Shown here: positions 1 through 63,403 of the stretch, one piece after another | How the letters are laid out: the number at the start of each line of letters is the position of its first letter | Position numbering within the stretch: the first letter of the stretch is position 1 | Assembly: GCA_004195715.1 (NCBI GenBank) | Contig: PSPX01000001.1 | Span: 1-63,403, forward strand | From: Methanobacteriota archaeon | GTDB lineage: Archaea > Thermoplasmatota > Poseidoniia > Poseidoniales > Thalassarchaeaceae | Length of the DNA: 63,403 nt | Direction of reading: 5' to 3' | Translations under genes and position numbers: made by a program | Notes under the pieces: model-generated | Seen by the model: only the letters and a program-made list of their open reading frames with translations | Databases searched by the model: none | Told to the model about the DNA's origin: nothing

Positions 1-270
1 CTTGCAACTGAAGTCGACCTCGACTTGCTGCCCTTCGCCAAACGTCTCTTCCCCGTATCCCTCACTGGCTGAGCCAGCCGAGTCATTGCCATCGAAGTGT
101 GTCCAACATTGGTTGAGATCACTACTTCCCCATATGTGCATGTGAGGGTTATCGACCGAGGGTTGCTTGGGATCTTGAACCGCATCCTGCGCGCTCGCGG
201 GCGCGGCCACGGTAGACAGGGCAAGCAGTAATGCGAGTCCGAATGCATGTGCAGCACGCTGTGTCTGCAT
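1..270 (-). CDS. secreted protein, N-terminal fragment (runs off window)
   Basis: An open frame of 90 codons reads leftwards from an ATG at 270 to the window edge with no stop. Residues 1-26 form a clear signal peptide: MQTQR n-region, a leucine/alanine-rich core (LALLLALSTVAA) and an APASA-Q cleavage-like site. The mature part is acidic and polar, with two cysteines (QCW and SCK). No family is recognisable from this length. It faces away from nothing known but lies just downstream of ftsZ on the same strand, with 52 bases between them. It is too truncated for a function. Confidence 0.7.
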   Translation of the reverse strand, partial: MQTQRAAHAFGLALLLALSTVAAPASAQDAVQDPKQPSVDNPHMHIWGSSDLNQCWTHFDGNDSAGSASEGYGEETFGEGQQVEVDFSCK

Positions 271-322
271 GGTTTCGCCCCCAATCTCCCCTGTTTGAGA
301 CTTACTCCGTTCTGGTTCAACC

Positions 323-1438
323 TCAATCAAATCGATGAAATCCGCCTTCTGTGGTACTGCGAGCCTTCCTTGAGATATTGAGGGCCTCTCCGAGCATATC
401 TGCACTCATCATCTCACTCTCGAGCCGGCTGTTGGCAACTCCAGTGATTATTGACATCACTTTGATGGTGTCTCCGAAGGCCGGATCCTGCCTCGCTCCG
501 AATATGACATTTGCATCTGGAGAGAGTCTTGCCGTCATCAGATCACAGACCTGGTTAGCCTGCTCCAGTGTCATGTACGGGCCACCCGTAACATGGATGA
601 GAGCACCGGTCGCACCATCTATCTCGATGTCGAGAAGTGGGTGGTTGAGGGACTCATGAACTACCTCCTCTGCCCCTTGGTCGCTCTCACCATAGAGCAT
701 CATCGTCACGCCCCCGCCCTTCATGATGGCTCGGACGTCTGCGAAGTCGAGGTTGATTAGGCTCGGCAGGGTGATGGTCTCGACCACTCCCTTGACAATC
801 TCTGCGATGAGCTGGTCCATGATGCTGAAGGCCTCGTCAAGAGGCAGGTTCGGGACGAAGTGGAGAAGTCTGTTGTTGTCCAGCACCAGCACTGCGTCGG
901 CTGCCTTCCTGAGAAGTTCTAGTCCCTCCAGCGCTCTCTGCATTCTTTGTCTGCGCTCGACTGAGAAAGGAGTCGTTACTACGGCCACAACTAGAGCGCC
1001 GGAGCGCCTGGCCTCCTCTGCCACGATTGGGGCAATCCCGGTTCCAGTGCCTCCGCCTAATCCGGCCGTGACAAACACTAGGTCGGCCCCACCAACAATC
1101 TTCGTGATGACATCCCTGCCGGCCTCTGCGCAGCGTCGTCCAGTGACTGGATCTCCTCCGGCACCGAGTCCACGGGTGATGTGCCTGCCAACCAGCAACT
1201 TCTGCATCGCCCTTGTGTGGTCGAGGTGCTGCTTGTCGGTGTTGATTGCTACGGTGACAGCTCCCTCAACGCCGATGTGAGTAATCCGATTCATCGTGTT
1301 ATTCCCAGAGCCTCCACAACCGCAGACTAGGATGCGCGGATCTGGGGGCCCGTACGATTCAAGTTCCTTATCTGTCAGCGCTGTTGGAATCCTACCGTCG
1401 GGTATCTGATCAATTACTGATGCCGGTGCCTCAACCAT
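323..1438 (-). CDS. ftsZ: cell division GTPase FtsZ
   Basis: Tubulin-family GTPase that polymerises into the division ring at midcell. The 371-residue product has the nucleotide loop GCGGSGNN (about 40-47), the tubulin signature GGGTGTG (128-134) and the T7 catalytic loop NLDFADV (229-235) that completes the active site of the neighbouring subunit. The first 30 residues are a short variable extension and the C-terminus is a short tail ending in HRFD, without an obvious conserved bacterial C-terminal peptide. The ATG at 1438 gives the usual archaeal FtsZ length. It is divergent from the tRNA-Tyr/L15e genes; a PRC-barrel gene lies about 1 kb away. Confidence 0.97.
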   Translation of the reverse strand: MVEAPASVIDQIPDGRIPTALTDKELESYGPPDPRILVCGCGGSGNNTMNRITHIGVEGAVTVAINTDKQHLDHTRAMQKLLVGRHITRGLGAGGDPVTGRRCAEAGRDVITKIVGGADLVFVTAGLGGGTGTGIAPIVAEEARRSGALVVAVVTTPFSVERRQRMQRALEGLELLRKAADAVLVLDNNRLLHFVPNLPLDEAFSIMDQLIAEIVKGVVETITLPSLINLDFADVRAIMKGGGVTMMLYGESDQGAEEVVHESLNHPLLDIEIDGATGALIHVTGGPYMTLEQANQVCDLMTARLSPDANVIFGARQDPAFGDTIKVMSIITGVANSRLESEMMSADMLGEALNISRKARSTTEGGFHRFD

Positions 1439-1594
1439 CCATCCTACCCCAGTGCATCCCTAGCATTGCTGCCTACTTCACGAAGTGCGGTTCTCGGCCT
1501 TCTTAACCGTTGAGGGATGTGACAGGCTGACCGGGGCGATTATCGAAGGCTCTCCGGAAAGCGAGATAAGCAAGAGGGCGCTCCACTGGCATGA

Positions 1595-1696
1595 CCGCGC
1601 TTAGCTCAGTTGGCTAGAGCACCTGACTGTAGACTGGAAACAACATGGTTGTAGGCAGCCATCAGGGGGTCCCCGGTTCAAGTCCGGGAGCGCGGA
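1595..1696 (+). tRNA. tRNA-Tyr (GTA), with intron; CCA follows in the genome
   Basis: Acceptor stem CCGCGCT (1595-1601) pairs perfectly with AGCGCGG (1689-1695); discriminator A is 1696 and the next three bases are CCA, so the tail appears to be encoded. The D arm GCTC/GAGC, anticodon stem CCTGA (1622-1626)/TCAGG (1662-1666) and T arm CCCGG-TTCAAGT-CCGGG are all present. The anticodon GTA is at 1629-1631. The anticodon loop is interrupted after G37 by about 28 bases. C1-G72 is the usual archaeal tyrosine identity pair. L15e starts 84 bases downstream. Confidence 0.95.
1633..1660 (+). other. intron in tRNA-Tyr, after position 37
   Basis: The 28 bases between G1632 (position 37) and A1661 (position 38) do not fit the cloverleaf, whereas the two anticodon-stem arms outside them pair perfectly. 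Position 37/38 is the canonical archaeal tRNA intron site, removed by the splicing endonuclease at a bulge-helix-bulge. The exact ends may be shifted by a base. Confidence 0.85.
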
Positions 1697-1782
1697 CCAA
1701 TAACTCGCTCAGTCACTCTTGGAGCAATGTGGGCAGACTGATAAAGGGGGGTTTGGTCGGCAGGCCGCAACGAGGTCTGACA

Positions 1783-2370
1783 ATGGGTGTTCAACAGCAT
1801 GTTAGGTCACTCTGGAAGACCCCTAAGGCATCACTACCGCCTAGGTATCGGCGCGACCGCATGGCGGGCTGGAGGCGAGAGCCTGTGTTCCAGAGAATCG
1901 AGAGACCAACTCGCATCGACGCGGCTCGACGGGTTGGCTACAAGGCCAAGCAGGGAGTAGTTGTCGTTAGGACCCGCGTGCGCCGAGGAGGACTGCGCAA
2001 GAGCAAGGTTCACATGAAGCGCAAGCCTTCCAAGTCCGGCATCAAGAAAATCACAATGGCCAAGTCGATCCAGCGGATGGCAGAGGAGCGAGTCAACAGG
2101 CGCTACCCGAACCTCGAGGTACTCAACTCATATTGGGTAGGCCAAGATGGAAAGAACAAGTTCTACGAGGTCATCATGCTGGACCCGTCACATCCTGCGA
2201 TTAAGTCGGACAAGCAGCTCGGATGGGTGTCTAGCGGCAACAGCCACCGCGGGCGCGCGTTCCGTGGAAAGACTAGTGCCGGCAAGCGTGGGCGAGGTCT
2301 GTACAACAAGGGCAAGGGGGCCGAGAAATTACGGCCCAGCCTGAAGGCCAACAAAAACCGCGGCAAGTGA
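1783..2370 (+). CDS. rpl15e: 50S ribosomal protein L15e
   Basis: Large-subunit ribosomal protein of the archaeal/eukaryotic set; 195 residues, the normal size. It is highly basic, with the L15e landmarks RPTRIDAARRVGYKAKQG near residues 43-60, RVRRGG, the NRRYPNLEVLNSYWVGQDG segment, and the basic tail with RGRAFRGKTSAGKRGRG. The frame is open further upstream into the tRNA, but the ATG at 1783 gives the family's N-terminus (MGVQQHVRSLWK). A TATA-like TGATAAAG lies about 40 bases before the start. It probably has its own promoter, downstream of the tRNA. Confidence 0.97.
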   Translation: MGVQQHVRSLWKTPKASLPPRYRRDRMAGWRREPVFQRIERPTRIDAARRVGYKAKQGVVVVRTRVRRGGLRKSKVHMKRKPSKSGIKKITMAKSIQRMAEERVNRRYPNLEVLNSYWVGQDGKNKFYEVIMLDPSHPAIKSDKQLGWVSSGNSHRGRAFRGKTSAGKRGRGLYNKGKGAEKLRPSLKANKNRGK

Positions 2371-2392
2371 ACCCTCTTCGGCCGTCATATTG

Positions 2393-2674
2393 ATGCCTGT
2401 TCATTCTCGGCAGCAACTGATGGCAGACCGTCAGGTGTCAGAGATTCGTGGGCTCCCCGTCATCATGCCTAGCGGAAGGCTGCTTGGAACAGTCCATGAT
2501 ACGGTCATCGACACGGACGGCTGGACCTGCACGCACATCTTCGTGGCCGACCCTCCCGCTGATCTCGTCGAGGGCCGAATTCATGTCGCAATTCCCTGGA
2601 ATTGGGTCAGATCGATAGGCGATGTCGTGCTTCTCCGATGGTTCCCCTCCACTCCAATTCCGCGTAACTCGTGA
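2393..2674 (+). CDS. PRC-barrel domain protein
   Basis: Small 93-residue protein whose core (from about residue 10: MADRQVSEIRGLPVI, GRLLGTVHDTVID, then a hydrophobic strand IPWNWVRSIGDVVLL) matches the PRC-barrel fold: a short beta-barrel used for protein-protein contacts in RNA processing, photosynthesis and, in haloarchaea, cell division (CdpB). An ATG at 2420 would trim the variable N-terminus and is an equally good start. It follows L15e by 22 bases with no clear Shine-Dalgarno sequence. A second PRC-barrel gene is at 57613. The partner is unknown; proximity to ftsZ makes a division role possible but unproven. Confidence 0.8.
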   Translation: MPVHSRQQLMADRQVSEIRGLPVIMPSGRLLGTVHDTVIDTDGWTCTHIFVADPPADLVEGRIHVAIPWNWVRSIGDVVLLRWFPSTPIPRNS

Positions 2675-2777
2675 AGCCGCTTTCTCGTTCACGGACTCAT
2701 AACTCACCCCCAATCGCTTGAGCATGGGATGAACGCGACTGCGATACGATTCAAAAGCAGAGGGCGAACCGTTCTGC

Positions 2778-5162
2778 GTGCGCCGAGCATCTGCCACCCT
2801 GCTAATCGCCCTACTGTTGGTCAGTTCAGCACCTCTGGCTCAGGCAGGGGCGAAAGGTGTCATCTCATGCGTCAACGCCGACCAGTCGATGATGCCGGCA
2901 AGTTGGAATCTCGACGATCAGTCATGCGTAAGGATCGATTTGGGAGAGTTGGAGCCCGGCGACATTCTCTCCTTCGATCTGACCACTGATTCTGAAATAG
3001 ATATCCTCATGTTCTCGGTCAACTCTATTTCAGTGTACCAGAACGAGCAGTCCTACCGCAGCGATTCAATTTGGGAAAGGAACTCGGTATTCGAGGACTT
3101 CAACGGAACTGGTTCCTGGCACTGGACAGTCCCTGATGATAGGGAGATGACTCGGTGGTATCTCGTCCTCGACAATCTAGCCCACCCTCAGGACGGAGGA
3201 GGTGGCGCCCAGGGGGGTTCGACAGCACCAATCGCACTCGATTCGGAAATGATCACTCCAGGACCATTCACCCTCGCCGACACCATCATTCGACTCGATC
3301 CCGGTGAGCACTCGGTACTGCACGGACCGTTCGTAGTAGACGCTGGCACTCAGGTCAGGATGGACGCCAACACCATGGAGGGAGCCCCCGACATCTTCCT
3401 GATGACCTCCTCGCAGGTGACCCTGTACGGGCAGGGCGGCACCGCAGCCGCACGCGTTGAGGGCACCGATATGCTGCTCATCACTCAGGAACGTGACATG
3501 GTCTGGATGGCCACCGAGGCCTATGAGGGCGAAGACCTCTATCTGATAGTCGATAACAGGGCAGGCCCTGCCGGAGGAGGTGCTGGAACCGAGGATATCG
3601 CAGTCACAGTGACACTCACTTTGACCCCGGTGCTGGAACCGGTAATCAGCGGTGACGTCTCTCTTGAGATAATCAACGTCGGCGACATTGTCACTCTGGA
3701 CGCTACGCAGACTCCGAACAACTCTGGCCAGATCCTCGAGTCCGGCTTCCACTGGGACACCAACGGAGACGGAACAGATGACACTGTAGGGTCGTCTGTG
3801 AGTGTCAGTTGGCCAGGCCCGACCAATGTCACCATCAGACTCACTGTAGTGGCGATTGACGCGCGTAGCGCCAGCTCGTATCAGTCAATCGAGGTTGCAG
3901 ACATCTCCGAGCCCGAAGTGAGCATTGGAGCCTCTGCGATACTGGAGCGCACATACGGGGACGACGTGGTACTCAGTGGGCAGGTGAGCGATAATTGGGG
4001 CATCGCCACAATTGAGTGGTTCGTCGATGATGTTCTGATACGGACCAATTCGGGCAGCGACGAAGGAGCAACCGTGTTCAACCACTTATTCAACTCCAGT
4101 TACTCCGCCGGACTCCACACCATCACCCTGAAGGTCACCGACAACTCGGGCATGGTTTCCGAGGACACCGCAACTATCGATCTGTATGACTCCACCTTGC
4201 CGGTCATCGGAACGCATCAAGAGGAGGTGAACTTACAGATAGGCCAAAGGTTCCGCTTCGAGGCCAACGTCAGCGATGCCGAGTCGAACAACCTGTTGTT
4301 CTCGTGGGATTTCGATGGCAATGTAGACTCCGATTCCGACGGCGACCCGAGGAATGACGACGATGGCTTTGGTGACTCGGTGCTGTGGAGCTACGACGCC
4401 TCAGGCCCCGTGACTGTAGTCTGCCAGATCGAGAACGACGCCGGGCTGGTTTCCGAGTTTGAGGTGCTGGTCAATGTGCTCAGCGGCAACGAGGGTGATG
4501 AATTGGATTTGATGCAGCTGGGACTCATGGCCGCAGGTGCCCTCATAGCGGTGATTCTGATTGCTCTGTTGACTTGGCGATTCATGTCCAATCGCAGACT
4601 CGCAGCGATGATTGCCGAGGGTGATGAGTCCGAGCAGCCTGTATCCGCAGTCCCCTCGGTCGATGAGCAGAAGGCCATGTGGGGGGGAGCAGAGCCCGCC
4701 GTGCATATCGAGCAGCCTGCCCAGCAGGTCTTCGGTGACTTCTCGAGCGGGATGTCAGGTTCGACTCAAGATATCTCCACTGCAATGGGTGAGCCTGAGG
4801 GGGAGGAACTGGATCCCGATATCGCAGCGCTGCTACAGCTATCCGAAGAAGAGGATGCCCCAGGCTCAAGTCCTGCCAGCGAAATCCTATCCGAGTTCGA
4901 CGAAGATGACTCTGTCGAGAGAGAGGACATCGATTACTCGCACGAGTCTCAGACTGAGGAAACCACGTCAAACTGGTCTCCTGGTGAGGACGAAACTAAG
5001 GTCTTTCACCCCGAGGAGATTGAGTCGGAGCCGGACCGAAAAGTTCGTCAGAATTGCTCTTCGTGCGACAAGAAGTTCGAGGTCGAACTGCCCCCCGGAA
5101 TCGACGCCGCTAGGACGGCTTGCCCCCACTGCGGCTCGATTGAATCAATCAGCCTAGGATGA
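2778..5162 (+). CDS. secreted PKD-type surface protein, membrane-anchored, with cytosolic zinc ribbon
   Basis: 794 residues, GTG start. Residues 1-23 are a signal peptide ending in PLAQA-G. The long ectodomain holds pre-peptidase-like beta modules (two similar blocks each ending in a run around GGGGAQGG and GGGAGTED) and PKD-like domains (FHWDTNGDGTDD near 325; SWDFDGNVDSDSDGDP near 515, with a calcium-binding-type Asp run). A membrane helix spans about 578-601 (GLMAAGALIAVILIALLTW). The cytosolic tail is about 150 acidic residues ending in a zinc ribbon, C-x2-C near 760 and C-x2-C near 783. First gene of a five-gene surface-protein block. Substrate and role unknown; adhesion or signal sensing are guesses. 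Confidence 0.85.
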   Translation: MRRASATLLIALLLVSSAPLAQAGAKGVISCVNADQSMMPASWNLDDQSCVRIDLGELEPGDILSFDLTTDSEIDILMFSVNSISVYQNEQSYRSDSIWERNSVFEDFNGTGSWHWTVPDDREMTRWYLVLDNLAHPQDGGGGAQGGSTAPIALDSEMITPGPFTLADTIIRLDPGEHSVLHGPFVVDAGTQVRMDANTMEGAPDIFLMTSSQVTLYGQGGTAAARVEGTDMLLITQERDMVWMATEAYEGEDLYLIVDNRAGPAGGGAGTEDIAVTVTLTLTPVLEPVISGDVSLEIINVGDIVTLDATQTPNNSGQILESGFHWDTNGDGTDDTVGSSVSVSWPGPTNVTIRLTVVAIDARSASSYQSIEVADISEPEVSIGASAILERTYGDDVVLSGQVSDNWGIATIEWFVDDVLIRTNSGSDEGATVFNHLFNSSYSAGLHTITLKVTDNSGMVSEDTATIDLYDSTLPVIGTHQEEVNLQIGQRFRFEANVSDAESNNLLFSWDFDGNVDSDSDGDPRNDDDGFGDSVLWSYDASGPVTVVCQIENDAGLVSEFEVLVNVLSGNEGDELDLMQLGLMAAGALIAVILIALLTWRFMSNRRLAAMIAEGDESEQPVSAVPSVDEQKAMWGGAEPAVHIEQPAQQVFGDFSSGMSGSTQDISTAMGEPEGEELDPDIAALLQLSEEEDAPGSSPASEILSEFDEDDSVEREDIDYSHESQTEETTSNWSPGEDETKVFHPEEIESEPDRKVRQNCSSCDKKFEVELPPGIDAARTACPHCGSIESISLG

Positions 5163-5166
5163 TTCA

Positions 5167-5208
5167 CCTACAGCCTCGGTTATTCGAGGCAAAGCCGGTT
5201 CCTGTAGG
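5167..5208 (+). terminator. compound stem-loop after the PKD-type gene
   Basis: Four bases after the stop codon, CCTACA pairs with TGTAGG at the far end (5203-5208), enclosing a second stem GCCTCG (5173-5178) / CGAGGC (5185-5190). There is no T-run after it. It could terminate the upstream transcript or shape the leader of the next gene. Confidence 0.45.
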
Positions 5209-5222
5209 GCAATACCCTATAG

Positions 5223-5241
5223 CGCACCTCTAGGAGGTGCG
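5223..5241 (+). promoter_or_regulatory. 8-bp perfect inverted repeat covering the ribosome binding site
   Basis: CGCACCTC (5223-5230), loop TAG, GAGGTGCG (5234-5241). The right arm contains the GGAGGTG Shine-Dalgarno sequence of the gene starting at 5245, so folding of the RNA would hide it. A TATA-like CCCTATAG at 5215-5222 lies about 26 bases before the ATG, so the repeat could alternatively be a DNA operator between TATA box and start site. Member of the repeat family described in the findings. Confidence 0.65.
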
Positions 5242-5244
5242 AGC

Positions 5245-8200
5245 ATGGGCAACACTGGTGTCCGGCTAGTTTGTAGGGCGCCGAGGGCGAACAATTCGCA
5301 TACTCTGCTGATGGCCCTGCTGTTCTTGCTCCCCATCCTTTCTCCCTTCTCTGCGGTGAGCGGCGAGGCGAGAATAGAATCCCAGGACTTCGAGGTACTT
5401 GGTCAACTGTCCAAAGTACTCGAGGAGCGCCAAGAGATGCTAGATAGCAACTCCGTTGCGCAGCTGGCCCAACCGACCATCGAAGGAATCGCCAATTCGG
5501 TAATGCCGACCGGACCCTCCGACCCTCTCGCCAATGTGAACGGGACCATAGATGGAGCGAGTATGGTGACGACCGCACCCCCGCAACCCCAGCATCCTGG
5601 ACCCTACAATCTGTTGTTGAACCCCAACAGCAGTCCTCCTGGGCAGGTTGACAATATCTGGCAGACTCTGTTGAATCTGACCGATTACGTAATCTGGACA
5701 GAGTACATCGACCTCGAGGGTAACACGATTCAGAGCTACGAGGTGGTGACATTCTCTGCTAACCTGCTTTCTCTGTTCGACATCAACTCCGATCCACTTC
5801 TGCATGAAGTCGACATCGATAACGACGGGGACGATGATATCGAGGTCGGACTGAAGATCTCTTGGGAGTTCCTAAGTGGCTGGGGATTCGAAGAAGGGGT
5901 GCTGTGGATCGAGCCCGGCATTTCGTATTCGGTCAAGGTACTAGACTCCAGCCGGAACGACCCAGATTGGAATCAAATGGACTCGCTGCAGGTATCTCTA
6001 ATCAAGGCCTTCGCATATTCCGGTCAAGACTCCATACTTGCCCTCGGAGAAGGCGAATCCTACATCTGGGTAGTTGACTCGAGATTCAACACCCAACCCG
6101 AGGACTTCATTCTCCGAATCGGAATCGAGAGATTCTACTTCGATATCTCGGAAGCCAGCAGCGACCTGCTGTTCACCCTCATTCAGGCACTCACTCTTGG
6201 CATCATTGGCTCGGGAGTCGACGAATCCGGTATCACCTTCGCCTCGATATCAGCGCCCTACGCCATCGAGATCAGAACCCCCGGCCAGTCCGATTGCCCT
6301 GATCGATACTCGCCTGATGAGTTGCTGTATGCCTCGCATATAGAGTTGAACTGCGGGGTAACTGCCGGCTTTGGATACCTACACTTCTCTCCTCCGGACG
6401 ACAACGGCGACAGGGACCTCTGGGAGTTGGCCTACGTTGAACTTTCATTCCACCCCAACAAAGACGCAGTCATCATCCCAGAGGAGGTTGACATCGTCAT
6501 CAGAACGGACAGCGTGTTGCCGGAGAACGGTTTAGTCGACGGCGAGAATGGACTGACTACCATCGAGTACTGGGCCGATCAGAGGACTGATCTGCACATC
6601 CACTTCCACGAGAACCGCTCCGGGCTCCCGCCCTCGGAATCCGACGATGGCAGCAGGGGCAATGTGACCGACTCTGTCGGTTGGCTCCGCGGAATGCCCG
6701 CGGGCTCATTGTCTCCCGGTGAGATTGAGCGCGTGTTCAGGATGCTCGGCTCAGACGGCTCGCAGTCGCAGCTGCCCGGAGAGCTCCCTTCGAGGCTGGG
6801 GCTAATCTTAGGAATCAAGAACTTCAGCCGAGACAACAGTGAGAACGTCGATGATCCGACACTGCCTGTCAATCCGGCAAATCCCCCTAAAACGCTGATA
6901 TTACTTCGTTCGGTACAGTCTGTGGAGGAAATCGACTACGACTCGTGGTTCCTGCGCGAGGGTGCACCAGGGGATCACCGCAAGATTCACATCTCCGCAA
7001 GAGACGTCCCTACGGCCATTGTCCTATACGGCTCATTCGAGTTAGGAGGAGGGGCGACAGTCGATAACAGCCTAGATTCTGAGGACAGTCTAGATTTCGT
7101 CTCAAAGATAGTCGACAACGTACTAATCAACATCGTCGACCTGTTCTTAGATATCGGTAACGTGCTGAACGATATCCCGTCTGCGGTTGTCGACGTCATC
7201 AGCGGTGGCCTTGATGGGACTAGCGGCTTGCAAGGGCGTACATTCCACCTGCTGCTGACAGATAACTGGCTGGTGACCCGGGCCGACATGCCAATTCAAT
7301 CAGTTTCGGTTCAGATAGGCTCCAGTTCGCATCCGGTCATGCTAGGCGACCACCTCCTTCTGGCAAAAGACAGAGGACTGGAAACCGTGAACGGAAGGAA
7401 CGGCCCCATCGATCCCTTGGTTCCAATAGCGGCCAGCATCCGCTTCAGTGGACTGGTGGCTTTCTCATTGATTGACAACGATGAGCTAGACGAGCAACTC
7501 ATGAGTCTGCGAACCTCCTCAAACGAAGCATTCGGCTTCATTTACATCGAGCATCCCTCAGAAATGCTCGAAGGCGCCTCCTTCCAGGCCTTGGCACTCA
7601 GTGACATCCCTGACATTATCTCCATACAAGTCTCACCGAGCGGAATGGAGTACCTTGCTTCGACCGGAATCGAATCGATTGTTTACACGGGTATGGACGG
7701 CACGCAGCGCCAGGCGGCTACCATAACCGGCGTGCCCGACTCATTCAGCACCACATCAGGTATCGTCACCGGGTGGTCCTCTTCCACTCCCATCTCGTCC
7801 ATCGAGGCGCAGATCAGCAATTCGACTGAACCGGTCAGGATGACTGGCGACCACTTCCTCTTCCATCATGATCAGATAACCGGGACCTCCAGCATCTCAG
7901 CCAGACTGACCGGGCTCAGCGAAGTCAGTTGGACGGAACCGATCGAGATGGGGGCATCGGGTCCGACCGGTAGGGGAACCGCTCAGATATCGGTGTCCGG
8001 TGATCGAGCATTGAGCATCAACGTCGACCACGCACCGACTGTGGGAGGCGACTCGCTCTCCGTAATGGCCTCGATTGATCCACTCCCATCCACCGTCGGA
8101 ATACAGATACCGACCGGATCCGACTCAGGATCCAGCCTTGACGTGCCTGAATTCAACACCTCAAATGGGCTTTCCGGAGTTGCTTTCTTCATCAGCGGAT

Positions 8201-9630
8201 TCGCCGACCTCGGCAGGTCGGTAAACAGTGTCCTGTCAGGCATCACCTCGGACATCTCCACCAGCTCGGAGTCCGATGAGGACTTCTCCTTCGGCCTCCA
8301 ATTAGAGGCCGACTCGACATTCGACCTAACCGTGGAGGCTGTGCACGGTGACGGCTCAATTAAGGCACCCACATGGGTTCACGGAGTCGCCTTCAAGGCG
8401 TCTCCCACGGGAATCGCCGACGGCTTCCACCTGAGAATTTGGTTGCCTGAACTTCCTCCATTGATCGACTTCTCGATTACTAGGCAGAACAAGCTCAATG
8501 GCCAGGATTGGGGCATCAGCATGGGTCTCGAAGGTTGGGTGCCGGCGCACAGCGAACTCATGGTCCAGATCTATGGGATTAATGGCCAAGATCTGCTATT
8601 GACCCTTCAGGGTCTGACCGTCGGAGCACCTACGAATCTCGGACTCGATGCGGTGTTCGAAATCAGATCGATCGGTGAGATAACAGAAGTCACAACCTCG
8701 ACCCACTACGTCCTCTCCGAGAGGTTGGACTGGGTCCACGTCCTGCTCATCAACAGAGAGGCGGGAAGCAGGACCGAGGTGATGATTCAGGACATCCCAG
8801 AGACCGTTGATTTGCAAGCTAGCATAGGCACGGCGATATCTATTGACATGACCGTCCCCGAACAGTACAGGCGCGACGGTTCTTCTGTCGGTGCCATCAT
8901 GATGCAGCAGATGCAGTGGCTGGATTCAGCATGGTGGCCGGCAACGGTGTTCCTGACCGATGTTCCCGGCTGGATCAACCTGACTACAGCCCCTTCGCTT
9001 GAGTTCGACATAACTCAAACTCTGGCTTTCCAAGGAACCCCGACGCTTGACTTCAGGGCCTCCGAGGAGGGCATGTCATTGTACATAGAGGTCTTTGGTA
9101 GGGCGATAAACAGGAGAGGAGACACAATCCTACTAGCCGAAGGAATGACCGATTTCATGTCGATTAGTACCACCAAGACGTTTGGTCTCTCCATCAGATC
9201 AGGTGGCGATGGGGTCGAACGCCTCTACATCAGGATGAGCAACGTCCCTGTCACACCTCCATTGGTCCTCGAGGAGATGGAGGCGCTAGGTGAGAACCTA
9301 CAGCGGGCCACGGTCAACATCAGGGAGTTAGTGGGCCCATACAGCATCATCGAGGTGGATGATGTTCAAGGTGAGAGAATCATTGTCTCGGCCCGTGCCT
9401 CAGCCGTTATCGAGGGCAATGAGTTCGACCTCAGGGGCGTCCTCCTCGACGCTCAGGTTACCGATGGCATTCCGACCGGTACGACCCTAGGGGTCAATGG
9501 ACTGGCCTCCGATCTCTCACTGCTCAACATGGTTCCAGGTATGAGCGGCTCGACCAAACACGTGATGGTCATCGAGCCATTCTCCTCTGCGATTCTTACG
9601 ATACTCGCGACATTAATGGGAGGTGATTGA
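5245..9630 (+). CDS. very large secreted protein, 1461 residues, unknown family
   Basis: An ATG with a strong GGAGGTG site 7 bases upstream begins a 40-residue signal peptide (hydrophobic core LLMALLFLLPILSPFSAVSG). No catalytic motif is visible. The sequence is beta-rich and Ser/Gly/Asp-rich, with a calcium-binding-like IDNDGDDDIEVG near residue 191. Two related segments, containing PVMLGDHLLLAKD near 696 and PVRMTGDHFLFHHD near 864, show internal duplication. The C-terminus ends in a short hydrophobic stretch (FSSAILTILATLMGG) that may anchor it. The next gene starts 1 base after the stop, so the two are probably co-transcribed and may act together. Function unknown; surface or extracellular structural protein is likely. 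Confidence 0.8.
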   Translation: MGNTGVRLVCRAPRANNSHTLLMALLFLLPILSPFSAVSGEARIESQDFEVLGQLSKVLEERQEMLDSNSVAQLAQPTIEGIANSVMPTGPSDPLANVNGTIDGASMVTTAPPQPQHPGPYNLLLNPNSSPPGQVDNIWQTLLNLTDYVIWTEYIDLEGNTIQSYEVVTFSANLLSLFDINSDPLLHEVDIDNDGDDDIEVGLKISWEFLSGWGFEEGVLWIEPGISYSVKVLDSSRNDPDWNQMDSLQVSLIKAFAYSGQDSILALGEGESYIWVVDSRFNTQPEDFILRIGIERFYFDISEASSDLLFTLIQALTLGIIGSGVDESGITFASISAPYAIEIRTPGQSDCPDRYSPDELLYASHIELNCGVTAGFGYLHFSPPDDNGDRDLWELAYVELSFHPNKDAVIIPEEVDIVIRTDSVLPENGLVDGENGLTTIEYWADQRTDLHIHFHENRSGLPPSESDDGSRGNVTDSVGWLRGMPAGSLSPGEIERVFRMLGSDGSQSQLPGELPSRLGLILGIKNFSRDNSENVDDPTLPVNPANPPKTLILLRSVQSVEEIDYDSWFLREGAPGDHRKIHISARDVPTAIVLYGSFELGGGATVDNSLDSEDSLDFVSKIVDNVLINIVDLFLDIGNVLNDIPSAVVDVISGGLDGTSGLQGRTFHLLLTDNWLVTRADMPIQSVSVQIGSSSHPVMLGDHLLLAKDRGLETVNGRNGPIDPLVPIAASIRFSGLVAFSLIDNDELDEQLMSLRTSSNEAFGFIYIEHPSEMLEGASFQALALSDIPDIISIQVSPSGMEYLASTGIESIVYTGMDGTQRQAATITGVPDSFSTTSGIVTGWSSSTPISSIEAQISNSTEPVRMTGDHFLFHHDQITGTSSISARLTGLSEVSWTEPIEMGASGPTGRGTAQISVSGDRALSINVDHAPTVGGDSLSVMASIDPLPSTVGIQIPTGSDSGSSLDVPEFNTSNGLSGVAFFISGFADLGRSVNSVLSGITSDISTSSESDEDFSFGLQLEADSTFDLTVEAVHGDGSIKAPTWVHGVAFKASPTGIADGFHLRIWLPELPPLIDFSITRQNKLNGQDWGISMGLEGWVPAHSELMVQIYGINGQDLLLTLQGLTVGAPTNLGLDAVFEIRSIGEITEVTTSTHYVLSERLDWVHVLLINREAGSRTEVMIQDIPETVDLQASIGTAISIDMTVPEQYRRDGSSVGAIMMQQMQWLDSAWWPATVFLTDVPGWINLTTAPSLEFDITQTLAFQGTPTLDFRASEEGMSLYIEVFGRAINRRGDTILLAEGMTDFMSISTTKTFGLSIRSGGDGVERLYIRMSNVPVTPPLVLEEMEALGENLQRATVNIRELVGPYSIIEVDDVQGERIIVSARASAVIEGNEFDLRGVLLDAQVTDGIPTGTTLGVNGLASDLSLLNMVPGMSGSTKHVMVIEPFSSAILTILATLMGGD

Positions 9631-9631
9631 G

Positions 9632-10186
9632 GTGGGTCTTCTAGAGAGGCTAAGGAGCGAGGACGAGGAGGCCGACACCCAGATTGCCCACGAGGTGTTA
9701 GAGCGAATCGAGGATGAAGCTAGGAGACACATCTCACCCACTCGAGTAATTTTCGCCTCTGTGACGGTCATACTTTTGCTCACAGCAAGTCTGTTTGTAC
9801 TGACCTGGATTGTTCCATATGACCGTGTTAGTGTAGACGTGGTGTATCGACAAGGAGGTCCCGGTCACGTAGTGCTGATCGAACTCGACAACGATGGCAG
9901 CCGCACCATAGAAGACATCGATCTGCAGGTCAGATTCATCGACTCAGAAGGAATAGAGATTTCCCGATCATCATTCCTCAGAGACTACCTTCCGGCGCAC
10001 TCTTCGGTATCAGGGGATGACATGGAACTGCTGGTCGACGGCGCCTCAGTGTGGGAGAACTACACCATCGAGGTCCTGCTCTACTACGACTCCTACTCCG
10101 GCCAGAGGAGCGAGAGGTGGACTCACAATGTGGGAGAGTGGACAATGGAGATATTCGCCGACAAGTCGCAGTACCGATTCCTGTAG
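9632..10186 (+). CDS. single-span membrane protein with extracytoplasmic beta domain
   Basis: GTG at 9632 lies 6 bases after GGAGGTG, a better-placed start than the GTG at 9623 that overlaps the upstream gene. The 184-residue product has an acidic, probably coiled cytosolic N-terminus (about 1-32), a membrane helix near 36-57 (VTVILLLTASLFVLTWIV), and an external domain of about 125 residues whose IELDNDGSRTIEDIDLQVRF pattern resembles CARDB/FxLD-type beta sandwiches. Coupled to the 1461-residue protein by position. It is probably its partner or membrane anchor, but this is inference. Confidence 0.75.
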   Translation: MGLLERLRSEDEEADTQIAHEVLERIEDEARRHISPTRVIFASVTVILLLTASLFVLTWIVPYDRVSVDVVYRQGGPGHVVLIELDNDGSRTIEDIDLQVRFIDSEGIEISRSSFLRDYLPAHSSVSGDDMELLVDGASVWENYTIEVLLYYDSYSGQRSERWTHNVGEWTMEIFADKSQYRFL

Positions 10187-10205
10187 TGTCCAATCATGAC
10201 TTTTC

Positions 10206-10224
10206 ATGGGTTCGTAGAACCCAT
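10206..10224 (+). promoter_or_regulatory. 8-bp perfect inverted repeat before the subtilase gene
   Basis: ATGGGTTC (10206-10213), loop GTA, GAACCCAT (10217-10224), 33 bases before the ATG at 10258 and 19 after the preceding stop. A GAGGAGG Shine-Dalgarno-like run lies between it and the start. Same 8-3-8 geometry as the repeats at 5223, 14758, 33023 and 53438. Confidence 0.6.
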
Positions 10225-10257
10225 ACGCTCAAATTGAGGAGGACGAGGCGATAGCCG

Positions 10258-13200
10258 ATGACAAAGCGCTCAGTGACACTGATGATGACAATTCTTCTGT
10301 TGTCCTACGCCCCTATTCTCGATCAGTCATCGACTGAGGGCAATACCTCCATGGAATCCTTGGATCGCATGGTCGAGAAAGTGGAAATTTCTCCTGACCC
10401 AAACAGCATTCAAGACCTCGGTGCCCCACTTATCTACTCCGGCTTCGAGGATTTCCGAGCGATAAGAGCTGACTCCAGCATCGGCGTCTACACTCAAGTC
10501 GGATTGCTTCCGGCAGTTCAGATGAGCGTCGAGCTGGCTAATCCACGAAACGACCTCGCAGTAGTCCTCATCGACGGCGAGGTTGGCCTCTGGGAGGCGA
10601 GGCAGGCACTGCTTGAAGCAGCTGATATCGAAATCAGATCTACCATTCCTCCCTCTGGATTCCTAGTACAGGCTGCGCCCGAAAGTCTCTCCACACTTTC
10701 TCAGGTCAAAGAAGTTGAAGCGGTACACGAAGTCCCAGCCGGCCTTCTGGTTCATCCCGATTTGAGAATGGACAACGGGGACCAAACACTCCTCGTCGAA
10801 GTACTTGGTTGGAAGAACTCTGACCTAGTCCGGCAAGACCGGCCAGGCATGGGTTTTGAGGATTCCCTGAGCATCGCCGCATCACTCTGGTTGCAGGAGG
10901 CGTGGTCACCAGAGCAGGGCAGAATGTGGGGCATGATATCCCCTAGTGAAGTGGCCGATTTAGCCAGACATCCCTCTGTCGCTTATGTCGCCCCCATGCC
11001 CCTTATGGTTCTGCATAACGACCAAGCTAGGGTCCACATGGGCATTAACTCAGTTGAGACTACCTTCATCACCGGATTGAATGGCAGCGGGCAGAAGATT
11101 GCTGTGGGCGATTCCGGCCTCGACGATGATCATGGTGACTTCACAGGACGAATCGCTGGCCTGACTTCGGTCACTCCCGGAGATTCATCGACAGCAGATC
11201 TCTCAGACGGGCACGGCACCCATGTTGCCTGCACGGTGTTGGGTGACGGATTCCGCAGCAGCGGCACCTACCAAGGAGTAGCACCCGAGGCCCAAGTCTA
11301 CTTCCAGGCGATGGAGGACGACGATACTGGGCAGTTGTACAGTTACGGCATCAACAGCATGTTGAATTCCGCTTACAATAACGGCGTCCGATTGCACACA
11401 AACAGCTGGGGTGCCGGTAGCGGAGGTGGCAGCTATTCGACCCAATCAGAGGATGCGGATTCCCGCACCTCGACATGGGATCAATACTGGTCTTATCAGG
11501 GTATGACCGTGCTGTTCGCAGCCGGCAACGAGAGGAACGAAGGAGTCTCACCACCTGGGACTGCAAAGAACGTAATCACCGTTGGCGGACACAAGAACCG
11601 ATACAGCGGTGCTCCTGACGAAATGTACTACTGGAGCAGCCGTGGTCCGACTGATGATGGGAGAATCAAACCAGACCTAGTCGCTCCGGGGGACTACGTC
11701 AGGTCGTGCAAATCACAGGAGGCGGACAGCGCCCAGGGCTCATGGAGCAACAACTGGTACCTTGAGTATAGCGGCACCTCGATGTCTACCCCGGCTGCGG
11801 CCGGAGCGGCTGTCCTAGTCAGAGAGTACCTGATGGAGGTGATTGGCAGGCAGGCGCCACAGGGCGCCCTAATCAAGGGACTTCTGATACTCGGCGCTCA
11901 GGATATGGGTACTCGCGATATACCCAACAACGATGAGGGGTGGGGCCGACTGAATCTCGTAGAGTCGCTGATTCCAGACAACGATGTCGGTATCTTTGTC
12001 GACGATCGCTCGCGACTCTCCAGTGGACAGACGAGCGAGTACTCCTTCGATATCACTCGCGCGGGCGAGCCGATGAAGGTGGTACTGACTTGGTCCGACT
12101 ACCCTGGCTCATCTTCTTCTTCGACCCAACTTAGGAACGACCTCGACCTTGAGGTCATATCCCCCAACGGACAGATTACGTACAAGGGAAACGCCTTCGT
12201 AAACGGACGATCAGTCACTGGCGGGACCAAGGACTCCACCAACAACGTCGAGGTCGTGCTAATCGACAACGCAGCTACAGGGACGTGGACGGTGCGCGTG
12301 CGCGACGCCCAGCATGGTGGCAGCCGGACTTGGCAGCCATATGCTCTCGCTGTTCGCGGCGTCAATGTCAATGATTTGAGCCCGGATCCCACCTTCGTCC
12401 AGAACTCCTTTGAAATTTCATCTCCTATCCCCCAAGTCGGAGAGGAGGTCGACATCTCTGTCGTCATCCAGAACCAAGGTGCCGGTTCGGTTGCCGATCT
12501 ATCGGTCATCGCCCGAGCCGACAGCAATCTACTTGGCACCCGTCAGTTGAGTATGTCTCCCGGAGAATCGGCAGTACTCGAGTGGAACTGGACACCGACT
12601 CAAGAGGGGGATGTGGAGTTTACCTTCCACATAGACCCGAGTGATACAGTAGAGGAAGTATCAGAGACCAACAACTACCTCACTCATACTGTCATTGTCA
12701 GCGCACCCGGAGTCAGGGTGTCCTCAGAACAGGAGACCGTCACCCTCGGTGATGCGACAGACAGTTCGACCACTTGGCAACTCTCGCTGATGAATACCGC
12801 TCTGTTCGAGACCAACGCTACAATAGAGGTCAGTGACCCCGTGCGGATGCAGGATGGAGTACAGTATGATTGGTTCACTTCGTTCACCTCGAACACCTTC
12901 AATCTGGAGGCAGCCGAAATCGAATCAGTCAGTCTGACCATGGTACATCCCGCACCTCCACCTCCCGGACTCTACAGTATGGTGGTTACTGGCACAGACG
13001 TTGAGAACAGTGTAACCTCAGAGTTGGCGATATTCTTTGACGTGCCCGTGCTGGCCGGAGCCGAAATTGTGATGCCAGGGGAGCAGTTCCTAGTGAGTCC
13101 GCTTGAGTCCACAGAACTGCAGATTCTGGTCTTCAACGAGGGCAACGGTGCTCAGGCCTATGATGTGGAACTGGTATCACCGGCCGGTTGGCATCTCGGA

Positions 13201-14751
13201 TTCGACACGCTTGGCGCCTTCGCTGGATCATCACATGGTTCAACCGGAACCATGGCTAGGGACGCCGGACGAACGGTCGACATCACCATCAATCCTCCAG
13301 GAGCTATGATTCCTGCGGGATCCGTGTTCGATGCTGCGATAATCATCCACTCACGAGTCAGTTCCGACTCCTGGACCGAGGACATTTCACTTGTGGTCAA
13401 GGCGATAGACGAGGTCAGTACGACACCTTCCTCCGACGGCGCCGAGCACGACATCTCCCCTGACGCGCTACTAGAAATTGAGGTGGATCTCAACAATCTG
13501 GGCAATCGGATGCTGGACCTGCAGCCGTATGTGCGCAATATTCCCGGAGGATGGTCTGTATCGGGAGGGCTGGGCACCATCAGTATCCCCGCGGGAGAAT
13601 CTGCTGTCTGGTCCGTGGCACTGCAGGGCAACGGAGTAGCGGTTAGCGGGAATCTTGAACTCAGATTCGCTACCGATGATGGCTTTTACGTAGACTGGAA
13701 CAGGACTCTAAACGTCCTCTCAGGCGCAATCCCCTCTCTGAATTTCCACATGGTTGCTCTGCCCGACGGAACCGTCTCAGACTATCCACTTGGAGTTGGG
13801 TTCCACCCAGTCGGAGAGCCCGGCTTTGACCTCGCTTGGACAGTTACCAACCAAGGCTCTACCACATGGCGCCCTACTACTTACCTCGAGGTGCCGGACG
13901 ACGACTGGTCATCGAGTTGCTCCGCCCCCTCTACACTTTCAGCGGGCGCCTCGTCCACAGTTTGGTGCACGGTAGTGATACCTCTGTCAGCCGAGGCCTC
14001 CTCCGAGCCCATTGTCACACTAGTGATGCAAGGCGAAGGCGTCGAAGTGAGCGATTCGATATCACTACTGGTTGAGTCTGTTTCTAGGGTGAGTTGGATC
14101 CTGAACAACCAACCTACAGGGCACGAGGGCTACCCGACTACACTGTACCTCGATTTACAGAATACCGGCAACTCGGAGATATCTCACATTCTCCAAGTAT
14201 CTGGTCCCGAGGGGTGGAACCCGCTGATTCTTGATGGAGTGGTGGTTAACTTGAGGCCCGGAGAGACCCGGAGCCTTGATGTTGGATTCACTCCTAATTC
14301 TGGGGGCGATGGAACTCTTGTGGTCGAATTGGCCGATGCCGATGACGTCGAAGCCTCCTCATTCAGCATGGAGATCGACGTACTTCCGGCTGCTAAGGTG
14401 CAAGGAACATCGATTCTAGAGACGCTAATGATTGCAGTTTTGGTACTCGCTCTGGTCGGCGGTGGCCTCTATGTTTATTCTCGCAGGGGAGGCGATTCTT
14501 CAAGTCTGATTCAAACTGAAGCACTGAGCAAGATAGCCGACAGTTTCGGGTTGGGTGAGAAGGAGGAAGAGGAGAGCAGCGGAATCCCCTGCTGGATTTG
14601 CAGTCAGGACATCACATTAGGAGAGGCTTGGGCCTGTTCCGAGTGCGGTGCGAGATACCACAAGTCAGACCAGGTGCAGGGCTGCGATGTCTTCTCCATG
14701 GGCAATTGTATGCACTGCGACGCCCCTTCCGACGATCTCGTCGAAGCGTGA
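10258..14751 (+). CDS. membrane-anchored subtilisin-like serine protease (S8) with C-terminal zinc finger
   Basis: 1497 residues. Signal peptide at 1-25; a propeptide-like region to about 260; then the subtilase domain with catalytic Asp285 (VGDSGLD), His319 (DGHGTHVA), oxyanion Asn424 (AAGNE) and Ser508 (GTSMSTPAAAG). A P/proprotein-convertase-like beta domain and several CARDB-type modules follow (from about 720). A membrane helix lies near 1388-1408 (IAVLVLALVGGGLYVYSRR). The cytosolic tail of about 85 residues ends in a cysteine/histidine-rich finger (CWIC, CSEC, HK, C, CMHC). It would digest external protein at the cell surface. The cytosolic finger is unusual for a subtilase and hints at signalling or anchoring inside the cell. 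Confidence 0.93.
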   Translation: MTKRSVTLMMTILLLSYAPILDQSSTEGNTSMESLDRMVEKVEISPDPNSIQDLGAPLIYSGFEDFRAIRADSSIGVYTQVGLLPAVQMSVELANPRNDLAVVLIDGEVGLWEARQALLEAADIEIRSTIPPSGFLVQAAPESLSTLSQVKEVEAVHEVPAGLLVHPDLRMDNGDQTLLVEVLGWKNSDLVRQDRPGMGFEDSLSIAASLWLQEAWSPEQGRMWGMISPSEVADLARHPSVAYVAPMPLMVLHNDQARVHMGINSVETTFITGLNGSGQKIAVGDSGLDDDHGDFTGRIAGLTSVTPGDSSTADLSDGHGTHVACTVLGDGFRSSGTYQGVAPEAQVYFQAMEDDDTGQLYSYGINSMLNSAYNNGVRLHTNSWGAGSGGGSYSTQSEDADSRTSTWDQYWSYQGMTVLFAAGNERNEGVSPPGTAKNVITVGGHKNRYSGAPDEMYYWSSRGPTDDGRIKPDLVAPGDYVRSCKSQEADSAQGSWSNNWYLEYSGTSMSTPAAAGAAVLVREYLMEVIGRQAPQGALIKGLLILGAQDMGTRDIPNNDEGWGRLNLVESLIPDNDVGIFVDDRSRLSSGQTSEYSFDITRAGEPMKVVLTWSDYPGSSSSSTQLRNDLDLEVISPNGQITYKGNAFVNGRSVTGGTKDSTNNVEVVLIDNAATGTWTVRVRDAQHGGSRTWQPYALAVRGVNVNDLSPDPTFVQNSFEISSPIPQVGEEVDISVVIQNQGAGSVADLSVIARADSNLLGTRQLSMSPGESAVLEWNWTPTQEGDVEFTFHIDPSDTVEEVSETNNYLTHTVIVSAPGVRVSSEQETVTLGDATDSSTTWQLSLMNTALFETNATIEVSDPVRMQDGVQYDWFTSFTSNTFNLEAAEIESVSLTMVHPAPPPPGLYSMVVTGTDVENSVTSELAIFFDVPVLAGAEIVMPGEQFLVSPLESTELQILVFNEGNGAQAYDVELVSPAGWHLGFDTLGAFAGSSHGSTGTMARDAGRTVDITINPPGAMIPAGSVFDAAIIIHSRVSSDSWTEDISLVVKAIDEVSTTPSSDGAEHDISPDALLEIEVDLNNLGNRMLDLQPYVRNIPGGWSVSGGLGTISIPAGESAVWSVALQGNGVAVSGNLELRFATDDGFYVDWNRTLNVLSGAIPSLNFHMVALPDGTVSDYPLGVGFHPVGEPGFDLAWTVTNQGSTTWRPTTYLEVPDDDWSSSCSAPSTLSAGASSTVWCTVVIPLSAEASSEPIVTLVMQGEGVEVSDSISLLVESVSRVSWILNNQPTGHEGYPTTLYLDLQNTGNSEISHILQVSGPEGWNPLILDGVVVNLRPGETRSLDVGFTPNSGGDGTLVVELADADDVEASSFSMEIDVLPAAKVQGTSILETLMIAVLVLALVGGGLYVYSRRGGDSSSLIQTEALSKIADSFGLGEKEEEESSGIPCWICSQDITLGEAWACSECGARYHKSDQVQGCDVFSMGNCMHCDAPSDDLVEA

Positions 14752-14757
14752 ATTTAC

Positions 14758-14776
14758 CGCGACCCAAGGGGTCGCG
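14758..14776 (+). promoter_or_regulatory. 8-bp perfect inverted repeat after the subtilase stop
   Basis: CGCGACCC (14758-14765), loop AAG, GGGTCGCG (14769-14776). It starts 6 bases after the subtilase stop and 41 before the next start. A TATA-like CTTAGA (14789-14794) lies after the repeat, about 27 bases before the next start, so here it would sit upstream of the promoter; it could therefore be a terminator. There is no T-run. Confidence 0.6.
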
Positions 14777-14817
14777 TCGCCCGAAGTCCTTAGAGGGACG
14801 GTTATGTCGGGGTGCCA

Positions 14818-17511
14818 ATGAAGCGCAGTTCATCTGCCATCATTCTAACCGCGATGTTGTTGCTCACAATCGTAACACCGTTAGCCGCAGCAGCGGTATC
14901 AGTATCTCTTTCTGCAAACCCCACGGCTCAGGAGGCTACTCCAGATGACGACGCGGAGTACGATATCATCGTGACCAATGATGGGGATGAGGATGTCTCA
15001 GTGGCTCTCAGTACCCAACAGGGCAATGACTGCAACGGTTTCTCCTCCTCTCTGGATACTTACCAGGTATCTGTGAATGAAGGTGAATCGGAGACAGTCA
15101 AGCTAACCGTCACCGTGAACGACCAGGCAGATGGCGACTGTGAGACAACGGTGAACGCCCAAGCCACTGGTGGAATAGGATCTCCTGCCAACGATGATGT
15201 CACGGTGACGACCACCGCAGGTGACGGTGGCGGACTCTACTCGGTGAAGCTGACTACAGATGAGCAGTTGAAGTCCTACGACGGCGACTCGACCGAGTCC
15301 GATAGCGTGGTTTGGGACGTCGAGGTCGAGAACAACGGCGAGCAGCAGGCCAACGTCCAGTTGGAGATGACTTCGGACAGTGACTGCGAGTCTGACTCTC
15401 TCGATGCCACCGTAGATCCTCAGGTTCTGCAACTGGACCCAGAGGACAAAGAGACCGTCGAAGTGACTGTGGACGTACCTGACGGCAGTTCAACCGAAGC
15501 GGGTGATCACTGCTTCATCCTCAAGGCCACTGTGACTAACGACCCCAATGCGGCCGACCAAGCCGAGGACAACATCACCTTGACTCTCAAGATACCGGAG
15601 CGCAAGGAGTGTGACCCTGACCTGCAGTTCACCTCACACAACCTCGATCCGGGGGATTCAGCCACCAACTCGTTCGAGGTCGATAACATCGGGAACACGG
15701 AATGGACCGTGACTGCCAACGCACAAGCTCAGAATTCCGACTACGATATCACAGGATGGGTGGACTTCGACAGCCCCCTGAGCAAACTTCTCTCTGAGCC
15801 AGGCGGTTCGCAGGACAGCCACACTTTCACCTTCAGCGTGACTCCTGATGACTCCATCGAATCTGGGACGCAAGTGGGAATCAAGATTCAGGGACGTGCT
15901 GGTACCTCGGTCGGTTGTGAGCAGATTCTAACTGTCACCGTCGGCCAGAGTCACGATGCTTCCATGACCCTGAGCAAGAACAAACTCAGCAACGTCGAAC
16001 CGGGTAGCTCTGACACGGTTACGGTCCAGATCACCAATCAAGGCAATGGTATGGAGACCATGTCCATCGGGGCCTCAGGACTGCCACCGGGGTGGCAGAT
16101 TTCATTCTCTCAGACCTCAGTGACTGTTGGCAGTTCACACTCCGGCAACAACAAAGAGACAGTGACTGCAGAGATATTCGTCCCCGAGGACGCTAGCGCG
16201 GCTGAGGACACGGTCATCACCTTCACAGTCGGACGTGGTGGAGGGAGCACCCCTTACGACACCAAGGACCTCACAGTGTCAGTGGCTGCGCGTCACAGCG
16301 TCACCACTTCGATACTCTCGACCCAGCAGACCGGCCGAACGGATCAGACAATCCAGTTCCCTATCGATGTGACCAACTCAGGGAACATCCAGGACACTTT
16401 CAAGTTACAGGCCTGCGACCCGGGAGATAATACAGGATGCAACTCTCCGATGTGGGAGTCGTCATTCTCCGACTCGCAGGGAAACACAATCTCACAAATT
16501 ATCCTTGACCCCAGTCAGAAGCAGACCGTCTATCTTGACATCTTAGTTGAGGGCGAGGAGGACGCTGATTCGGTTACCGTGCTTGCACGGATAGCTATCT
16601 ATGGGACCTCCGAGGCGGACGAGTATACTGTCAGTGTGGTGGTCTCGAACTTCAACTACGCAATGGCCATCTCTCCCCAGAATCCCGGTGAGGTACCTGA
16701 CCAGATTGAAGCAACCCTCCCTCCGGGTGGTTCCATGACTGCCGCATTCTGGATCGAGAACACAGGGGACTATCCCGGTGGAGACAAAGCTGTGATCACC
16801 GTCATCGGCATGGAGTCATCCGTACTCAGGACGATGACGATTGAAGGCGTCGAGATTGATGGGACCGTGACGCTGGGAATAGGAGAGAGAGTACTCGTCG
16901 AGGTCCAGATTGACGTTCTCGAAGGAGTCGCAAACGGCGTCTCTGGCGTGGTCAAGGTGAGTGCTTCTTCGGAGAGGAACACAGCTCAGAGCACTTCGGT
17001 CGATATTGTGGTTGAGGTGAGGACCATCCACGATCTCAGATTCACCCTTGAAGGCGAGGACGAGCAGAACGCCGAATACCCGAATAAGGCCTATTTCATC
17101 CTCTACATCACTAATCATGGCAACATCGTTGAAGATGTCCAAGTTCTGTCCAGCGAGTCCTTGAGGGGTTGGACTGTCAATGTCGATTTCGACGAGTTTG
17201 AACTTGAACCTGGGCTGACAAAAGAGGTTCAAGTGAGTGTCACGCCACCTAGCGATCTGCTCGATGACGATACCTACATGTTCACTGTCACGGTGCAACC
17301 CGAGGGAATTGCAGTAGCTGGTGAACCCATCGATTTGACAGTGACCTCACAGATGCCATCGACCTTCATCGGCCTATCTGAGGAAATGGCTCAAGCGCTT
17401 GTCTACGGGTCTATCATTCTGGGCGCAATTTTGGTCATCGTACTGTTCTTCCGCTCGCGTTCGGAGAACCGCCGAATAGTCGAAGCACTTGAAAATCAGT
17501 TTGAGGACTAG
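14818..17511 (+). CDS. CARDB/NEW3-type surface protein with C-terminal anchor
   Basis: 897 residues from ATG 14818 (GTG at 14812 also possible). Signal peptide at 1-28 (ILTAMLLLTIVTPLAAAA). The ectodomain is a chain of about seven Ig-like modules of the CARDB/NPCBM-associated type, each marked by an N-x-G-N/D turn (VTNDGDED, VENNGEQQ, VDNIGNTE, ITNQGNGM, VTNSGNIQ, ITNHGNIV) and paired cysteines in several modules. A membrane helix near 860-880 (VYGSIILGAILVIVLFF) precedes a short basic cytosolic tail. No catalytic motif. Probably a cell-surface binding or structural protein, last of the block and followed directly by the complex I operon. Confidence 0.82.
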   Translation: MKRSSSAIILTAMLLLTIVTPLAAAAVSVSLSANPTAQEATPDDDAEYDIIVTNDGDEDVSVALSTQQGNDCNGFSSSLDTYQVSVNEGESETVKLTVTVNDQADGDCETTVNAQATGGIGSPANDDVTVTTTAGDGGGLYSVKLTTDEQLKSYDGDSTESDSVVWDVEVENNGEQQANVQLEMTSDSDCESDSLDATVDPQVLQLDPEDKETVEVTVDVPDGSSTEAGDHCFILKATVTNDPNAADQAEDNITLTLKIPERKECDPDLQFTSHNLDPGDSATNSFEVDNIGNTEWTVTANAQAQNSDYDITGWVDFDSPLSKLLSEPGGSQDSHTFTFSVTPDDSIESGTQVGIKIQGRAGTSVGCEQILTVTVGQSHDASMTLSKNKLSNVEPGSSDTVTVQITNQGNGMETMSIGASGLPPGWQISFSQTSVTVGSSHSGNNKETVTAEIFVPEDASAAEDTVITFTVGRGGGSTPYDTKDLTVSVAARHSVTTSILSTQQTGRTDQTIQFPIDVTNSGNIQDTFKLQACDPGDNTGCNSPMWESSFSDSQGNTISQIILDPSQKQTVYLDILVEGEEDADSVTVLARIAIYGTSEADEYTVSVVVSNFNYAMAISPQNPGEVPDQIEATLPPGGSMTAAFWIENTGDYPGGDKAVITVIGMESSVLRTMTIEGVEIDGTVTLGIGERVLVEVQIDVLEGVANGVSGVVKVSASSERNTAQSTSVDIVVEVRTIHDLRFTLEGEDEQNAEYPNKAYFILYITNHGNIVEDVQVLSSESLRGWTVNVDFDEFELEPGLTKEVQVSVTPPSDLLDDDTYMFTVTVQPEGIAVAGEPIDLTVTSQMPSTFIGLSEEMAQALVYGSIILGAILVIVLFFRSRSENRRIVEALENQFED

Positions 17512-17566
17512 TCGCGACTCCAAAGTCGAGTCCGGATAGGCTTATTGCCGAAATTCAGGTGCAATG

Positions 17567-17596
17567 ACCCGTCGGTCCCTAAGGGGACCGTCGGGT
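17567..17596 (+). promoter_or_regulatory. long stem-loop in the complex I operon leader
   Basis: CGGTCCC (17573-17579) pairs with GGGACCG (17584-17590) around a TAAG loop; outside one T-T mismatch, ACCCG (17567-17571) pairs with CGGGT (17592-17596), giving a 12-bp stem. A TATA-like CTTATT at 17541-17546 places the expected transcript start near 17567, so the hairpin would form the very 5' end of the operon mRNA. The nuoA ATG is 6 bases further on. Confidence 0.6.
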
Positions 17597-17602
17597 GTTG
17601 CC

Positions 17603-18049
17603 ATGACTTCAGTTCCCGAAGCTTATCTCGCTGTTGCTGTGATGGCGCTTGTAGGGATTGGATTCCCGGTGGGGAGTTTCATTGCAGCAGCATTTCTGAG
17701 GCCGAGAAAATCGCCCAATGACCCAACCAAAATGCGCTCTTGGCTCCTTCCGGGTTATGAGACGGACCAGAGCCTGTACCTCCGCAGAGACAGCACCTAC
17801 GAGTGTGGCGCCGAGCCCATGGGAGACGCCCACATCAACTTCCACTTCCAGTACTATTGGTACGCTATCATTTTCCTCGTATTCGACATTGCCTTCATGT
17901 TCCTAGCATTTGGCGGTGTCATCGCCATACAGGACGGCATGCCGGACGAAGATATCCTCGGCGCCCTAGCCACCCTAGCTGCGTTCATCGTGCTAATGGG
18001 GCTGGGAGTCTGGCACGTCTTCCGCAAGCGAGGAAGGATCTACATCTAA
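17603..18049 (+). CDS. nuoA: complex I subunit NuoA
   Basis: Membrane subunit at the heel of complex I, next to the quinone channel. 148 residues with three membrane helices (about 7-27, 90-110, 117-137) and the conserved loop PYECG-like DSTYECGAEPMGDAHINFHFQYY between helices 1 and 2, close to the family's key Cys and Glu/Asp. An upstream ATG at 17564 is in frame but lies inside the leader stem-loop; ATG 17603 gives the usual length. First gene of the A-B-C-D-H-I-J-J'-K-L-M-N operon. Confidence 0.95.
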   Translation: MTSVPEAYLAVAVMALVGIGFPVGSFIAAAFLRPRKSPNDPTKMRSWLLPGYETDQSLYLRRDSTYECGAEPMGDAHINFHFQYYWYAIIFLVFDIAFMFLAFGGVIAIQDGMPDEDILGALATLAAFIVLMGLGVWHVFRKRGRIYI

Positions 18050-18058
18050 GGTGAGTAA

Positions 18059-18655
18059 ATGTCAGACGAGGGTCAGAACTACTCGGTTTTCAACAGCAGG
18101 ATGCTGGTCGATGTAGTAGGCGACGTGACCGATGAGGCTCTGAAGGCTAGTCGGATGAAGGACATCATCGGGGTGCTAGCCGGCAGGATGTTCAACTGGG
18201 GTCAACGTAAGTCCCTGTTCCCTCTCCACTTGGGCATCAAGTGCTGCGCTTTGGAGATGGCCGCGGCGGGAGCTAGTCGATTCGATGCAGAACGCTTCGG
18301 AGTCTTCTTCAGATCCAGTCCTCGGCAGTGCGACGTCATGCTTGTTAACGGCCCTATTAGCAAGAAGTTCGCCGACCCAATTGTCAGACTGTGGGAGCAG
18401 ATGCCCGAGCCGAAGTGGTGCATAGCCATGGGGGAGTGCGCCATCTCCGGTGGCCCCTACTTCCAGTCATACAACATCCTCGAAGGCGTCGATACCGTGA
18501 TTCCGGTAGACGTCTACATACCCGGATGTCCCCCAAGGCCTGAGGCCCTGATAGACGGTTTCGACAAGCTGCGACAGAAGATCATCCGAATCGGTGCAGC
18601 CCCCGACGACTCCATGCCGGCTTCTACATCTCCGTTGATTTTGGGAGACGAGTAG
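18059..18655 (+). CDS. nuoB: complex I subunit NuoB (cluster N2)
   Basis: Peripheral-arm subunit that binds the terminal [4Fe-4S] cluster N2, which passes electrons to quinone. 198 residues; the four ligands are visible as Cys62-Cys63 (KCCALEM), Cys127 (GECA) and Cys157 (PGCPPRPEA). A GGTGAG Shine-Dalgarno sequence precedes the ATG, 9 bases after nuoA. All ligands are intact, so the subunit looks functional. Confidence 0.97.
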   Translation: MSDEGQNYSVFNSRMLVDVVGDVTDEALKASRMKDIIGVLAGRMFNWGQRKSLFPLHLGIKCCALEMAAAGASRFDAERFGVFFRSSPRQCDVMLVNGPISKKFADPIVRLWEQMPEPKWCIAMGECAISGGPYFQSYNILEGVDTVIPVDVYIPGCPPRPEALIDGFDKLRQKIIRIGAAPDDSMPASTSPLILGDE

Positions 18656-18666
18656 GAGGTTCTAGC

Positions 18667-19326
18667 ATGGGTAAGATTGTCTCACCGGATTTCCAGAAGG
18701 CAGCGGCCGAGACACTGGCCGTTGCTGCGTCCGCGATTGAGGGAGTGGATGCCGAGGTAGCAGAGCGCTCTAGTGGCACCAGTCCGCGACACGTAGTGGT
18801 CATCAACGCCTTACCCGACAGTTGGAGAACTCTCGCCGAGAATCTCTACTCCGAGCACGCCGTCGATTACTGCTCCATGGTCACCGGAATCCACTGGCCC
18901 GAGGGAGATGAGGAGCGGAAGTGGGAGGTGGTCTACCATCTCATGAGGACAGGAGTCAGAGACCCTCCCATTGAGGACGGCATAGTCCGGCCGATTATTG
19001 TGAATCCTTCGAAGCTCAGAGGAGCCAGCATCCCTCTCGAGATTGAGATTCACGTCCATATCCCGGACACAACGACTCCATCAGTGGATTCCGTTCAAGA
19101 CATTTGGATAGGGGCGGACTGGAACGAGAAGGAGACCTGGGACCTCGTTGGCATCGACTTCGATGGCCATCAAGGGATGAGAAGGGTGCTACAGCCACAT
19201 GAGACCCCGAAGGGTTACCACCCTCTGCAGAAGCAGCACCATCTCCGCTATCACGGCTTCCAAGAGATGTACGACGACGTCCAGGGATTCATGCGTAAGC
19301 CGGCGGACGTTGGCAAGATCAAGTGA
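18667..19326 (+). CDS. nuoC: complex I subunit NuoC (30 kDa)
   Basis: Peripheral-arm scaffold subunit that packs on NuoD. 219 residues; the C-terminal half carries the family signature (WNEKETWDLVGIDFDGHQGMRRVL split as EKETWDLVGI and DGHQGMRR) and ends in the acidic/basic tail before nuoD. The N-terminal 30 residues are variable. Separate from nuoD, as in the ancestral arrangement. Start ATG has GAGG 8 bases upstream. Confidence 0.94.
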   Translation: MGKIVSPDFQKAAAETLAVAASAIEGVDAEVAERSSGTSPRHVVVINALPDSWRTLAENLYSEHAVDYCSMVTGIHWPEGDEERKWEVVYHLMRTGVRDPPIEDGIVRPIIVNPSKLRGASIPLEIEIHVHIPDTTTPSVDSVQDIWIGADWNEKETWDLVGIDFDGHQGMRRVLQPHETPKGYHPLQKQHHLRYHGFQEMYDDVQGFMRKPADVGKIK

Positions 19327-19335
19327 GGTGAGAAA

Positions 19336-20472
19336 ATGGCGGAGATGTGGATTTCAATGGGCCCGCAGCACCCCATGACGCACGGCCTTTGGACCCTCAA
19401 GGTCAAGGTCGACGGCGAGACCGTTGTTGACACAGAACCTGATCTCGGCTATATCCACAGAGGCGTGGAGAAAATCTGCGAGGCGCGCGACTTTACTCAA
19501 ATCACGACTTACTGTGACCGACTCTGCTACGCTAGCGCCAACACGTGGTCTCATGCCTACATCTACGCCGCCGAAGACCTCCTCGAGGTCGAGGTGCCTG
19601 AGCGAGCCGAGTACATTCGCTTGGTGGCAGTAGAGCTGCAGCGAATCGCCAGCCACCTGATGTGGCTGGGGGCTTACGGGCCCGACATCGGAAATCTCTC
19701 CGTAATGGTCTGGTGCCTACGCGAGCGCGAGATGATGATGGATCTCCTACAGGAGTTGGGTGGATCCCGGTTGCACTACAACTTCCCCCGCATTGGTGGC
19801 GTCAAGCGTGACCTACCTCATGGCTTCGCACAGCGTGCCCGAGCCAAGCTCAAGCTGTTCCTCAACAGGATCCAGGAGTACGAGGCACTATTTGACGAGA
19901 GCACGGTGTTTCTGCTGCGCAGCCAGGGAGTTGGCTACGCCAAGCCAGAGGAGATGATCAACCACGGAGTCTCAGGCCCCAATCTTCGCGCTGGGGGAGT
20001 GAACTACGATATTCGCTGGGCTCATCCTTACTCAGTATACAGCGAACTCGACTGGGTACCACCCGTCGAACGCTCATCGATTAAGGGAGCTGACTGCTAC
20101 GATCGCTACAGAGTCAGAGTCGAAGAGATGCGCGTTAGCGCGTCACTCGTTCTGCAGGCACTAGACAAGATGCCCGGCGGCGCTGACACCTATCACGAGC
20201 CCGGTGATCCAATGATTCTCGCTAAGGCGCCCACTCGAGCTCCAGAGGGGACCACAGGTGCGCATCACTTTGAGGACAGCAGGGGCGAGTCGATGTTCTA
20301 CATTGTCGGTGGTGGCGAAGGTCGTGGAAAGCAGCCGTACAGAGTGTCGATACGTTCCCCCATGTTCATCACGATTCCATATGCGGCCAAGTGCATGATT
20401 GGTTACAAGGTCGCCGACATACCGGCCATCATGGGATCCTTCGACCCATGCATAGGGGAAACTGACAGGTGA
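19336..20472 (+). CDS. nuoD: complex I subunit NuoD (49 kDa)
   Basis: Quinone-site subunit, homologous to the large subunit of NiFe hydrogenase with the metal-ligand cysteines lost. 378 residues. N-terminal GPQHPMTHGLW motif carries the quinone-binding His; LGYIHRGVEKI, RIASHLMWLG, and the C-terminal DPCIGETDR are canonical. Preceded by GAGGTGA 5 bases before the ATG and followed within 4 bases by nuoH. Confidence 0.97.
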   Translation: MAEMWISMGPQHPMTHGLWTLKVKVDGETVVDTEPDLGYIHRGVEKICEARDFTQITTYCDRLCYASANTWSHAYIYAAEDLLEVEVPERAEYIRLVAVELQRIASHLMWLGAYGPDIGNLSVMVWCLREREMMMDLLQELGGSRLHYNFPRIGGVKRDLPHGFAQRARAKLKLFLNRIQEYEALFDESTVFLLRSQGVGYAKPEEMINHGVSGPNLRAGGVNYDIRWAHPYSVYSELDWVPPVERSSIKGADCYDRYRVRVEEMRVSASLVLQALDKMPGGADTYHEPGDPMILAKAPTRAPEGTTGAHHFEDSRGESMFYIVGGGEGRGKQPYRVSIRSPMFITIPYAAKCMIGYKVADIPAIMGSFDPCIGETDR

Positions 20473-20476
20473 TCTG

Positions 20477-22054
20477 ATGGCGAGTAGCGACTGGTTGGAT
20501 GTGGTGGGATGGTCCGAGTCCTTCTCCAGTTGGTCGATGGACAACGTGCACAACATCTTGCCATCCAGCGATATCGACATGCAGATGACGATTCCAAGTA
20601 CATGGGCATGGCAGGAATCAATCACCCTAGGTCCGATTTTCAACATGCAGAGCGGATTCGCTAGCATTCAACCCGCTCTTGAGTCCTTCATGCATGCCAC
20701 CATCATGTGCACAGTCGTCTTCACCACGATGATGCTCACCATGCTGGCCATCCCGTACATCGAGAGGAAATTTATCGGGCGACTGATGGACAGACTCGGT
20801 GCCACCACCACCCTCAGGAGCCTGTGGGTGGGTGAGAGCGGCGTCACCGCTGGCGAGTGGTGGAAGCAGTTGCCGTTCGGAATGGGTGCTCCCATCGGTT
20901 GGGCGGTGAAAGCACTCAATTCTACATGGGGAAACTCGCACGAGCTTGAGACGATTGCGCGAGTCAACAACCGCAGCTACCACGGATACTGGTTCTTACT
21001 TCCCGGCTTTTTCCAAGCCTTCGCTGATTTCATGAAGTTCGCTACCAAGGAACACATCGTGCCGAAGAACGCCGACAAGGTGGTCTTTGAGGTCGCCCCG
21101 GTAATCATCATAGCGACCACGGTCATGGTGTTCGCATTCATCCCGTTCGGACCACACATTTACGCTGCCAACCCGGAACTCTCACTACTCTTCATGATGG
21201 CGATATTCGGGATAGCTCCTCTAGGCGTATTCTTTGCCGGCTGGGCATCAAACAACAAGTACACGTTGATTGGGGGGATGCGCTCAGCAGCCCAACTCAC
21301 CGCTTACGAGATACCTCTCTTGATTACGGTTCTCGGAGTCGCGGTTCTGAGCGGTTCGTTCAACATCATTGAGATCGTCGACTTTCAGATGGGGCAAGAC
21401 CAAGGTAACGTCTGGAACATCTTCCTGATGCCGCTCGGTGCCCTGCTCTTCCTAGTCACGATGATTGCCGAGGTCGAACGCATCCCGTTCGACATGCCCG
21501 AGGCCGAGGCCGAGCTCGTAGAGGGTTGGTGGACCGAGTACGGAGGCATACGCTGGGGATTGATGTTCGCAGCCGAGTACATGCGCTCGTACGCGGCATG
21601 CATCTTGTTCGCGCTATTCTTCCTCGGAGGATGGGAAGCACCGTTCCAGCACACACTATCGGGGCTTCCAGTTGTTGGTGGCGTCTTCACAACAGTCTTC
21701 TCACTGACACCAGGTATGATATGGGTGCTTCTCAAAGCGTGGCTGCTGTTCGCTGTCTTCGTCTGGATTCGCGCTTCTCTCCACAGGGTGAGGACCGATC
21801 AGATTCTCGAGTTTGGATGGCGTTATCTGCTACCGCTCTCTATGCTTAATCTCGTCATCGCCGTCTTCCTGCGTTTGCAGTTCTGGACCGGCGAGCCATG
21901 GGAGCTTTGGATCCCAGCGGCAGTCACGATGGTCTCAGCGGGGTTGTTCGTTATCCTTGCAATCGACGAGGACAAGGAGGCACTTGAGATTCAGCGGAGG
22001 CCGTACAGCACGCAGGCAGTGGTCAAGGCATCACCCGGGAGCCACAGGGAGTAG
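20477..22054 (+). CDS. nuoH: complex I subunit NuoH, with an inserted segment
   Basis: Membrane subunit that forms the quinone entry chamber. At 525 residues it is far longer than the usual 320-350. It has an extra N-terminal stretch of about 60 residues and an insertion of about 60 residues (109-170) between the conserved ERKFIGRLMDRLG and FFQAFADFMKFATKE, the loop after helix 1 that faces the peripheral arm. The hallmark loop AEVERIPFDMPEAEAELVEG (about 330-350) is intact. Eight or more membrane helices. The core is clearly NuoH; the insertion is worth structural attention. Confidence 0.95.
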   Translation: MASSDWLDVVGWSESFSSWSMDNVHNILPSSDIDMQMTIPSTWAWQESITLGPIFNMQSGFASIQPALESFMHATIMCTVVFTTMMLTMLAIPYIERKFIGRLMDRLGATTTLRSLWVGESGVTAGEWWKQLPFGMGAPIGWAVKALNSTWGNSHELETIARVNNRSYHGYWFLLPGFFQAFADFMKFATKEHIVPKNADKVVFEVAPVIIIATTVMVFAFIPFGPHIYAANPELSLLFMMAIFGIAPLGVFFAGWASNNKYTLIGGMRSAAQLTAYEIPLLITVLGVAVLSGSFNIIEIVDFQMGQDQGNVWNIFLMPLGALLFLVTMIAEVERIPFDMPEAEAELVEGWWTEYGGIRWGLMFAAEYMRSYAACILFALFFLGGWEAPFQHTLSGLPVVGGVFTTVFSLTPGMIWVLLKAWLLFAVFVWIRASLHRVRTDQILEFGWRYLLPLSMLNLVIAVFLRLQFWTGEPWELWIPAAVTMVSAGLFVILAIDEDKEALEIQRRPYSTQAVVKASPGSHRE

Positions 22055-22065
22055 GAGGTGAGGAG

Positions 22066-23034
22066 ATGAGTTACAGAGCTAATACAGGACACCCTCACGC
22101 CACCCCCAACTTCCGTAATCTAGTCATCAGGCCGATGTGGATGACTCTCAAGACCGCACTGAGGACAGTTCCCTTCGTTGGCAAGTTGAGCATCCTGAAG
22201 AATAACTACCACGGGAAGCCTGCGACCATGATCGACGCTACTACCATGCTCAGGATCGGCTCGAATCACCCGAGCGTCGGGCAGAGCTTCGCCCCCGACC
22301 GTGAGACCAGTCAGGTCATGCCGTTTGTCGAGCGACCAGTCACGGTGATGTACCCATACGAGCGCTTGGAGGACCTAGAGCCTTGGCTGTTCGTCCCAGG
22401 CAACTACAATGGTCGCATAGGAATCATCTGGGAGACCTGCACCGCTTGCAAGGCGTGCGTCAAGGTGTGTCCCAATGACTGCCTGCACATGACTTCCGAG
22501 GTCAGGGTCAATGTCCTTGAGTTGGCCGAAGAGGGAGATGACTGGCACGGCTACGGCGAAGAGTTGGAGGAAGGAGGATATGCCGCGAGGGAGAAGGGAG
22601 ACTACGATGGAATCGCCTCAGATTTCGACCTCGTAAATGCCCATGCCGATGCCCCTCAGCAGTACGACTTTGCCGAAGTCATTGAATTGACAGGCGACAA
22701 GGCGACTGTACGCTGGTCGGACGGCTCGGGTATCGAGACCATCGATTCCAGCACTCTCAAGCCCGCCGAGCAGGACATTGTCTCAGGACAGATTGACATC
22801 GGCAGGTGCATGTTCTGCGGATTGTGCGCCGAAGCATGCCCGTTCGAGTCCTTCTTCATGACCAATGAGTACGATGGCATGGCAGAGTTTTCGCGAGAGA
22901 AACTCTGGATGGATGCTAGTAGGACTCGAGTTCTTCCTGCAGTCCATCAGGAGAGGGTAGATCTGGAACTCGCCAAGCGAGCTGAGAAGGAGCAGAAGAA
23001 ACGTGACAGGAAGGCTGCAAGGGCGGAGGCCTAA
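22066..23034 (+). CDS. nuoI: complex I subunit NuoI, with a long insertion between its two ferredoxin motifs
   Basis: Peripheral-arm ferredoxin subunit carrying two [4Fe-4S] clusters (N6a, N6b) on the path to NuoB. 322 residues, against about 160-220 usually. Cluster motifs are Cys125-128-131-135 (CTACKACVKVC) and Cys248-251-254-258 (CMFCGLCAEAC). The gap of 112 residues is normally near 28. The insertion is acidic and ends in a beta-rich stretch (VIELTGDKATVRWSDGSG) resembling a small SH3-like barrel. The C-terminus is a basic/charged tail rich in Lys and Arg. Confidence 0.95.
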   Translation: MSYRANTGHPHATPNFRNLVIRPMWMTLKTALRTVPFVGKLSILKNNYHGKPATMIDATTMLRIGSNHPSVGQSFAPDRETSQVMPFVERPVTVMYPYERLEDLEPWLFVPGNYNGRIGIIWETCTACKACVKVCPNDCLHMTSEVRVNVLELAEEGDDWHGYGEELEEGGYAAREKGDYDGIASDFDLVNAHADAPQQYDFAEVIELTGDKATVRWSDGSGIETIDSSTLKPAEQDIVSGQIDIGRCMFCGLCAEACPFESFFMTNEYDGMAEFSREKLWMDASRTRVLPAVHQERVDLELAKRAEKEQKKRDRKAARAEA

Positions 23035-23036
23035 TC

Positions 23037-23300
23037 ATGACAATCGATTTTGAGGCGCTGGTGTTCATCATATTGGCCGCGACCGCCATAGGAGGGGCCC
23101 TCGGATGCGTCTACGCTCGGCGCGTCGCGCACTCGCTACTCTCGTTGATGATGACCTTCTTCGCCGTCGCAGGGGTCTTCGTGATGGCCAGTGCAGAGAT
23201 GCTGGCGGCTATTCAGATTCTGGTCTATCTAGGCTCAGTAATGCTCGTGGTCCAGTTCGGCGTCATGCTGACGCGTAAGCAGATACAGGAGGATGCCTGA
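23037..23300 (+). CDS. nuoJ: complex I subunit NuoJ, N-terminal half
   Basis: 87 residues with three membrane helices (about 6-24, 32-50, 56-76) matching the first half of NuoJ, including the pi-bulge helix region (IQILVYLGSVMLVVQFGVML). Starts 2 bases after nuoI. The remainder of NuoJ is encoded by the next gene, which begins on the base after this stop codon. A split NuoJ is known in archaeal complex I relatives, so this is probably a real gene division rather than an error. Confidence 0.88.
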   Translation: MTIDFEALVFIILAATAIGGALGCVYARRVAHSLLSLMMTFFAVAGVFVMASAEMLAAIQILVYLGSVMLVVQFGVMLTRKQIQEDA

Positions 23301-23564
23301 ATGAGAGGTCTTTCCGCGCTCGCCCAGTTAGGCATCCTCGCCTTCATGCTCATACTTCTCTCCGAGATTATGTCGCACTCGATGTGGGGCGGAGAGGGGA
23401 ACCCTCCCTCAACTCTTGACTTCGCAGTGGCTCTGTTCGGTGAGTGGTGGTTGGCCACCGTGGTCCTCGGGGTACTCCTCTCGATGGCGATGATCGGCTC
23501 CTCATACCTCGTTCGCGATGAACGCCTCGTCAATCTGATATGGGACATGGAGGGAGACCAGTGA
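23301..23564 (+). CDS. nuoJ: complex I subunit NuoJ, C-terminal half
   Basis: 87 residues with two membrane helices (about 6-22 and 44-66), equivalent to the last helices of NuoJ. The ATG directly follows the stop codon of the preceding half, and the end overlaps the start of nuoK by a GTGA. It contains GEWWLATVVLGVLLSMAMIGSSYLVR split as GEWWLATVV and GVLLSMAMIGSSYLV, the typical final helix. Confidence 0.85.
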   Translation: MRGLSALAQLGILAFMLILLSEIMSHSMWGGEGNPPSTLDFAVALFGEWWLATVVLGVLLSMAMIGSSYLVRDERLVNLIWDMEGDQ

Positions 23565-23863
23565 TTGAAGCCAGTTGGATAGTCGGGCTCGGGGTCATCC
23601 TGTTCAGCATCGGCCTGCTTGGTGCGTTCACCCGCAAGAACGCCATCGTGGTGCTGATGTGCATCGAGGTGATGCTGAACGCGGCAAACCTGAACTTCGT
23701 GGCTGGAGCCAGCCATTACAGCGATGTCGATGGGTGGGTGTTCACCGCCATCGCCATCGCCATCGCTGCAGCTGAGGTGGCGATTGGACTGGCCATCCTG
23801 CTTTCACTCTACAGCACTCAGGAGACAATCTCTCTGGACGAGGCGAACATCCTGAGAAACTGA
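23561..23863 (+). CDS. nuoK: complex I subunit NuoK
   Basis: Small proton-channel subunit related to MrpC. 100 residues, three membrane helices, with the conserved membrane glutamates in MCIEVMLNAANLNF (helix 2) and AAAEVAIGLAILL (helix 3). The GTG at 23561 overlaps the previous stop (GTGA) and gives the standard length; an upstream in-frame ATG would add seven residues that read as the previous gene's coding region. Confidence 0.94.
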   Translation: MIEASWIVGLGVILFSIGLLGAFTRKNAIVVLMCIEVMLNAANLNFVAGASHYSDVDGWVFTAIAIAIAAAEVAIGLAILLSLYSTQETISLDEANILRN

Positions 23864-23872
23864 GGTGAGAGA

Positions 23873-26188
23873 GTGAGCGATACGAAGAATGAATGGGGGC
23901 TCCTAGTTCCGATCATACCCTTCCTACTAGTCGTCCCATACCTCAAATTCTTGGCCGGCTGGGAGTCGGTCGAGGCCGCCTTCCTCATTGTAGTCGTGCC
24001 TCTGCTGACCTTCCCCGTTATACTGGTCCTCGGACAGTTGTACAACGGCAATGAGACTTGGAAGAACCGCTACAAGGAGGGCGGTATATTCGGGCTTGGC
24101 GCACTCGCACTCGCTCTCAGCATTGCCATCTGGATTATCTACGACTACATCGTAGGGTCCGCCCACTTTGAAGCTCACTCCGTGGTCGACCCGTTCTCGT
24201 GGCTGACCTTCGATGTCATCGAGCAGTCAGGCACGCAGTGGGAGGTCAGTACGGGCTTCGCTGACATTGGAGTCGGTGTTTGGATAGATTCAGTCACCCT
24301 GATGCTGCTATTCGTAGCAACCTTCCTGTGCTTCCTAATATGCTGGTTCAGCCTCGGCTACATGAACACGGACAAGATCAACGAAGACAGCAACCACCGC
24401 TTCTACGGGGAGTTCGTGCTGTTCGCCATCGGCATGTTCGGGATGGTTCTGGCTGACAACTTCCTGTGGCTGTTCATCTTCTGGGAGATAATGGGACTGT
24501 GCTCCTACCTGCTCATCGGTTTCTACTACTGGAAGGAGAGTGCTGCCTATGCCGCCAAGAAGGCATTCCTGACCACCCGCGTGGGCGACGTGTTCCTAAT
24601 GGTCGGTCTCCTGATACTCTACGACATCTACGGCTCACTCGAGTTCGCTGTAATCTTCGAAGACCCGTCCACAGGAGTCGGCGGGGCTCTGGTTGATTCG
24701 GGAGAGTTGTTCTGGGCTCTGTTGATGTTGTTCATCGGGGCAGTGGGTAAGTCAGCCCAGTTTCCGCTCCATGTGTGGCTACCTGACGCCATGGAGGGTC
24801 CGACCCCGGTGTCCGCACTCATTCACGCTGCGACCATGGTGAACGCAGGTCTCTATCTTGTAGTTCGTATGGTGCCTTTCGTCGATGTCCACGTCAACGG
24901 TGTCGCGGGGTTGGAAAACTTCGCTCTGATTGTCGCTTGGATAGGCGGCATCACTGCGTTCATGGCAGCAGCCATCGCATTCGTGCAGAACGACATCAAG
25001 AAAGTACTCGCATACTCAACAATGAGCCAGTTGGCCTACATCTTCACTGGATTGGGCGCCGGCCTGTTGTTCCTCAATATCGGCGAACATCACGCGGGCT
25101 ACTTCGTCATCGGGGCCTCGATGTTCCACTTATTCAACCACGCCATGGCCAAGGGGATGCTCTTCATGGCCAGTGGCTCGGTCATCCACGAGGTGCATCA
25201 CGCGCACGACCACGTGCGCGAACTTAGTGAGAAGTACAGCACCAACGAGGGTGACGACCACGGTGACTTCGACCCGCAGGACATGCGCATCATGGGAGGC
25301 CTCGCTGCTAGGATGCCAGTCACTGCCACAGCTATGATGTTCGGATCGATGTCCATCATAGGTATCCCCCTCATCGGCGGCTTCTGGTCCAAGGAAGGCA
25401 TCATCGCTGAGACTTGGAAGGCCTGCCTAGCCGAGGAGCCACTGATGTTCGTTCCGGCCCTGTTGGTGCTGGCAACTGCAGGGATGACCGGCTTCTACAT
25501 GACTCGGATGTGGCTGATGACCTTCGCCGGCCCGCCAAAGAGCGAGGTTGTCGGACATGTCCACGAGGCGACACCGTGGATCAAGGAGCCGTTGATTGTC
25601 CTCTCCATCATTACCGCAATTGGGGGGTTCGCACTCGCTCTTTTCGGTGCAGCAGAGTATCTAGGAGATCCTGAGTACGACCATCTCTCCTTCCATGGAA
25701 TCCTCGACACGCTAGAACACGCCTTCTTGCCCGAAGACATCAATCTCAGGTTGGTTGGCTGGACCACCATACTCATCGCCATGGTCATCGGTCCTGTGAT
25801 GGCCTCACGAATTCACGGCGGCAGGCTAATCGACGGTGTTGAGGCGAGTCCACTAGTTTCTTGGCTAGTCAATCTGTCAAGCAGGTTTGGTTCTCAAGAC
25901 GTCTCTGAACTAGCGGACTCCCAGCTTGCCGAGGCACTCCGGAGGAGACTATACTTCGACGATCTCTACGAGATGACCCTTGCCAAGACGGCGGTGCCTC
26001 TCGCCGAACTCTCAGCTTGGTTCGACAAGAACATCATTGACGGCGTAATCAAGCAGATTGAGTCCAACTCCTCAACTGGCTCGTTGCAAGTCAGAAGAAT
26101 CACCACTGGCAGCGCTCGTGACTACATCCTGATGGCTGCGGTTGGAATGCTCTCCATCTTCGCGCTAGTGTGGGGGGTGAGCGCTTGA
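23873..26188 (+). CDS. nuoL: complex I subunit NuoL (antiporter-like)
   Basis: Largest proton-pumping membrane subunit. 771 residues, about 15-16 membrane helices. Motifs: DNFLWLFIFWEIMGLCSYLL split as NFLWLFIFWE and GLCSYLLIGFYYW (helix 5 Glu), FPLHVWLPDAMEGPTPVSALIHAATMV split as FPLHVWLPDAMEGPTPVSAL and IHAATMV, and KKVLAYSTMSQLAY. The C-terminal region includes a long lateral helix. GTG start with GAGGTGAGAGA upstream. Overlaps nuoM by four bases. Confidence 0.96.
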   Translation: MSDTKNEWGLLVPIIPFLLVVPYLKFLAGWESVEAAFLIVVVPLLTFPVILVLGQLYNGNETWKNRYKEGGIFGLGALALALSIAIWIIYDYIVGSAHFEAHSVVDPFSWLTFDVIEQSGTQWEVSTGFADIGVGVWIDSVTLMLLFVATFLCFLICWFSLGYMNTDKINEDSNHRFYGEFVLFAIGMFGMVLADNFLWLFIFWEIMGLCSYLLIGFYYWKESAAYAAKKAFLTTRVGDVFLMVGLLILYDIYGSLEFAVIFEDPSTGVGGALVDSGELFWALLMLFIGAVGKSAQFPLHVWLPDAMEGPTPVSALIHAATMVNAGLYLVVRMVPFVDVHVNGVAGLENFALIVAWIGGITAFMAAAIAFVQNDIKKVLAYSTMSQLAYIFTGLGAGLLFLNIGEHHAGYFVIGASMFHLFNHAMAKGMLFMASGSVIHEVHHAHDHVRELSEKYSTNEGDDHGDFDPQDMRIMGGLAARMPVTATAMMFGSMSIIGIPLIGGFWSKEGIIAETWKACLAEEPLMFVPALLVLATAGMTGFYMTRMWLMTFAGPPKSEVVGHVHEATPWIKEPLIVLSIITAIGGFALALFGAAEYLGDPEYDHLSFHGILDTLEHAFLPEDINLRLVGWTTILIAMVIGPVMASRIHGGRLIDGVEASPLVSWLVNLSSRFGSQDVSELADSQLAEALRRRLYFDDLYEMTLAKTAVPLAELSAWFDKNIIDGVIKQIESNSSTGSLQVRRITTGSARDYILMAAVGMLSIFALVWGVSA

Positions 26189-27786
26189 TAGACGACCCCC
26201 TGTCAGTAATCACCCTCGTCCCATTGGCCATGGGACTAATCTTGATGATACTCCCGAGAGTTCTACCGAATTCATCGGCAGAGAGACTGATACAGGTTTC
26301 AAGGAACATCAGTATGGGCGTCGCCCTCGCCATAGCCACTATCACGACCATGCTGTTCCTCGGACAGTTAGGCAGCATCGACTGGACTAACATCACACAA
26401 GGCGGATACGTGCTCCAGAATGAAGCGGTTGACCTCATTCCCGCCATTGGCGTTACTTGGAAGGTCGGGGCGGACGCTCTCTCCTTCCCGATGATCTGGC
26501 TGACTGCCATCCTCATACCAATCTCGATGCTGGTCGAGTGGGATGCCAAGCGAGCCCATCTCTTCTTCCCACTGCTGTTGATAATGGAGGGCGCCCTACT
26601 AGGCGTATTTGTCGCTCTTGACCTGTTCGTGTTCTACGTGTTCTGGGAGTTGACCCTGATTCCGATGTTCCTCCTGATTCTACTCTGGGGCGGGGAGGAT
26701 CGGCGCTACGCGGCGATGAAGTTCTTCATCTACACATTCACAGCCAGTGTCTTCATGCTCATCGGAATTCTCGTGATGTACTTCCATACAGAAGCTATCG
26801 CAGGCCTGGGAAGTCTGTCCGGCCATCACTTTGACCTCATCGCCATGACCGCTCAGGAGAACCTGATTCCGAACGAGGGGCTGAGACACTTTGTCTGGCT
26901 TCTCCTGTTAATTGGATTCGCCACCAAAATGCCCAGCGTACCTGTGCATACCTGGCTTCCTGACGCCCACGTCCAGGCTCCAACGGCAGGCTCGATGCTG
27001 CTGGCCGGAGTGATGTTGAAGATGGGAGCTTACGGATTCCTGAGAATCTCAGTCACAGTATTCCCCGAGTCCACCATAGAGTTCGTGCCCCTGCTGATTT
27101 TCCTCGGGATGGTCAGCCTCGTATACGGCGCATGGGTGTGCATGGGGCAGACCAACCTCAAGCGAATGGTCGCCTATTCTTCAGTCTCCCACATGGGTCT
27201 GATTTTCCTCGGCATTGCCACTATGCAGCCGCTGGGCATCGCTGGTGCACTGTTCATGATGTTCGCTCACGGAATAATCAGCCCGCTACTGTTCGCTGTG
27301 GCTGGGGCGTTCAAGCATCACTATCATACTCTGGAAATCGGATCGATGCGTGGCATCGCACACCACAGCCCCTGGCTGGCTGCCCATATGATGCTCGGCT
27401 GGATGGCCAGTCTCGGACTGCCCCTCCTAGCCGGCTTCGTCGCTGAAATCGCCATATTGATTGCATTCTGGATGACCTACGGATGGCTGGTTCTGCTACC
27501 CGCGCTAACTCTGATTGTCACTGCAGCCTACTACCTGAATTCGATGCAGAGGACCATCTTCGAGTCCAACGATTCGGAGCATGGCATCCTCCCGGATACC
27601 CTGCACGGCGAAGATCCCAGTGACCTGACCTGGCACGAGAACGCCGGTATGCTGACCCTCGCAGCGATGACGGTACTGTTCGGTATCATGCCATTCATCT
27701 TCTGGGACATGATGTCAGACTGGAGTTCCGGATTCGTCATCGACACCATGATCGAAGCCATGCAGGCACAGGAGTGGAGCCCATGA
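26185..27786 (+). CDS. nuoM: complex I subunit NuoM (antiporter-like)
   Basis: Proton-pumping membrane subunit, 533 residues, about 14 helices. Key Glu in FVFYVFWELTLIPMFLLI; PSVPVHTWLPDAHVQAPTAGS in helix 7-8; LKRMVAYSSVSHMGL with the broken-helix lysine. The TTG at 26185 is 4 bases after GGTGA and overlaps the nuoL stop; a GTG at 26170 is possible but would push the start inside nuoL and past the Shine-Dalgarno sequence. Overlaps nuoN by ATGA. Confidence 0.95.
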   Translation: MIDDPLSVITLVPLAMGLILMILPRVLPNSSAERLIQVSRNISMGVALAIATITTMLFLGQLGSIDWTNITQGGYVLQNEAVDLIPAIGVTWKVGADALSFPMIWLTAILIPISMLVEWDAKRAHLFFPLLLIMEGALLGVFVALDLFVFYVFWELTLIPMFLLILLWGGEDRRYAAMKFFIYTFTASVFMLIGILVMYFHTEAIAGLGSLSGHHFDLIAMTAQENLIPNEGLRHFVWLLLLIGFATKMPSVPVHTWLPDAHVQAPTAGSMLLAGVMLKMGAYGFLRISVTVFPESTIEFVPLLIFLGMVSLVYGAWVCMGQTNLKRMVAYSSVSHMGLIFLGIATMQPLGIAGALFMMFAHGIISPLLFAVAGAFKHHYHTLEIGSMRGIAHHSPWLAAHMMLGWMASLGLPLLAGFVAEIAILIAFWMTYGWLVLLPALTLIVTAAYYLNSMQRTIFESNDSEHGILPDTLHGEDPSDLTWHENAGMLTLAAMTVLFGIMPFIFWDMMSDWSSGFVIDTMIEAMQAQEWSP

Positions 27787-29480
27787 GTTCGATAATCAGC
27801 GATATGGACCCGGCTACTGCCCAGCTTATCCTCCCTGAGTTACTGATGCTTGGCGGCATCATCGCGATGATACTTGTCCCGAACTTCGGGGATGCGACGA
27901 TGCGAATCCCATTGACGAAGATTCGAATTCCGTTTTTGATTGGCGGCACTAGGTTCGCTACTACCAACAATCCAAAACTCCCGAATCAGATAGCGACGAC
28001 CACCCTCGCCCTAGCTTTCATGACTTCCTTACTCTTCCTAAGCGAAGAAGGTGATGTAGGCAACTTGCTGCACGTGGACGAGTTCAGCAGGATGTTCGCC
28101 CTTGTGTTCTCAGCCGCACTCCTGCTTGCCTCTTTGGCGACGACTGTTCGACTGCCTGCTAGACCAAAGGCTTCAGCCCCACTCGATACGGATTCTACTG
28201 TCATCTCTGATGCCAAGGTCAACGCGCTGATAGATAACCGAAGACAGGTCGATTTTCACATCCTACTGCTCACTACAGGGCTTGGAATGAGCCTGATGGC
28301 GATGGCGACTAATCTGTTCATGCTGTTCGTGTGCCTTGAGCTCGCATCACTGTCATCCTACATTCTTGTGGCCTTCCACAAGGAGAATGACGTCGGTGGC
28401 GAGGCCGGCACGAAGTACTTCATTGTCGGTTCAGTGGTCTCGGCGATTGGCATCTATGGGATGTCGCTGCTGTACTTGTGGAACGGCAATCTCGACATGA
28501 CCGATTTGGCGGCCTCATGGGATGCGATGGAAGGAATGGACCCGTTGGCGACCATTGGCGTCGGCTTGATGCTCGTCGCATTCGGCTTCAAGGTCGGGGC
28601 AGCTCCGTTCCATCTGGCCGTGCCCGATGCCTACGCTGGAGCATCTTCTCCGGTCGCTGGAGTACTGGCAACGGCTTCGAAGGCAATGGGTTTCGTCGCC
28701 CTCATACGACTCCTACTGGTGGTCACTATGCCTTCAGAGGGACAGGCCTTCTGGTTCCTCGCACTGTCGATAATCGCCGTGGTGACGATGACTTGGGGTA
28801 ACCTTGCAGCGTTAACCAGTGACAACCCGAAGCGGGTACTAGCCTATTCTAGCGTGGCTCACGCAGGATACATGCTCGCAGCCCTCGCTGCAACCGGGTC
28901 CGGATTGGCCGACTCAGACACGTCCGCGCTCATCGTCACCGCTGTGGTGTTCCATCTCGTCGTGCTTGTACTGTTCAAGCTGGGTGCCTTCCTAATCCTC
29001 TCGATGCTCGAGGCAGAGGGAAGGGGCCACAGGATGGAGGATCTGCATGGGATGGGCCGACGAGATCCTGTGATTGCCGCATCGATGTTTGTGTTCATGC
29101 TCTCTCTCGCCGGAGTTCCTCCACTCTCCGGATTTCTCTCAAAATTACTAATGATTAACGGGATAGTCAACGTATCAGCCGGCAGCGGTTCAGCATCAGC
29201 TTCCACCGCGCTCTCATGGGCACAGGGGGTGGACCCGGTGTTCTGGCTCGCGGCCGCCATCGTGCTGAACAGCGCACTGTCACTGTTCTACTACCTCAGA
29301 ATCGTCTTGGTCATGTTCTTTGAGTCTCCAGCCACGGAGAAACCCCTCAAACGCGCCCCATCTCTGAGGATGGCCATCATCGCATGTGCCGTGCTGACAC
29401 TGCTCTTCGGCATTGGCCCACTGAGCAACTCGCTACTCGACATGGTAGGCTCCGCAGTCGACTCCTTCATGGGCAGTTGA
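27783..29480 (+). CDS. nuoN: complex I subunit NuoN (antiporter-like)
   Basis: Third antiporter-like membrane subunit, 565 residues with about 14 helices. LFVCLELASLSSYILVAF carries the helix 5 Glu, FKVGAAPFHLAVPDAYAGAS the helix 7 region, and NPKRVLAYSSVAHAGYML the key lysine. It has an internal cytosolic stretch (about 120-150) that is less conserved. Last gene of the operon; no NuoE, F or G gene follows, so the complex has no visible NADH-oxidising module. Confidence 0.95.
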   Translation: MSSIISDMDPATAQLILPELLMLGGIIAMILVPNFGDATMRIPLTKIRIPFLIGGTRFATTNNPKLPNQIATTTLALAFMTSLLFLSEEGDVGNLLHVDEFSRMFALVFSAALLLASLATTVRLPARPKASAPLDTDSTVISDAKVNALIDNRRQVDFHILLLTTGLGMSLMAMATNLFMLFVCLELASLSSYILVAFHKENDVGGEAGTKYFIVGSVVSAIGIYGMSLLYLWNGNLDMTDLAASWDAMEGMDPLATIGVGLMLVAFGFKVGAAPFHLAVPDAYAGASSPVAGVLATASKAMGFVALIRLLLVVTMPSEGQAFWFLALSIIAVVTMTWGNLAALTSDNPKRVLAYSSVAHAGYMLAALAATGSGLADSDTSALIVTAVVFHLVVLVLFKLGAFLILSMLEAEGRGHRMEDLHGMGRRDPVIAASMFVFMLSLAGVPPLSGFLSKLLMINGIVNVSAGSGSASASTALSWAQGVDPVFWLAAAIVLNSALSLFYYLRIVLVMFFESPATEKPLKRAPSLRMAIIACAVLTLLFGIGPLSNSLLDMVGSAVDSFMGS

Positions 29481-29524
29481 TTAGATATGCTCAACTTCAC
29501 ATAGGGGACTATCGACGCAGCCCC

Positions 29525-30043
29525 ATGGCTCGTAGGGAAGAGAAGGTCGACACAGAGCTTCTGGCTCGGCTGGAATCCGGCGGCGACCGCATTCGCGTCC
29601 CCCTTCCGAAACGGAAGGTGAACGAGATGTTTGCAATCGCCGATCAGATACTCGGTGGGCGCAGGGTCAGAGCAGTCTGCGAGGATGGCGAAAGCCGCCT
29701 CGCTCGTATCCCGGGCAAGATGCGACGCCGGCAGTGGGTGCGCGAGGGCGATCTCATCGTGGTTCAACCTTGGGACTTCCAGGATGAGAAGGCAAACGTA
29801 TGCATGCGCTACACCAAGACCCAATCCCTCTACCTCTCTAGGAAGGGTGTACTCCCTGAGATAGTGGATCTGTTTGGCATGTCCGATCTCGAAGAAGTGA
29901 GAAGTATCGACATCGAGGCCACGGCTGAAGAGGAGTCGCCAGAGAACGAGTCCGAACCGCAGGTCTCGGAAACCACCGAGTCCGAACCCGAAACCACTCC
30001 GGACCAAGCTCCTGAGGATGACATAGATTCGTTCTTTGGGTGA
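29525..30043 (+). CDS. eif1a: translation initiation factor aIF1A
   Basis: Small ribosomal subunit initiation factor with an OB fold that binds the A site and helps select the start codon. 172 residues; the core (about 20-110: KVNEMFAIADQILGGRRVRAV, MRRRQWVREGDLIVVQPWD) is typical, followed by an acidic low-complexity tail of about 45 residues ending in DDIDSFFG, as in eukaryotic eIF1A. The ATG at 29525 gives the family's N-terminus. It heads a small aIF1A-Rio1-Dim2 cluster that is conserved across archaea. Confidence 0.95.
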   Translation: MARREEKVDTELLARLESGGDRIRVPLPKRKVNEMFAIADQILGGRRVRAVCEDGESRLARIPGKMRRRQWVREGDLIVVQPWDFQDEKANVCMRYTKTQSLYLSRKGVLPEIVDLFGMSDLEEVRSIDIEATAEEESPENESEPQVSETTESEPETTPDQAPEDDIDSFFG

Positions 30044-30047
30044 GAGC

Positions 30048-30929
30048 ATGTCGGATGAGATGGACGACCTTCCAGAACTCGACGCCCTGATGCGAGCAGA
30101 GAAGAAGCACGACTGGATGACCGAGCCGCGATTCAAGCGGATGTTCGACGAGATTGAGGACGGTCTGCAAGGAGTCCTCGGTAAGGGGCGATACGAGTGG
30201 GTCGACAGACGGGTTTTCGATCAGGTCTTCGACCGCTCTACGCTGCTGGCGGTTCACAAGCTGATGCAGAAGGGGAAGATTGAGACAATTGACTACCCAA
30301 TAGCCAGAGGCAAGGAAGCGCATGTTTTCCACGCTACCACCAATCACGGTCCAGTGGCCGTCAAGATATTCCACACAACCAATGCGGTATTCAAGGGTCT
30401 GGCAAAGTACATTGACGGTGACCCAAGGTTCTCAGGCCTGTCCCGCAGGCACCGCGAACTGGTAAACATCTGGGTGCGCAAGGAGCTACGAAACCTCAAG
30501 CGCATGCGCAAGCATGGACTACGGGTCCCGGAGCCGCTTGACAGCCTGAAGAACGTCCTCGTAATGGAATATATCGGCGACGAGAGGGGTGCCAGCCCCC
30601 GACTCAAAGACATCACTATCGATAAGCCATACGAACTCTTCGAGGATCTGCTTGAGTTCATAGCAATCAACTGGCAGACATGTGAGCTCGTGCACGCCGA
30701 CTTCAGCGAATACAACATCCTCTGGCTCGACGGAGAGCCATGGGTCATTGATGTCGGCCAGAGCGTAACCCGACAGCACCCCAGTTCAGATGAGTTCCTA
30801 ATCAGGGACGTAACTAGACTAGTCGATTGGATAAATCGACAGGGGCACAGCGTCGACCTAGCTGAAAGTTTAGCTAGAGTGCTCGATGATCCAGTTCCCT
30901 CTCTCCCTTCGCTCTCGGGCGGAGATTAA
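30048..30929 (+). CDS. rio1: Rio1-family serine kinase/ATPase
   Basis: Atypical protein kinase that acts in late maturation of the small ribosomal subunit. 293 residues: nucleotide loop ARGKEAHVF (87-95), Lys106 (AVKIF), catalytic loop HADFSEYN (216-223, Asp218) and metal-binding Asp235 (VIDVGQ). The STGKEA-like loop assigns it to Rio1 rather than Rio2, and no winged helix precedes the kinase. It begins 4 bases after aIF1A and is transcribed with it. Confidence 0.95.
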   Translation: MSDEMDDLPELDALMRAEKKHDWMTEPRFKRMFDEIEDGLQGVLGKGRYEWVDRRVFDQVFDRSTLLAVHKLMQKGKIETIDYPIARGKEAHVFHATTNHGPVAVKIFHTTNAVFKGLAKYIDGDPRFSGLSRRHRELVNIWVRKELRNLKRMRKHGLRVPEPLDSLKNVLVMEYIGDERGASPRLKDITIDKPYELFEDLLEFIAINWQTCELVHADFSEYNILWLDGEPWVIDVGQSVTRQHPSSDEFLIRDVTRLVDWINRQGHSVDLAESLARVLDDPVPSLPSLSGGD

Positions 30930-30931
30930 AA
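30926..30931 (+). promoter_or_regulatory. TATA-like box of the Dim2 gene
   Basis: TTAAAA overlaps the Rio1 stop codon and lies 25-30 bases before the GTG start at 30956, the spacing expected for a leaderless archaeal transcript. Confidence 0.4.
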
Positions 30932-30955
30932 CAGGGCGGCGGGTCGGCCGCAGTC

Positions 30956-31687
30956 GTGGAGCATCTGGCACGCATCCCGCAGGACCGCATTGCCGTGCTG
31001 ATAGGCAAGGGCGGTGAGACCCGCCGTATGCTCGAAGAAGCGTGCGGAGCAACTCTCGAGATTGACTCAAAGAGTGGTGAAGTGCTGGCCGACTGGGGAG
31101 AGGAGAGTGTAGACCCAATCGTCCGAATGAAGATGCCCGATGTCATAGTGGCTATCGGTCGCGGACTGGCTCCAAAGCGAGCCGTACAGCTGATTCAGGA
31201 CGAGGTTTCCCTCAAGATGTATGACATCCGCGAGTGGGTAGGTAGGCAACCCAATCAAACCCGTAGGATGAGGAGCAGACTGATTGGCAGAAACGGCCGT
31301 ATCCGCAGTCTGATAGAGGAGATTTCCCGTTGTGAGATGGCGATATACGGCTCTACGGTACTGGTCATCGGAGACGAGGACGGACTTGCTCTGGCCGCAC
31401 CCGCAATCGAAGGTATCCTGCGCGGCTCCGAACACAGCACTATCCTGCACGGTCTCGAGCAAGACCGCAAGCGTCAGAGGCTACGCTCACGTAGGCTCGA
31501 GAGTTATGAGGGGTACAGTACCGACGAGTCTTCAACCTTCGAGACACTGGTTCCGGGACTGGCAGAGGCACGTAGACGCAGGGAGCGCCGTTTCAAGGAC
31601 TCACAGGCCGACTCCGAAGACGAAGAGGAAGTTAGCAGCATGCTGGATCTCGCAGGTGACGAGAAAATTGTCTACGAGGAAGAGTGA
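30956..31687 (+). CDS. KH-domain ribosome biogenesis protein (Dim2/Pno1-like)
   Basis: RNA-binding protein of the Dim2/Pno1 family, needed for 3' end maturation of small-subunit rRNA; in archaea it also contacts aIF2 alpha. 243 residues with two KH domains: GKGGE at 17-21, and the canonical GxxG of the second at GRNG (111-114). A charged C-terminal tail of about 70 residues (RQRLRSRRLESYEGY to the acidic end) is extra. GTG start, probably leaderless. Clustered with aIF1A and Rio1, which supports the role. Confidence 0.9.
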   Translation: MEHLARIPQDRIAVLIGKGGETRRMLEEACGATLEIDSKSGEVLADWGEESVDPIVRMKMPDVIVAIGRGLAPKRAVQLIQDEVSLKMYDIREWVGRQPNQTRRMRSRLIGRNGRIRSLIEEISRCEMAIYGSTVLVIGDEDGLALAAPAIEGILRGSEHSTILHGLEQDRKRQRLRSRRLESYEGYSTDESSTFETLVPGLAEARRRRERRFKDSQADSEDEEEVSSMLDLAGDEKIVYEEE

Positions 31688-31702
31688 CACACACCGCCAT
31701 GC

Positions 31703-31708
31703 ATAAGC
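31703..31708 (+). promoter_or_regulatory. TATA-like box and start-codon stem for the DUF63 gene
   Basis: ATAAGC-like run at 31703-31708, 23-28 bases before the GTG at 31731. A 5-bp inverted repeat, CACGG (31720-31724) and CCGTG (31729-31733), covers the GTG start codon itself. Weak on its own. Confidence 0.35.
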
Positions 31709-31730
31709 GTAGCACGCTTCACGGAATACC

Positions 31731-33020
31731 GTGACTAATCCTCTTGAGGAGATGTATGACTACGAGGAATGGGCCACTAAAGCGCTGCTTTTTATCGCTG
31801 GACTAATCTTCGGTGGTGTCGCACTGAATTTACTAAGTGTGGAAAACCCCCTGACCGACTTCCTATACGAGTACTACCTAAATCCGGTGTTGAACGAGTC
31901 TAGCAACGATGCCGGCTACAATCTAGCCAACACCGTGACCTACGCGATAGTACTTGCTCTGTTCGCCGTCGCCCTCGCGGCTTGGCTCCGCCGTCTTGGG
32001 ATAGACCACAGTGATGCTACAATACTGGCGCTGCTGCCCTACATATTCTGGGCCGCCCTCGGCGAGATTGTGGAGGACGCCAGCATGTTCGACTCCTCGC
32101 TCGAGCCCTACTTTGTCAGCCCCGGCATTCACTTCCAGACTGCTGCATGGGTGGTCATTGCAGGAGCTTTCGGATACCAAATCTCCCTGAGACGGACCAA
32201 GTACGAGTCGGAAGAGGACATGATATCCAAAATCGACAGCGGTGCGACGATTCTTATCCTCGCTCAGATTGTAATCTACTACACTTCTATCGATGCCGGC
32301 TCAGTCACTTCTTCTACAGACTTCAACAATACTGCAATGCTGGTGTGCTTCATCATCGCCTTGCTCGTACCTACTCTGATGATTAACAAACCGTTATTCG
32401 ACTTCACGCTGGTCCAGCGATGCGTATTCATTGTCGGTCTCGGAGGATCAATTGCGCTTCTCGGACCTCTGCTTTCGTTTGGCATCAGCAACCCTGACCA
32501 AGTCACACTCTGGCCGCTGGCAATAGTCATCGGCGTGCCTGCGGCACTCATCTATCAGATGCATCAAACCGGTCTTCCAGCAGCCAGCGAATTGGCCGAG
32601 CACGGCTTCGTCGCCGGCATCCTGCCTCTAGGGATGACAGAGGAGCAGTACGAAATTCTGGAATCATCTGACAAGGAACTCATTGAGAGCCTCAGGAAAA
32701 AGGCTGTGTTGGCTTCCCCGGTGGTTTCACTTGCTGTCGCCGGGCAATTGCTAGACGGACTTGCCACGGGCATTGGGATAGAGGCCTTCGGATATTCCGA
32801 GAAGCATTTGTTCTCGGCTGGGATTATCGAGTTCTTCGGCACCGCGTATGGGTTTACAGTAGTCAAATTGGCGCTCGGTGGGCTAATTTGGTACTTCTTC
32901 GCAATAGCCAACTTCGAGCACCGGCAACAGCATCTCAGGCTGCTCATTGCTATGGCTATCCTGACTGTTGGCATGGCACCGGGACTGAGGGACGTCGGAC
33001 GGCTCGTAATCGGTGTCTAA
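31731..33020 (+). CDS. DUF63 family membrane protein
   Basis: 429 residues with about eleven membrane helices. The first third fits DUF63, an archaeal membrane family of unknown activity: [12 protein letters not shown], then [32 protein letters not shown] split as [18 protein letters not shown] and [10 protein letters not shown]. The N-terminal 20 residues are cytosolic. No catalytic residues are evident. It stands between the ribosome biogenesis genes and the leucine-degradation block, and probably has its own promoter (ATAAG box 26 bases before the GTG). Function unknown. Confidence 0.8.
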
Positions 33021-33022
33021 AT

Positions 33023-33041
33023 TCGACATCTATGATGTCGA
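33023..33041 (+). promoter_or_regulatory. 8-bp perfect inverted repeat before the carboxylase gene
   Basis: TCGACATC (33023-33030), loop TAT, GATGTCGA (33034-33041). It begins 2 bases after the DUF63 stop and ends 47 before the next ATG. A second stem CTCGCC (33063-33068) / GGCGAG (33079-33084) lies closer to the start. Member of the 8-3-8 repeat family. Confidence 0.6.
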
Positions 33042-33088
33042 GTCCATTCAATTGAAGGCTCGCTCGCCGTCTGAGGGGGGCGAGAGGC

Positions 33089-34648
33089 ATGGATAGGCTG
33101 ACCACCCGCATCGACCGAGGAGGCGAGGATTTCGAGTCCCGCACAGAGGCTAATCTGGCTCTGGTGGAAGTTCTGAGGACCAGAGTGGACGCTGTCAAAG
33201 AGGGAGGAGGAGGAAAGTACGTCGATCGTCACCGAGAACGCGGCAAGAGCCTGCCGAGGGAGCGGATATCGGAAATCTGCGACGCCGCGACTCCGTTCCT
33301 CGAGCTTTCGACACTAGCCGCCAATGGACTGTATGACGGCAGAGCTCACTCTGCCGGAATCATCACTGGCATCGGTGTGGTGCACGGCAAGGAGTGCATT
33401 TTCGTGGCCAACGACGCCACCGTAAAAGGCGGTTCGTACTACCCGATGACGGTCAAGAAGCATGTCAGGGCCCAGGAGATAGCCGAGGAGAACAACCTAC
33501 CCTGCATCTACCTCGTGGACTCGGGAGGAGCTTTTCTTCCCATGCAGGACGAGGTATTCCCGGACAAACTACACTTCGGACGGATCTTCCGCAATCAGGC
33601 AATCCTATCGAGTAAGGGGATTCCGCAGGTCGCCGCCGTGTTGGGTTCGTGTACCGCAGGAGGTGCCTACATCCCGGCGATGTCCGACGAGTCAATCATC
33701 GTCAAAGGCAATGGCACCATCTTCCTCGCCGGCCCTCCTCTAGTCAAGTCAGCTACAGGAGAGGAGGTCTCGGCGGAAGACCTCGGTGGGGCCGATCTAC
33801 ACACCAGAGAGTCAGGAGTGGCCGATCACTTCGCTGAAGACGAAACTGAGGCGCTCAAGATGGTGCGCAGTGTGGTTGAGAACCTAAACGTCGACCCCAA
33901 ACATAGGCTCGACACCTCGCAACCAGAAGAGCCTGCACATGACCCGCAGGACTTGATGGGAATCATACCCACTGACAATCGTACTCCCTATGATGTCAGA
34001 GAGGTCATAGCCAGAGTTGTGGATGGCTCGCGCTTCCACGAGTTCAAGCAGCGCTATGGCAACACACTGGTCTGTGGCTTCGCTAGAATTCACGGCTACC
34101 CGGTCGGCATCGTCGCCAACAACGGCATTCTGTTCTCCGAGTCGGCACTGAAAGGTGCCCACTTTGTCGAACTGTGCGGCCAGCGTGGTATTCCGTTGGT
34201 ATTCCTGCAGAACATCTCAGGCTTCATGGTTGGGCGTGATGCCGAGGCCGGCGGCATCGCCAAAGACGGTGCCAAACTCGTCACGGCAGTCTCCTGCGTG
34301 CCTGTCCCGAAGTTCACAGTCATCATCGGCGGTTCGCACGGAGCCGGCAACTACGGCATGTGCGGGCGCGCCTACGATCCACGTTTCCTATTCATGTGGC
34401 CTAACGCGAGAATATCCGTGATGGGTGGTGAGCAGGCTGCCAGCGTGCTCTCCTCAGTGGGCAACGCTGACCCCGACGAGATCCGCGAGAAGTACGAGAG
34501 CGAGAGCAATCCGTACTACTCTACAGCCCGACTCTGGGACGACGGGGTAATCGATCCGCGAGACACTCGCGATGTGATTGGACTTTGCATATCTGCCAGC
34601 CTAAATGCCTCTATGCCGGACCAAGACTACGGCGTTTTCAGGATGTGA
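33089..34648 (+). CDS. mccB: methylcrotonoyl-CoA carboxylase, carboxyltransferase (beta) subunit
   Basis: Transfers the carboxyl group from biotin to 3-methylcrotonoyl-CoA in leucine breakdown. 519 residues with two crotonase-fold halves. The stretch [20 protein letters not shown], followed by [20 protein letters not shown] and [20 protein letters not shown], is typical of the methylcrotonoyl rather than propionyl enzyme. The neighbouring hydratase, biotin carboxylase and biotin carrier genes support the assignment. SD-like GGGGGG lies 8 bases upstream. Propionyl- or geranyl-CoA specificity cannot be excluded from sequence alone. Confidence 0.92.
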
Positions 34649-34652
34649 TACA

Positions 34653-35522
34653 ATGAGGATGAGCGATGTAAAACCCTCCGCGGAATTCTGCTCTTTGAGC
34701 ATCAATGCCTCGGTCGCCAACCTCACTCTGGAACGAAGCGACGTTTACAACGCACTCAATGTGCAATTAATCAGCGAAATCATCGATATCCTAGATTGGA
34801 CCACCCATCGCTCGGTTGGCAGAACGGGCTCTCTGCACGACCATGACGGCGCCGAGTATCTTCGAGTGCTGGTTCTTCGAGGTGCTGGACGGCACTTCTG
34901 CGCAGGAGCCGACATCAACATGATGCGCGATGCCGGGGTTAAGAGTCCTGAGGAGAACCGTATCGGATCCGAACGCCTCGATCGCTTGTTCAACAGTCTG
35001 TGGGCACATCCTTGTTTCACCATCTCAGCAGTTCAGGGTGTTGCACTTGGAGGTGGCGCCGGACTCATCGCCTGCTCAGATCATGTCATCGCCCTAGACA
35101 GTTCTAGGATTGCACTGTCCGAGGCGAAGTTGGGTATCCTGCCAGCGGTGATTGGGCCATACGTATACCGTCGTGTGGGCAGCGCTCAGTTCCGCCGACT
35201 CGCCATGCTAGCGGGGCGCTTCGATGGGCATGAGGCGTTGAACATCGGCATGGTCGATCAGGTATCCACCTCGTTGGACGAGACGGCAGAGATGGTCGAC
35301 GCAACTATTGCGACGGTCATGAGCACTGGCCCAGTGGCAGTCACCGAGGCCAAGAGCCTCACTCAGGCCCTCGATAACTGGCGCGGCACCGATGAGGACC
35401 TGCGTCGGTGGACGCTGGACAAGACTAGCGAGATGAGAGGATCGCCCGAGGGTCAAGAGGGGCTGTCAGCATTCCTCGATCGTCGACCACCGGTCTGGTC
35501 ACCGGAAGATCAGGACGGTTAA
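34653..35522 (+). CDS. liuC: enoyl-CoA hydratase family, probably methylglutaconyl-CoA hydratase
   Basis: Crotonase-fold enzyme expected to hydrate 3-methylglutaconyl-CoA to HMG-CoA, the step after MCC. 289 residues; oxyanion-hole segments are GAGRHFCAGADINMM (about 73-87) and VQGVALGGGAGLIACSD (about 125-141), with the acid/base region EAKLGILPAVIGPYVYRR. It begins 5 bases after mccB; ATG 34659 is an alternative start. The context, between the two MCC subunit genes, supports this reaction, but other short-chain enoyl-CoA substrates are possible. Confidence 0.88.
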   Translation: MRMSDVKPSAEFCSLSINASVANLTLERSDVYNALNVQLISEIIDILDWTTHRSVGRTGSLHDHDGAEYLRVLVLRGAGRHFCAGADINMMRDAGVKSPEENRIGSERLDRLFNSLWAHPCFTISAVQGVALGGGAGLIACSDHVIALDSSRIALSEAKLGILPAVIGPYVYRRVGSAQFRRLAMLAGRFDGHEALNIGMVDQVSTSLDETAEMVDATIATVMSTGPVAVTEAKSLTQALDNWRGTDEDLRRWTLDKTSEMRGSPEGQEGLSAFLDRRPPVWSPEDQDG

Positions 35523-35524
35523 GC

Positions 35525-37078
35525 ATGACAGCAGGCCCATTCAGCAGCGCTCCTCGGCCATTCTCCACTGTGCTGGTTGCAAACAGGGGAGAGATAGCGG
35601 TCAGAGTGCTGCAGGCCGCCCGAGAATCCGGTCTCGGCAGCGTCGCCGTGTACTCGGACGCTGATGCAGGATCATTGCATGTTGAAGTGGCCGACGAGGC
35701 CGTCCACATTTCTGGCGAGACCCTCGCTGACACCTATCTGAACTCAGAGGCCATCATCTCCGCTGCCCTCAGCAGCGGCGCTGATGCAGTTCACCCCGGC
35801 TATGGCTTCCTGTCCGAGAGAAGCGATTTCGCCAGCGCTGTTGCCGACGCAGGGCTGGTTTGGATTGGCCCTCCGGCAGAGACTATCTCGACAATGGGCG
35901 ACAAGATATCGGCACGAATCCAGATGATCAAGTCGGGCGTGCCGGTAATCCCGGGTGAGGAACTGACCGTGCCCGACGGAGCAGACCACCTAGGAACATT
36001 GGCGGCATGTGCCGCTAGAGTGGGGTATCCTCTACTGCTCAAGGCCAGTGCCGGCGGTGGAGGAAAAGGAATGCGGGCAGTGCAGGAGCCAAAGATGCTC
36101 AGGGCCGAGTACGAGGCAGCCTCGCGAGAGGCCTCGGCGGCCTTCGGTGACGGCACCATCTATGTCGAAAGCCTCCTCACTGGCGCGAGGCACATCGAAG
36201 TCCAGATTATAGCCGACTCGTACGGCAATTGCATCCACCTCAACGAAAGGGACTGCTCCCTGCAGCGCAGGCATCAGAAGGTAATCGAGGAATCTCCCTC
36301 TCCTGCTGTAGACTCGGAACTCCGTCAGGCCATGGGAGCTGCTGCCGTCAAGGCCGCAGAGTCGGTCGGCTACGAGGGAGCCGGCACAGTGGAATTCCTA
36401 CTATCCTCTAGGGGCAAGTTCTACTTCCTCGAGATGAACACCCGATTGCAGGTTGAACATCCTGTCACCGAGATGACCACTGGCATTGACCTAGTCCTCA
36501 AGCAATTTGAGGTCGCTGCCGGCTTGCCTCTAGGAATTATTCAGGCAGATGTCGGTCTAAGCGGACACGCAATCGAAGCGCGCGTATACGCCGAAGACGC
36601 GTCTCGCGGCTTCCTGCCCTGTGTTGGACGCTTAGCGACATGGAAGACTCCGCAGGGCCCTGGAATCAGGGTCGACTCAGGAGTGAGGCAGGGAGATGCC
36701 GTCACCATAGATTTCGACCCCATGCTGGCCAAACTAATCGTCCATGCGCCGACGCGCAGAGCAGCCTTGCGAAGGCTCGATACAGCCTTGTCCAACCTCA
36801 TTGCTCTCGGAGTTACTACCAACATCGGCTTCCTGCGCGATGTCATTGCACACCAAGCCTTCACCACTGGCAGCGTGACAACCGACTTCCTAGATTCCTC
36901 CGACATCTCCGGATTCTCACATACCGAAGTCGAGTCTACGGTCTTAGTGGCCGTTGCCTGCGCGGCTCAGAGACTCGGGCTCGAACGAGCCCCATCCGAT
37001 GGCGGACTGGGAGCATTAGACGAGCACACAGGGCATCCCGGAGATCCGTTCAGGACCCTGACGAGGTCGTTCCCCTGA
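35525..37078 (+). CDS. mccA: methylcrotonoyl-CoA carboxylase, biotin carboxylase subunit
   Basis: ATP-grasp enzyme that carboxylates biotin on its carrier. 517 residues: N-terminal VANRGEIAVRVLQAARE, GADAVHPGYGFLSE, the Gly-rich ATP loop KASAGGGGKGMRAV (about 178-191), and NTRLQVEHPVTEMTTGIDLV near the active site. It stops shortly after the biotin-carboxylase domain; the biotin carrier portion, usually fused at the C-terminus of this enzyme (about 660 residues in total), is a separate gene starting 8 bases later. Begins 2 bases after liuC. Confidence 0.92.
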   Translation: MTAGPFSSAPRPFSTVLVANRGEIAVRVLQAARESGLGSVAVYSDADAGSLHVEVADEAVHISGETLADTYLNSEAIISAALSSGADAVHPGYGFLSERSDFASAVADAGLVWIGPPAETISTMGDKISARIQMIKSGVPVIPGEELTVPDGADHLGTLAACAARVGYPLLLKASAGGGGKGMRAVQEPKMLRAEYEAASREASAAFGDGTIYVESLLTGARHIEVQIIADSYGNCIHLNERDCSLQRRHQKVIEESPSPAVDSELRQAMGAAAVKAAESVGYEGAGTVEFLLSSRGKFYFLEMNTRLQVEHPVTEMTTGIDLVLKQFEVAAGLPLGIIQADVGLSGHAIEARVYAEDASRGFLPCVGRLATWKTPQGPGIRVDSGVRQGDAVTIDFDPMLAKLIVHAPTRRAALRRLDTALSNLIALGVTTNIGFLRDVIAHQAFTTGSVTTDFLDSSDISGFSHTEVESTVLVAVACAAQRLGLERAPSDGGLGALDEHTGHPGDPFRTLTRSFP

Positions 37079-37086
37079 GGTGCAAG

Positions 37087-37587
37087 ATGGAGTGGAGCGT
37101 AGGAGAGGGCACAGGGCGTTACACCGCTAGGGTATCCGATTCAGAAGGTCTTCTGAGCCTCTCTTCCTTGAATCTTGATGGCCTCGCTGTCAATTCCCCA
37201 GATGTTAGCATCTCGCGTGCAAATCAGCACGGGCGGCTCAGGGTGGAGATTGCTGGAGCATCGCACCTAGCCCACGTTGCGAAACTTGGAGATGACTGGT
37301 GGGTTCACCTTGATGGACGAATCCACGTGGTGCGCATGCACGAGCCCGGCAGTGCTGAGGACGAATCAGTTGAAGGTGGGCTATCGGCGCCGATGCCGGG
37401 CACGATACTGGAGATCCTTGTCAAGCAGGGCCAGAGGGTCCGTGAGGGACAGGCTCTAGTGGTGATGGAGGCGATGAAGATGGAGCATAGAATACAGGCC
37501 CCCCTAGCGGGTGAGATTACCAAACTGCACTATTCGGTGGGTGACCGAGTGGAGATGGGAGCAACACTCGTTGAAATCGGGGATTGA
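37087..37587 (+). CDS. biotin carboxyl carrier protein of methylcrotonoyl-CoA carboxylase
   Basis: 166 residues. The C-terminal 75 residues are a biotinyl domain with the motif EAMKMEH; Lys131 is the expected biotin attachment site. The N-terminal 90 residues (ending GDDWWVHLDGRIHVVRM) look like the linker (BT) domain that docks the carrier in intact alpha subunits. It has its own GAGGTG site and ATG 5-9 bases after the biotin-carboxylase stop, in a different frame, so it is translated separately. The window thus encodes a split alpha subunit. Confidence 0.9.
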   Translation: MEWSVGEGTGRYTARVSDSEGLLSLSSLNLDGLAVNSPDVSISRANQHGRLRVEIAGASHLAHVAKLGDDWWVHLDGRIHVVRMHEPGSAEDESVEGGLSAPMPGTILEILVKQGQRVREGQALVVMEAMKMEHRIQAPLAGEITKLHYSVGDRVEMGATLVEIGD

Positions 37588-37600
37588 GGCCGGGTCTGGG

Positions 37601-37608
37601 TTAATATC
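37601..37608 (+). promoter_or_regulatory. TATA-like box of the DUF4126 gene
   Basis: TTAATATC, 22-29 bases before the ATG at 37630 and 14 bases after the preceding stop, at the distance expected for a leaderless archaeal promoter. Confidence 0.5.
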
Positions 37609-37629
37609 GATCCCCGAGGTCGGCTGTAC

Positions 37630-38217
37630 ATGGAGGCGACCGCCGTAATCATGGCCACCCTGATGGGGATAAGCCTAGCAGCAGCATCGGGGTTCAGGGT
37701 GTTTCTGCCACCATTCTTGCTGTCCGTGGCGGCACGCCTCGACATCGTCTGGTTCCTCGATCTCGATCTTATGGGAACTCAGTTCGAGTTCTTCACTTCC
37801 ACACTGGCCATTGTAGTCCTAGGGATAGCCACCGTGGCTGAGTTCGCGGGCTTCTACGCACCGTGGATAGACAACGCTCTCGACACTATAGCAACACCTG
37901 CTTCCATCCTTGCCGGAGTAGCGATGACGGCAATAGTTCTCGAGGGCTCTGACCCCATCTTCCAGTGGGCGGTCGCCATTGTGGCCGGTGGTGGTGTGGC
38001 TGCCACCATCCAGTCAGCCACAGTCGCGACTCGCAGCCTGAGTTCGACCTTCACCTTCGGACTGGGCAACTCTGCTGTTGCCACAGGTGAGAACGTTGCC
38101 AGCGTGGCCCTCACACTAATCGCCATTCTAATACCGTTCATCTCAGCCTTCGTCGTGATACTGGTAGTGGCACTACTTGTCAGGATGAAGCGCCGCAGTG
38201 AAGCGGCGGTTCAGTGA
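37630..38217 (+). CDS. DUF4126 family membrane protein
   Basis: 195 residues, about five membrane helices. The N-terminus matches DUF4126, a widespread inner-membrane family of unknown function: ISLAAASGFRVFLPPFLLS (about 15-33), followed by FAGFYAPWIDNALDTIATPAS. It has glycine-rich AGGGVAATIQSATVATRSLS in the third helix region. A lone gene with its own TATA-like box; its end overlaps that of serS by seven bases, tail to tail. Confidence 0.78.
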   Translation: MEATAVIMATLMGISLAAASGFRVFLPPFLLSVAARLDIVWFLDLDLMGTQFEFFTSTLAIVVLGIATVAEFAGFYAPWIDNALDTIATPASILAGVAMTAIVLEGSDPIFQWAVAIVAGGGVAATIQSATVATRSLSSTFTFGLGNSAVATGENVASVALTLIAILIPFISAFVVILVVALLVRMKRRSEAAVQ

Positions 38218-38223
38218 AGCGGC
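38196..38223. repeat. 12-bp direct repeat at convergent gene ends
   Basis: CAGTGAAGCGGC occurs at 38196-38207 and again at 38212-38223, with a 16-base period. Both stop codons (DUF4126 on +, serS on -) lie in the second copy. Confidence 0.7.
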
Positions 38224-39491
38224 TCTAGGGTCTCTTGGCCGTCCATGTAGGGCCTGAGGGCCTCGGGTACGCCGACGCGTCCATCTTTCATCTGATTCTG
38301 TTCCAATATCGCGACTAGTGCTCTGCTGGTTGCTATCGCCGTGGAGTTCAGCGTGTGCACCGTCTCGTTGCCCTCAGTGGTTCTGTACCTCATGCGCAGA
38401 CGGTTGGCCTGATAGTCGGTGCAGTTCGAGCACGAGACGACCTCCTTGTAGTCCCCCACTCCGGGCAGCCACGCCTCGAGGTCGTACTTCCTCGCCGCCA
38501 CTGTACCCATGTCACCTGTGCAGATGTTCACAACTCTGTAGTGCAGTCCGAGACTGTCCCACAAGTCCACCGCATTGCCCAACAGCTCCTCGTGGTGACC
38601 CCAAGAGTCGTCTGGATGACAGATTACGATCTGCTCTACTTTGGTGAACTGGTGAACTCTCCAGATGCCACGGTCGGACAACCCGTGCGCACCAACCTCG
38701 CGACGGAAGCAGACCGAGACTCCTACCAATCTTATCGGCAACTCGCTGGGCTCGATTATCTCGTCCATCCGCATTGCGGTGAGGGGGTGCTCGCTGGTAG
38801 CGATGAGGTAGTAATTGTCGGGTTCTATGCCGTACATCACGGTCTCGAAATCCGCTAGGTCGGTGACACCCTCGTAGGCGTCCCGGTTCATCATCAGAGG
38901 AGGTTGTACAAGCGTGTAGCCCCTACCCCTGAGGAAATCAGCACCGTACTGCTGTAACGCCATCTCTAACCTAGCTAGATCGCCCTGCATGAAGTAGAAG
39001 CGGCTGCCAGCGACTTTGGCCCCGCGCGCTTGGTCGACCCAGCCATTCATCTCAATCAGGTCATTGTGGTTACGCGGCTCAAAACCCAGTTCGACCTTCT
39101 CGCCGTGCATGCTGTGCAGGGTGTTCTTCTGGTCGTCCTCGCCTATTGGCACCTCAGCGTGCAGGATGTTGGGAATTCTCATCCTCAAGGCGTCGCGCTG
39201 CTCTAGGCACTCGTCCGAGTGCTCCGCCAACTTGTCAATTTGGGCGCCGATGTCGGCTACTTCGGCCAATATCGCATCAGCGGCCGACGAATCACCCGAT
39301 TTCTTTGCCTCAGCGATACTCCTCGCAGCTTCATTGCGAGCCTTCCGAAGCTGGTCTGCATTGTACCTGGTACTACGCCATTCCTCATCGAGGCGGATGA
39401 CCTCGTCAATGCTCTCGTGCGTTAGCCCACGTCTGTCATGGTCAGCCCTGATGACGTCAGAATGCTCTCTGAACATGCTGATGTCTAGCAT
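38211..39491 (-). CDS. serS: seryl-tRNA synthetase
   Basis: Class II synthetase of the common (bacterial/eukaryal) type, not the methanogen type. 426 residues: an N-terminal coiled-coil arm (about 28-100) that grips the long variable arm of tRNA-Ser, motif 2 around CFRREVGAHGLSDRGIWRVHQF split as CFRREVGAHG and RGIWRVHQFTKVEQ, and motif 3 with NSTAIATSRALVAILEQNQ. Length is normal. Its promoter region carries a 9-bp perfect inverted repeat ending four bases before the start. Convergent with the DUF4126 gene. Confidence 0.96.
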   Translation of the reverse strand: MLDISMFREHSDVIRADHDRRGLTHESIDEVIRLDEEWRSTRYNADQLRKARNEAARSIAEAKKSGDSSAADAILAEVADIGAQIDKLAEHSDECLEQRDALRMRIPNILHAEVPIGEDDQKNTLHSMHGEKVELGFEPRNHNDLIEMNGWVDQARGAKVAGSRFYFMQGDLARLEMALQQYGADFLRGRGYTLVQPPLMMNRDAYEGVTDLADFETVMYGIEPDNYYLIATSEHPLTAMRMDEIIEPSELPIRLVGVSVCFRREVGAHGLSDRGIWRVHQFTKVEQIVICHPDDSWGHHEELLGNAVDLWDSLGLHYRVVNICTGDMGTVAARKYDLEAWLPGVGDYKEVVSCSNCTDYQANRLRMRYRTTEGNETVHTLNSTAIATSRALVAILEQNQMKDGRVGVPEALRPYMDGQETLEPLH

Positions 39492-39494
39492 TGC

Positions 39495-39515
39495 GACCAG
39501 CCCTCAGGGCTGGTC
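39495..39515 (-). promoter_or_regulatory. 9-bp perfect inverted repeat before serS
   Basis: GACCAGCCC (39495-39503), loop TCA, GGGCTGGTC (39507-39515), ending 3 bases before the serS start codon on the minus strand. It is the longest perfect member of the inverted repeat family. A tRNA-like leader (T-box) is not evident; no anti-terminator motif is seen. Confidence 0.6.
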
Positions 39516-39545
39516 AGCGACCCTTCAACCAATCGGCCGTTGAAC

Positions 39546-40628
39546 TCACAGGAACGAGATGTCCTGCCACAGGGCAGCCGGGCCGATTGCGATTACGCCC
39601 GATACTAGGTAGCCCAGGATGCTGCCTCCGTTGAGCAGCGGCAGACCAGCTTGTGCTTCACCACGAGCAACCTGTGCCATCAGTGCCACATAGCCACACA
39701 AGCCGCCGAACAGTGTACCTAGACCTACAGCGAGAGGGCCCGCGTGCATGGTGCCGAAGATTGTCCCGATTTCGGGTCCCCATTCAGGTAGGAAGGATAC
39801 GGATGAGATTACCAGCATCCCAGGGAATATGATATCGCCCAAACCCATGAACAGGGCATCCCTGCCACCACTCTTCGGCTTGGTGTGAGGGGCTGGATCA
39901 TCCCAGTCCATATCTCCGAGCGCCTCACTGCGCATCACTTGTTCGTCTTCTTCGATGAAGGAGTAACCCCTCTCCTTAGGGGCAACCAATAGAACTGGGA
40001 GTTTGTTCTTGATCATCGTGTCAGCCAGTTCGAGCATGTGCTTGCTGCTGTTGACTGCCCAGTGGTCGTATACTGCCGCAGCGAGCATGAAAGCAATGAT
40101 GAGTACGGGGACAAATGAAACCCCAATCAGCGTGATGACTCCGGCACCAACGAGTACCCCAACGGTGTTGACTACATACCACTCTGGATATTTTATCAAC
40201 ATCCCCATTAGAGATATGCAAATTGCTATTGAAGAACCTAAGATTAGATTGCTAGATGAGATTCCTAGTATGTTGAATAACAACCATACGTATGGCATCA
40301 CGATGTAGAAGAGACTCATTCCTAAGGCTAACATCACAATGGCTTTGATTGCGAAATCTAGGCCCTTTCGTGCCAACCAGATAATCAGCACCGTGAAAAT
40401 CATGATGAATAACAGTTCCAAGGCGACATAACCGCCCTTGGACGCACCCTCAGCTCCGAAAGCTCTGACTTCGTCAACATCGTAAATCGGCTGGATGCTG
40501 AGGCCTAGTAGAATCGTGCCGACGAACATGCCCCCCATGCTCACCATTGATGCCCACTGCTGCCGCATCACTTCGAGCACACTGCCGGGCTCGCTTCCGT
40601 CCATGCTCCCACGAACTTCAAGGCCCAT
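39546..40628 (-). CDS. presenilin/signal peptide peptidase-like intramembrane aspartyl protease
   Basis: Cleaves transmembrane segments inside the membrane. 360 residues, about nine helices. The two catalytic aspartates are Asp188 in AAAVYDHWAV and Asp265 in GLGDIIFPG, and the third motif is the PLL-type GLPLLNGGS near the C-terminus. A cytosolic loop (about 210-257), rich in acidic and proline residues, separates them. This is the archaeal PSH family. The stretch near bases 40180-40380 is more AT-rich than its surroundings. Divergent from folC; 31 bases upstream of the serS leader repeat. Confidence 0.9.
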   Translation of the reverse strand: MGLEVRGSMDGSEPGSVLEVMRQQWASMVSMGGMFVGTILLGLSIQPIYDVDEVRAFGAEGASKGGYVALELLFIMIFTVLIIWLARKGLDFAIKAIVMLALGMSLFYIVMPYVWLLFNILGISSSNLILGSSIAICISLMGMLIKYPEWYVVNTVGVLVGAGVITLIGVSFVPVLIIAFMLAAAVYDHWAVNSSKHMLELADTMIKNKLPVLLVAPKERGYSFIEEDEQVMRSEALGDMDWDDPAPHTKPKSGGRDALFMGLGDIIFPGMLVISSVSFLPEWGPEIGTIFGTMHAGPLAVGLGTLFGGLCGYVALMAQVARGEAQAGLPLLNGGSILGYLVSGVIAIGPAALWQDISFL

Positions 40629-40646
40629 ATCACCTTGACCCGTTCG

Positions 40647-40656
40647 CGCCCGGGCG
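40647..40656. promoter_or_regulatory. palindrome in divergent promoter (presenilin / folC)
   Basis: CGCCCGGGCG is a perfect 10-bp palindrome in the 51-base gap between two divergent genes. It may bind a shared regulator; this is a weak call, since a GC-rich decamer can arise by chance. Confidence 0.3.
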
Positions 40657-40679
40657 GTGCTTGGGAGTGGAGAATCCGA

Positions 40680-41897
40680 ATGAGTAACCGAGACTGGCTC
40701 GACGAGCAGATGTTAATGGGAGTAAAACTGGGCTTGGAGAACTGCGCTACACTTCTCTCCAGACTGCGAAATCCACATCTTGACTTCCCTTCAATTCATG
40801 TCGCTGGTAGCAACGGAAAGGGATCTGTATGCGTCCAGTTGTCCGCGGCTGCCTGTGCCAGCGGGCTCACTACTGGGCTATTCACCTCACCACATCTGGT
40901 GACCGTCGAGGAGAGAATCAGAATCGATGGCAGACCAATATCGCCTGAGACATTCGACAGACTGCTCTGTTCCATTAGGGGCGCTGCCGAAATGGAACCA
41001 GAGTGCAGCCCGACCTATTTCGAGACAACCTTCCTCGTTGCGATGCTTGCATTCAGTGAGGCCGGAATAGAGCGTGGCATTATCGAGACTGGGTTGGGAG
41101 GGCGGCTCGATGCGACTAGGCTGGTCGAGGCCGATTTATGCATCCTGACCACTATCTCGAAGGAGCACAGCGAGTTTCTAGGTGATACTCTCGCTGAGAT
41201 TGCCGTCGAGAAGGCAGCCATACACCGGCCCGGAGTCCCTCTCATAGCGCTGCAGCACGACGACTCGCTGGTTAGGCGAGTCATCGAGGGGACAGCAGGG
41301 GACGACTTGTCCTGGTTGCCCCGGCCCCAAACCGGCTCGACGTGGTCTAGCCACGCGGCTATGGTCGAGGCCGCGGCCGCGCATCTTGGGTGGCAAACCC
41401 TCACGGGGGACTGTTTCTGGCCTGGTCGCTCGGCAGGTTATGGAAAGGATTGGGTGGATGGCGTGGTGACACGCCTGAGCGCCGCGCACAACGCAGAGAG
41501 CCTCGCCAACGACCTCGCTGAGGTAGTCAGTCCCAGCGTAGTCCTTCTGGGATTGAGTCAGAAGGCCAATCTGAGAGCCACGCTCGAACCGGTCGTTGCC
41601 GCGTTCCGCAAGGAGGACAGGTTCATCCGCCTCATATTAACCGAGCCAACTAGCGGTAGGAACTCCTCTGTCAGTGTCGAGGAACTATCCTCGATGATGG
41701 AGAGCATGGGTATGATTCACACCCTCAATAACGTGGAGAGGAATCCCGAGAAGGCCTTCGAGATAGGAGGAGAAATGGCGAGAGAGCACAAGTCCGAACT
41801 GCTAGTCATCGGCAGCGTTTACCTCATCGGAGACCTGCTCGGATATGTCGTCGATAGAGACGGATTGGACCTCTGGAATGAGTTGACAGTCCACTAA
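40680..41897 (+). CDS. folC: folylpolyglutamate/dihydrofolate synthase family Mur ligase
   Basis: ATP-dependent ligase that adds glutamate to folate, or a related cofactor. 405 residues. P-loop HVAGSNGKGSV (about 40-50), the metal-ligating GIIETGLGGRLDATRLV region, ISKEHSEFLGDTLAEIAVEKA, and the C-terminal Rossmann-like half with NAESLANDLAEVV. The ATG at 40680 gives the family N-terminus. No folate-pathway gene adjoins, so the exact acceptor (dihydropteroate, folate or a pterin such as methanopterin-like cofactor) is open. Confidence 0.88.
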   Translation: MSNRDWLDEQMLMGVKLGLENCATLLSRLRNPHLDFPSIHVAGSNGKGSVCVQLSAAACASGLTTGLFTSPHLVTVEERIRIDGRPISPETFDRLLCSIRGAAEMEPECSPTYFETTFLVAMLAFSEAGIERGIIETGLGGRLDATRLVEADLCILTTISKEHSEFLGDTLAEIAVEKAAIHRPGVPLIALQHDDSLVRRVIEGTAGDDLSWLPRPQTGSTWSSHAAMVEAAAAHLGWQTLTGDCFWPGRSAGYGKDWVDGVVTRLSAAHNAESLANDLAEVVSPSVVLLGLSQKANLRATLEPVVAAFRKEDRFIRLILTEPTSGRNSSVSVEELSSMMESMGMIHTLNNVERNPEKAFEIGGEMAREHKSELLVIGSVYLIGDLLGYVVDRDGLDLWNELTVH

Positions 41898-41936
41898 GAA
41901 CCCAAGTAGGATGACTTGCTGAGATGCTCGCATCAC

Positions 41937-42248
41937 ATGTCCGAGGATAAGGAAGACAAGGTCGAAGTCAGGGTCGTAGTGGAGTCGAAGGACTCGGCGT
42001 CGAAAATCATCCTGATTGCCCTCACACTGGTTCTCCTCGGTATTCTGATTGCAGTAGTCTCCTCCGGAGGGGTAGACGAGTTGTTGTCCAAGAGGGGCGA
42101 TAGCGGGGTCGGGAACTGTGGAGACGGGATTGACAATGACAACGGCGGACAAGCCGACGAAGACGACCCCGACTGCTACTCAAATCCGAAATTATGGGAA
42201 GGATACGACCCGAGCCTGACTGAGGATCAACCGGACAATGACGTCTAG
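41937..42248 (+). CDS. small single-span protein with calcium-binding-like acidic tail
   Basis: 103 residues. Acidic cytosolic start (MSEDKEDKVEV), one membrane helix near 24-43 (IILIALTLVLLGILIAVVSS), then an external tail with C-GDGIDNDNGGQADEDDPDC, a motif resembling the DGIDNDxDGxxDExD calcium-binding repeats common on surface proteins; the two cysteines may form a disulphide. Unknown family. It sits 39 bases after folC and 12 before the dCMP deaminase gene, so it may be cotranscribed. Confidence 0.7.
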   Translation: MSEDKEDKVEVRVVVESKDSASKIILIALTLVLLGILIAVVSSGGVDELLSKRGDSGVGNCGDGIDNDNGGQADEDDPDCYSNPKLWEGYDPSLTEDQPDNDV

Positions 42249-42260
42249 AAAGGTGTAGAC

Positions 42261-42698
42261 ATGAGCAATAAGTGGGACAGAAGATTCCTCGATTTGGCGA
42301 CCCACATCTCAGCTTGGAGCAAGGACCCCTCGACCAAGGTCGGATGCGTCGTGGTTGGCGAGGATAGGGAAATCCGCTCGACTGGATTCAACGGTTTCCC
42401 GCGCGGCATCGAGGACGATGCTGAGAGACTCGAGGACCGTGAGCAGAAGTACCCACTGATATGCCACGCTGAGGAGAACGCCATAATGCATGCAGCGAGG
42501 ACCGGTATCTCTCTCAAGGGGAACACCGCTTACGTCACTTGGCCTCCGTGCACGCGCTGCACGCGATCGCTCATACAAGCTGGAGTCTCCAAAGTGGTTT
42601 ACCCTGCAGATATCGAGATTCCTGAGCGCTGGAAGAAGGACTTCGGCATCGCCATGGGGATGATGCAAGAGGCAGGAATCACAGTCAGACAGGCCTAG
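42261..42698 (+). CDS. dCMP deaminase
   Basis: Zinc enzyme converting dCMP to dUMP for thymidylate supply. 145 residues: CHAEENAIMHAA holds the zinc His and catalytic Glu, and PPCTRC the two zinc cysteines; SKDPSTKVGCVVV near residue 20 is typical. The end overlaps that of the kinase-like gene on the other strand by four bases. The AMP/other cytidine-deaminase substrates are less likely given the length. Confidence 0.92.
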   Translation: MSNKWDRRFLDLATHISAWSKDPSTKVGCVVVGEDREIRSTGFNGFPRGIEDDAERLEDREQKYPLICHAEENAIMHAARTGISLKGNTAYVTWPPCTRCTRSLIQAGVSKVVYPADIEIPERWKKDFGIAMGMMQEAGITVRQA

Positions 42699-43237
42699 GG
42701 CAGCCTCTCGATTAGTTCCTCTAGTTCGCCGTGTAAATCCTCTAACGAGCCGTTGTTGAAAAGGACCAGATCGGCTAGTTCGGCTGTTGCCACCAGTGCT
42801 TGGCCAGCAGCATCGAGAGCCACTTCCTCTGACTTCTCCTGCGAGATGAAGGTGGCTCTGTCAGAGGGGTCCCCTGGCCGAGCCCGCTCCTTAGAGCGCT
42901 GCCAGCGTGAATCAGTTCCGGCTAGAATCTCGATGAGTACGAAGTCGTCTCGAACCCTCAAGGCTTCGACTTCACCGGGGGTTCGTATCGAGTCGATGAC
43001 GGCGTCATCCCCTGACAACTCATCGAGCAACATCTCGGCGAGGATACCAGCTCCGCCACGCCGCCTCAGCTCACGCCCTCCCTCGATGAGAGACTCTCTA
43101 CTTTCCTCGATTCCCTCCACAGATAGCCACCTCCTGATGGAGTCGGAGCATGACATCGTTCGCACCCCTCTGCTGGCGAACCACTGCAACACAGTGGTCT
43201 TGCCAGAGGCGTACCTCCCAGTCAATCCTACCAGCAT
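42695..43237 (-). CDS. P-loop nucleotide kinase-like protein (dephospho-CoA kinase/UPF0200-type)
   Basis: 180 residues with a Walker A loop GRYASGKT (7-14) and the pattern of an NMP-kinase/dephospho-CoA-kinase fold: DSIRTPGEVEALR, the lid-like basic segment RWQRSKERARPGD, and the C-terminal ADLVLFNNGSLEDLHGELEE. Similar N-terminal kinase-like domains are fused to dCMP deaminase in yeast Dcd1, and this gene converges on a dCMP deaminase gene here. Substrate unknown; a regulatory dNTP-binding domain rather than a kinase is possible. Confidence 0.75.
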   Translation of the reverse strand: MLVGLTGRYASGKTTVLQWFASRGVRTMSCSDSIRRWLSVEGIEESRESLIEGGRELRRRGGAGILAEMLLDELSGDDAVIDSIRTPGEVEALRVRDDFVLIEILAGTDSRWQRSKERARPGDPSDRATFISQEKSEEVALDAAGQALVATAELADLVLFNNGSLEDLHGELEELIERLP

Positions 43238-43285
43238 GTTCCCCCGTCGGGTCCGACGCGCATAGGGATTGCGTCACGATATGAA

Positions 43286-44341
43286 TTAGGGATGTCCAGG
43301 AACCTCTCCTGACCAGTCAGGCATCATGTTCAGCGTAATCGTCACATTCGTCACCTCGCCATCCTCCCAGTAGTCGACGGCGATGAAGGTGGGTCTGTCA
43401 CCGACCTCTTCCCAGCACCCCAGAGTCCTCTCTAGCAGGGTGTCGTAGTCATTGACCTGCCCCGCTCTAACCGGATCGGCCAGACCAAAGGTGCTCGACA
43501 GCCAGTTGTTCAGGTGCCAGACTGGCTGGATTCCGTCGCCCCTACCAACTCTGCAAGACATCTCATCCTGCTCCTGCTCGCCATACGGCGTATCCCAACT
43601 GTGAGTCCAAGCGTGGTGCAGCCAGGGAAACCTCTCGTCATACTGGTAGTCCCAGTAGACCACAAGATCGGTACCGTTGAGCACCATTTCTCCGATACTC
43701 GGCCAAGGCTGCCCGGGCTGGTGCACGAAGACCCTGTCGAGCATACCGGTCTGGTTGAACAGCACTTCGAGATGCTCTCCAGGGACATAGTTCTCCAGAA
43801 GCAGACTGACCACGTCGCCGCTGCTGTTGTTCATCAGCGAGCCGAGATGTCTCATCCATGCATAGGCATCCACCTCGGAGTATATACATGGATGTAGGAA
43901 GGTAGAATCCGGGTCACCGTGGCAGAACCGAACGTCCTCGACGGCGGTGTCTTCTTTGGACAAGTGATGAGTATCGAGCATGTATGCGCGAATTCCACCG
44001 TCCCACTGCGCTTGCAGCGAAGTATAGTGGTTCATCGCCATCCATACACCGTCCTCTATGGTAGCGAACGAGTTGTGGGTCTCCGGGAAGGTGAAGTTGT
44101 CGTAACTCCGCAGGCAATACTCAGCCATACCATGGCAGACAACTCCATCACTACCATTCAAGGGGTCGAGCCCGCGTTCCTCCTCCCAGCCATTCGGAAG
44201 CCCGTCTCCATCATCGTCAGCGCCCGGGTCCAACTCCCGTGGCTCTTCAGGACTGAAGCATCCCGGGCCGAACAGGCTGCAGACCAGAAGTAGGGCCATC
44301 CAGAGGCTCCTCATCACTATGAAGCGGCGCTCTCCACTCAT
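43286..44341 (-). CDS. lipoprotein with PI-PLC-X-like domain
   Basis: 351 residues from an ATG at 44341 (upstream and internal ATGs at 44395 and 44314 are alternatives). A hydrophobic signal ends in a lipobox-like LLVCSLFGPGC, so the mature protein is probably lipid-anchored outside. A calcium-type run DDDGDGLPNGWEEE follows. The body matches PI-specific phospholipase C X-domains: FPETHNSF with the first catalytic His, WDGGIRAYMLDTHH, and FCHGDP with the second. Likely cleaves inositol-type or other phosphodiesters at the cell surface; activity on archaeal ether lipids is a guess. Divergent from the next gene. Confidence 0.78.
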   Translation of the reverse strand: MSGERRFIVMRSLWMALLLVCSLFGPGCFSPEEPRELDPGADDDGDGLPNGWEEERGLDPLNGSDGVVCHGMAEYCLRSYDNFTFPETHNSFATIEDGVWMAMNHYTSLQAQWDGGIRAYMLDTHHLSKEDTAVEDVRFCHGDPDSTFLHPCIYSEVDAYAWMRHLGSLMNNSSGDVVSLLLENYVPGEHLEVLFNQTGMLDRVFVHQPGQPWPSIGEMVLNGTDLVVYWDYQYDERFPWLHHAWTHSWDTPYGEQEQDEMSCRVGRGDGIQPVWHLNNWLSSTFGLADPVRAGQVNDYDTLLERTLGCWEEVGDRPTFIAVDYWEDGEVTNVTITLNMMPDWSGEVPGHP

Positions 44342-44447
44342 GAAACAATCGGATTTCATGCTCCGGAAGGCCCCGCAGAGCGCTTCGCGAGACAAACGCC
44401 TCGTCGGAAGGCACTAATCGTGAGAGCATGACCCCGCGCCGAGGGAG

Positions 44448-45275
44448 ATGGCGCGTCGAGGCACTGCCAGACTGGGGCCGTTTGGCCGTTGGTGGGAGAG
44501 TCAGAGCGACCGCCACTTCCAGATAATCGCCTACTCGACGATTATTTCCGTTTCCAGCCTAGTCTGGGGGTTCGTCTTCCTGTTTGTTTTGGATGGCCAC
44601 AGTGACCCAGAGGTCGAGCATCTGGTCCCATGGAGCTGGTTGGCCTTAATCGGTGGGTTGGGAGTGGCGTTCTACGCCGCGCCGGAATACTTCGTGTACT
44701 CGGGGCAGCGACGAATCCTAGAGGACGTCCTACACCTCGATTCGCGCCCCGAGATCCTTCGTCGCCACAAGGAGGCAGAGGACGCTGCGGATATGCTGGG
44801 CAAGTCCTACCAAGCGCGTTTAATGGGTCTGTATAAGATGCATGACGTCAGAATCGGCAAGAAGTACAAGGTTGAGTCTGTGAGTCCGCACAGATCTACC
44901 ATTTCCTCAGAAGGCGACGAAATCAAAATCCAATCCCCCTCGGGGCAGTCGTGGTTGTACACCACTGATTCAACTCTCGCCAATGCCTTGCCGGGCTTGC
45001 ACGCTCTCAGGAAACAGTCAGTCAATCAGGGATTGATTGTTGGTTTGTTCACTATGGTTTTGCTGCTTGCATACAACACGATACTGGGGTTGTTCACGAG
45101 TTCCAGCGGCGAACGTGACCACACACTAGACCTGACTGCATCGATTTACGAGTTTGACCGAATCTACGAGATATCTCCTCACTACGATGCTATCAGCATT
45201 CTATTCATCGCCCTGTTCGCAGGTTTGCTGCTTTCTACTCGCCCCCGCTCCGAGTCGGGCGACGAGGAGGAGTGA
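44448..45275 (+). CDS. membrane protein of unknown family, upstream of signal peptidase
   Basis: 275 residues. Membrane helices near 26-46 (IIAYSTIISVSSLVWGFVFLF), 62-82, 195-216 (GLIVGLFTMVLLLAYNTILGL) and 250-266, with a long middle cytosolic/external domain (about 90-190) that contains EDAADMLGKSYQARLMGLYK. The start ATG is preceded by GAGGGAG. It ends one base before the signal peptidase gene begins, so the two are co-translated and may act together. No family recognised. Confidence 0.72.
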   Translation: MARRGTARLGPFGRWWESQSDRHFQIIAYSTIISVSSLVWGFVFLFVLDGHSDPEVEHLVPWSWLALIGGLGVAFYAAPEYFVYSGQRRILEDVLHLDSRPEILRRHKEAEDAADMLGKSYQARLMGLYKMHDVRIGKKYKVESVSPHRSTISSEGDEIKIQSPSGQSWLYTTDSTLANALPGLHALRKQSVNQGLIVGLFTMVLLLAYNTILGLFTSSSGERDHTLDLTASIYEFDRIYEISPHYDAISILFIALFAGLLLSTRPRSESGDEEE

Positions 45276-45276
45276 G

Positions 45277-46086
45277 ATGTCTTCGGGAATAGCGAGAGAA
45301 ATCATGCTGGCCCTCGGCCTAGTGGTTCTGTTGCTCGGATCGATGTGGGTCGCGACCGGTTCGTTCCCGCCGATGGTCGTCGTCGAGTCCGGTTCTATGA
45401 TGCACGAGGATGATGGCTCTTTAGGTGCCATTGACCCTGGTGATCTGGTGCTGGTGATGGATCCCGACAGGATCGAAATCGTGACTTTCGTCGAGGCCAC
45501 TGAGGCTGGTAGCGACGACTTCGGATACGAATCACACGGCATGGCGGGAGACATCATCATCTACCGAAAGAACGGTGGTTCTGACACTCCGGTCATCCAT
45601 AGGGCCCTGCTCAAGGCAGTGGCTAACGTGTCGGGAGGCTGGGACGTCCCGGGGACCACTCTGCGAAATGTGGACAGCATCACTTGGACACTTGACTATC
45701 AGTGCCCCTACCACAGTGGAACCTACGACCTCGAGATAAAACAATGGATTCCGCCTCACGAGGGCTACCTGACAACAGGGGACAACGAGGACAGCAATGG
45801 TTGCAAGGTCGATCAGAGAATCGCTACCGGAGACGATCCGCGAAACGGTCTGACCGATGAGAACGGAAATCCGGTGCTGGCAGTGAAGGACGAGTGGATC
45901 GTCGGCGTCGCCTCCACGGAGATTCCCTGGCTGGGTGCCGCAAAACTCGCCTTCTCAGGCACATCGACCCAAGTCACGGATACAACATGGAGGAGCCTCA
46001 TTATGGTCGTCGCGGTCGTTATCTCGGTACCGTATCTGCTAGAGATTGTCATCGAGAGACGTGATGAATCCGCTGAAGAGGAGTAG
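45277..46086 (+). CDS. signal peptidase I (archaeal S26B type)
   Basis: Cuts signal peptides from secreted proteins. 269 residues: an N-terminal anchor helix (about 9-27), catalytic Ser40 in VVVESGSMM, His in TPVIHRAL and the conserved Asp in GYLTTGDNEDSNG; a C-terminal helix follows (about 240-260). Archaeal-type enzymes use Ser-His rather than Ser-Lys, and no Lys in the bacterial position is visible. The ATG at 45277 follows the previous stop by one base. Confidence 0.9.
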   Translation: MSSGIAREIMLALGLVVLLLGSMWVATGSFPPMVVVESGSMMHEDDGSLGAIDPGDLVLVMDPDRIEIVTFVEATEAGSDDFGYESHGMAGDIIIYRKNGGSDTPVIHRALLKAVANVSGGWDVPGTTLRNVDSITWTLDYQCPYHSGTYDLEIKQWIPPHEGYLTTGDNEDSNGCKVDQRIATGDDPRNGLTDENGNPVLAVKDEWIVGVASTEIPWLGAAKLAFSGTSTQVTDTTWRSLIMVVAVVISVPYLLEIVIERRDESAEEE

Positions 46087-47595
46087 TCATACCAGTCGCG
46101 GCAGGATAATCGGCACGATTACGATGAACAACACTAGGAAGTTGCTCATGCTGCTGATACGTTCGGCCATCGCCTCCACTCGCATGGGGTGAATGTCGCT
46201 GGTAAGCCTGTCCAGCACGGAGTGAACCCCGTCTTTCACTATGTGACCGCCATCGAACGGGACCATTGGAATCAAGTTGGCGAAACCTAGCAGGAAGTTA
46301 ATCCAAACCAACCAGAACAGGAAGTCGAACAGCATGAGCATGCCGTCGGTGCCCAGAGCCGAGGCGACACCACCACTACTGGATTCCAGCATGGCACGCT
46401 CCTCCAACAGCATCGTCTGCCCGTCGTACTGTATCGGGACTCCAATCATTGCCAGAGGAGTGAGCGCAGCGCCTAAGGCAGTCTGCCTCAGGTCGTAACC
46501 CCCACTCAGAATTCCGGAATAATAGTCTACTGAGGAGGAACTAGATCGTAGCCCACTCACTCCTAGGAAGGCATCACCATGCTCAATGCCCAGTTCGGCC
46601 AGTAGGACCTCAGTATCTTCTACGCACACTGCATCGCCTTCGCACAGCGCAATATAGTACTGGTAACGGTCTCCCAAGGTGATCAAAAGGTCACGCTCCA
46701 ACCGCTCGCCTTTCGAATCAGGATGCGAGATTACTGTGAAAGTCGCATCGTCACCGGATGACAGAAAACTCATCTGACTAGAGAATTCGCTGTAGCCAGA
46801 TACCCCAACTCCGTCAATTTGAGTGATAATCTCGTACGGAAGCAGCCCCCCTTCCTCGGCCCCCTCCTCTGCGATGACCCCAGTGGCGTAGACTCCTGGG
46901 TGACTCGCAACCAGACCAGAGGCCGCCACTGACAGCATGATTAGAGCGATATAAGTGGCGATTATGTTGATTGATGGACCAGCGGCGTACAGACGCATCC
47001 TCTCGCGTCTAGGGGCACGAACCATCTCATGCATCTGCGGTTCGACGAAGGCCCCAATTGGAATGGGTCCAGCCAGTAGGAGCCCAAAGCTGCGGACTCG
47101 CATACCGTGTGCACGTGCTTGGATGCCGTGGCTGTACTCGTGTATCACCAATGCGAAGACGAGGGCTAGCACCGGCCACCAGAATGGCACGAAACTGGTC
47201 ACGCCCGGTATCAGCAGCAGATCGCTGGCTGGCAGGTACTCTTCAGGAGGGGCTATTGCGGTGCTAATCGCACTCATCAGGAGCAGAGCAACGACTCCGA
47301 GCATGGCCAACATGCAGAGCCAGATTGAGAACTCCCCGAACGCCCTCCAAAATCTCCTACTACTGGAGACTCGATCTAGGAACCGCTGCCCATGCATGGT
47401 CCTGACCATGAGCACGACTCCGAGTACCTTTGACACTCCGTACCTGTCGAGGTGACCTTCATTCTCGAGGTACAGCAGGCCGACGTACCAGAGCCCTGTG
47501 ACCACCACTACCCACAGCGGTGAGCCGATGAAATACAGCAGGTATAGCATAAGCATCGGGAGCCAGTAACTTCTCCTTCGCGCGCCCTCTTCCAT
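46087..47595 (-). CDS. site-2 protease family intramembrane metalloprotease (M50)
   Basis: 502 residues, about seven membrane helices. Zinc-binding HEYSH at 152-156 (VIHEYSHGIQARAHG), and the second motif NLIPMVPFDGGHIVKDG near 440-455, whose Asp completes the zinc site. A PDZ-like domain (GLLPYEIITQIDGVGVSG, about 245-265) lies between them. It cleaves membrane-anchored regulators or proteins. It ends head to tail with the signal peptidase gene, and the stop codons nearly abut. Long N-terminal transmembrane part is as in archaeal members. Confidence 0.92.
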   Translation of the reverse strand: MEEGARRRSYWLPMLMLYLLYFIGSPLWVVVVTGLWYVGLLYLENEGHLDRYGVSKVLGVVLMVRTMHGQRFLDRVSSSRRFWRAFGEFSIWLCMLAMLGVVALLLMSAISTAIAPPEEYLPASDLLLIPGVTSFVPFWWPVLALVFALVIHEYSHGIQARAHGMRVRSFGLLLAGPIPIGAFVEPQMHEMVRAPRRERMRLYAAGPSINIIATYIALIMLSVAASGLVASHPGVYATGVIAEEGAEEGGLLPYEIITQIDGVGVSGYSEFSSQMSFLSSGDDATFTVISHPDSKGERLERDLLITLGDRYQYYIALCEGDAVCVEDTEVLLAELGIEHGDAFLGVSGLRSSSSSVDYYSGILSGGYDLRQTALGAALTPLAMIGVPIQYDGQTMLLEERAMLESSSGGVASALGTDGMLMLFDFLFWLVWINFLLGFANLIPMVPFDGGHIVKDGVHSVLDRLTSDIHPMRVEAMAERISSMSNFLVLFIVIVPIILPRLV

Positions 47596-47675
47596 AGTGT
47601 AAGGGGCGCATTTTCCCTCTTCAACCTGCGTCTCATGAGAGTAAGCACCTTGAGACAGGGCACCCTACGACTACC

Positions 47676-47864
47676 ATGTCCAGAGAAGCGGAGGAAGACG
47701 AGAGGAGCCTGAACCGGCGAATCGACTCGCTCAGACGCGAGCGCGACAGTGTCAGGAGACTGCTGGAGCAGGCTTCTCTGAATGGAGTCAGGGAAAGCGT
47801 TGAGCGACTTAACAAGAGACTTGACAGGTTGGATTCTGAACTCTCTGGTGAGAACGAATTCTAG
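47676..47864 (+). CDS. small coiled-coil protein
   Basis: 62 residues, almost all charged, with heptad-like leucine spacing over LNRRIDSLRRERDSVRRLLE and VERLNKRLDRLDSELSG. It has its own gap (about 80 bases) upstream, and its stop overlaps the end of the Hjc-like gene on the other strand by four bases. No family recognised; may be a structural or adaptor coiled coil. The short length makes this call moderate. Confidence 0.55.
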   Translation: MSREAEEDERSLNRRIDSLRRERDSVRRLLEQASLNGVRESVERLNKRLDRLDSELSGENEF

Positions 47865-48445
47865 TTGGCGAATTCTAGTACCGACTCAAGATTCTGCGCA
47901 CCCGTCATGCCTGCATCGATTGATCTAACTCCGTCTGATCGGCATACCAGTGCTATGAAGCGGTGCAGAGGCATCCCTTGGGACCAGTCAAGATGTGGTG
48001 TGCCGTTGCGAGTGAGCGGCAGTTTTGGGATACTCCTAGAGAGATGCCGTAACTTACCAGTCAACGACTCCACCTCTACGCGCATGATTCGCCAACTATC
48101 CCCCCTGACTCCCTTGAGCCTATACGCATACAGGGGCAACAGACAACACCTCTCTCCTGTCGAACGCAATGCCTCATACTGGAGCATAGTCCTTCCAGAT
48201 AGGTACTGCTTGGGATACTTGGAGGACTTGACTTCTATTGGAAAGCACATGTCACCGCGCAGAACCAGCAGGTCTCCGGTGCCCTCGGAACCACTGCCGG
48301 GGGCTCTGACGACTAGGAACGGGCGTTGTATCACCTGCATGGCGCAGGCGCGTTCGATTTCGCTGCAGGATTTGGTAACCGCGCGTACGCCTTTCAATTC
48401 ACCCGCGAGTACAGCGCGCAACTCACGCTCGTAAACGCCGCCCAC
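47861..48445 (-). CDS. Hjc-like Holliday junction resolvase / PD-(D/E)XK nuclease
   Basis: 194 residues. The core shows the Hjc catalytic pattern: Glu near residue 8 (VYERELRAVL), Arg-Ala-Pro-Gly-Ser-Gly at about 47-52, Asp in TGDLLVLRG, and IEVKSSKYPK with Glu and Lys. This fits the PD-(D/E)XK fold of archaeal Holliday junction resolvases. An extra stretch of about 17 residues separates the first Glu from the RAPGSG motif, and the C-terminal third is longer than usual Hjc (about 120-140 residues). Divergent/convergent neighbours give no operon clue. Confidence 0.78.
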   Translation of the reverse strand: MGGVYERELRAVLAGELKGVRAVTKSCSEIERACAMQVIQRPFLVVRAPGSGSEGTGDLLVLRGDMCFPIEVKSSKYPKQYLSGRTMLQYEALRSTGERCCLLPLYAYRLKGVRGDSWRIMRVEVESLTGKLRHLSRSIPKLPLTRNGTPHLDWSQGMPLHRFIALVCRSDGVRSIDAGMTGAQNLESVLEFAN

Positions 48446-48489
48446 GCCACTATCGCATTCTCAGGGTTCTTGAGAACATTGGTCTAGAT

Positions 48490-49131
48490 TCACTCGAACT
48501 TGCCCTTTCGGTATTCCCGCGTTCTGTCGACCCCAGGAAACCTGTCCTCGCTCTCGCGGTAAACCGTCTTCATGTTGGTCAGGAAGTTGTTCTCGTTGGT
48601 GACAATCAGAACCATATCGACCCCAGGATCATCCTCCGCATCCATCCACTCGAGTATAATCTCCATCGTCATACGCGCCCCCTCTCTATGAGGATAGGCG
48701 AAGCAATCCATCCCGAGGGGAGGGGTCACCAGTGTCTCTCGGGGATCGAGCTTCTCTACGGCCTCGAACATCGCGTCGTAAGACTTCTTCAGCAGTTCGC
48801 GCCTGAAGTTGTCCTGCGTCGGTCTCCTGCAATCGGGACCAACCACATGCACTAGGTGCTTGGCAGGGAGATTGAACGCCGGAGTGGTTACGGCCTCACC
48901 GACGCTGCAGGGCTGTAGGTTAAATTTACGACGCTCTCTGGCGATTCCTGCACAGAACTCCCTCAACTCCTCTCCTGCGGCCTGTTGCATCCTCTCATCG
49001 AGCCCTTCGCGTCCGGCCAGTCTGTTGTTAGCCGGGATAATTATGACGTCGCCCTCCATCTGAGGCAAATCGCCGAATACGACGCGGACCTGCCCATGTC
49101 GGCACTCACGAACTATCACTACCTCAGCCAT
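48490..49131 (-). CDS. macro-domain (ADP-ribose-binding) protein
   Basis: 213 residues from ATG 49131; the in-frame ATG at 49167 would add 12 residues and lies within the upstream hairpin region. GDVIIIPANNRLAGREGLDERM (split as GDVIIIPANN, then GREGLDERM) holds the ADP-ribose loop with its Asn residues, and HLVHVVGPDCRRP the second loop. Macro domains bind or remove ADP-ribose. The C-terminal 60 residues (LIVTNENNFLTNMKTVYRE) are less typical. Specific function not known. Confidence 0.85.
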   Translation of the reverse strand: MAEVVIVRECRHGQVRVVFGDLPQMEGDVIIIPANNRLAGREGLDERMQQAAGEELREFCAGIARERRKFNLQPCSVGEAVTTPAFNLPAKHLVHVVGPDCRRPTQDNFRRELLKKSYDAMFEAVEKLDPRETLVTPPLGMDCFAYPHREGARMTMEIILEWMDAEDDPGVDMVLIVTNENNFLTNMKTVYRESEDRFPGVDRTREYRKGKFE

Positions 49132-49133
49132 AC

Positions 49134-49149
49134 GCCCCCAAGGGGGGGC
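49134..49149 (-). promoter_or_regulatory. stem-loop just before the macro-domain start
   Basis: GCCCCC (49134-49139) pairs with GGGGGC (49144-49149) around AAGG; it ends 2 bases before the ATG at 49131. It resembles the other leader repeats but has only 6 bp and a 4-base loop. Confidence 0.4.
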
Positions 49150-49233
49150 CATCGGATATCTATTCATCGGGAAACTCTCCAGCCCCCGAGGAACTAGGCA
49201 ACCTTGATTCGCGATGGCCCACTAGGTACACTC

Positions 49234-49467
49234 ATGTCAGCCGGATACGTACTAATCAACGTCGAACCAGGCTCTGAGTCCAGCGTGTACGCTGCAGCGG
49301 CCAGCGTCGATTGTGTCACAGACTCCAACCTGCTCTTCGGCGACTACGACCTAATTGTCAAGGTTGAGGGCGACAACATGGGAGACATTGCCCGAAATGT
49401 CGTCGAATCCATCAGATCTATTCCCGGAGTCGTTAATACCAAGACTCTGGCTTGTGCAGAAATGTGA
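49234..49467 (+). CDS. stand-alone RAM (Lrp/AsnC ligand-binding) domain protein
   Basis: 77 residues. VLINVEPGSESSVYAAAASVDCV, LLFGDYDLIVKVEGDNMGDI and VVESIRSIPGVVNTKTL fit the alpha/beta ligand-binding domain of Lrp/AsnC regulators, here with no DNA-binding domain, so it likely binds amino acids and multimerises with another regulator. ATG 49234 is chosen over the upstream TTG because the family N-terminus begins there. It lies 115 bases before the MC1 gene. Confidence 0.85.
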   Translation: MSAGYVLINVEPGSESSVYAAAASVDCVTDSNLLFGDYDLIVKVEGDNMGDIARNVVESIRSIPGVVNTKTLACAEM

Positions 49468-49582
49468 GATTTTGGTCCCTTCGGTATTTAGAAAAACCCC
49501 CTAATTGACGCGCAGTATAGCGTTTCTCCGCCCATAACTTCATTATCCCTCCTGAAAGCGCGCGGAGCGGAGGAATTGCATA

Positions 49583-49846
49583 ATGTCTGGAAAGAAATAC
49601 TTCGTACTGATGGACGGCGGTAGCGACACCACACAGGTGTTCGTTAGCAAGCAGCCACGCGGTGCAGCCCTAAAGGCGGCCACGCGTGGACACACTGACA
49701 TAGAGCTGAGGGAGCGAGGGACCAACAAGGTCCACTGCTTTAGTGGCTGGACTGAACTGGTGAATAAGCCCAAGAATGGGCCTGCATGGCTACCAGCTAA
49801 GATCAAGAAGGCGAATGTCAAGAAGAGTGGAACAAAGCGCGTTTAG
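49583..49846 (+). CDS. chromosomal protein MC1
   Basis: Small DNA-bending chromatin protein. 87 residues; KKYFVLMDGGSDTTQVFVSKQPRGAALKAATRG (split as KKYFVLMDGG, VFVSKQPRGAALKAATRG), ELRERGTNKVHCFSGW and NGPAWLPAKIKKANV match MC1 of methanogens. It binds and bends DNA as a monomer, so it may package the genome. A 6-bp stem (CTCCGC, then GCGGAG) frames the leader before the ATG, and a 9-bp stem overlaps its stop. Confidence 0.95.
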   Translation: MSGKKYFVLMDGGSDTTQVFVSKQPRGAALKAATRGHTDIELRERGTNKVHCFSGWTELVNKPKNGPAWLPAKIKKANVKKSGTKRV

Positions 49847-49855
49847 GCGCTTTGT
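49832..49855 (+). terminator. stem-loop over the MC1 stop codon
   Basis: ACAAAGCGC (49832-49840) pairs with GCGCTTTGT (49847-49855) around GTTTAG, which contains the stop codon. A T-run follows about 22 bases later. It probably ends the MC1 transcript or protects its 3' end. Confidence 0.5.
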
Positions 49856-49925
49856 GATCTCTCTTGATCGCCGGTATGATTTTTCCCCCTAGAGAGCGGA
49901 GCCTCTCATCCTGAGGCCATAGGGT

Positions 49926-50684
49926 TCAGTTGGAGCGGAGTTTACGCGCCAGCATGGCTAGAGGGTCGTAGAATTCGGTCACCACCCGCTCCTTAAGGGG
50001 AATGATCGCGTTGTCGGTGATGTTGATTCCTGCAGGGCACACCTCAGTGCAGCACTTTGTAATGTTGCAGTAGCCGATACCGAAGTCGTCCTTGATCTCG
50101 GGTATTCGACTCTCGGTATCTAACGGGTGCATCTCGAGGCCAGCCAGACGGACGAAGAAACGAGGGCCGGCGAATTCGTCGAACTTCTGATGCTCTCGAA
50201 GCACGTGGCAGGTATTGACACAGAGCATACATTCTATGCACGAGCGAAACTCCTGCAACCGGTCAGCTTCTTCCTGATGGAACTCCCAGTCAGGCGCCTC
50301 GGGGCCGTTGATCGGAGCAATCCTACGGTCCATGTCGTAGGCCCATGAGGTGTCGGTAACGAGATCCTTGGTTAGGGGGAAAGCTTGCATGGGCTTGATT
50401 AGTACCGGCTCATCTTCTGGAGTCTCCTTGAGGACATCCTCCATCCTAGTCATGCACATCAACTTTGGTTTGCCGTTAACTTCAGCGCTGCACGAGCCGC
50501 ACTTCCCGGCCTTGCAGTTCCAGCGGCACGATAGATCAGGGGCCTGCTCGGCTTGGATTCTGTGGATCACATCGAGGACCACCATGCCCTCGTCAAGTGC
50601 GACGGTGTAGTCGATCATCCGGCCGAACGGCTCACCGTCACCATCGGGTTCGCCCCTGAAGACCCTGAATGTCACCTCACTCAT
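49926..50684 (-). CDS. sdhB: succinate dehydrogenase iron-sulfur subunit
   Basis: Carries electrons from SdhA to quinone. 252 residues: [2Fe-2S] ligands in CRWNCKAGKCGSC and the Cys in LMCMTRM; the [4Fe-4S] motif CIECMLCVNTC; and the third-cluster motif CNITKCCTEVCPAGI, where an extra Cys precedes the usual one. The start ATG overlaps the sdhA stop (ATGA). Part of an sdhC-sdhA-sdhB operon transcribed leftwards. Confidence 0.95.
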   Translation of the reverse strand: MSEVTFRVFRGEPDGDGEPFGRMIDYTVALDEGMVVLDVIHRIQAEQAPDLSCRWNCKAGKCGSCSAEVNGKPKLMCMTRMEDVLKETPEDEPVLIKPMQAFPLTKDLVTDTSWAYDMDRRIAPINGPEAPDWEFHQEEADRLQEFRSCIECMLCVNTCHVLREHQKFDEFAGPRFFVRLAGLEMHPLDTESRIPEIKDDFGIGYCNITKCCTEVCPAGINITDNAIIPLKERVVTEFYDPLAMLARKLRSN

Positions 50685-52516
50685 CAAGACCCCTCTCCGT
50701 GCAAGTCATCTATGTCCAGAAGTGATTTCAGGTGATCAGGGATATCCGGGTAAGAGGTGTAGCCGATATCCATAGAGCCGTCATCCCCCATTGAGATGAC
50801 ACTGGTCACCTTGCCCCAGTGGGAGTGGTCAGTCTCGGGGAAATCGTCTCTGGTGTGAGCTCCACGACTCTCCTCTCGCCTGAGTGCCGCTAGTGCGCAC
50901 ATGCGACTGACATCGATCATCGCGCTGAGTTCTAGGGCCTGATGCCAACCGGGGTTGTATGTCCTCCCTCCTCCAGGGGAAGTGATGGAAGCGCGGTCTG
51001 ATAATCCGTCTAAGTCGGCCAGCGCCTCTAGGAGTAACTCCCTCGTCCTGATAATCCCGGCCTTGTTCTGCATCATCCCACGCAGATCACTCACCACTTT
51101 TGCCGGGTTCTCTCCATCATCTCGACTCAGAGGAGCGAGCGTCTCAGCCACGACCTCGTCGACCTCGGACTGGTCTATGCCAGCGAAGTAACCCATCTCC
51201 TTGGCCGCCTCGGCGGCTTGCACGCCGGCAATCTTGCCAAATACAATCAGGTCTGACAGAGAGTTGCCGCCAAGACGGTTGGCGCCGTGCAGACCCGTCG
51301 CGACCTCGCCGGCTGCGTACAGTCCCGGCACCGAGGTTACCTGAGTGTAAGGATCGACCTTGACTCCCCCCATCACGTAGTGAGCAGTCGGGCCGACCTC
51401 CATTGGCTGCTTGGTGATATCTACGGCAGCGAGCTCCTTGAACTGATGGTACATACCGGGGAGCTTCTTCTTGACCTCATCCTCGTCCCTCCAAGAGATG
51501 TCCAAGTAGGCACCTCCGTGCTCTGAGGCCCTGCCCGCTGCGCGCTCGCTGTTAATCGCCTTGGCAACCACATCGCGAGTCAGCAACTCCGGCGGGCGTC
51601 GCTTGGTTGCGAGCTTGCCCGAAATGACCTCGTCGACCCATCCGAGTGCCTCCTCTTCGGTGTCAGCGAATTCGTCAGCGTACATCTCAGGCACATAGTC
51701 GAACATGAAACGATTACCCTCGGAGTTTCGCAGCGTCCCGCCTTCCCCACGCACACCCTCGGTGACTAGAATACCCTTTACTGAGGGCGGCCAGATCATC
51801 CCGGTTGGATGGAATTGCACGAACTCCATATCACCCATCTGGGCTCCGGCCCAGTAAGCTAGGGCATGACCCTCGCCGGTGTATTCCCACGAGCCCGAGC
51901 AGACCTCCCAACAGCGCGTAATCCCTCCTGTGGCCAGTATTATCGTCTTGGCCTTGAAGATGTGTAACGAACCGTCGTTACGGTCGTAAGCGAAGCATCC
52001 GGAGATGCGCCCATCGGCCTGGAACAGCCTGCGCACTGTGAATTCCATGAAAACGTCCATGCCCATGTGAATTCCCTTCTGCTGCAGGGTACGAATGAGT
52101 TCGAGACCGGTGGCATCGCCGATGTGGGCCAGTCTCGGGTAGGTGTGTCCGCCGAAGTTGCGCTGACTGGTCAGCCCCTTCGGAGTTCGGTCGAAGACGG
52201 CGCCCCACTGCTCGAGCTCACGAATTCTGTCAGGTGCCTGCTGGGCATGGATCTCTGCCATCCGCCAGTCTCCGAGGTACTTTCCTCCCTTCATCGTGTC
52301 ACGGAAGTGGATCTCCCACGAGTCCCGAGGGTCCTTGTTGGCGAGGGCTGCGGCGGCGCCGCCCTCGGCCATCACGGTGTGTGCCTTGCCAAGCATCGAC
52401 TTGCAGATCATCGCCACGCTTACTCCGGCGGCGCTGGCTTCGATGGCGGCGCGTAGCCCAGCGCCACCCGCGCCAATTATGACAACATCATGCTCATGCA
52501 TCACGATATCCTCCAT
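50684..52516 (-). CDS. sdhA: succinate dehydrogenase flavoprotein subunit
   Basis: Oxidises succinate using FAD. 610 residues: FAD-binding HDVVIIGAGGAGLRAAIEA (N-terminus), the HTVMAEGG loop before the flavin-linked His region, HPTGM, RGEGGTLRNSEGNRF near the active site, and AAGEVATGLHGANRLGGNSL in the C-terminal FAD segment. ATG 52516 overlaps the sdhC stop (ATGA); an in-frame GTG/ATG further upstream lies inside sdhC. Fumarate reductase cannot be excluded by sequence alone, but the aerobic-type neighbours suggest succinate oxidation. Confidence 0.95.
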   Translation of the reverse strand: MEDIVMHEHDVVIIGAGGAGLRAAIEASAAGVSVAMICKSMLGKAHTVMAEGGAAAALANKDPRDSWEIHFRDTMKGGKYLGDWRMAEIHAQQAPDRIRELEQWGAVFDRTPKGLTSQRNFGGHTYPRLAHIGDATGLELIRTLQQKGIHMGMDVFMEFTVRRLFQADGRISGCFAYDRNDGSLHIFKAKTIILATGGITRCWEVCSGSWEYTGEGHALAYWAGAQMGDMEFVQFHPTGMIWPPSVKGILVTEGVRGEGGTLRNSEGNRFMFDYVPEMYADEFADTEEEALGWVDEVISGKLATKRRPPELLTRDVVAKAINSERAAGRASEHGGAYLDISWRDEDEVKKKLPGMYHQFKELAAVDITKQPMEVGPTAHYVMGGVKVDPYTQVTSVPGLYAAGEVATGLHGANRLGGNSLSDLIVFGKIAGVQAAEAAKEMGYFAGIDQSEVDEVVAETLAPLSRDDGENPAKVVSDLRGMMQNKAGIIRTRELLLEALADLDGLSDRASITSPGGGRTYNPGWHQALELSAMIDVSRMCALAALRREESRGAHTRDDFPETDHSHWGKVTSVISMGDDGSMDIGYTSYPDIPDHLKSLLDIDDLHGEGS

Positions 52517-53385
52517 CACAAACCACCCCACAGCACAATCTCGGTCCACCAGCCCATGGTGCAGGCGTAGATGTAGAAGTCAGCGAACATGACGATGAAC
52601 AGGGAGTAGAGAGCCCAATCCTTGTGGTGCTCGTTGAACCATGTCGACATCCTCCACATCCGGTATCTCAGTATGGGTCTGGAGCCGCTTGTCCAGAGAT
52701 TAGACCCTCCTCCAACCAGATGACGGAAGGCATGGCATCCGAAGGTGTAGCCGGCTAGGGCGATAACATTGACAGCAAGCACCAGAGAGCCCACCGAGAC
52801 CCCATATGAGTGAGCATGGCTCACAGAGTCGTGGAAATTTACAGATAGCCATACATCGTACGACAGTATTGGGAGGTAAGCCAATGCGGCATAGAGGAAG
52901 TAACGATGTAGATTCTGAACCAAAAGTAAACCGGTCTCCCCGCTGTATTCATCCCATGGCTTGGAAACAGCACAACCAGTGGGCTGCTGGAAGAAGGCCC
53001 GGTAGTATGCCTTGCGATAGTAGTAGCAGGTACCTCTGAATCCAGCTGGGAAAATAAGGATGAACATAGCCGGGCTCATCCACCACAGCGCCTCTGGAAT
53101 AGGTCCTCCGAATGTACCCTGTCCGGGAATGACGAGGGGACTGAATAACGGACTCAGGACATGACTACCTTCGCTCTCGATGGCCATGGTTTGGTTGCCA
53201 GCGCTCCTGCCGAATTCCTCGAAGATCCAGAAGTCAGCCTCCATGAAGCCGCGCCATGTGGCGTACACGACCATAATCCCGAGGTAGGCAGCCATAGCCG
53301 TCGGCCCCTTCCACCAATCATCGACTCGGTCGGTGGCACCGAATCCCTTCTTCATCGGGAGCGGGAGTTTGATGCCCTCACTCAT
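52516..53385 (-). CDS. sdhC: succinate dehydrogenase membrane anchor subunit
   Basis: 289 residues with five predicted membrane helices. Histidines that could bind haem are seen in NLHRYFLYAA, SHAHSYGVSVG and GCHAFRHLVGG. A single anchor subunit, with no SdhD gene beside it, matches the B-type arrangement with one cytochrome b subunit. ATG 53385 (MSEGIKLPLPMKKG) is chosen because the additional upstream residues include the leader repeat; a TATA-like box lies about 40 bases before it. Confidence 0.8.
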   Translation of the reverse strand: MSEGIKLPLPMKKGFGATDRVDDWWKGPTAMAAYLGIMVVYATWRGFMEADFWIFEEFGRSAGNQTMAIESEGSHVLSPLFSPLVIPGQGTFGGPIPEALWWMSPAMFILIFPAGFRGTCYYYRKAYYRAFFQQPTGCAVSKPWDEYSGETGLLLVQNLHRYFLYAALAYLPILSYDVWLSVNFHDSVSHAHSYGVSVGSLVLAVNVIALAGYTFGCHAFRHLVGGGSNLWTSGSRPILRYRMWRMSTWFNEHHKDWALYSLFIVMFADFYIYACTMGWWTEIVLWGGL

Positions 53386-53437
53386 GGTCCATCCCTGATG
53401 TCCGCATCGCGGAGTCCTAGCCCCATAAGGGATTGCA

Positions 53438-53456
53438 TGAGTCCCTTTGGGACTCA
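53438..53456 (-). promoter_or_regulatory. 8-bp perfect inverted repeat before the sdh operon
   Basis: TGAGTCCC (53438-53445), loop TTT, GGGACTCA (53449-53456). It is 53 bases before sdhC and 45 before the plus-strand zinc-ribbon gene, on which it could also act. A minus-strand TATA-like sequence (ccccataagg on +, 53421-53430) lies between the repeat and sdhC. Confidence 0.6.
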
Positions 53457-53500
53457 ACCGACAGTGCAAGGTTCAAGGCGCACATCCCCAATCGTCAGAC

Positions 53501-53608
53501 ATGATCGGAGGGGACATCGAGACATCGATCTGTCTGAACTGCGGGCACATGCCCGGTGCGTGGTTGCCCGGGCTGCCTTGCCCTGAGTGTGGCGAACCTC
53601 TGCTCTAA
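53501..53608 (+). CDS. 35-residue zinc-ribbon microprotein
   Basis: An ATG-to-TAA frame whose product has two knuckles, C-L-N-C-G-H and C-P-E-C-G, spaced 16 residues apart: a complete tiny zinc ribbon. The stop overlaps the end of the aldehyde dehydrogenase gene on the other strand. Such ribbons are common in Poseidoniales-type genomes as isolated proteins; the function is unknown. It may bind RNA, DNA or protein partners. The cysteine pattern makes it more credible than an arbitrary frame of this length. Confidence 0.6.
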   Translation: MIGGDIETSICLNCGHMPGAWLPGLPCPECGEPLL

Positions 53609-55233
53609 GCGAGACCCGCGTAGTCAGCGTCAGCTTCCTCGATATGGACTTCGTCTACATCCATCTGAGCCAGTTGTAGTTTGCCGGAGAGCTCATCATT
53701 GACAGCATGCCAGTAAGAGTAAGCCTCGATGACCCATATACCGGACTCGCGGGTGCCGTTGCCGCTACCTTTGACACCACCGAACGGAAGGTGAGCCTCA
53801 GCACCGGTGGTGGAGTTGTTGATACCAGTCATGCCGGCTTTGATACCGCTCTTGAACCGGTACGCCTCAAGGCGATTGTTGGTGTAGCAGGCGCTCGACA
53901 GCCCATAGGGAGAGGCGTTAGCGAGGTGGAGGGCGTGGCCGAAATCCTTAGCCTTCACTACGGTCACAGCGGGTCCAAATATCTCTTCGTGGAAGCATTC
54001 CATATCCTCAGTCACATCAGCGTAGACGTGAGGCCACATGTATGCGCCCTCGGAGGCATCGCCGACGAAGTTGGTAGGCTTGCTATCATCGGTTATCATG
54101 CCCTCGCCCCAGAGCTTGGTGGCTCCGCTCGACTCGCACATTCCGAGGTCCCTCAGGAAGTCCTTGGCGTACCTCTCGGAAAGCATCGGACCGTAGAGCA
54201 CGCCGTCGTGACGCATTGAGTCACCGATTTTAGTCGACTCAACCTTGGCCATGAACTTGTGCAGGAACTCATCGTAAATATCCTCATGAAGAATCAGGTT
54301 TCCTAGGCTGGTGCAGCGCTGACCAGCCGTTCCGAAGCCAGCCCAATATGCTCCCTCCACTGCGTTATCAATATCAGCAGATGGCATCACAACCAGTGGA
54401 TTCTTGCCACCGAGCTCAAGTGACGCGCTGACGAGATTACGACCACAGACTTCACCAATCATCTTCCCGACGGCAGTACTGCCAGTGAACGAGATCTTGT
54501 CGACCAGACCCTCGTCGACCGCGTCGACGAGTAGTTGTCCTGCTCCACCGCCCTTGCCATGGACGAGATTGATGACTCCGTCTGGAAGTCCAGCCTCGTG
54601 CATGATTCGTGTCAGCATGAACGAGAGCAGGGGTGAGTCCTGAGGCGACTTCCACACACACGTGTTGCCGCACATGATTGCTGGAATCATCTTCCAAAAT
54701 GGTACAGCTGATGGGAAATTGCAAGAGTTGATGATACCACATACGCCCAACGGTCTTCGGTATGTGAACAGCTCCTTGTCAGGCAACTCGGAGTTCACCG
54801 TCTGACCGTACAGCCTGCGTCCCTCCGATTGGAAGAACAGGCACGTGTCGATGGCCTCCTGGACTTCGCCCGCAGATTCCTTCAGAGTCTTGCCAATCTC
54901 TCGGGTTTCGACGCGGACGATGTCGTCCTTGTACTCCATCAGGAGCCGGCCCATGTTGCCGATGATTTGCCCGCGCGTGGGCGCAGGCGTGGCCGCCCAA
55001 CCCGAAAAAGCGTCCCGAGCGGCGTGAAGCGCAGCGTGAATATCGTCCTTGCCGGAGAGGGGAAACTCACCTAGGCAGTCGTCTAACCAAGCCGGATTGC
55101 GACTCTCAAAGGTACCACCATCCTTGGCCTCAGTCAACTGTCCGTTGACGATGTTGTAGCCCCTAATCCTAGGACTCCCGTTTGGATTGTCTCCCTCCAT
55201 CACTTCGAAATCAACCTCAAGCACATGGGTCAT
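53605..55233 (-). CDS. NAD(P)-dependent aldehyde dehydrogenase, ALDH7-like
   Basis: Oxidises an aldehyde to its acid. 542 residues: Asn172 in the CNFPSAVPFW loop, catalytic Cys307 in GTAGQRCTS and Glu273 in SLELGGKNP, with GSTAVGKMIGE in the coenzyme-binding region. The length and ISFTGSTAVG/EAHLPFGGVKGSGNG pattern suggest the alpha-aminoadipic semialdehyde-type (ALDH7) branch, which acts in lysine breakdown or osmolyte/aldehyde detoxification. Substrate not proven. Its promoter lies divergent from CDC48. Confidence 0.88.
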   Translation of the reverse strand: MTHVLEVDFEVMEGDNPNGSPRIRGYNIVNGQLTEAKDGGTFESRNPAWLDDCLGEFPLSGKDDIHAALHAARDAFSGWAATPAPTRGQIIGNMGRLLMEYKDDIVRVETREIGKTLKESAGEVQEAIDTCLFFQSEGRRLYGQTVNSELPDKELFTYRRPLGVCGIINSCNFPSAVPFWKMIPAIMCGNTCVWKSPQDSPLLSFMLTRIMHEAGLPDGVINLVHGKGGGAGQLLVDAVDEGLVDKISFTGSTAVGKMIGEVCGRNLVSASLELGGKNPLVVMPSADIDNAVEGAYWAGFGTAGQRCTSLGNLILHEDIYDEFLHKFMAKVESTKIGDSMRHDGVLYGPMLSERYAKDFLRDLGMCESSGATKLWGEGMITDDSKPTNFVGDASEGAYMWPHVYADVTEDMECFHEEIFGPAVTVVKAKDFGHALHLANASPYGLSSACYTNNRLEAYRFKSGIKAGMTGINNSTTGAEAHLPFGGVKGSGNGTRESGIWVIEAYSYWHAVNDELSGKLQLAQMDVDEVHIEEADADYAGLA

Positions 55234-55330
55234 GGTCTACGCGAATCGCCCTTACGCCATGAATCCTACTCATCCACCCCCTTCGTTCCGATAACCGATA
55301 TCGTCCTAGGGACACCTCATTGTTGGTAGG

Positions 55331-55338
55331 TTTAACTA
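55331..55338 (+). promoter_or_regulatory. TATA-like box of the CDC48 gene
   Basis: TTTAACTA, about 40 bases before the GTG at 55378. A start site near 55360 would leave a leader of about 18 bases with AGGAG (55364-55368), 9 bases before the GTG. Confidence 0.5.
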
Positions 55339-55377
55339 GCCTCACAACCGAAGAGTGTCTGCTAGGAGCGTGTTGTT

Positions 55378-57603
55378 GTGTCAGAAGACTCGTCTGAATC
55401 ACTAACTCTCAGGGTGGCTAAGGCCATCCCAAGCGACGTGGGTCACGGCCGTGCACGCGTCCCATTCGATAACGAGCTCAACCTCAAGCCAGGTGACATA
55501 GTGGAGATTACGGGTGAGTCACGCACAGCAGCCATCGTCTGGCGTTGCCGTCCCGAGGACGCTAATCTGGGTGTTATTAGAGTCGACGGAATCATCAGGA
55601 AGAACGCCGGTGTGAGCCTAGGCGATCGGGTCAACATCACCAAGGTCGAGACCCAGCCCTGCCAGCGCCTCGTGCTCAGCCCGGTGATGGCAAAGCAGCA
55701 GAAGGTCCGCTTTGGCCCGGGTATCGAGGGCTTCGCGCGGCGCGGCCTCAACAAGCGCCCGGTTGTAGCAGGCGACCGTATCTTCATCCCCGGTATGACG
55801 CTGTTCGCCGAAGCTCTGCCCTTCGCCATCGTTTCGACCAATCCGAAGGGAATCGTCCAGGTCCTCCCTGACACTGAGATTGTAATCAAGGAGGAACCAA
55901 TCGATGAGGAAGAGAACGGACAGGTACAGACCATCTCCTACGAGGATATAGGCGGCCTTGGAGACCAGCTCCAGAAGGTCCGTGAGATGATTGAGCTGCC
56001 GCTGAAGCACCCTATCCTGTTCAGGCGATTGGGCATTGACCCCCCTAGGGGGGTGTTGCTACACGGTCCACCGGGGACCGGCAAGACACTGATTGCGAAG
56101 GCTGTGGCGGCGGAAACCCAAGCTCACTTCACTTCGATTAACGGCCCCGAGATAATCAGTAAGTACTACGGCGAGAGCGAGAAGCAACTTAGAGAGATTT
56201 TCGACGAGGCCGCAGCAAACGCTCCAGCCATCATCTTCATCGACGAACTAGACAGCATCGCGCCCAAGCGCGAGGATGTAACAGGGGAGGTTGAGCGCAG
56301 GGTCGTGGCCCAGTTGCTGACCCTACTCGACGGGATGCAGGGCCGCGACAACGTCGTCGTCATTGGAGCCACCAATCGCCGTGACGCCATCGATCCAGCT
56401 CTGCGTCGCCCCGGTCGTTTCGACCGCGAACTCGAGATTGGCGTGCCCGATAAGAATGGCCGTGCCGAGATCATCGGGATCCACACCCGCGGAATGCCAA
56501 TCAGTGATGACTTCGAGGTTGATTGGTTGCTGGAGAACTCCTATGGCTTCGTTGGCGCTGACATCTCAGCGCTTGTCCGGGAGTCCGCGATGAAGGCCTT
56601 GCGGCGCTATCTGCCCGAGATAGACCTCGACAAGGAGCAGATTCCACCAGAGGTGTTGGAGAAGATGGAGGTAAAGATGTCAGACTTCCGTCAAGCCATC
56701 AAGGAGATTGAGCCGAGTGCATTGCGCGAGATTTATCTTGAGATACCCGAGGTATCTTGGGATCAGGTCGGGGGTCTCGAAGAGGTCAAGGAGAGGCTGA
56801 AGGAGAGCATCGAGTGGCCTCTCACCAAACCAGAGATGTTCGAGCACTTCGGAATCAACCCACCTAGGGGAATTCTCCTGTTCGGAGCGCCTGGGACCGG
56901 CAAGACCCTGATTGCTAAGGCGATTGCCAACGAGGCCAAGGCTAATTTCATCACCATCAAGGGTCCGGAACTAATCTCGAAGTGGGTAGGCGAGTCGGAG
57001 AAGGCTGTTCGCGAGGTCTTCAAGAAGGCCAAGCAGTCAAGTCCCTCAATCGTGTTCTTGGATGAGTTCGAGAGCATAGCGGGAATGCGTCGAACCTCCG
57101 ACGGCTCTGGCTCCGATGTAATGAATCGTGTAGTCAACCAGCTCCTCAGTAGCATGGACGGCGTCGATGGCATGGAAGGCGTCATTGTTGTCGCGGCGAC
57201 AAACCGTCCCGAGATGATTGACCCGGCTCTGTTACGTAGTGGCAGGTTCGAACGGGTCCTGCACATCCCCCCTCCCGATGTCGCCTCAATCAAGCAGATC
57301 CTCAAGATCCATACTGCGGACATGCCCCTAGGGAGATTCAAACTCGACGATCTAGCTGCGAGTATGAATAATTTCACCGGCGCCGACGTCGAGGCGTTAT
57401 GCAGGGAGGCCGCACTCATCGCCATGAGGGCCGAGCGCAAGACCGTCTCGAAGAAGCACTTCCAAGAGGCAATCGGGCGCGTGCGCCCAACGGTGACCGA
57501 TGAGATGATGCAGTACTACAATCGCATGGAGTCCATGCTCACAAGCGGTCTAGAGTCAGTCCGTCGTCGCCCCGACGGACTCTCAGGCATCGAATCGGTT
57601 TGA
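55378..57603 (+). CDS. cdc48: CDC48/VCP-type AAA+ ATPase
   Basis: Hexameric unfoldase feeding proteins to the proteasome or other partners. 741 residues: N-terminal double-psi barrel domain (about 1-185), then D1 with GPPGTGKT (230-237), [13 protein letters not shown] and the arginine-finger region [12 protein letters not shown]; and D2 with GAPGTGKT (503-510), [13 protein letters not shown] and [11 protein letters not shown]. In D2 the usual Asp-Glu-Leu-Asp is Asp-Glu-Phe-Glu, the catalytic DE remaining intact. A PRC-barrel protein and the DUF58 block follow, an unusual neighbourhood. Confidence 0.97.
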
Positions 57604-57612
57604 GGTGGAAGA

Positions 57613-57855
57613 ATGCCGACGACCTTCGGCCGAGAGATTCTGGGGCGGGAGGTCATCGACGAATCCGGTGATCGTTTGGGCCATATGGCCGACTTTCGAC
57701 TCGACACCGATACGGGAAGCATCGTGTCCATATTGGTCTCCATCGAACCGGATCTTGACCCCACCATGCTGCCTTGGCCGACTGTCGACGGACTCATCTC
57801 CGTCCCTGTCGAAGACGTCGCCGGTATTGGCGCGAGCGTGCAGTTGGCACGCTGA
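57613..57855 (+). CDS. PRC-barrel domain protein
   Basis: 80 residues, FGREILGREVIDESGDRLGHM, then DTDTGSIVSILVSIEP and the IPV-like VPVEDVAGIGASVQL strand: a stand-alone PRC barrel, related in style to the one at 2393. It starts 9 bases after CDC48 with GAGGTGGAAG upstream, so it is co-transcribed with it and may act as its adaptor. Function inferred from fold only. Confidence 0.85.
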   Translation: MPTTFGREILGREVIDESGDRLGHMADFRLDTDTGSIVSILVSIEPDLDPTMLPWPTVDGLISVPVEDVAGIGASVQLAR

Positions 57856-57918
57856 CTACTGATGCACGACCCGTTCACCACCGCATAACGGTCTTAAGAC
57901 GAAGTTTAGGCTCGTTAG

Positions 57919-57935
57919 CCGTTCCTACGGAACGG
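57919..57935 (+). promoter_or_regulatory. 7-bp perfect inverted repeat before the DUF4350-like gene
   Basis: CCGTTCC (57919-57925), loop TAC, GGAACGG (57929-57935). It is followed by GGAGG (57934-57938) 8 bases before the GTG at 57947, so the right arm touches the Shine-Dalgarno sequence. TATA-like TTTAGGC lies at 57905-57911. Confidence 0.6.
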
Positions 57936-57946
57936 AGGCTCTCAGG

Positions 57947-59605
57947 GTGGCGGATCGGCAGGAGATAGTGAACTTCCTGAAGACCCGCCGTGCGCGCCGC
58001 AGTGCACTCATTTTCGCCTTCTGGGCGTTGCTGTTGATTCTAGCTTCCACAGTTGCCATGACCTACATCGTCCCCGGGCAGACCCACCAGTCTGCCTATG
58101 GTGATGACTGGAACGATCTGGGTGCTTTCAGGACCGATATCAACAACATGGGAATCGAGACCACGGCTCTGGTATCGAGCCCTCTCCTGTTAAGCGAGAT
58201 TGACCATCCCGAGGAAGCCATATTCATCGTCTCTGGGGTGGAGCGCGATACTATTTCTCTGCCTCGCTTCACTGGGGATGAGAGCATCATCGAGTTTTCC
58301 GAGGGAGAGGGCTACACAACCTCGGAGATACTGGCCATCGAGGCCTTTGTCGAGAGTGGCGGCACAGTCATGCTGATGGATGACTTCGGATACTCCAGCA
58401 ATCTCGCCGACCAGTTCGGCCTGCAGTACTCCGGCCACAGGCTGTACGACGAGGGCTCGTACGCCACCGAGTTGGGTGCGGACTACATCTGGGTCAACAT
58501 TGGCTCTGCGTTCAACTTCACCACCAATTCAGGATCCCTAGCGACCATCCACCCCTGTCTGAAGGACCTCGATAACGACGGTGTCATCGACATCCTTGAC
58601 CCGGAGCCTCTGGACCCGGCGATCTCCGCCTTCGTTACCGAGGCCGACGCTGGTTTGTGCGCGCACAGATACTCCTCCGAGGGATGGGACTTCTCAGAGA
58701 ACTATCACCTGCTGACCAACACTCCCTCTGCCTTTGAGAAGGCGACTTCGTACAATCCTGTAGAAAACCGCTACGCCATCGGCAAGTCGACCCTTGACTC
58801 TTATCTCGACACCAACGACGATGGTAACTTGACGGTTGGCTTCGAGTCACTCGGTATCCAGGGTGATGAGCAGGGTCCATTCGCTGTCTACGTCAGATAC
58901 TGTGAGGACAGGCTGTGCCTAGACGCCGACTCGGGAAGGGTCCACTTCGTCGCCGACGGCTCGATTCTCATCAACTCCCTGTACGATCCTGACTCGTTGG
59001 GCTTTTTCGCTGCAGGAGGCGGCTCGACCCAGTCCATCTCCATCCCCGATACGGACAATCGCAAGTGGGCCCTAGACATCATTGCCGAGTCCCTGCTGAT
59101 CAACCCCAACTCCACCGAGGCCAGCTCAAACGCCATCGTCATCTTCGACGAGAGCCGCCACCAGCAGCCCACCCTGTTCGGAGACACCTACAACCTGCTG
59201 TACTACCTACTGATCTACTTCACCAACGACTGGATGGCCATGCTGCTGCTGTTCCTGACGCTGTTTATAGTCCTCGAGGCAGTCCTTATCCGCAAGGAGG
59301 ATCCCGAGGACTGGCGCCACGTCTTCCGCATCATCTACTATGGCTTCGGGGATGCCAAACGATACGCGTACTACCAGCGCCCTGAGAAAATCCGACAGGT
59401 CCTGCTCTCTCGCATCCGCAACCTCAACACGTTATCGCGAGAGGAATTTGACGCACTGCCTGCAGTAGAGTTGCAGCGCATGATTGAGGATCCGATACTC
59501 GTGAACTTCATCTTCGAGGACAGACGGTACAAGGCTGATGAGCTGGTTGGCATAATCAAACGAATCAAGGAGTGGGGCAGAACCGATTCGGAGGCGGAGG
59601 CGTAG
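57947..59605 (+). CDS. membrane protein with DUF4350-like domain
   Basis: 552 residues. N-terminal basic segment and a membrane helix (about 24-45); an external ThuA/glutamine-amidotransferase-like sensor region with EAFVESGGTVMLMDDFGYSS, typical of DUF4350; a calcium-type insert DLDNDGVIDILDPEPLDP; a second helix near 425-445 (LLLFLTLFIVLEAVLI) and a cytosolic C-terminal domain rich in charged helices. Such genes commonly sit next to MoxR-DUF58 systems. GTG start, first gene of a three-gene operon with DUF58. Confidence 0.7.
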   Translation: MADRQEIVNFLKTRRARRSALIFAFWALLLILASTVAMTYIVPGQTHQSAYGDDWNDLGAFRTDINNMGIETTALVSSPLLLSEIDHPEEAIFIVSGVERDTISLPRFTGDESIIEFSEGEGYTTSEILAIEAFVESGGTVMLMDDFGYSSNLADQFGLQYSGHRLYDEGSYATELGADYIWVNIGSAFNFTTNSGSLATIHPCLKDLDNDGVIDILDPEPLDPAISAFVTEADAGLCAHRYSSEGWDFSENYHLLTNTPSAFEKATSYNPVENRYAIGKSTLDSYLDTNDDGNLTVGFESLGIQGDEQGPFAVYVRYCEDRLCLDADSGRVHFVADGSILINSLYDPDSLGFFAAGGGSTQSISIPDTDNRKWALDIIAESLLINPNSTEASSNAIVIFDESRHQQPTLFGDTYNLLYYLLIYFTNDWMAMLLLFLTLFIVLEAVLIRKEDPEDWRHVFRIIYYGFGDAKRYAYYQRPEKIRQVLLSRIRNLNTLSREEFDALPAVELQRMIEDPILVNFIFEDRRYKADELVGIIKRIKEWGRTDSEAEA

Positions 59606-59607
59606 GT

Positions 59608-60876
59608 ATGTGGACACGCAAGGCATCCCTGATGGTGACCAGTGGCATCAGCCTGATTCTAATCGGGATGATGATATCCAACTTCCAGTTGATGATTGTC
59701 GGTCTGACATTCATTTCATTTCTCGCCATCAATGGGTGGGTCTCTGGACACTCCGAGCTCGAAATCACCCGAACCATCAACGGCACCCAGGCCAATGCCA
59801 TCAATGTCTACAAGGGCGACGATGTGGTGATCGAACTAACGGTCACGAACAACTCCTACCGCAGGACCCAGCAGCTTGAGGTCTTCGACAACGTGCCGCA
59901 CGAGATGAAGATGCGTACAGGCATCAACCAGATGCGCATGAACCTCGGACCCGGCCAGACTGCGCGCATCAAGTACCGGGTCCGTTGTCCACTGCGCGGG
60001 CACTACACAATCGGTCCGATATCGGTACGCTACCGCAACGCGTTCAATCTCTACGTCAATGACTCCCAGATTGAGGACCGGACCGACGTGACCGTGTTCC
60101 CCCAGGTTAGGGAGATTGAGGAGGCGCTGCTGCGCTCAGATGTGCCCAAGATGTACACCGGGGCGACCACCCTCAAGACTCCTGGGCAGGGCATGGAGTT
60201 CTATTCCCTACGTGAGTATCTGCCAGGTGACTCCTTCCGTTCAATCAACTGGAAGGCGTACGCCAAGACTGGTGAGCTGATGGTCAACGAAAAGACCAGA
60301 GACGCGGTCACAGATGTTTTCATCTTCCTAGACACAAGGGATGTCTCGAGAATCGGGACCGTCCTCAAGAACCCACTTGAGATGGGAACCGTCGCCGCTG
60401 CTTCGATCTCGACCTATTTCATCCGACGGCGTGACTCGGTGGCTCTGGTGACCTACGGTGAGAAGATGGAGTTCCTGCTGCCAGAAACTGGAGACAAGCA
60501 GGACTACAAGGTTCTGAGCAGGCTAGCAGCGGTCGAGGCCAAAGGCTCTATGCCGCTGCAAGCGGTCACCAACGCGATGTCCGCGAGGATGAGCAGGGGC
60601 TCACCCGTGTTCATCATCAGCAGCCTTGAGGGTGACGGCACAACTCTGCCTGCGATACGTCATCTCGCGGGTAAGGGCCACGAGGTCATAGTACTCTCTC
60701 CAAGCAGCATCGACCTCGAGAGGCTAGTCAGTCGCATACCCAGGATGTCCTACGAGGTCCTCAAACTGGAGAGGCAGAACAGGCTCACGGCGATTTCCGG
60801 TTACGGTGCGAAGGTGATTGATTGGATGCCAGATGTCGAGCTCTCGCAGGCCCTGCTACAGGTGAGGTCGGTTTAG
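59608..60876 (+). CDS. DUF58 domain membrane protein
   Basis: 422 residues. Two membrane helices at the N-terminus (about 9-27 and 30-45), a beta domain (NVYKGDDVVIELTVTNNS), then the DUF58 motif GMEFYSLREYLPGDSFRSINWKAYAKTG (split as GMEFYSLREYLPGDS and FRSINWKAYA) and the vWA-like region DVFIFLDTRD with a MIDAS-type pattern. DUF58 proteins pair with MoxR ATPases and vWA/transglutaminase proteins in membrane-associated assembly; none of those is adjacent here. Starts 2 bases after the DUF4350-like gene. Confidence 0.88.
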   Translation: MWTRKASLMVTSGISLILIGMMISNFQLMIVGLTFISFLAINGWVSGHSELEITRTINGTQANAINVYKGDDVVIELTVTNNSYRRTQQLEVFDNVPHEMKMRTGINQMRMNLGPGQTARIKYRVRCPLRGHYTIGPISVRYRNAFNLYVNDSQIEDRTDVTVFPQVREIEEALLRSDVPKMYTGATTLKTPGQGMEFYSLREYLPGDSFRSINWKAYAKTGELMVNEKTRDAVTDVFIFLDTRDVSRIGTVLKNPLEMGTVAAASISTYFIRRRDSVALVTYGEKMEFLLPETGDKQDYKVLSRLAAVEAKGSMPLQAVTNAMSARMSRGSPVFIISSLEGDGTTLPAIRHLAGKGHEVIVLSPSSIDLERLVSRIPRMSYEVLKLERQNRLTAISGYGAKVIDWMPDVELSQALLQVRSV

Positions 60877-60887
60877 GAGGCTAAATT

Positions 60888-62120
60888 ATGGCAATGGAAT
60901 CAGTTCCCGAATCACAGACTCTACACATATCCAAGTTGCGCAAGCGCTGGCAGGTCCTAGTTCTGCAACTAATCTCAACCGTCTCACTGCTGTTCTTGAT
61001 GAAGCGGATGAACACCATCTTTGGCTCTTGCACCGACCAGTTCATCGCGGACTCAGGAGGCCCGGAATCGACCTATTGGTGTCCGGCCTACGAGCACACT
61101 AGGGGCTTGAGGTACTGGACCGACTCTGACTCTATCGACCTATTCCTGCCAGACTTCGTTCACGGCCTCGTCGATTTGTCCGGAAACACCCTATCAGGGG
61201 ATGCCACCTTCGTCGCGCCGGTATTGCTCTGCGCGGTTATCACAGCAATATGGGTCTACATTCTACATCAGAGCGAGAAGATCCAGATGTGGGTCAACAG
61301 ACTGATCTCCCTCGGTTTTGTGGGTTGGATGGTGCTGCCTTTCCTACTCTCATGGATCTACGCTATGGTGGTTTCAGGGCCCCACCTTCCATTCGGCCAT
61401 GAGAACCCAGTCTACAACCACATCGACCATCTCTGGGATCCATTCATGTTCATCTTCGAGATGATATTCCTCGGCATTGTTTTCGCCCCTATCTTGGCCG
61501 GTCTGATGGGCATATGGGGACTCTCCAAGAGGATGATCACATGGGCTGTCGGCTACTTCCTGATGGTCGTCGGGATTCACGCCATGCTGACCTTCGAGGG
61601 CATCACCGACGCAGTCGACGTCGGACTGCAGCCGCTGCCCGCCCAGATTGGCGATGCCACCTTGTACGGCGGGTTGGTATCGCCGTTGTCCCTGACACTG
61701 ATATCAATAGCCATTCTGATTATCGTCTTCATGGAGTCAGGACTCGCTGTAATCAGTCACCTAGAGTACGCCGCGATGCTGCCTGAGGAAGCCAAGAGGA
61801 ACCCCGAGTACGTCACCCAATTCAAGAACGTCATGAACTCGCACATTGTCCACATGGTGAGCATCACCGCGGTAGTTGCTCTTACCACTGCGATCGCTCT
61901 CGAGTTCGACGATTTCCTAATCTCACTAGTAGGCCTGCTTGAAGGCTCTCAGTGGTCCGGTCAGGTGCGCGAGTCGCTCGAGCTCCAGTTGACCTACGGA
62001 AAGGTCATCTCGGCCGGTTTGTTCCTGTTGGTGGTGGCCGGCATGCGCTTCGTATTGCCATGGCAGCGCGTCACTGGTATCATCGAGACTGGGATGAGCA
62101 GGATTCGCTCGACCGACTAA
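60888..62120 (+). CDS. polytopic membrane protein of unknown family
   Basis: 410 residues, about eight membrane helices: near 26-44, 110-129, 140-163, 180-215 (two), 225-245, 265-285 and 315-345, 375-395. A charged external loop with cysteines (CTDQFIADSGGPESTYWC) lies between the first helices. It starts 11 bases after DUF58 with TAGGAGG nearby, so it belongs to the same operon. Not recognised as transglutaminase or vWA protein; the role is open. Confidence 0.75.
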   Translation: MAMESVPESQTLHISKLRKRWQVLVLQLISTVSLLFLMKRMNTIFGSCTDQFIADSGGPESTYWCPAYEHTRGLRYWTDSDSIDLFLPDFVHGLVDLSGNTLSGDATFVAPVLLCAVITAIWVYILHQSEKIQMWVNRLISLGFVGWMVLPFLLSWIYAMVVSGPHLPFGHENPVYNHIDHLWDPFMFIFEMIFLGIVFAPILAGLMGIWGLSKRMITWAVGYFLMVVGIHAMLTFEGITDAVDVGLQPLPAQIGDATLYGGLVSPLSLTLISIAILIIVFMESGLAVISHLEYAAMLPEEAKRNPEYVTQFKNVMNSHIVHMVSITAVVALTTAIALEFDDFLISLVGLLEGSQWSGQVRESLELQLTYGKVISAGLFLLVVAGMRFVLPWQRVTGIIETGMSRIRSTD

Positions 62121-62210
62121 GGAACGAACTCGAGTTGAGCTTTACCTCACCACACCTCGCAGTTCAGGTCCGACGAGTGGGTTCAAGCCAAACCCCATCG
62201 AGCATCGAGC

Positions 62211-63212
62211 ATGGTGGACGCACTCGCAGTCGAGAGCTGCAGTCGCTGCAACGCTTCCGCAGTCATCCACCAGGCCTACAGCGGACAGCACCTCTGCGAC
62301 AGGCACCTGGCTTCCTCGATCCGCAAACGCACCTCCAAGGAGCTCAGGCAGCAGCTCAGGCTGCCCAAGGACGCGAGGCATGAGGACGGCTCACTATATC
62401 GAATACTCGTGGCTATCTCAGGGGGCAAGGACTCCGCGGTCTTGCTTACTTTGATGCACGACATACTCGGCCGCCGCCGCGATGTTGAGTTAATCTCCGG
62501 CTGCATAGATGAGGGCATTGACGGCTACCGCGCACCCTCGCTCGAGTGCGCGAGGCAACTGGCTGAGAGCCTAGATGTGAGGTTCGAGACTCTGAGCTAT
62601 GAGGAGATGGGTTACGAGCGCATGGACGAGGTCGTCACGAGGATGCCGGCGATGGGAGAGAACCACGACGAGGCCAATGGAATGATGCCGTGTTCATACT
62701 GTGGCGTGTTCCGCCGTCAGGGGCTGAACGCACTGGCGCAAAAGGTCAACGCGGACGTCATGGCCCTAGGTCATAACCTCGACGACATGGCCCAGTCTAT
62801 CCTGATGAACCTGCAGAATGGAGAAATCGATCGATCGGTTAGGTTGGCCCCACACACTGAGGCTCCGATAGACGGAATCGCACCTCGAATAGTGCCTCTG
62901 CGATGGATTCCAGAGCAGGAGATTCACGCTCACGCGATATGTCAGAGCTTGCCTATGTACCACGGCGACTGCCCACATGCTCCTGGGGCGATGCGTCAGC
63001 AGAGCCGTGGAATCATTGCCGATATGGAGTCGATAACTCCTGGTGCTCGACACGGCCTACTGCACTCTCTCGATGAGATACGCAGACTGCACCGTGAGGC
63101 CAATCAGGGCTCGAGGTCAGAGGTGAACAACTGCACAGAGTGTGGCGAGATCACCAGCCGAGAAGTATGCCAGGCATGCACGATGAAGCAGTGGCTGGCA
63201 GAAACGGCGTGA
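62211..63212 (+). CDS. tRNA 2-thiolation protein (Ncs6/TtcA-type ATP pyrophosphatase)
   Basis: Activates tRNA U34 (or C32) with ATP before sulphur insertion. 333 residues: N-terminal zinc knuckles (C-x2-C, C-x2-H, 10-32), PP-loop VAISGGKDS (68-75), the middle PCSYCGVFRRQGL motif with the two cysteines that bind an iron-sulphur cluster or zinc, GHNLDDMAQSILMNL, and a C-terminal CTECGEITSREVCQAC knuckle. Archaeal NcsA and bacterial TtcA share this layout; the N- and C-terminal zinc knuckles favour the Ncs6 branch. Its own promoter is not evident. Confidence 0.88.
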   Translation: MVDALAVESCSRCNASAVIHQAYSGQHLCDRHLASSIRKRTSKELRQQLRLPKDARHEDGSLYRILVAISGGKDSAVLLTLMHDILGRRRDVELISGCIDEGIDGYRAPSLECARQLAESLDVRFETLSYEEMGYERMDEVVTRMPAMGENHDEANGMMPCSYCGVFRRQGLNALAQKVNADVMALGHNLDDMAQSILMNLQNGEIDRSVRLAPHTEAPIDGIAPRIVPLRWIPEQEIHAHAICQSLPMYHGDCPHAPGAMRQQSRGIIADMESITPGARHGLLHSLDEIRRLHREANQGSRSEVNNCTECGEITSREVCQACTMKQWLAETA

Positions 63213-63303
63213 ATCAGAGGGTACGGAAGTAGATGCAGGCGTCAAGAAGGGATACCCTAGTTTTGCATACGTAATACAGAGGTACAGAAATAGAAGAATA
63301 GAA

Positions 63304-63403
63304 TTACACTTTCTCTTGTTTTCTCTCTTCTTCATAGGCATCAGCAACCTTGCCAGCCGTACGAAGAAACTTCTTTTTCAAACCATCGAAGTTAAGATAT
63401 ATT
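63304..63403 (-). CDS. C-terminal end of a gene entering from the right
   Basis: Reading leftwards from the window edge, 32 codons end at a TAA (63306-63304): a charged, Lys- and Glu-rich tail (LNFDGLKKKFLRTAGKVADAY and EEERKQEKV, split). The codons favour A/T at third positions, unlike the rest of the window. No family can be named from this stretch. The adjacent 90 bases to the left are non-coding and AT-rich. Confidence 0.45.
   Translation of the reverse strand, partial: IYLNFDGLKKKFLRTAGKVADAYEEERKQEKV

Follow-up and report, generated by a model that had tools for sequence, protein, structure and literature searches.

Short inverted repeats, referred to here as 'dyads', stand before the first genes of transcription units in the archaeal genome analysed here; they are of one shape and of differing sequences, occur far above chance, and constitute a family that is real, lineage-specific, strongly conserved and promoter-proximal. 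We read them tentatively, with a confidence somewhat below one half, as promoter-proximal DNA control sites, each gene having a private sequence that would likely be bound by a symmetric protein. That confidence is limited chiefly because the private dyads outnumber the regulators that can be recognized, and for the same reason a reader of hairpin shape is retained as a serious rival.

In the surface ocean, Marine Group II ranks among the most abundant groups of archaea; to our knowledge it has no cultured member, and its gene regulation is little understood. A handle on that regulation is offered by a conserved cis element that can be computed from sequence and that marks an estimated 66 promoters per genome, among them those of genes for surface and secreted proteases, Complex I, a chaperonin, serine-tRNA ligase, thiolase and CO-dehydrogenase-type proteins. 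We did not find such elements described for these archaea in the literature; a 2026 survey of inverted repeats dealt with arms of at least 10 bp and reported that bacteria favour 4-bp spacers (PMC13155455).

The whole stretch of DNA that was analysed (the 'window', 63,403 nucleotides) is one contig (C23) out of 42 in a genome of 1.45 Mb (1.448 Mb; G000), and among named organisms it is closest to Candidatus Thalassarchaeum and other Marine Group IIb MAGs. The window also contains giant secreted proteins, a Complex I cluster and, at 1595-1696 (+), a tRNA gene whose intron measures about 30 nt; Rfam finds this gene at 56.4 bits, while ARAGORN run on the window reports none. The gene is probably a tRNA-Tyr, its anticodon region being GTA by eye. 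Elsewhere in this small genome, two loci (L042 and L081, on contigs C11 and C21) carry several paralogous genes in the same order, as a duplicated gene cluster.

The dyads of the window and their excess in gaps

A sequence-only reading of the window had pointed to eight inverted repeats, all placed between genes. All eight are present, and all eight are intergenic, the one at 53438 provided that the downstream gene starts at 53385 (a start backed by orthologues) and not at the first TTG. The dyads, together with the promoter-like boxes nearest to them (assigned from sequence only), are as follows.

5223-5241: dyad 8+3+8, CGCACCTC-TAG-GAGGTGCG, 3 nt before a 1461-aa gene (5245-9630)
5215-5222 (+): putative TATA-like box CCCTATAG, directly upstream of the 5223 dyad in a conserved block; CCCTTTAG or CCCTAAAT in relatives
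10206-10224: dyad 8+3+8, ATGGGTTC-GTA-GAACCCAT, 33 nt before a secreted subtilase gene (10258-14751, subtilase/CARDB domains)
10225-10235 (+): putative core-promoter element ACGCTCAAATT, between the 10206 dyad and the start; kept where the dyad is missing
14758-14776: dyad 8+3+8, CGCGACCC-AAG-GGGTCGCG, 6 nt past the upstream stop and 41 nt before the gene 14818-17511
14788-14797 (+): putative TATA-like box CCTTAGAGGG, between the 14758 dyad and the start; kept where the dyad is missing
17567-17596: dyad 7+4+7, extended to 12 bp with one mismatch, CCCGTCGGTCCC-TAAG-GGGACCGTCGGG, before nuoA
17539-17547 (+): putative TATA-like box GGCTTATTG, conserved, 25 nt upstream of the inner arm at 17573
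33023-33041: dyad 8+3+8, TCGACATC-TAT-GATGTCGA, 2 nt past the upstream stop and 47 nt before a carboxyltransferase gene (33089-34648)
33047-33057 (+): putative core-promoter element TTCAATTGAAG, between the 33023 dyad and the start; kept in one genome without the dyad
39495-39515: dyad 9+3+9, GACCAGCCC-TCA-GGGCTGGTC, 3 nt upstream of serS (38211-39491, minus strand)
39522-39529 (-): putative TATA-like box GTTGAAGG, conserved, upstream of the serS dyad; TTGAAG is among the commonest 6-mers at -38 to -18
53438-53456: dyad 8+3+8, TGAGTCCC-TTT-GGGACTCA, 52 nt upstream of the start at 53385 (minus strand)
53423-53430 (-): putative TATA-like box CCTTATGG, conserved, between the 53438 dyad and the start
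57919-57935: dyad 7+3+7, CCGTTCC-TAC-GGAACGG, 11 nt before the start at 57947
57890-57898 (+): putative TATA-like box GGTCTTAAG, 20-24 nt upstream of the dyad in four genera

The 1461-aa protein behind the first dyad has no Pfam match and was found in 40 of the 40 relatives searched, including those of Marine Group IIa (33-36% identity). Orthologues of the 10206 site without a dyad (L060-L067) keep the right arm, ACCCATA..CTCAAAAT, within a conserved promoter block, and only the complementary left arm is absent.

The sequence-only reading had put the number of such stems arising by chance at well under 0.1; in the 2,803 b of window gaps, six perfect dyads with arms of at least 8 bp and a spacer of 3 are observed, while 2,000 dinucleotide shuffles gave a mean of 0.043 and a maximum of 2. 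All perfect 8-bp triloop stems in the window are intergenic, and its sole 9-bp triloop stem within a gene lies at 54511. The larger tally, which covers 706 kb of G000 (about half of the genome), bears out the enrichment over shuffled gaps on which the sequence-only reading had staked itself, with 34 dyads against an expectation of about 2 when spacers of 3 and arms of at least 7 bp are counted (tandem gaps contain 24 where 1.2 are expected, and divergent gaps 10 where 0.9 are). With a spacer of 4 the excess falls steeply (4 against 1.2 and 2 against 0.8); it is gone beyond 5, and none was seen for spacers of 6-10 in the same 706 kb. In G000 and its congener (sister species) G012 together, tandem and divergent gaps hold 56 dyads with a spacer of 3 versus nine with a spacer of 4. 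Demanding a C-NNN-G core gives 33 dyads in the 706 kb against 0.85 expected, which scales to about 66 sites for the whole 1.448 Mb. A chance origin is thus ruled out by the shuffled gaps.

Transfer RNA arms were considered as a source and set aside, only a few of the loop-3 gap stems being tRNA stems, which were masked with ARAGORN. Convergent gaps contribute three loop-3 stems to the 706-kb tally; in a smaller sample, at least two of the loop-3 stems in such gaps resemble tRNA arms by their flanks.

Architecture, position and conservation

The arms have a common composition, much as had been remarked for the window (left arms ending in pyrimidines and C, right arms beginning with G and purines). 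In 46 distinct arms, the base adjoining the loop is C in 83% of cases and is preceded by a pyrimidine in 72%, versus 51% and 52% in coding controls, and the spacers are A/T-rich (63-78% versus about 45%). By our own hexamer-based gene caller, whose start distances err by a few to tens of bases, dyads lie either 0-20 nt before a start codon or some 25-60 nt before it, often a few bases past the upstream stop. In this start-distal class, dyad and start are usually separated by a box similar to the weak TATA signal of the lineage (-26 to -30), and A/T content peaks weakly at -25 to -33 from the start. Such boxes (for example ACGCTCAAATT, CCTTAGAGGG and TTCAATTGAAG) are kept even in relatives that have no dyad. 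Roughly half of the dyads would lie upstream of their putative TATA box, and hence outside the downstream transcript.

The genes behind dyads are diverse, and encode a bleomycin-hydrolase-like peptidase, subtilases, UbiD, a thermosome, a thiolase, NrfD-type and Complex I subunits, PanB, RimK, a molybdenum hydroxylase-type 2Fe-2S subunit and an ArsR-type regulator. They are longer than control genes (median 442 versus 310 aa, p=0.005), and seven of 35 encode proteins of at least 900 aa, versus 10 of 274 controls. One further dyad, CCGCTCCC-TTT-GGGAGCGG (L048:3005-3023), lies one base past a stop codon; after it come some 720 bases in which no gene was called, and a missed gene or a non-coding RNA may be hidden there.

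Conservation in close relatives, the absence of which would have told against the family, is strong. When the eight window sites were compared with orthologues of at least 72% identity, about 5% of arm positions differed (31/680, or 4.6%, and 43/680, or 6.3%, for the two arms), versus 38% of loop positions (109/288); the flanks differed at 26% (344/1320) and 17% (228/1320). Both half-sites are therefore conserved around a free spacer, the pattern looked for in an operator that binds a dimer. Fifteen of 18 comparisons between G000 and G012, each anchored on the downstream protein, show the same behaviour, with exact arms kept and loops changing.

Individual sites illustrate how this conservation is distributed. 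The exact arms of the 5223 dyad occur in 52 of the 292 genomes of the order, in one copy each and always with a spacer of 3, the loop being variable except that it always begins with T; those of the 14758 dyad occur in 30 of 148 genomes of the family, again once per genome. Each of these arm sequences is thus private to one gene. The inner arms at 17573 (CGGTCCC/GGGACCG) are invariant in 24 distinct orthologues around a variable loop, and at this site and at 14758 the spacer toggles between 3 and 4. At 53438, most congeners share the arms TGAGTCCC/GGGACTCA; those of G012 are TGGGCCCC/GGGGCCCA, which amounts to two compensated pairs, and G010 has an intermediate, TGAGTCCC/GGGGCTCA, with one T.G on the sense strand. 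Before the gene at 57947, three genera (g1, g3 and g5) have the stems CCGTTCC, CACATCC and TGGACC, respectively, at the same place, 20-24 nt after the conserved GGTCTTAAG. The dyad of the carboxyltransferase gene at 33089 abuts the ATG in g2, g3 and g5 and stands 47 nt upstream in g1.

The dyads are a feature of the Marine Group IIb lineage, strongest in this genus and nearly absent from one Marine Group IIa genome. With a spacer of 3, the congener G012 has 18 in tandem gaps against 0.6 expected and four in divergent gaps against 0.4; G022, of another genus and 37.5% G+C, has five against 0.8 and six against 0.6; and G025, the sole Marine Group IIa genome tested, has two against 0.5 and none against 0.3. 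As a separate observation, three loci of different families or genera, L335 (Marine Group IIa, g15), L331 (g2) and L333 (g5), share TCGACC(C)-N3-(G)GGTCGA right before the same carboxyltransferase gene, Marine Group IIa being otherwise without the dyad family.

Possible readers of sequence or of shape

In the reading that we tentatively prefer, the common build (perfect inverted arms of 7-11 bp, with a C-G pair flanking an A/T-rich 3-bp spacer) would most likely be bound by a symmetric, dimeric protein, the halves of which would each touch one arm and leave the spacer free. A site that follows the TATA-like box and precedes the start (those at 5223 and 39495, for example) would then act as a repressor-type operator, and a site just upstream of the box (for example, those at 10206, 14758, 33023 and 53438) as an activator-type site or an upstream boundary; a review of Lrp describes activator dimers sitting a few bp upstream of the BRE as common in archaea (PMC2995911). 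Recognition at the level of DNA is favoured because the arms are conserved around a free spacer, with neither a G.U preference nor an orientation bias of the loop, as expected of a two-fold symmetric site; because a spacer of 3 dominates and is constant at 5223 in all 52 genomes; because sites occur in divergent gaps; because many sites, judged by sequence, lie upstream of a conserved TATA-like box; and because one site adjoins the gene of an ArsR/HTH_20-type regulator in the layout of autoregulation. That site, CCCAACC-N3-GGTTGGG, lies in a divergent gap in two species (L088:17256-17272 and L103:9365-9381), and 6 nt separate it from the regulator gene; another GTTGGG half-site stands about 30 nt upstream, and is conserved in both. 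A regulator gene with an adjacent site in a divergent gap is the usual layout of autoregulation, and the site is a good candidate for an autoregulated operator.

Several observations sit less easily with operators of the ordinary kind. Natural archaeal operators are usually imperfect, and most of the dyads are perfect. Two sites accept a spacer of either 3 or 4, a tolerance that is unusual for a rigid dimer, and the compensated pairs at 53438 and the differing stems before the gene at 57947 fit a shape better than a fixed sequence.

The largest difficulty concerns the number of readers, since ordinary operators with private sequences would require dozens of regulators. Against some 66 sites, about 13 ORFs with winged-helix domains are found in the whole genome (HTH_20 and HTH_24, E<=0.05), too few to be the cognate regulators if this fold, the only one counted, is considered by itself; some of the 13 are large proteins and perhaps not regulators. 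AsnC-type domains number six in the genome. Three stand-alone AsnC ligand-binding (RAM) proteins of 86-89 aa, without an HTH, were also noted, including those at 49204-49467 of the window and at 30591-31030 of contig C38 of G000. Among the 25 families listed in a Pfam search of 227 small proteins, no DNA-binding family is expanded beyond three HTH_24 members, and an all-against-all phmmer comparison of 635 proteins gave no paralogous regulator family. A single regulon with a shared operator was likewise rejected: the arms do not cluster (seven pairs share at least six of seven bases, versus 4.9 expected from column-shuffled arms, p=0.2), and only TTGACCCC and GCGACCC recur. Additional half-sites around each dyad are not enriched either (22 in the flanks versus 16 expected). 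The discrepancy between many dyads and few regulators implies either unrecognised families of DNA-binding proteins or sites that are read by shape.

The latter alternative, which we regard as possible though rather doubtful, is a hairpin in the 5' leader or between cistrons of the RNA, or one extruded from the DNA, that is read by a single structure-specific factor or affects access of the ribosome. Any arm sequence would then serve, and, on this equally guarded proposal, stems would be frozen since a lone mismatch carries a cost and a compensating change seldom arises. The sequence-only reading had leaned toward an RNA element, a view that is partly supported: some 66 unrelated sequences share one shape without clustering, the arms at 53438 are compensated in G012 and pass through a T.G in G010, the gene at 57947 is preceded by a different stem in each of three genera, at corresponding places, and the loop may be 3 or 4 nt at 14758 and 17573. 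The right arm at 5223 contains a Shine-Dalgarno match, several other start-proximal right arms contain GGAG or GGTG, and all eight window dyads fold stably as RNA (-9.4 to -25.8 kcal/mol). An RNA element is not established for all that, the arms being conserved within each gene (those such as CGCGACCC and CGGTCCC are constant over several genera), with neither a G.U preference nor a U-run. The search for compensatory changes that the sequence-only reading had proposed yielded one clean two-pair case and the T.G, both at 53438, and no preference for G.U on the sense strand (0 G.T, three A.C and seven others in the 10 one-mismatch C-core members of G000). Loop letters have no significant strand orientation (p 0.17-0.29), the orientation being suggestive at 5223 and not significant overall; half of the sites would lie upstream of putative core promoters, and some lie in divergent gaps; and tetraloops, which RNA hairpins usually favour, are few. 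Rfam covariance models at gathering score matched no dyad, finding only a tRNA. Two dyads, those at 17573 and 57919, roughly coincide with a predicted transcription start and may be 5'-leader hairpins. An RNA reading is thus possible for some members and not established for the family as a whole. The boldest reading by shape, a promoter-control system in which a single structure-specific factor serves dozens of promoters by recognising perfect 7-11 bp dyads with 3-base loops, and in which every gene has come up with arms of its own that then became fixed, strikes us as unlikely.

It is improbable that dyads near a stop codon terminate the preceding transcript or insulate the promoter that follows. 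Of 50 tandem sites, 15 do stand no more than 8 nt from the upstream stop (uniform placement would give about 10), with a promoter-like box just downstream; however, the T-run of an intrinsic terminator is absent after the stems (2.14 T in 10 nt versus a background of 2.21, longest run 3), and dyads are also found in divergent gaps and right before start codons. Least probable is a functionless by-product of template switching in quasi-palindromes, a process that yields perfect inverted repeats and would account for the perfection of the arms and the paired changes at 53438, but that should act in coding sequence too (73 loop-3 dyads in 658 kb of G000, or 0.11 per kb), leaves the cross-genus conservation, 3-base spacer and promoter placement unexplained, and is already largely refuted by the coding versus gap counts and by arm conservation.

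Comparison with known systems

The dyads resemble the dimeric operators of archaeal regulators (Lrp/AsnC, ArsR, TrmB) in their inverted half-sites and short A/T-rich spacer, and in a position either upstream of the BRE/TATA, as for Lrp activators (PMC2995911), or between TATA and start. They differ in that they far outnumber the winged-helix regulators found; moreover, Lrp sites are reported to be degenerate and clustered in register (PMC2995911), whereas the dyads are single, mostly perfect and private to one gene. Bacterial intrinsic terminators likewise have a short G+C-rich stem, a small loop and a position in gaps, but the dyads have an exact 3-base loop and conserved arms, lack the U-run, and occur before starts and in divergent gaps. 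Leader hairpins that sequester a Shine-Dalgarno sequence are matched at 5223, where CACCTC pairs with GAGGTG 6 nt before the ATG; most other dyads bury no Shine-Dalgarno sequence or lie too far upstream. REP-type palindromes are also short and extragenic, but are multicopy, and a REP or MITE repeat was rejected because the two arms checked occur once per genome and arms do not cluster. Phage N4 hairpin promoters, finally, have a short stem and a 3-base loop and are read as a DNA hairpin near the transcription start; they may serve as an analogy only, the dyads being a chromosomal family at varied positions.
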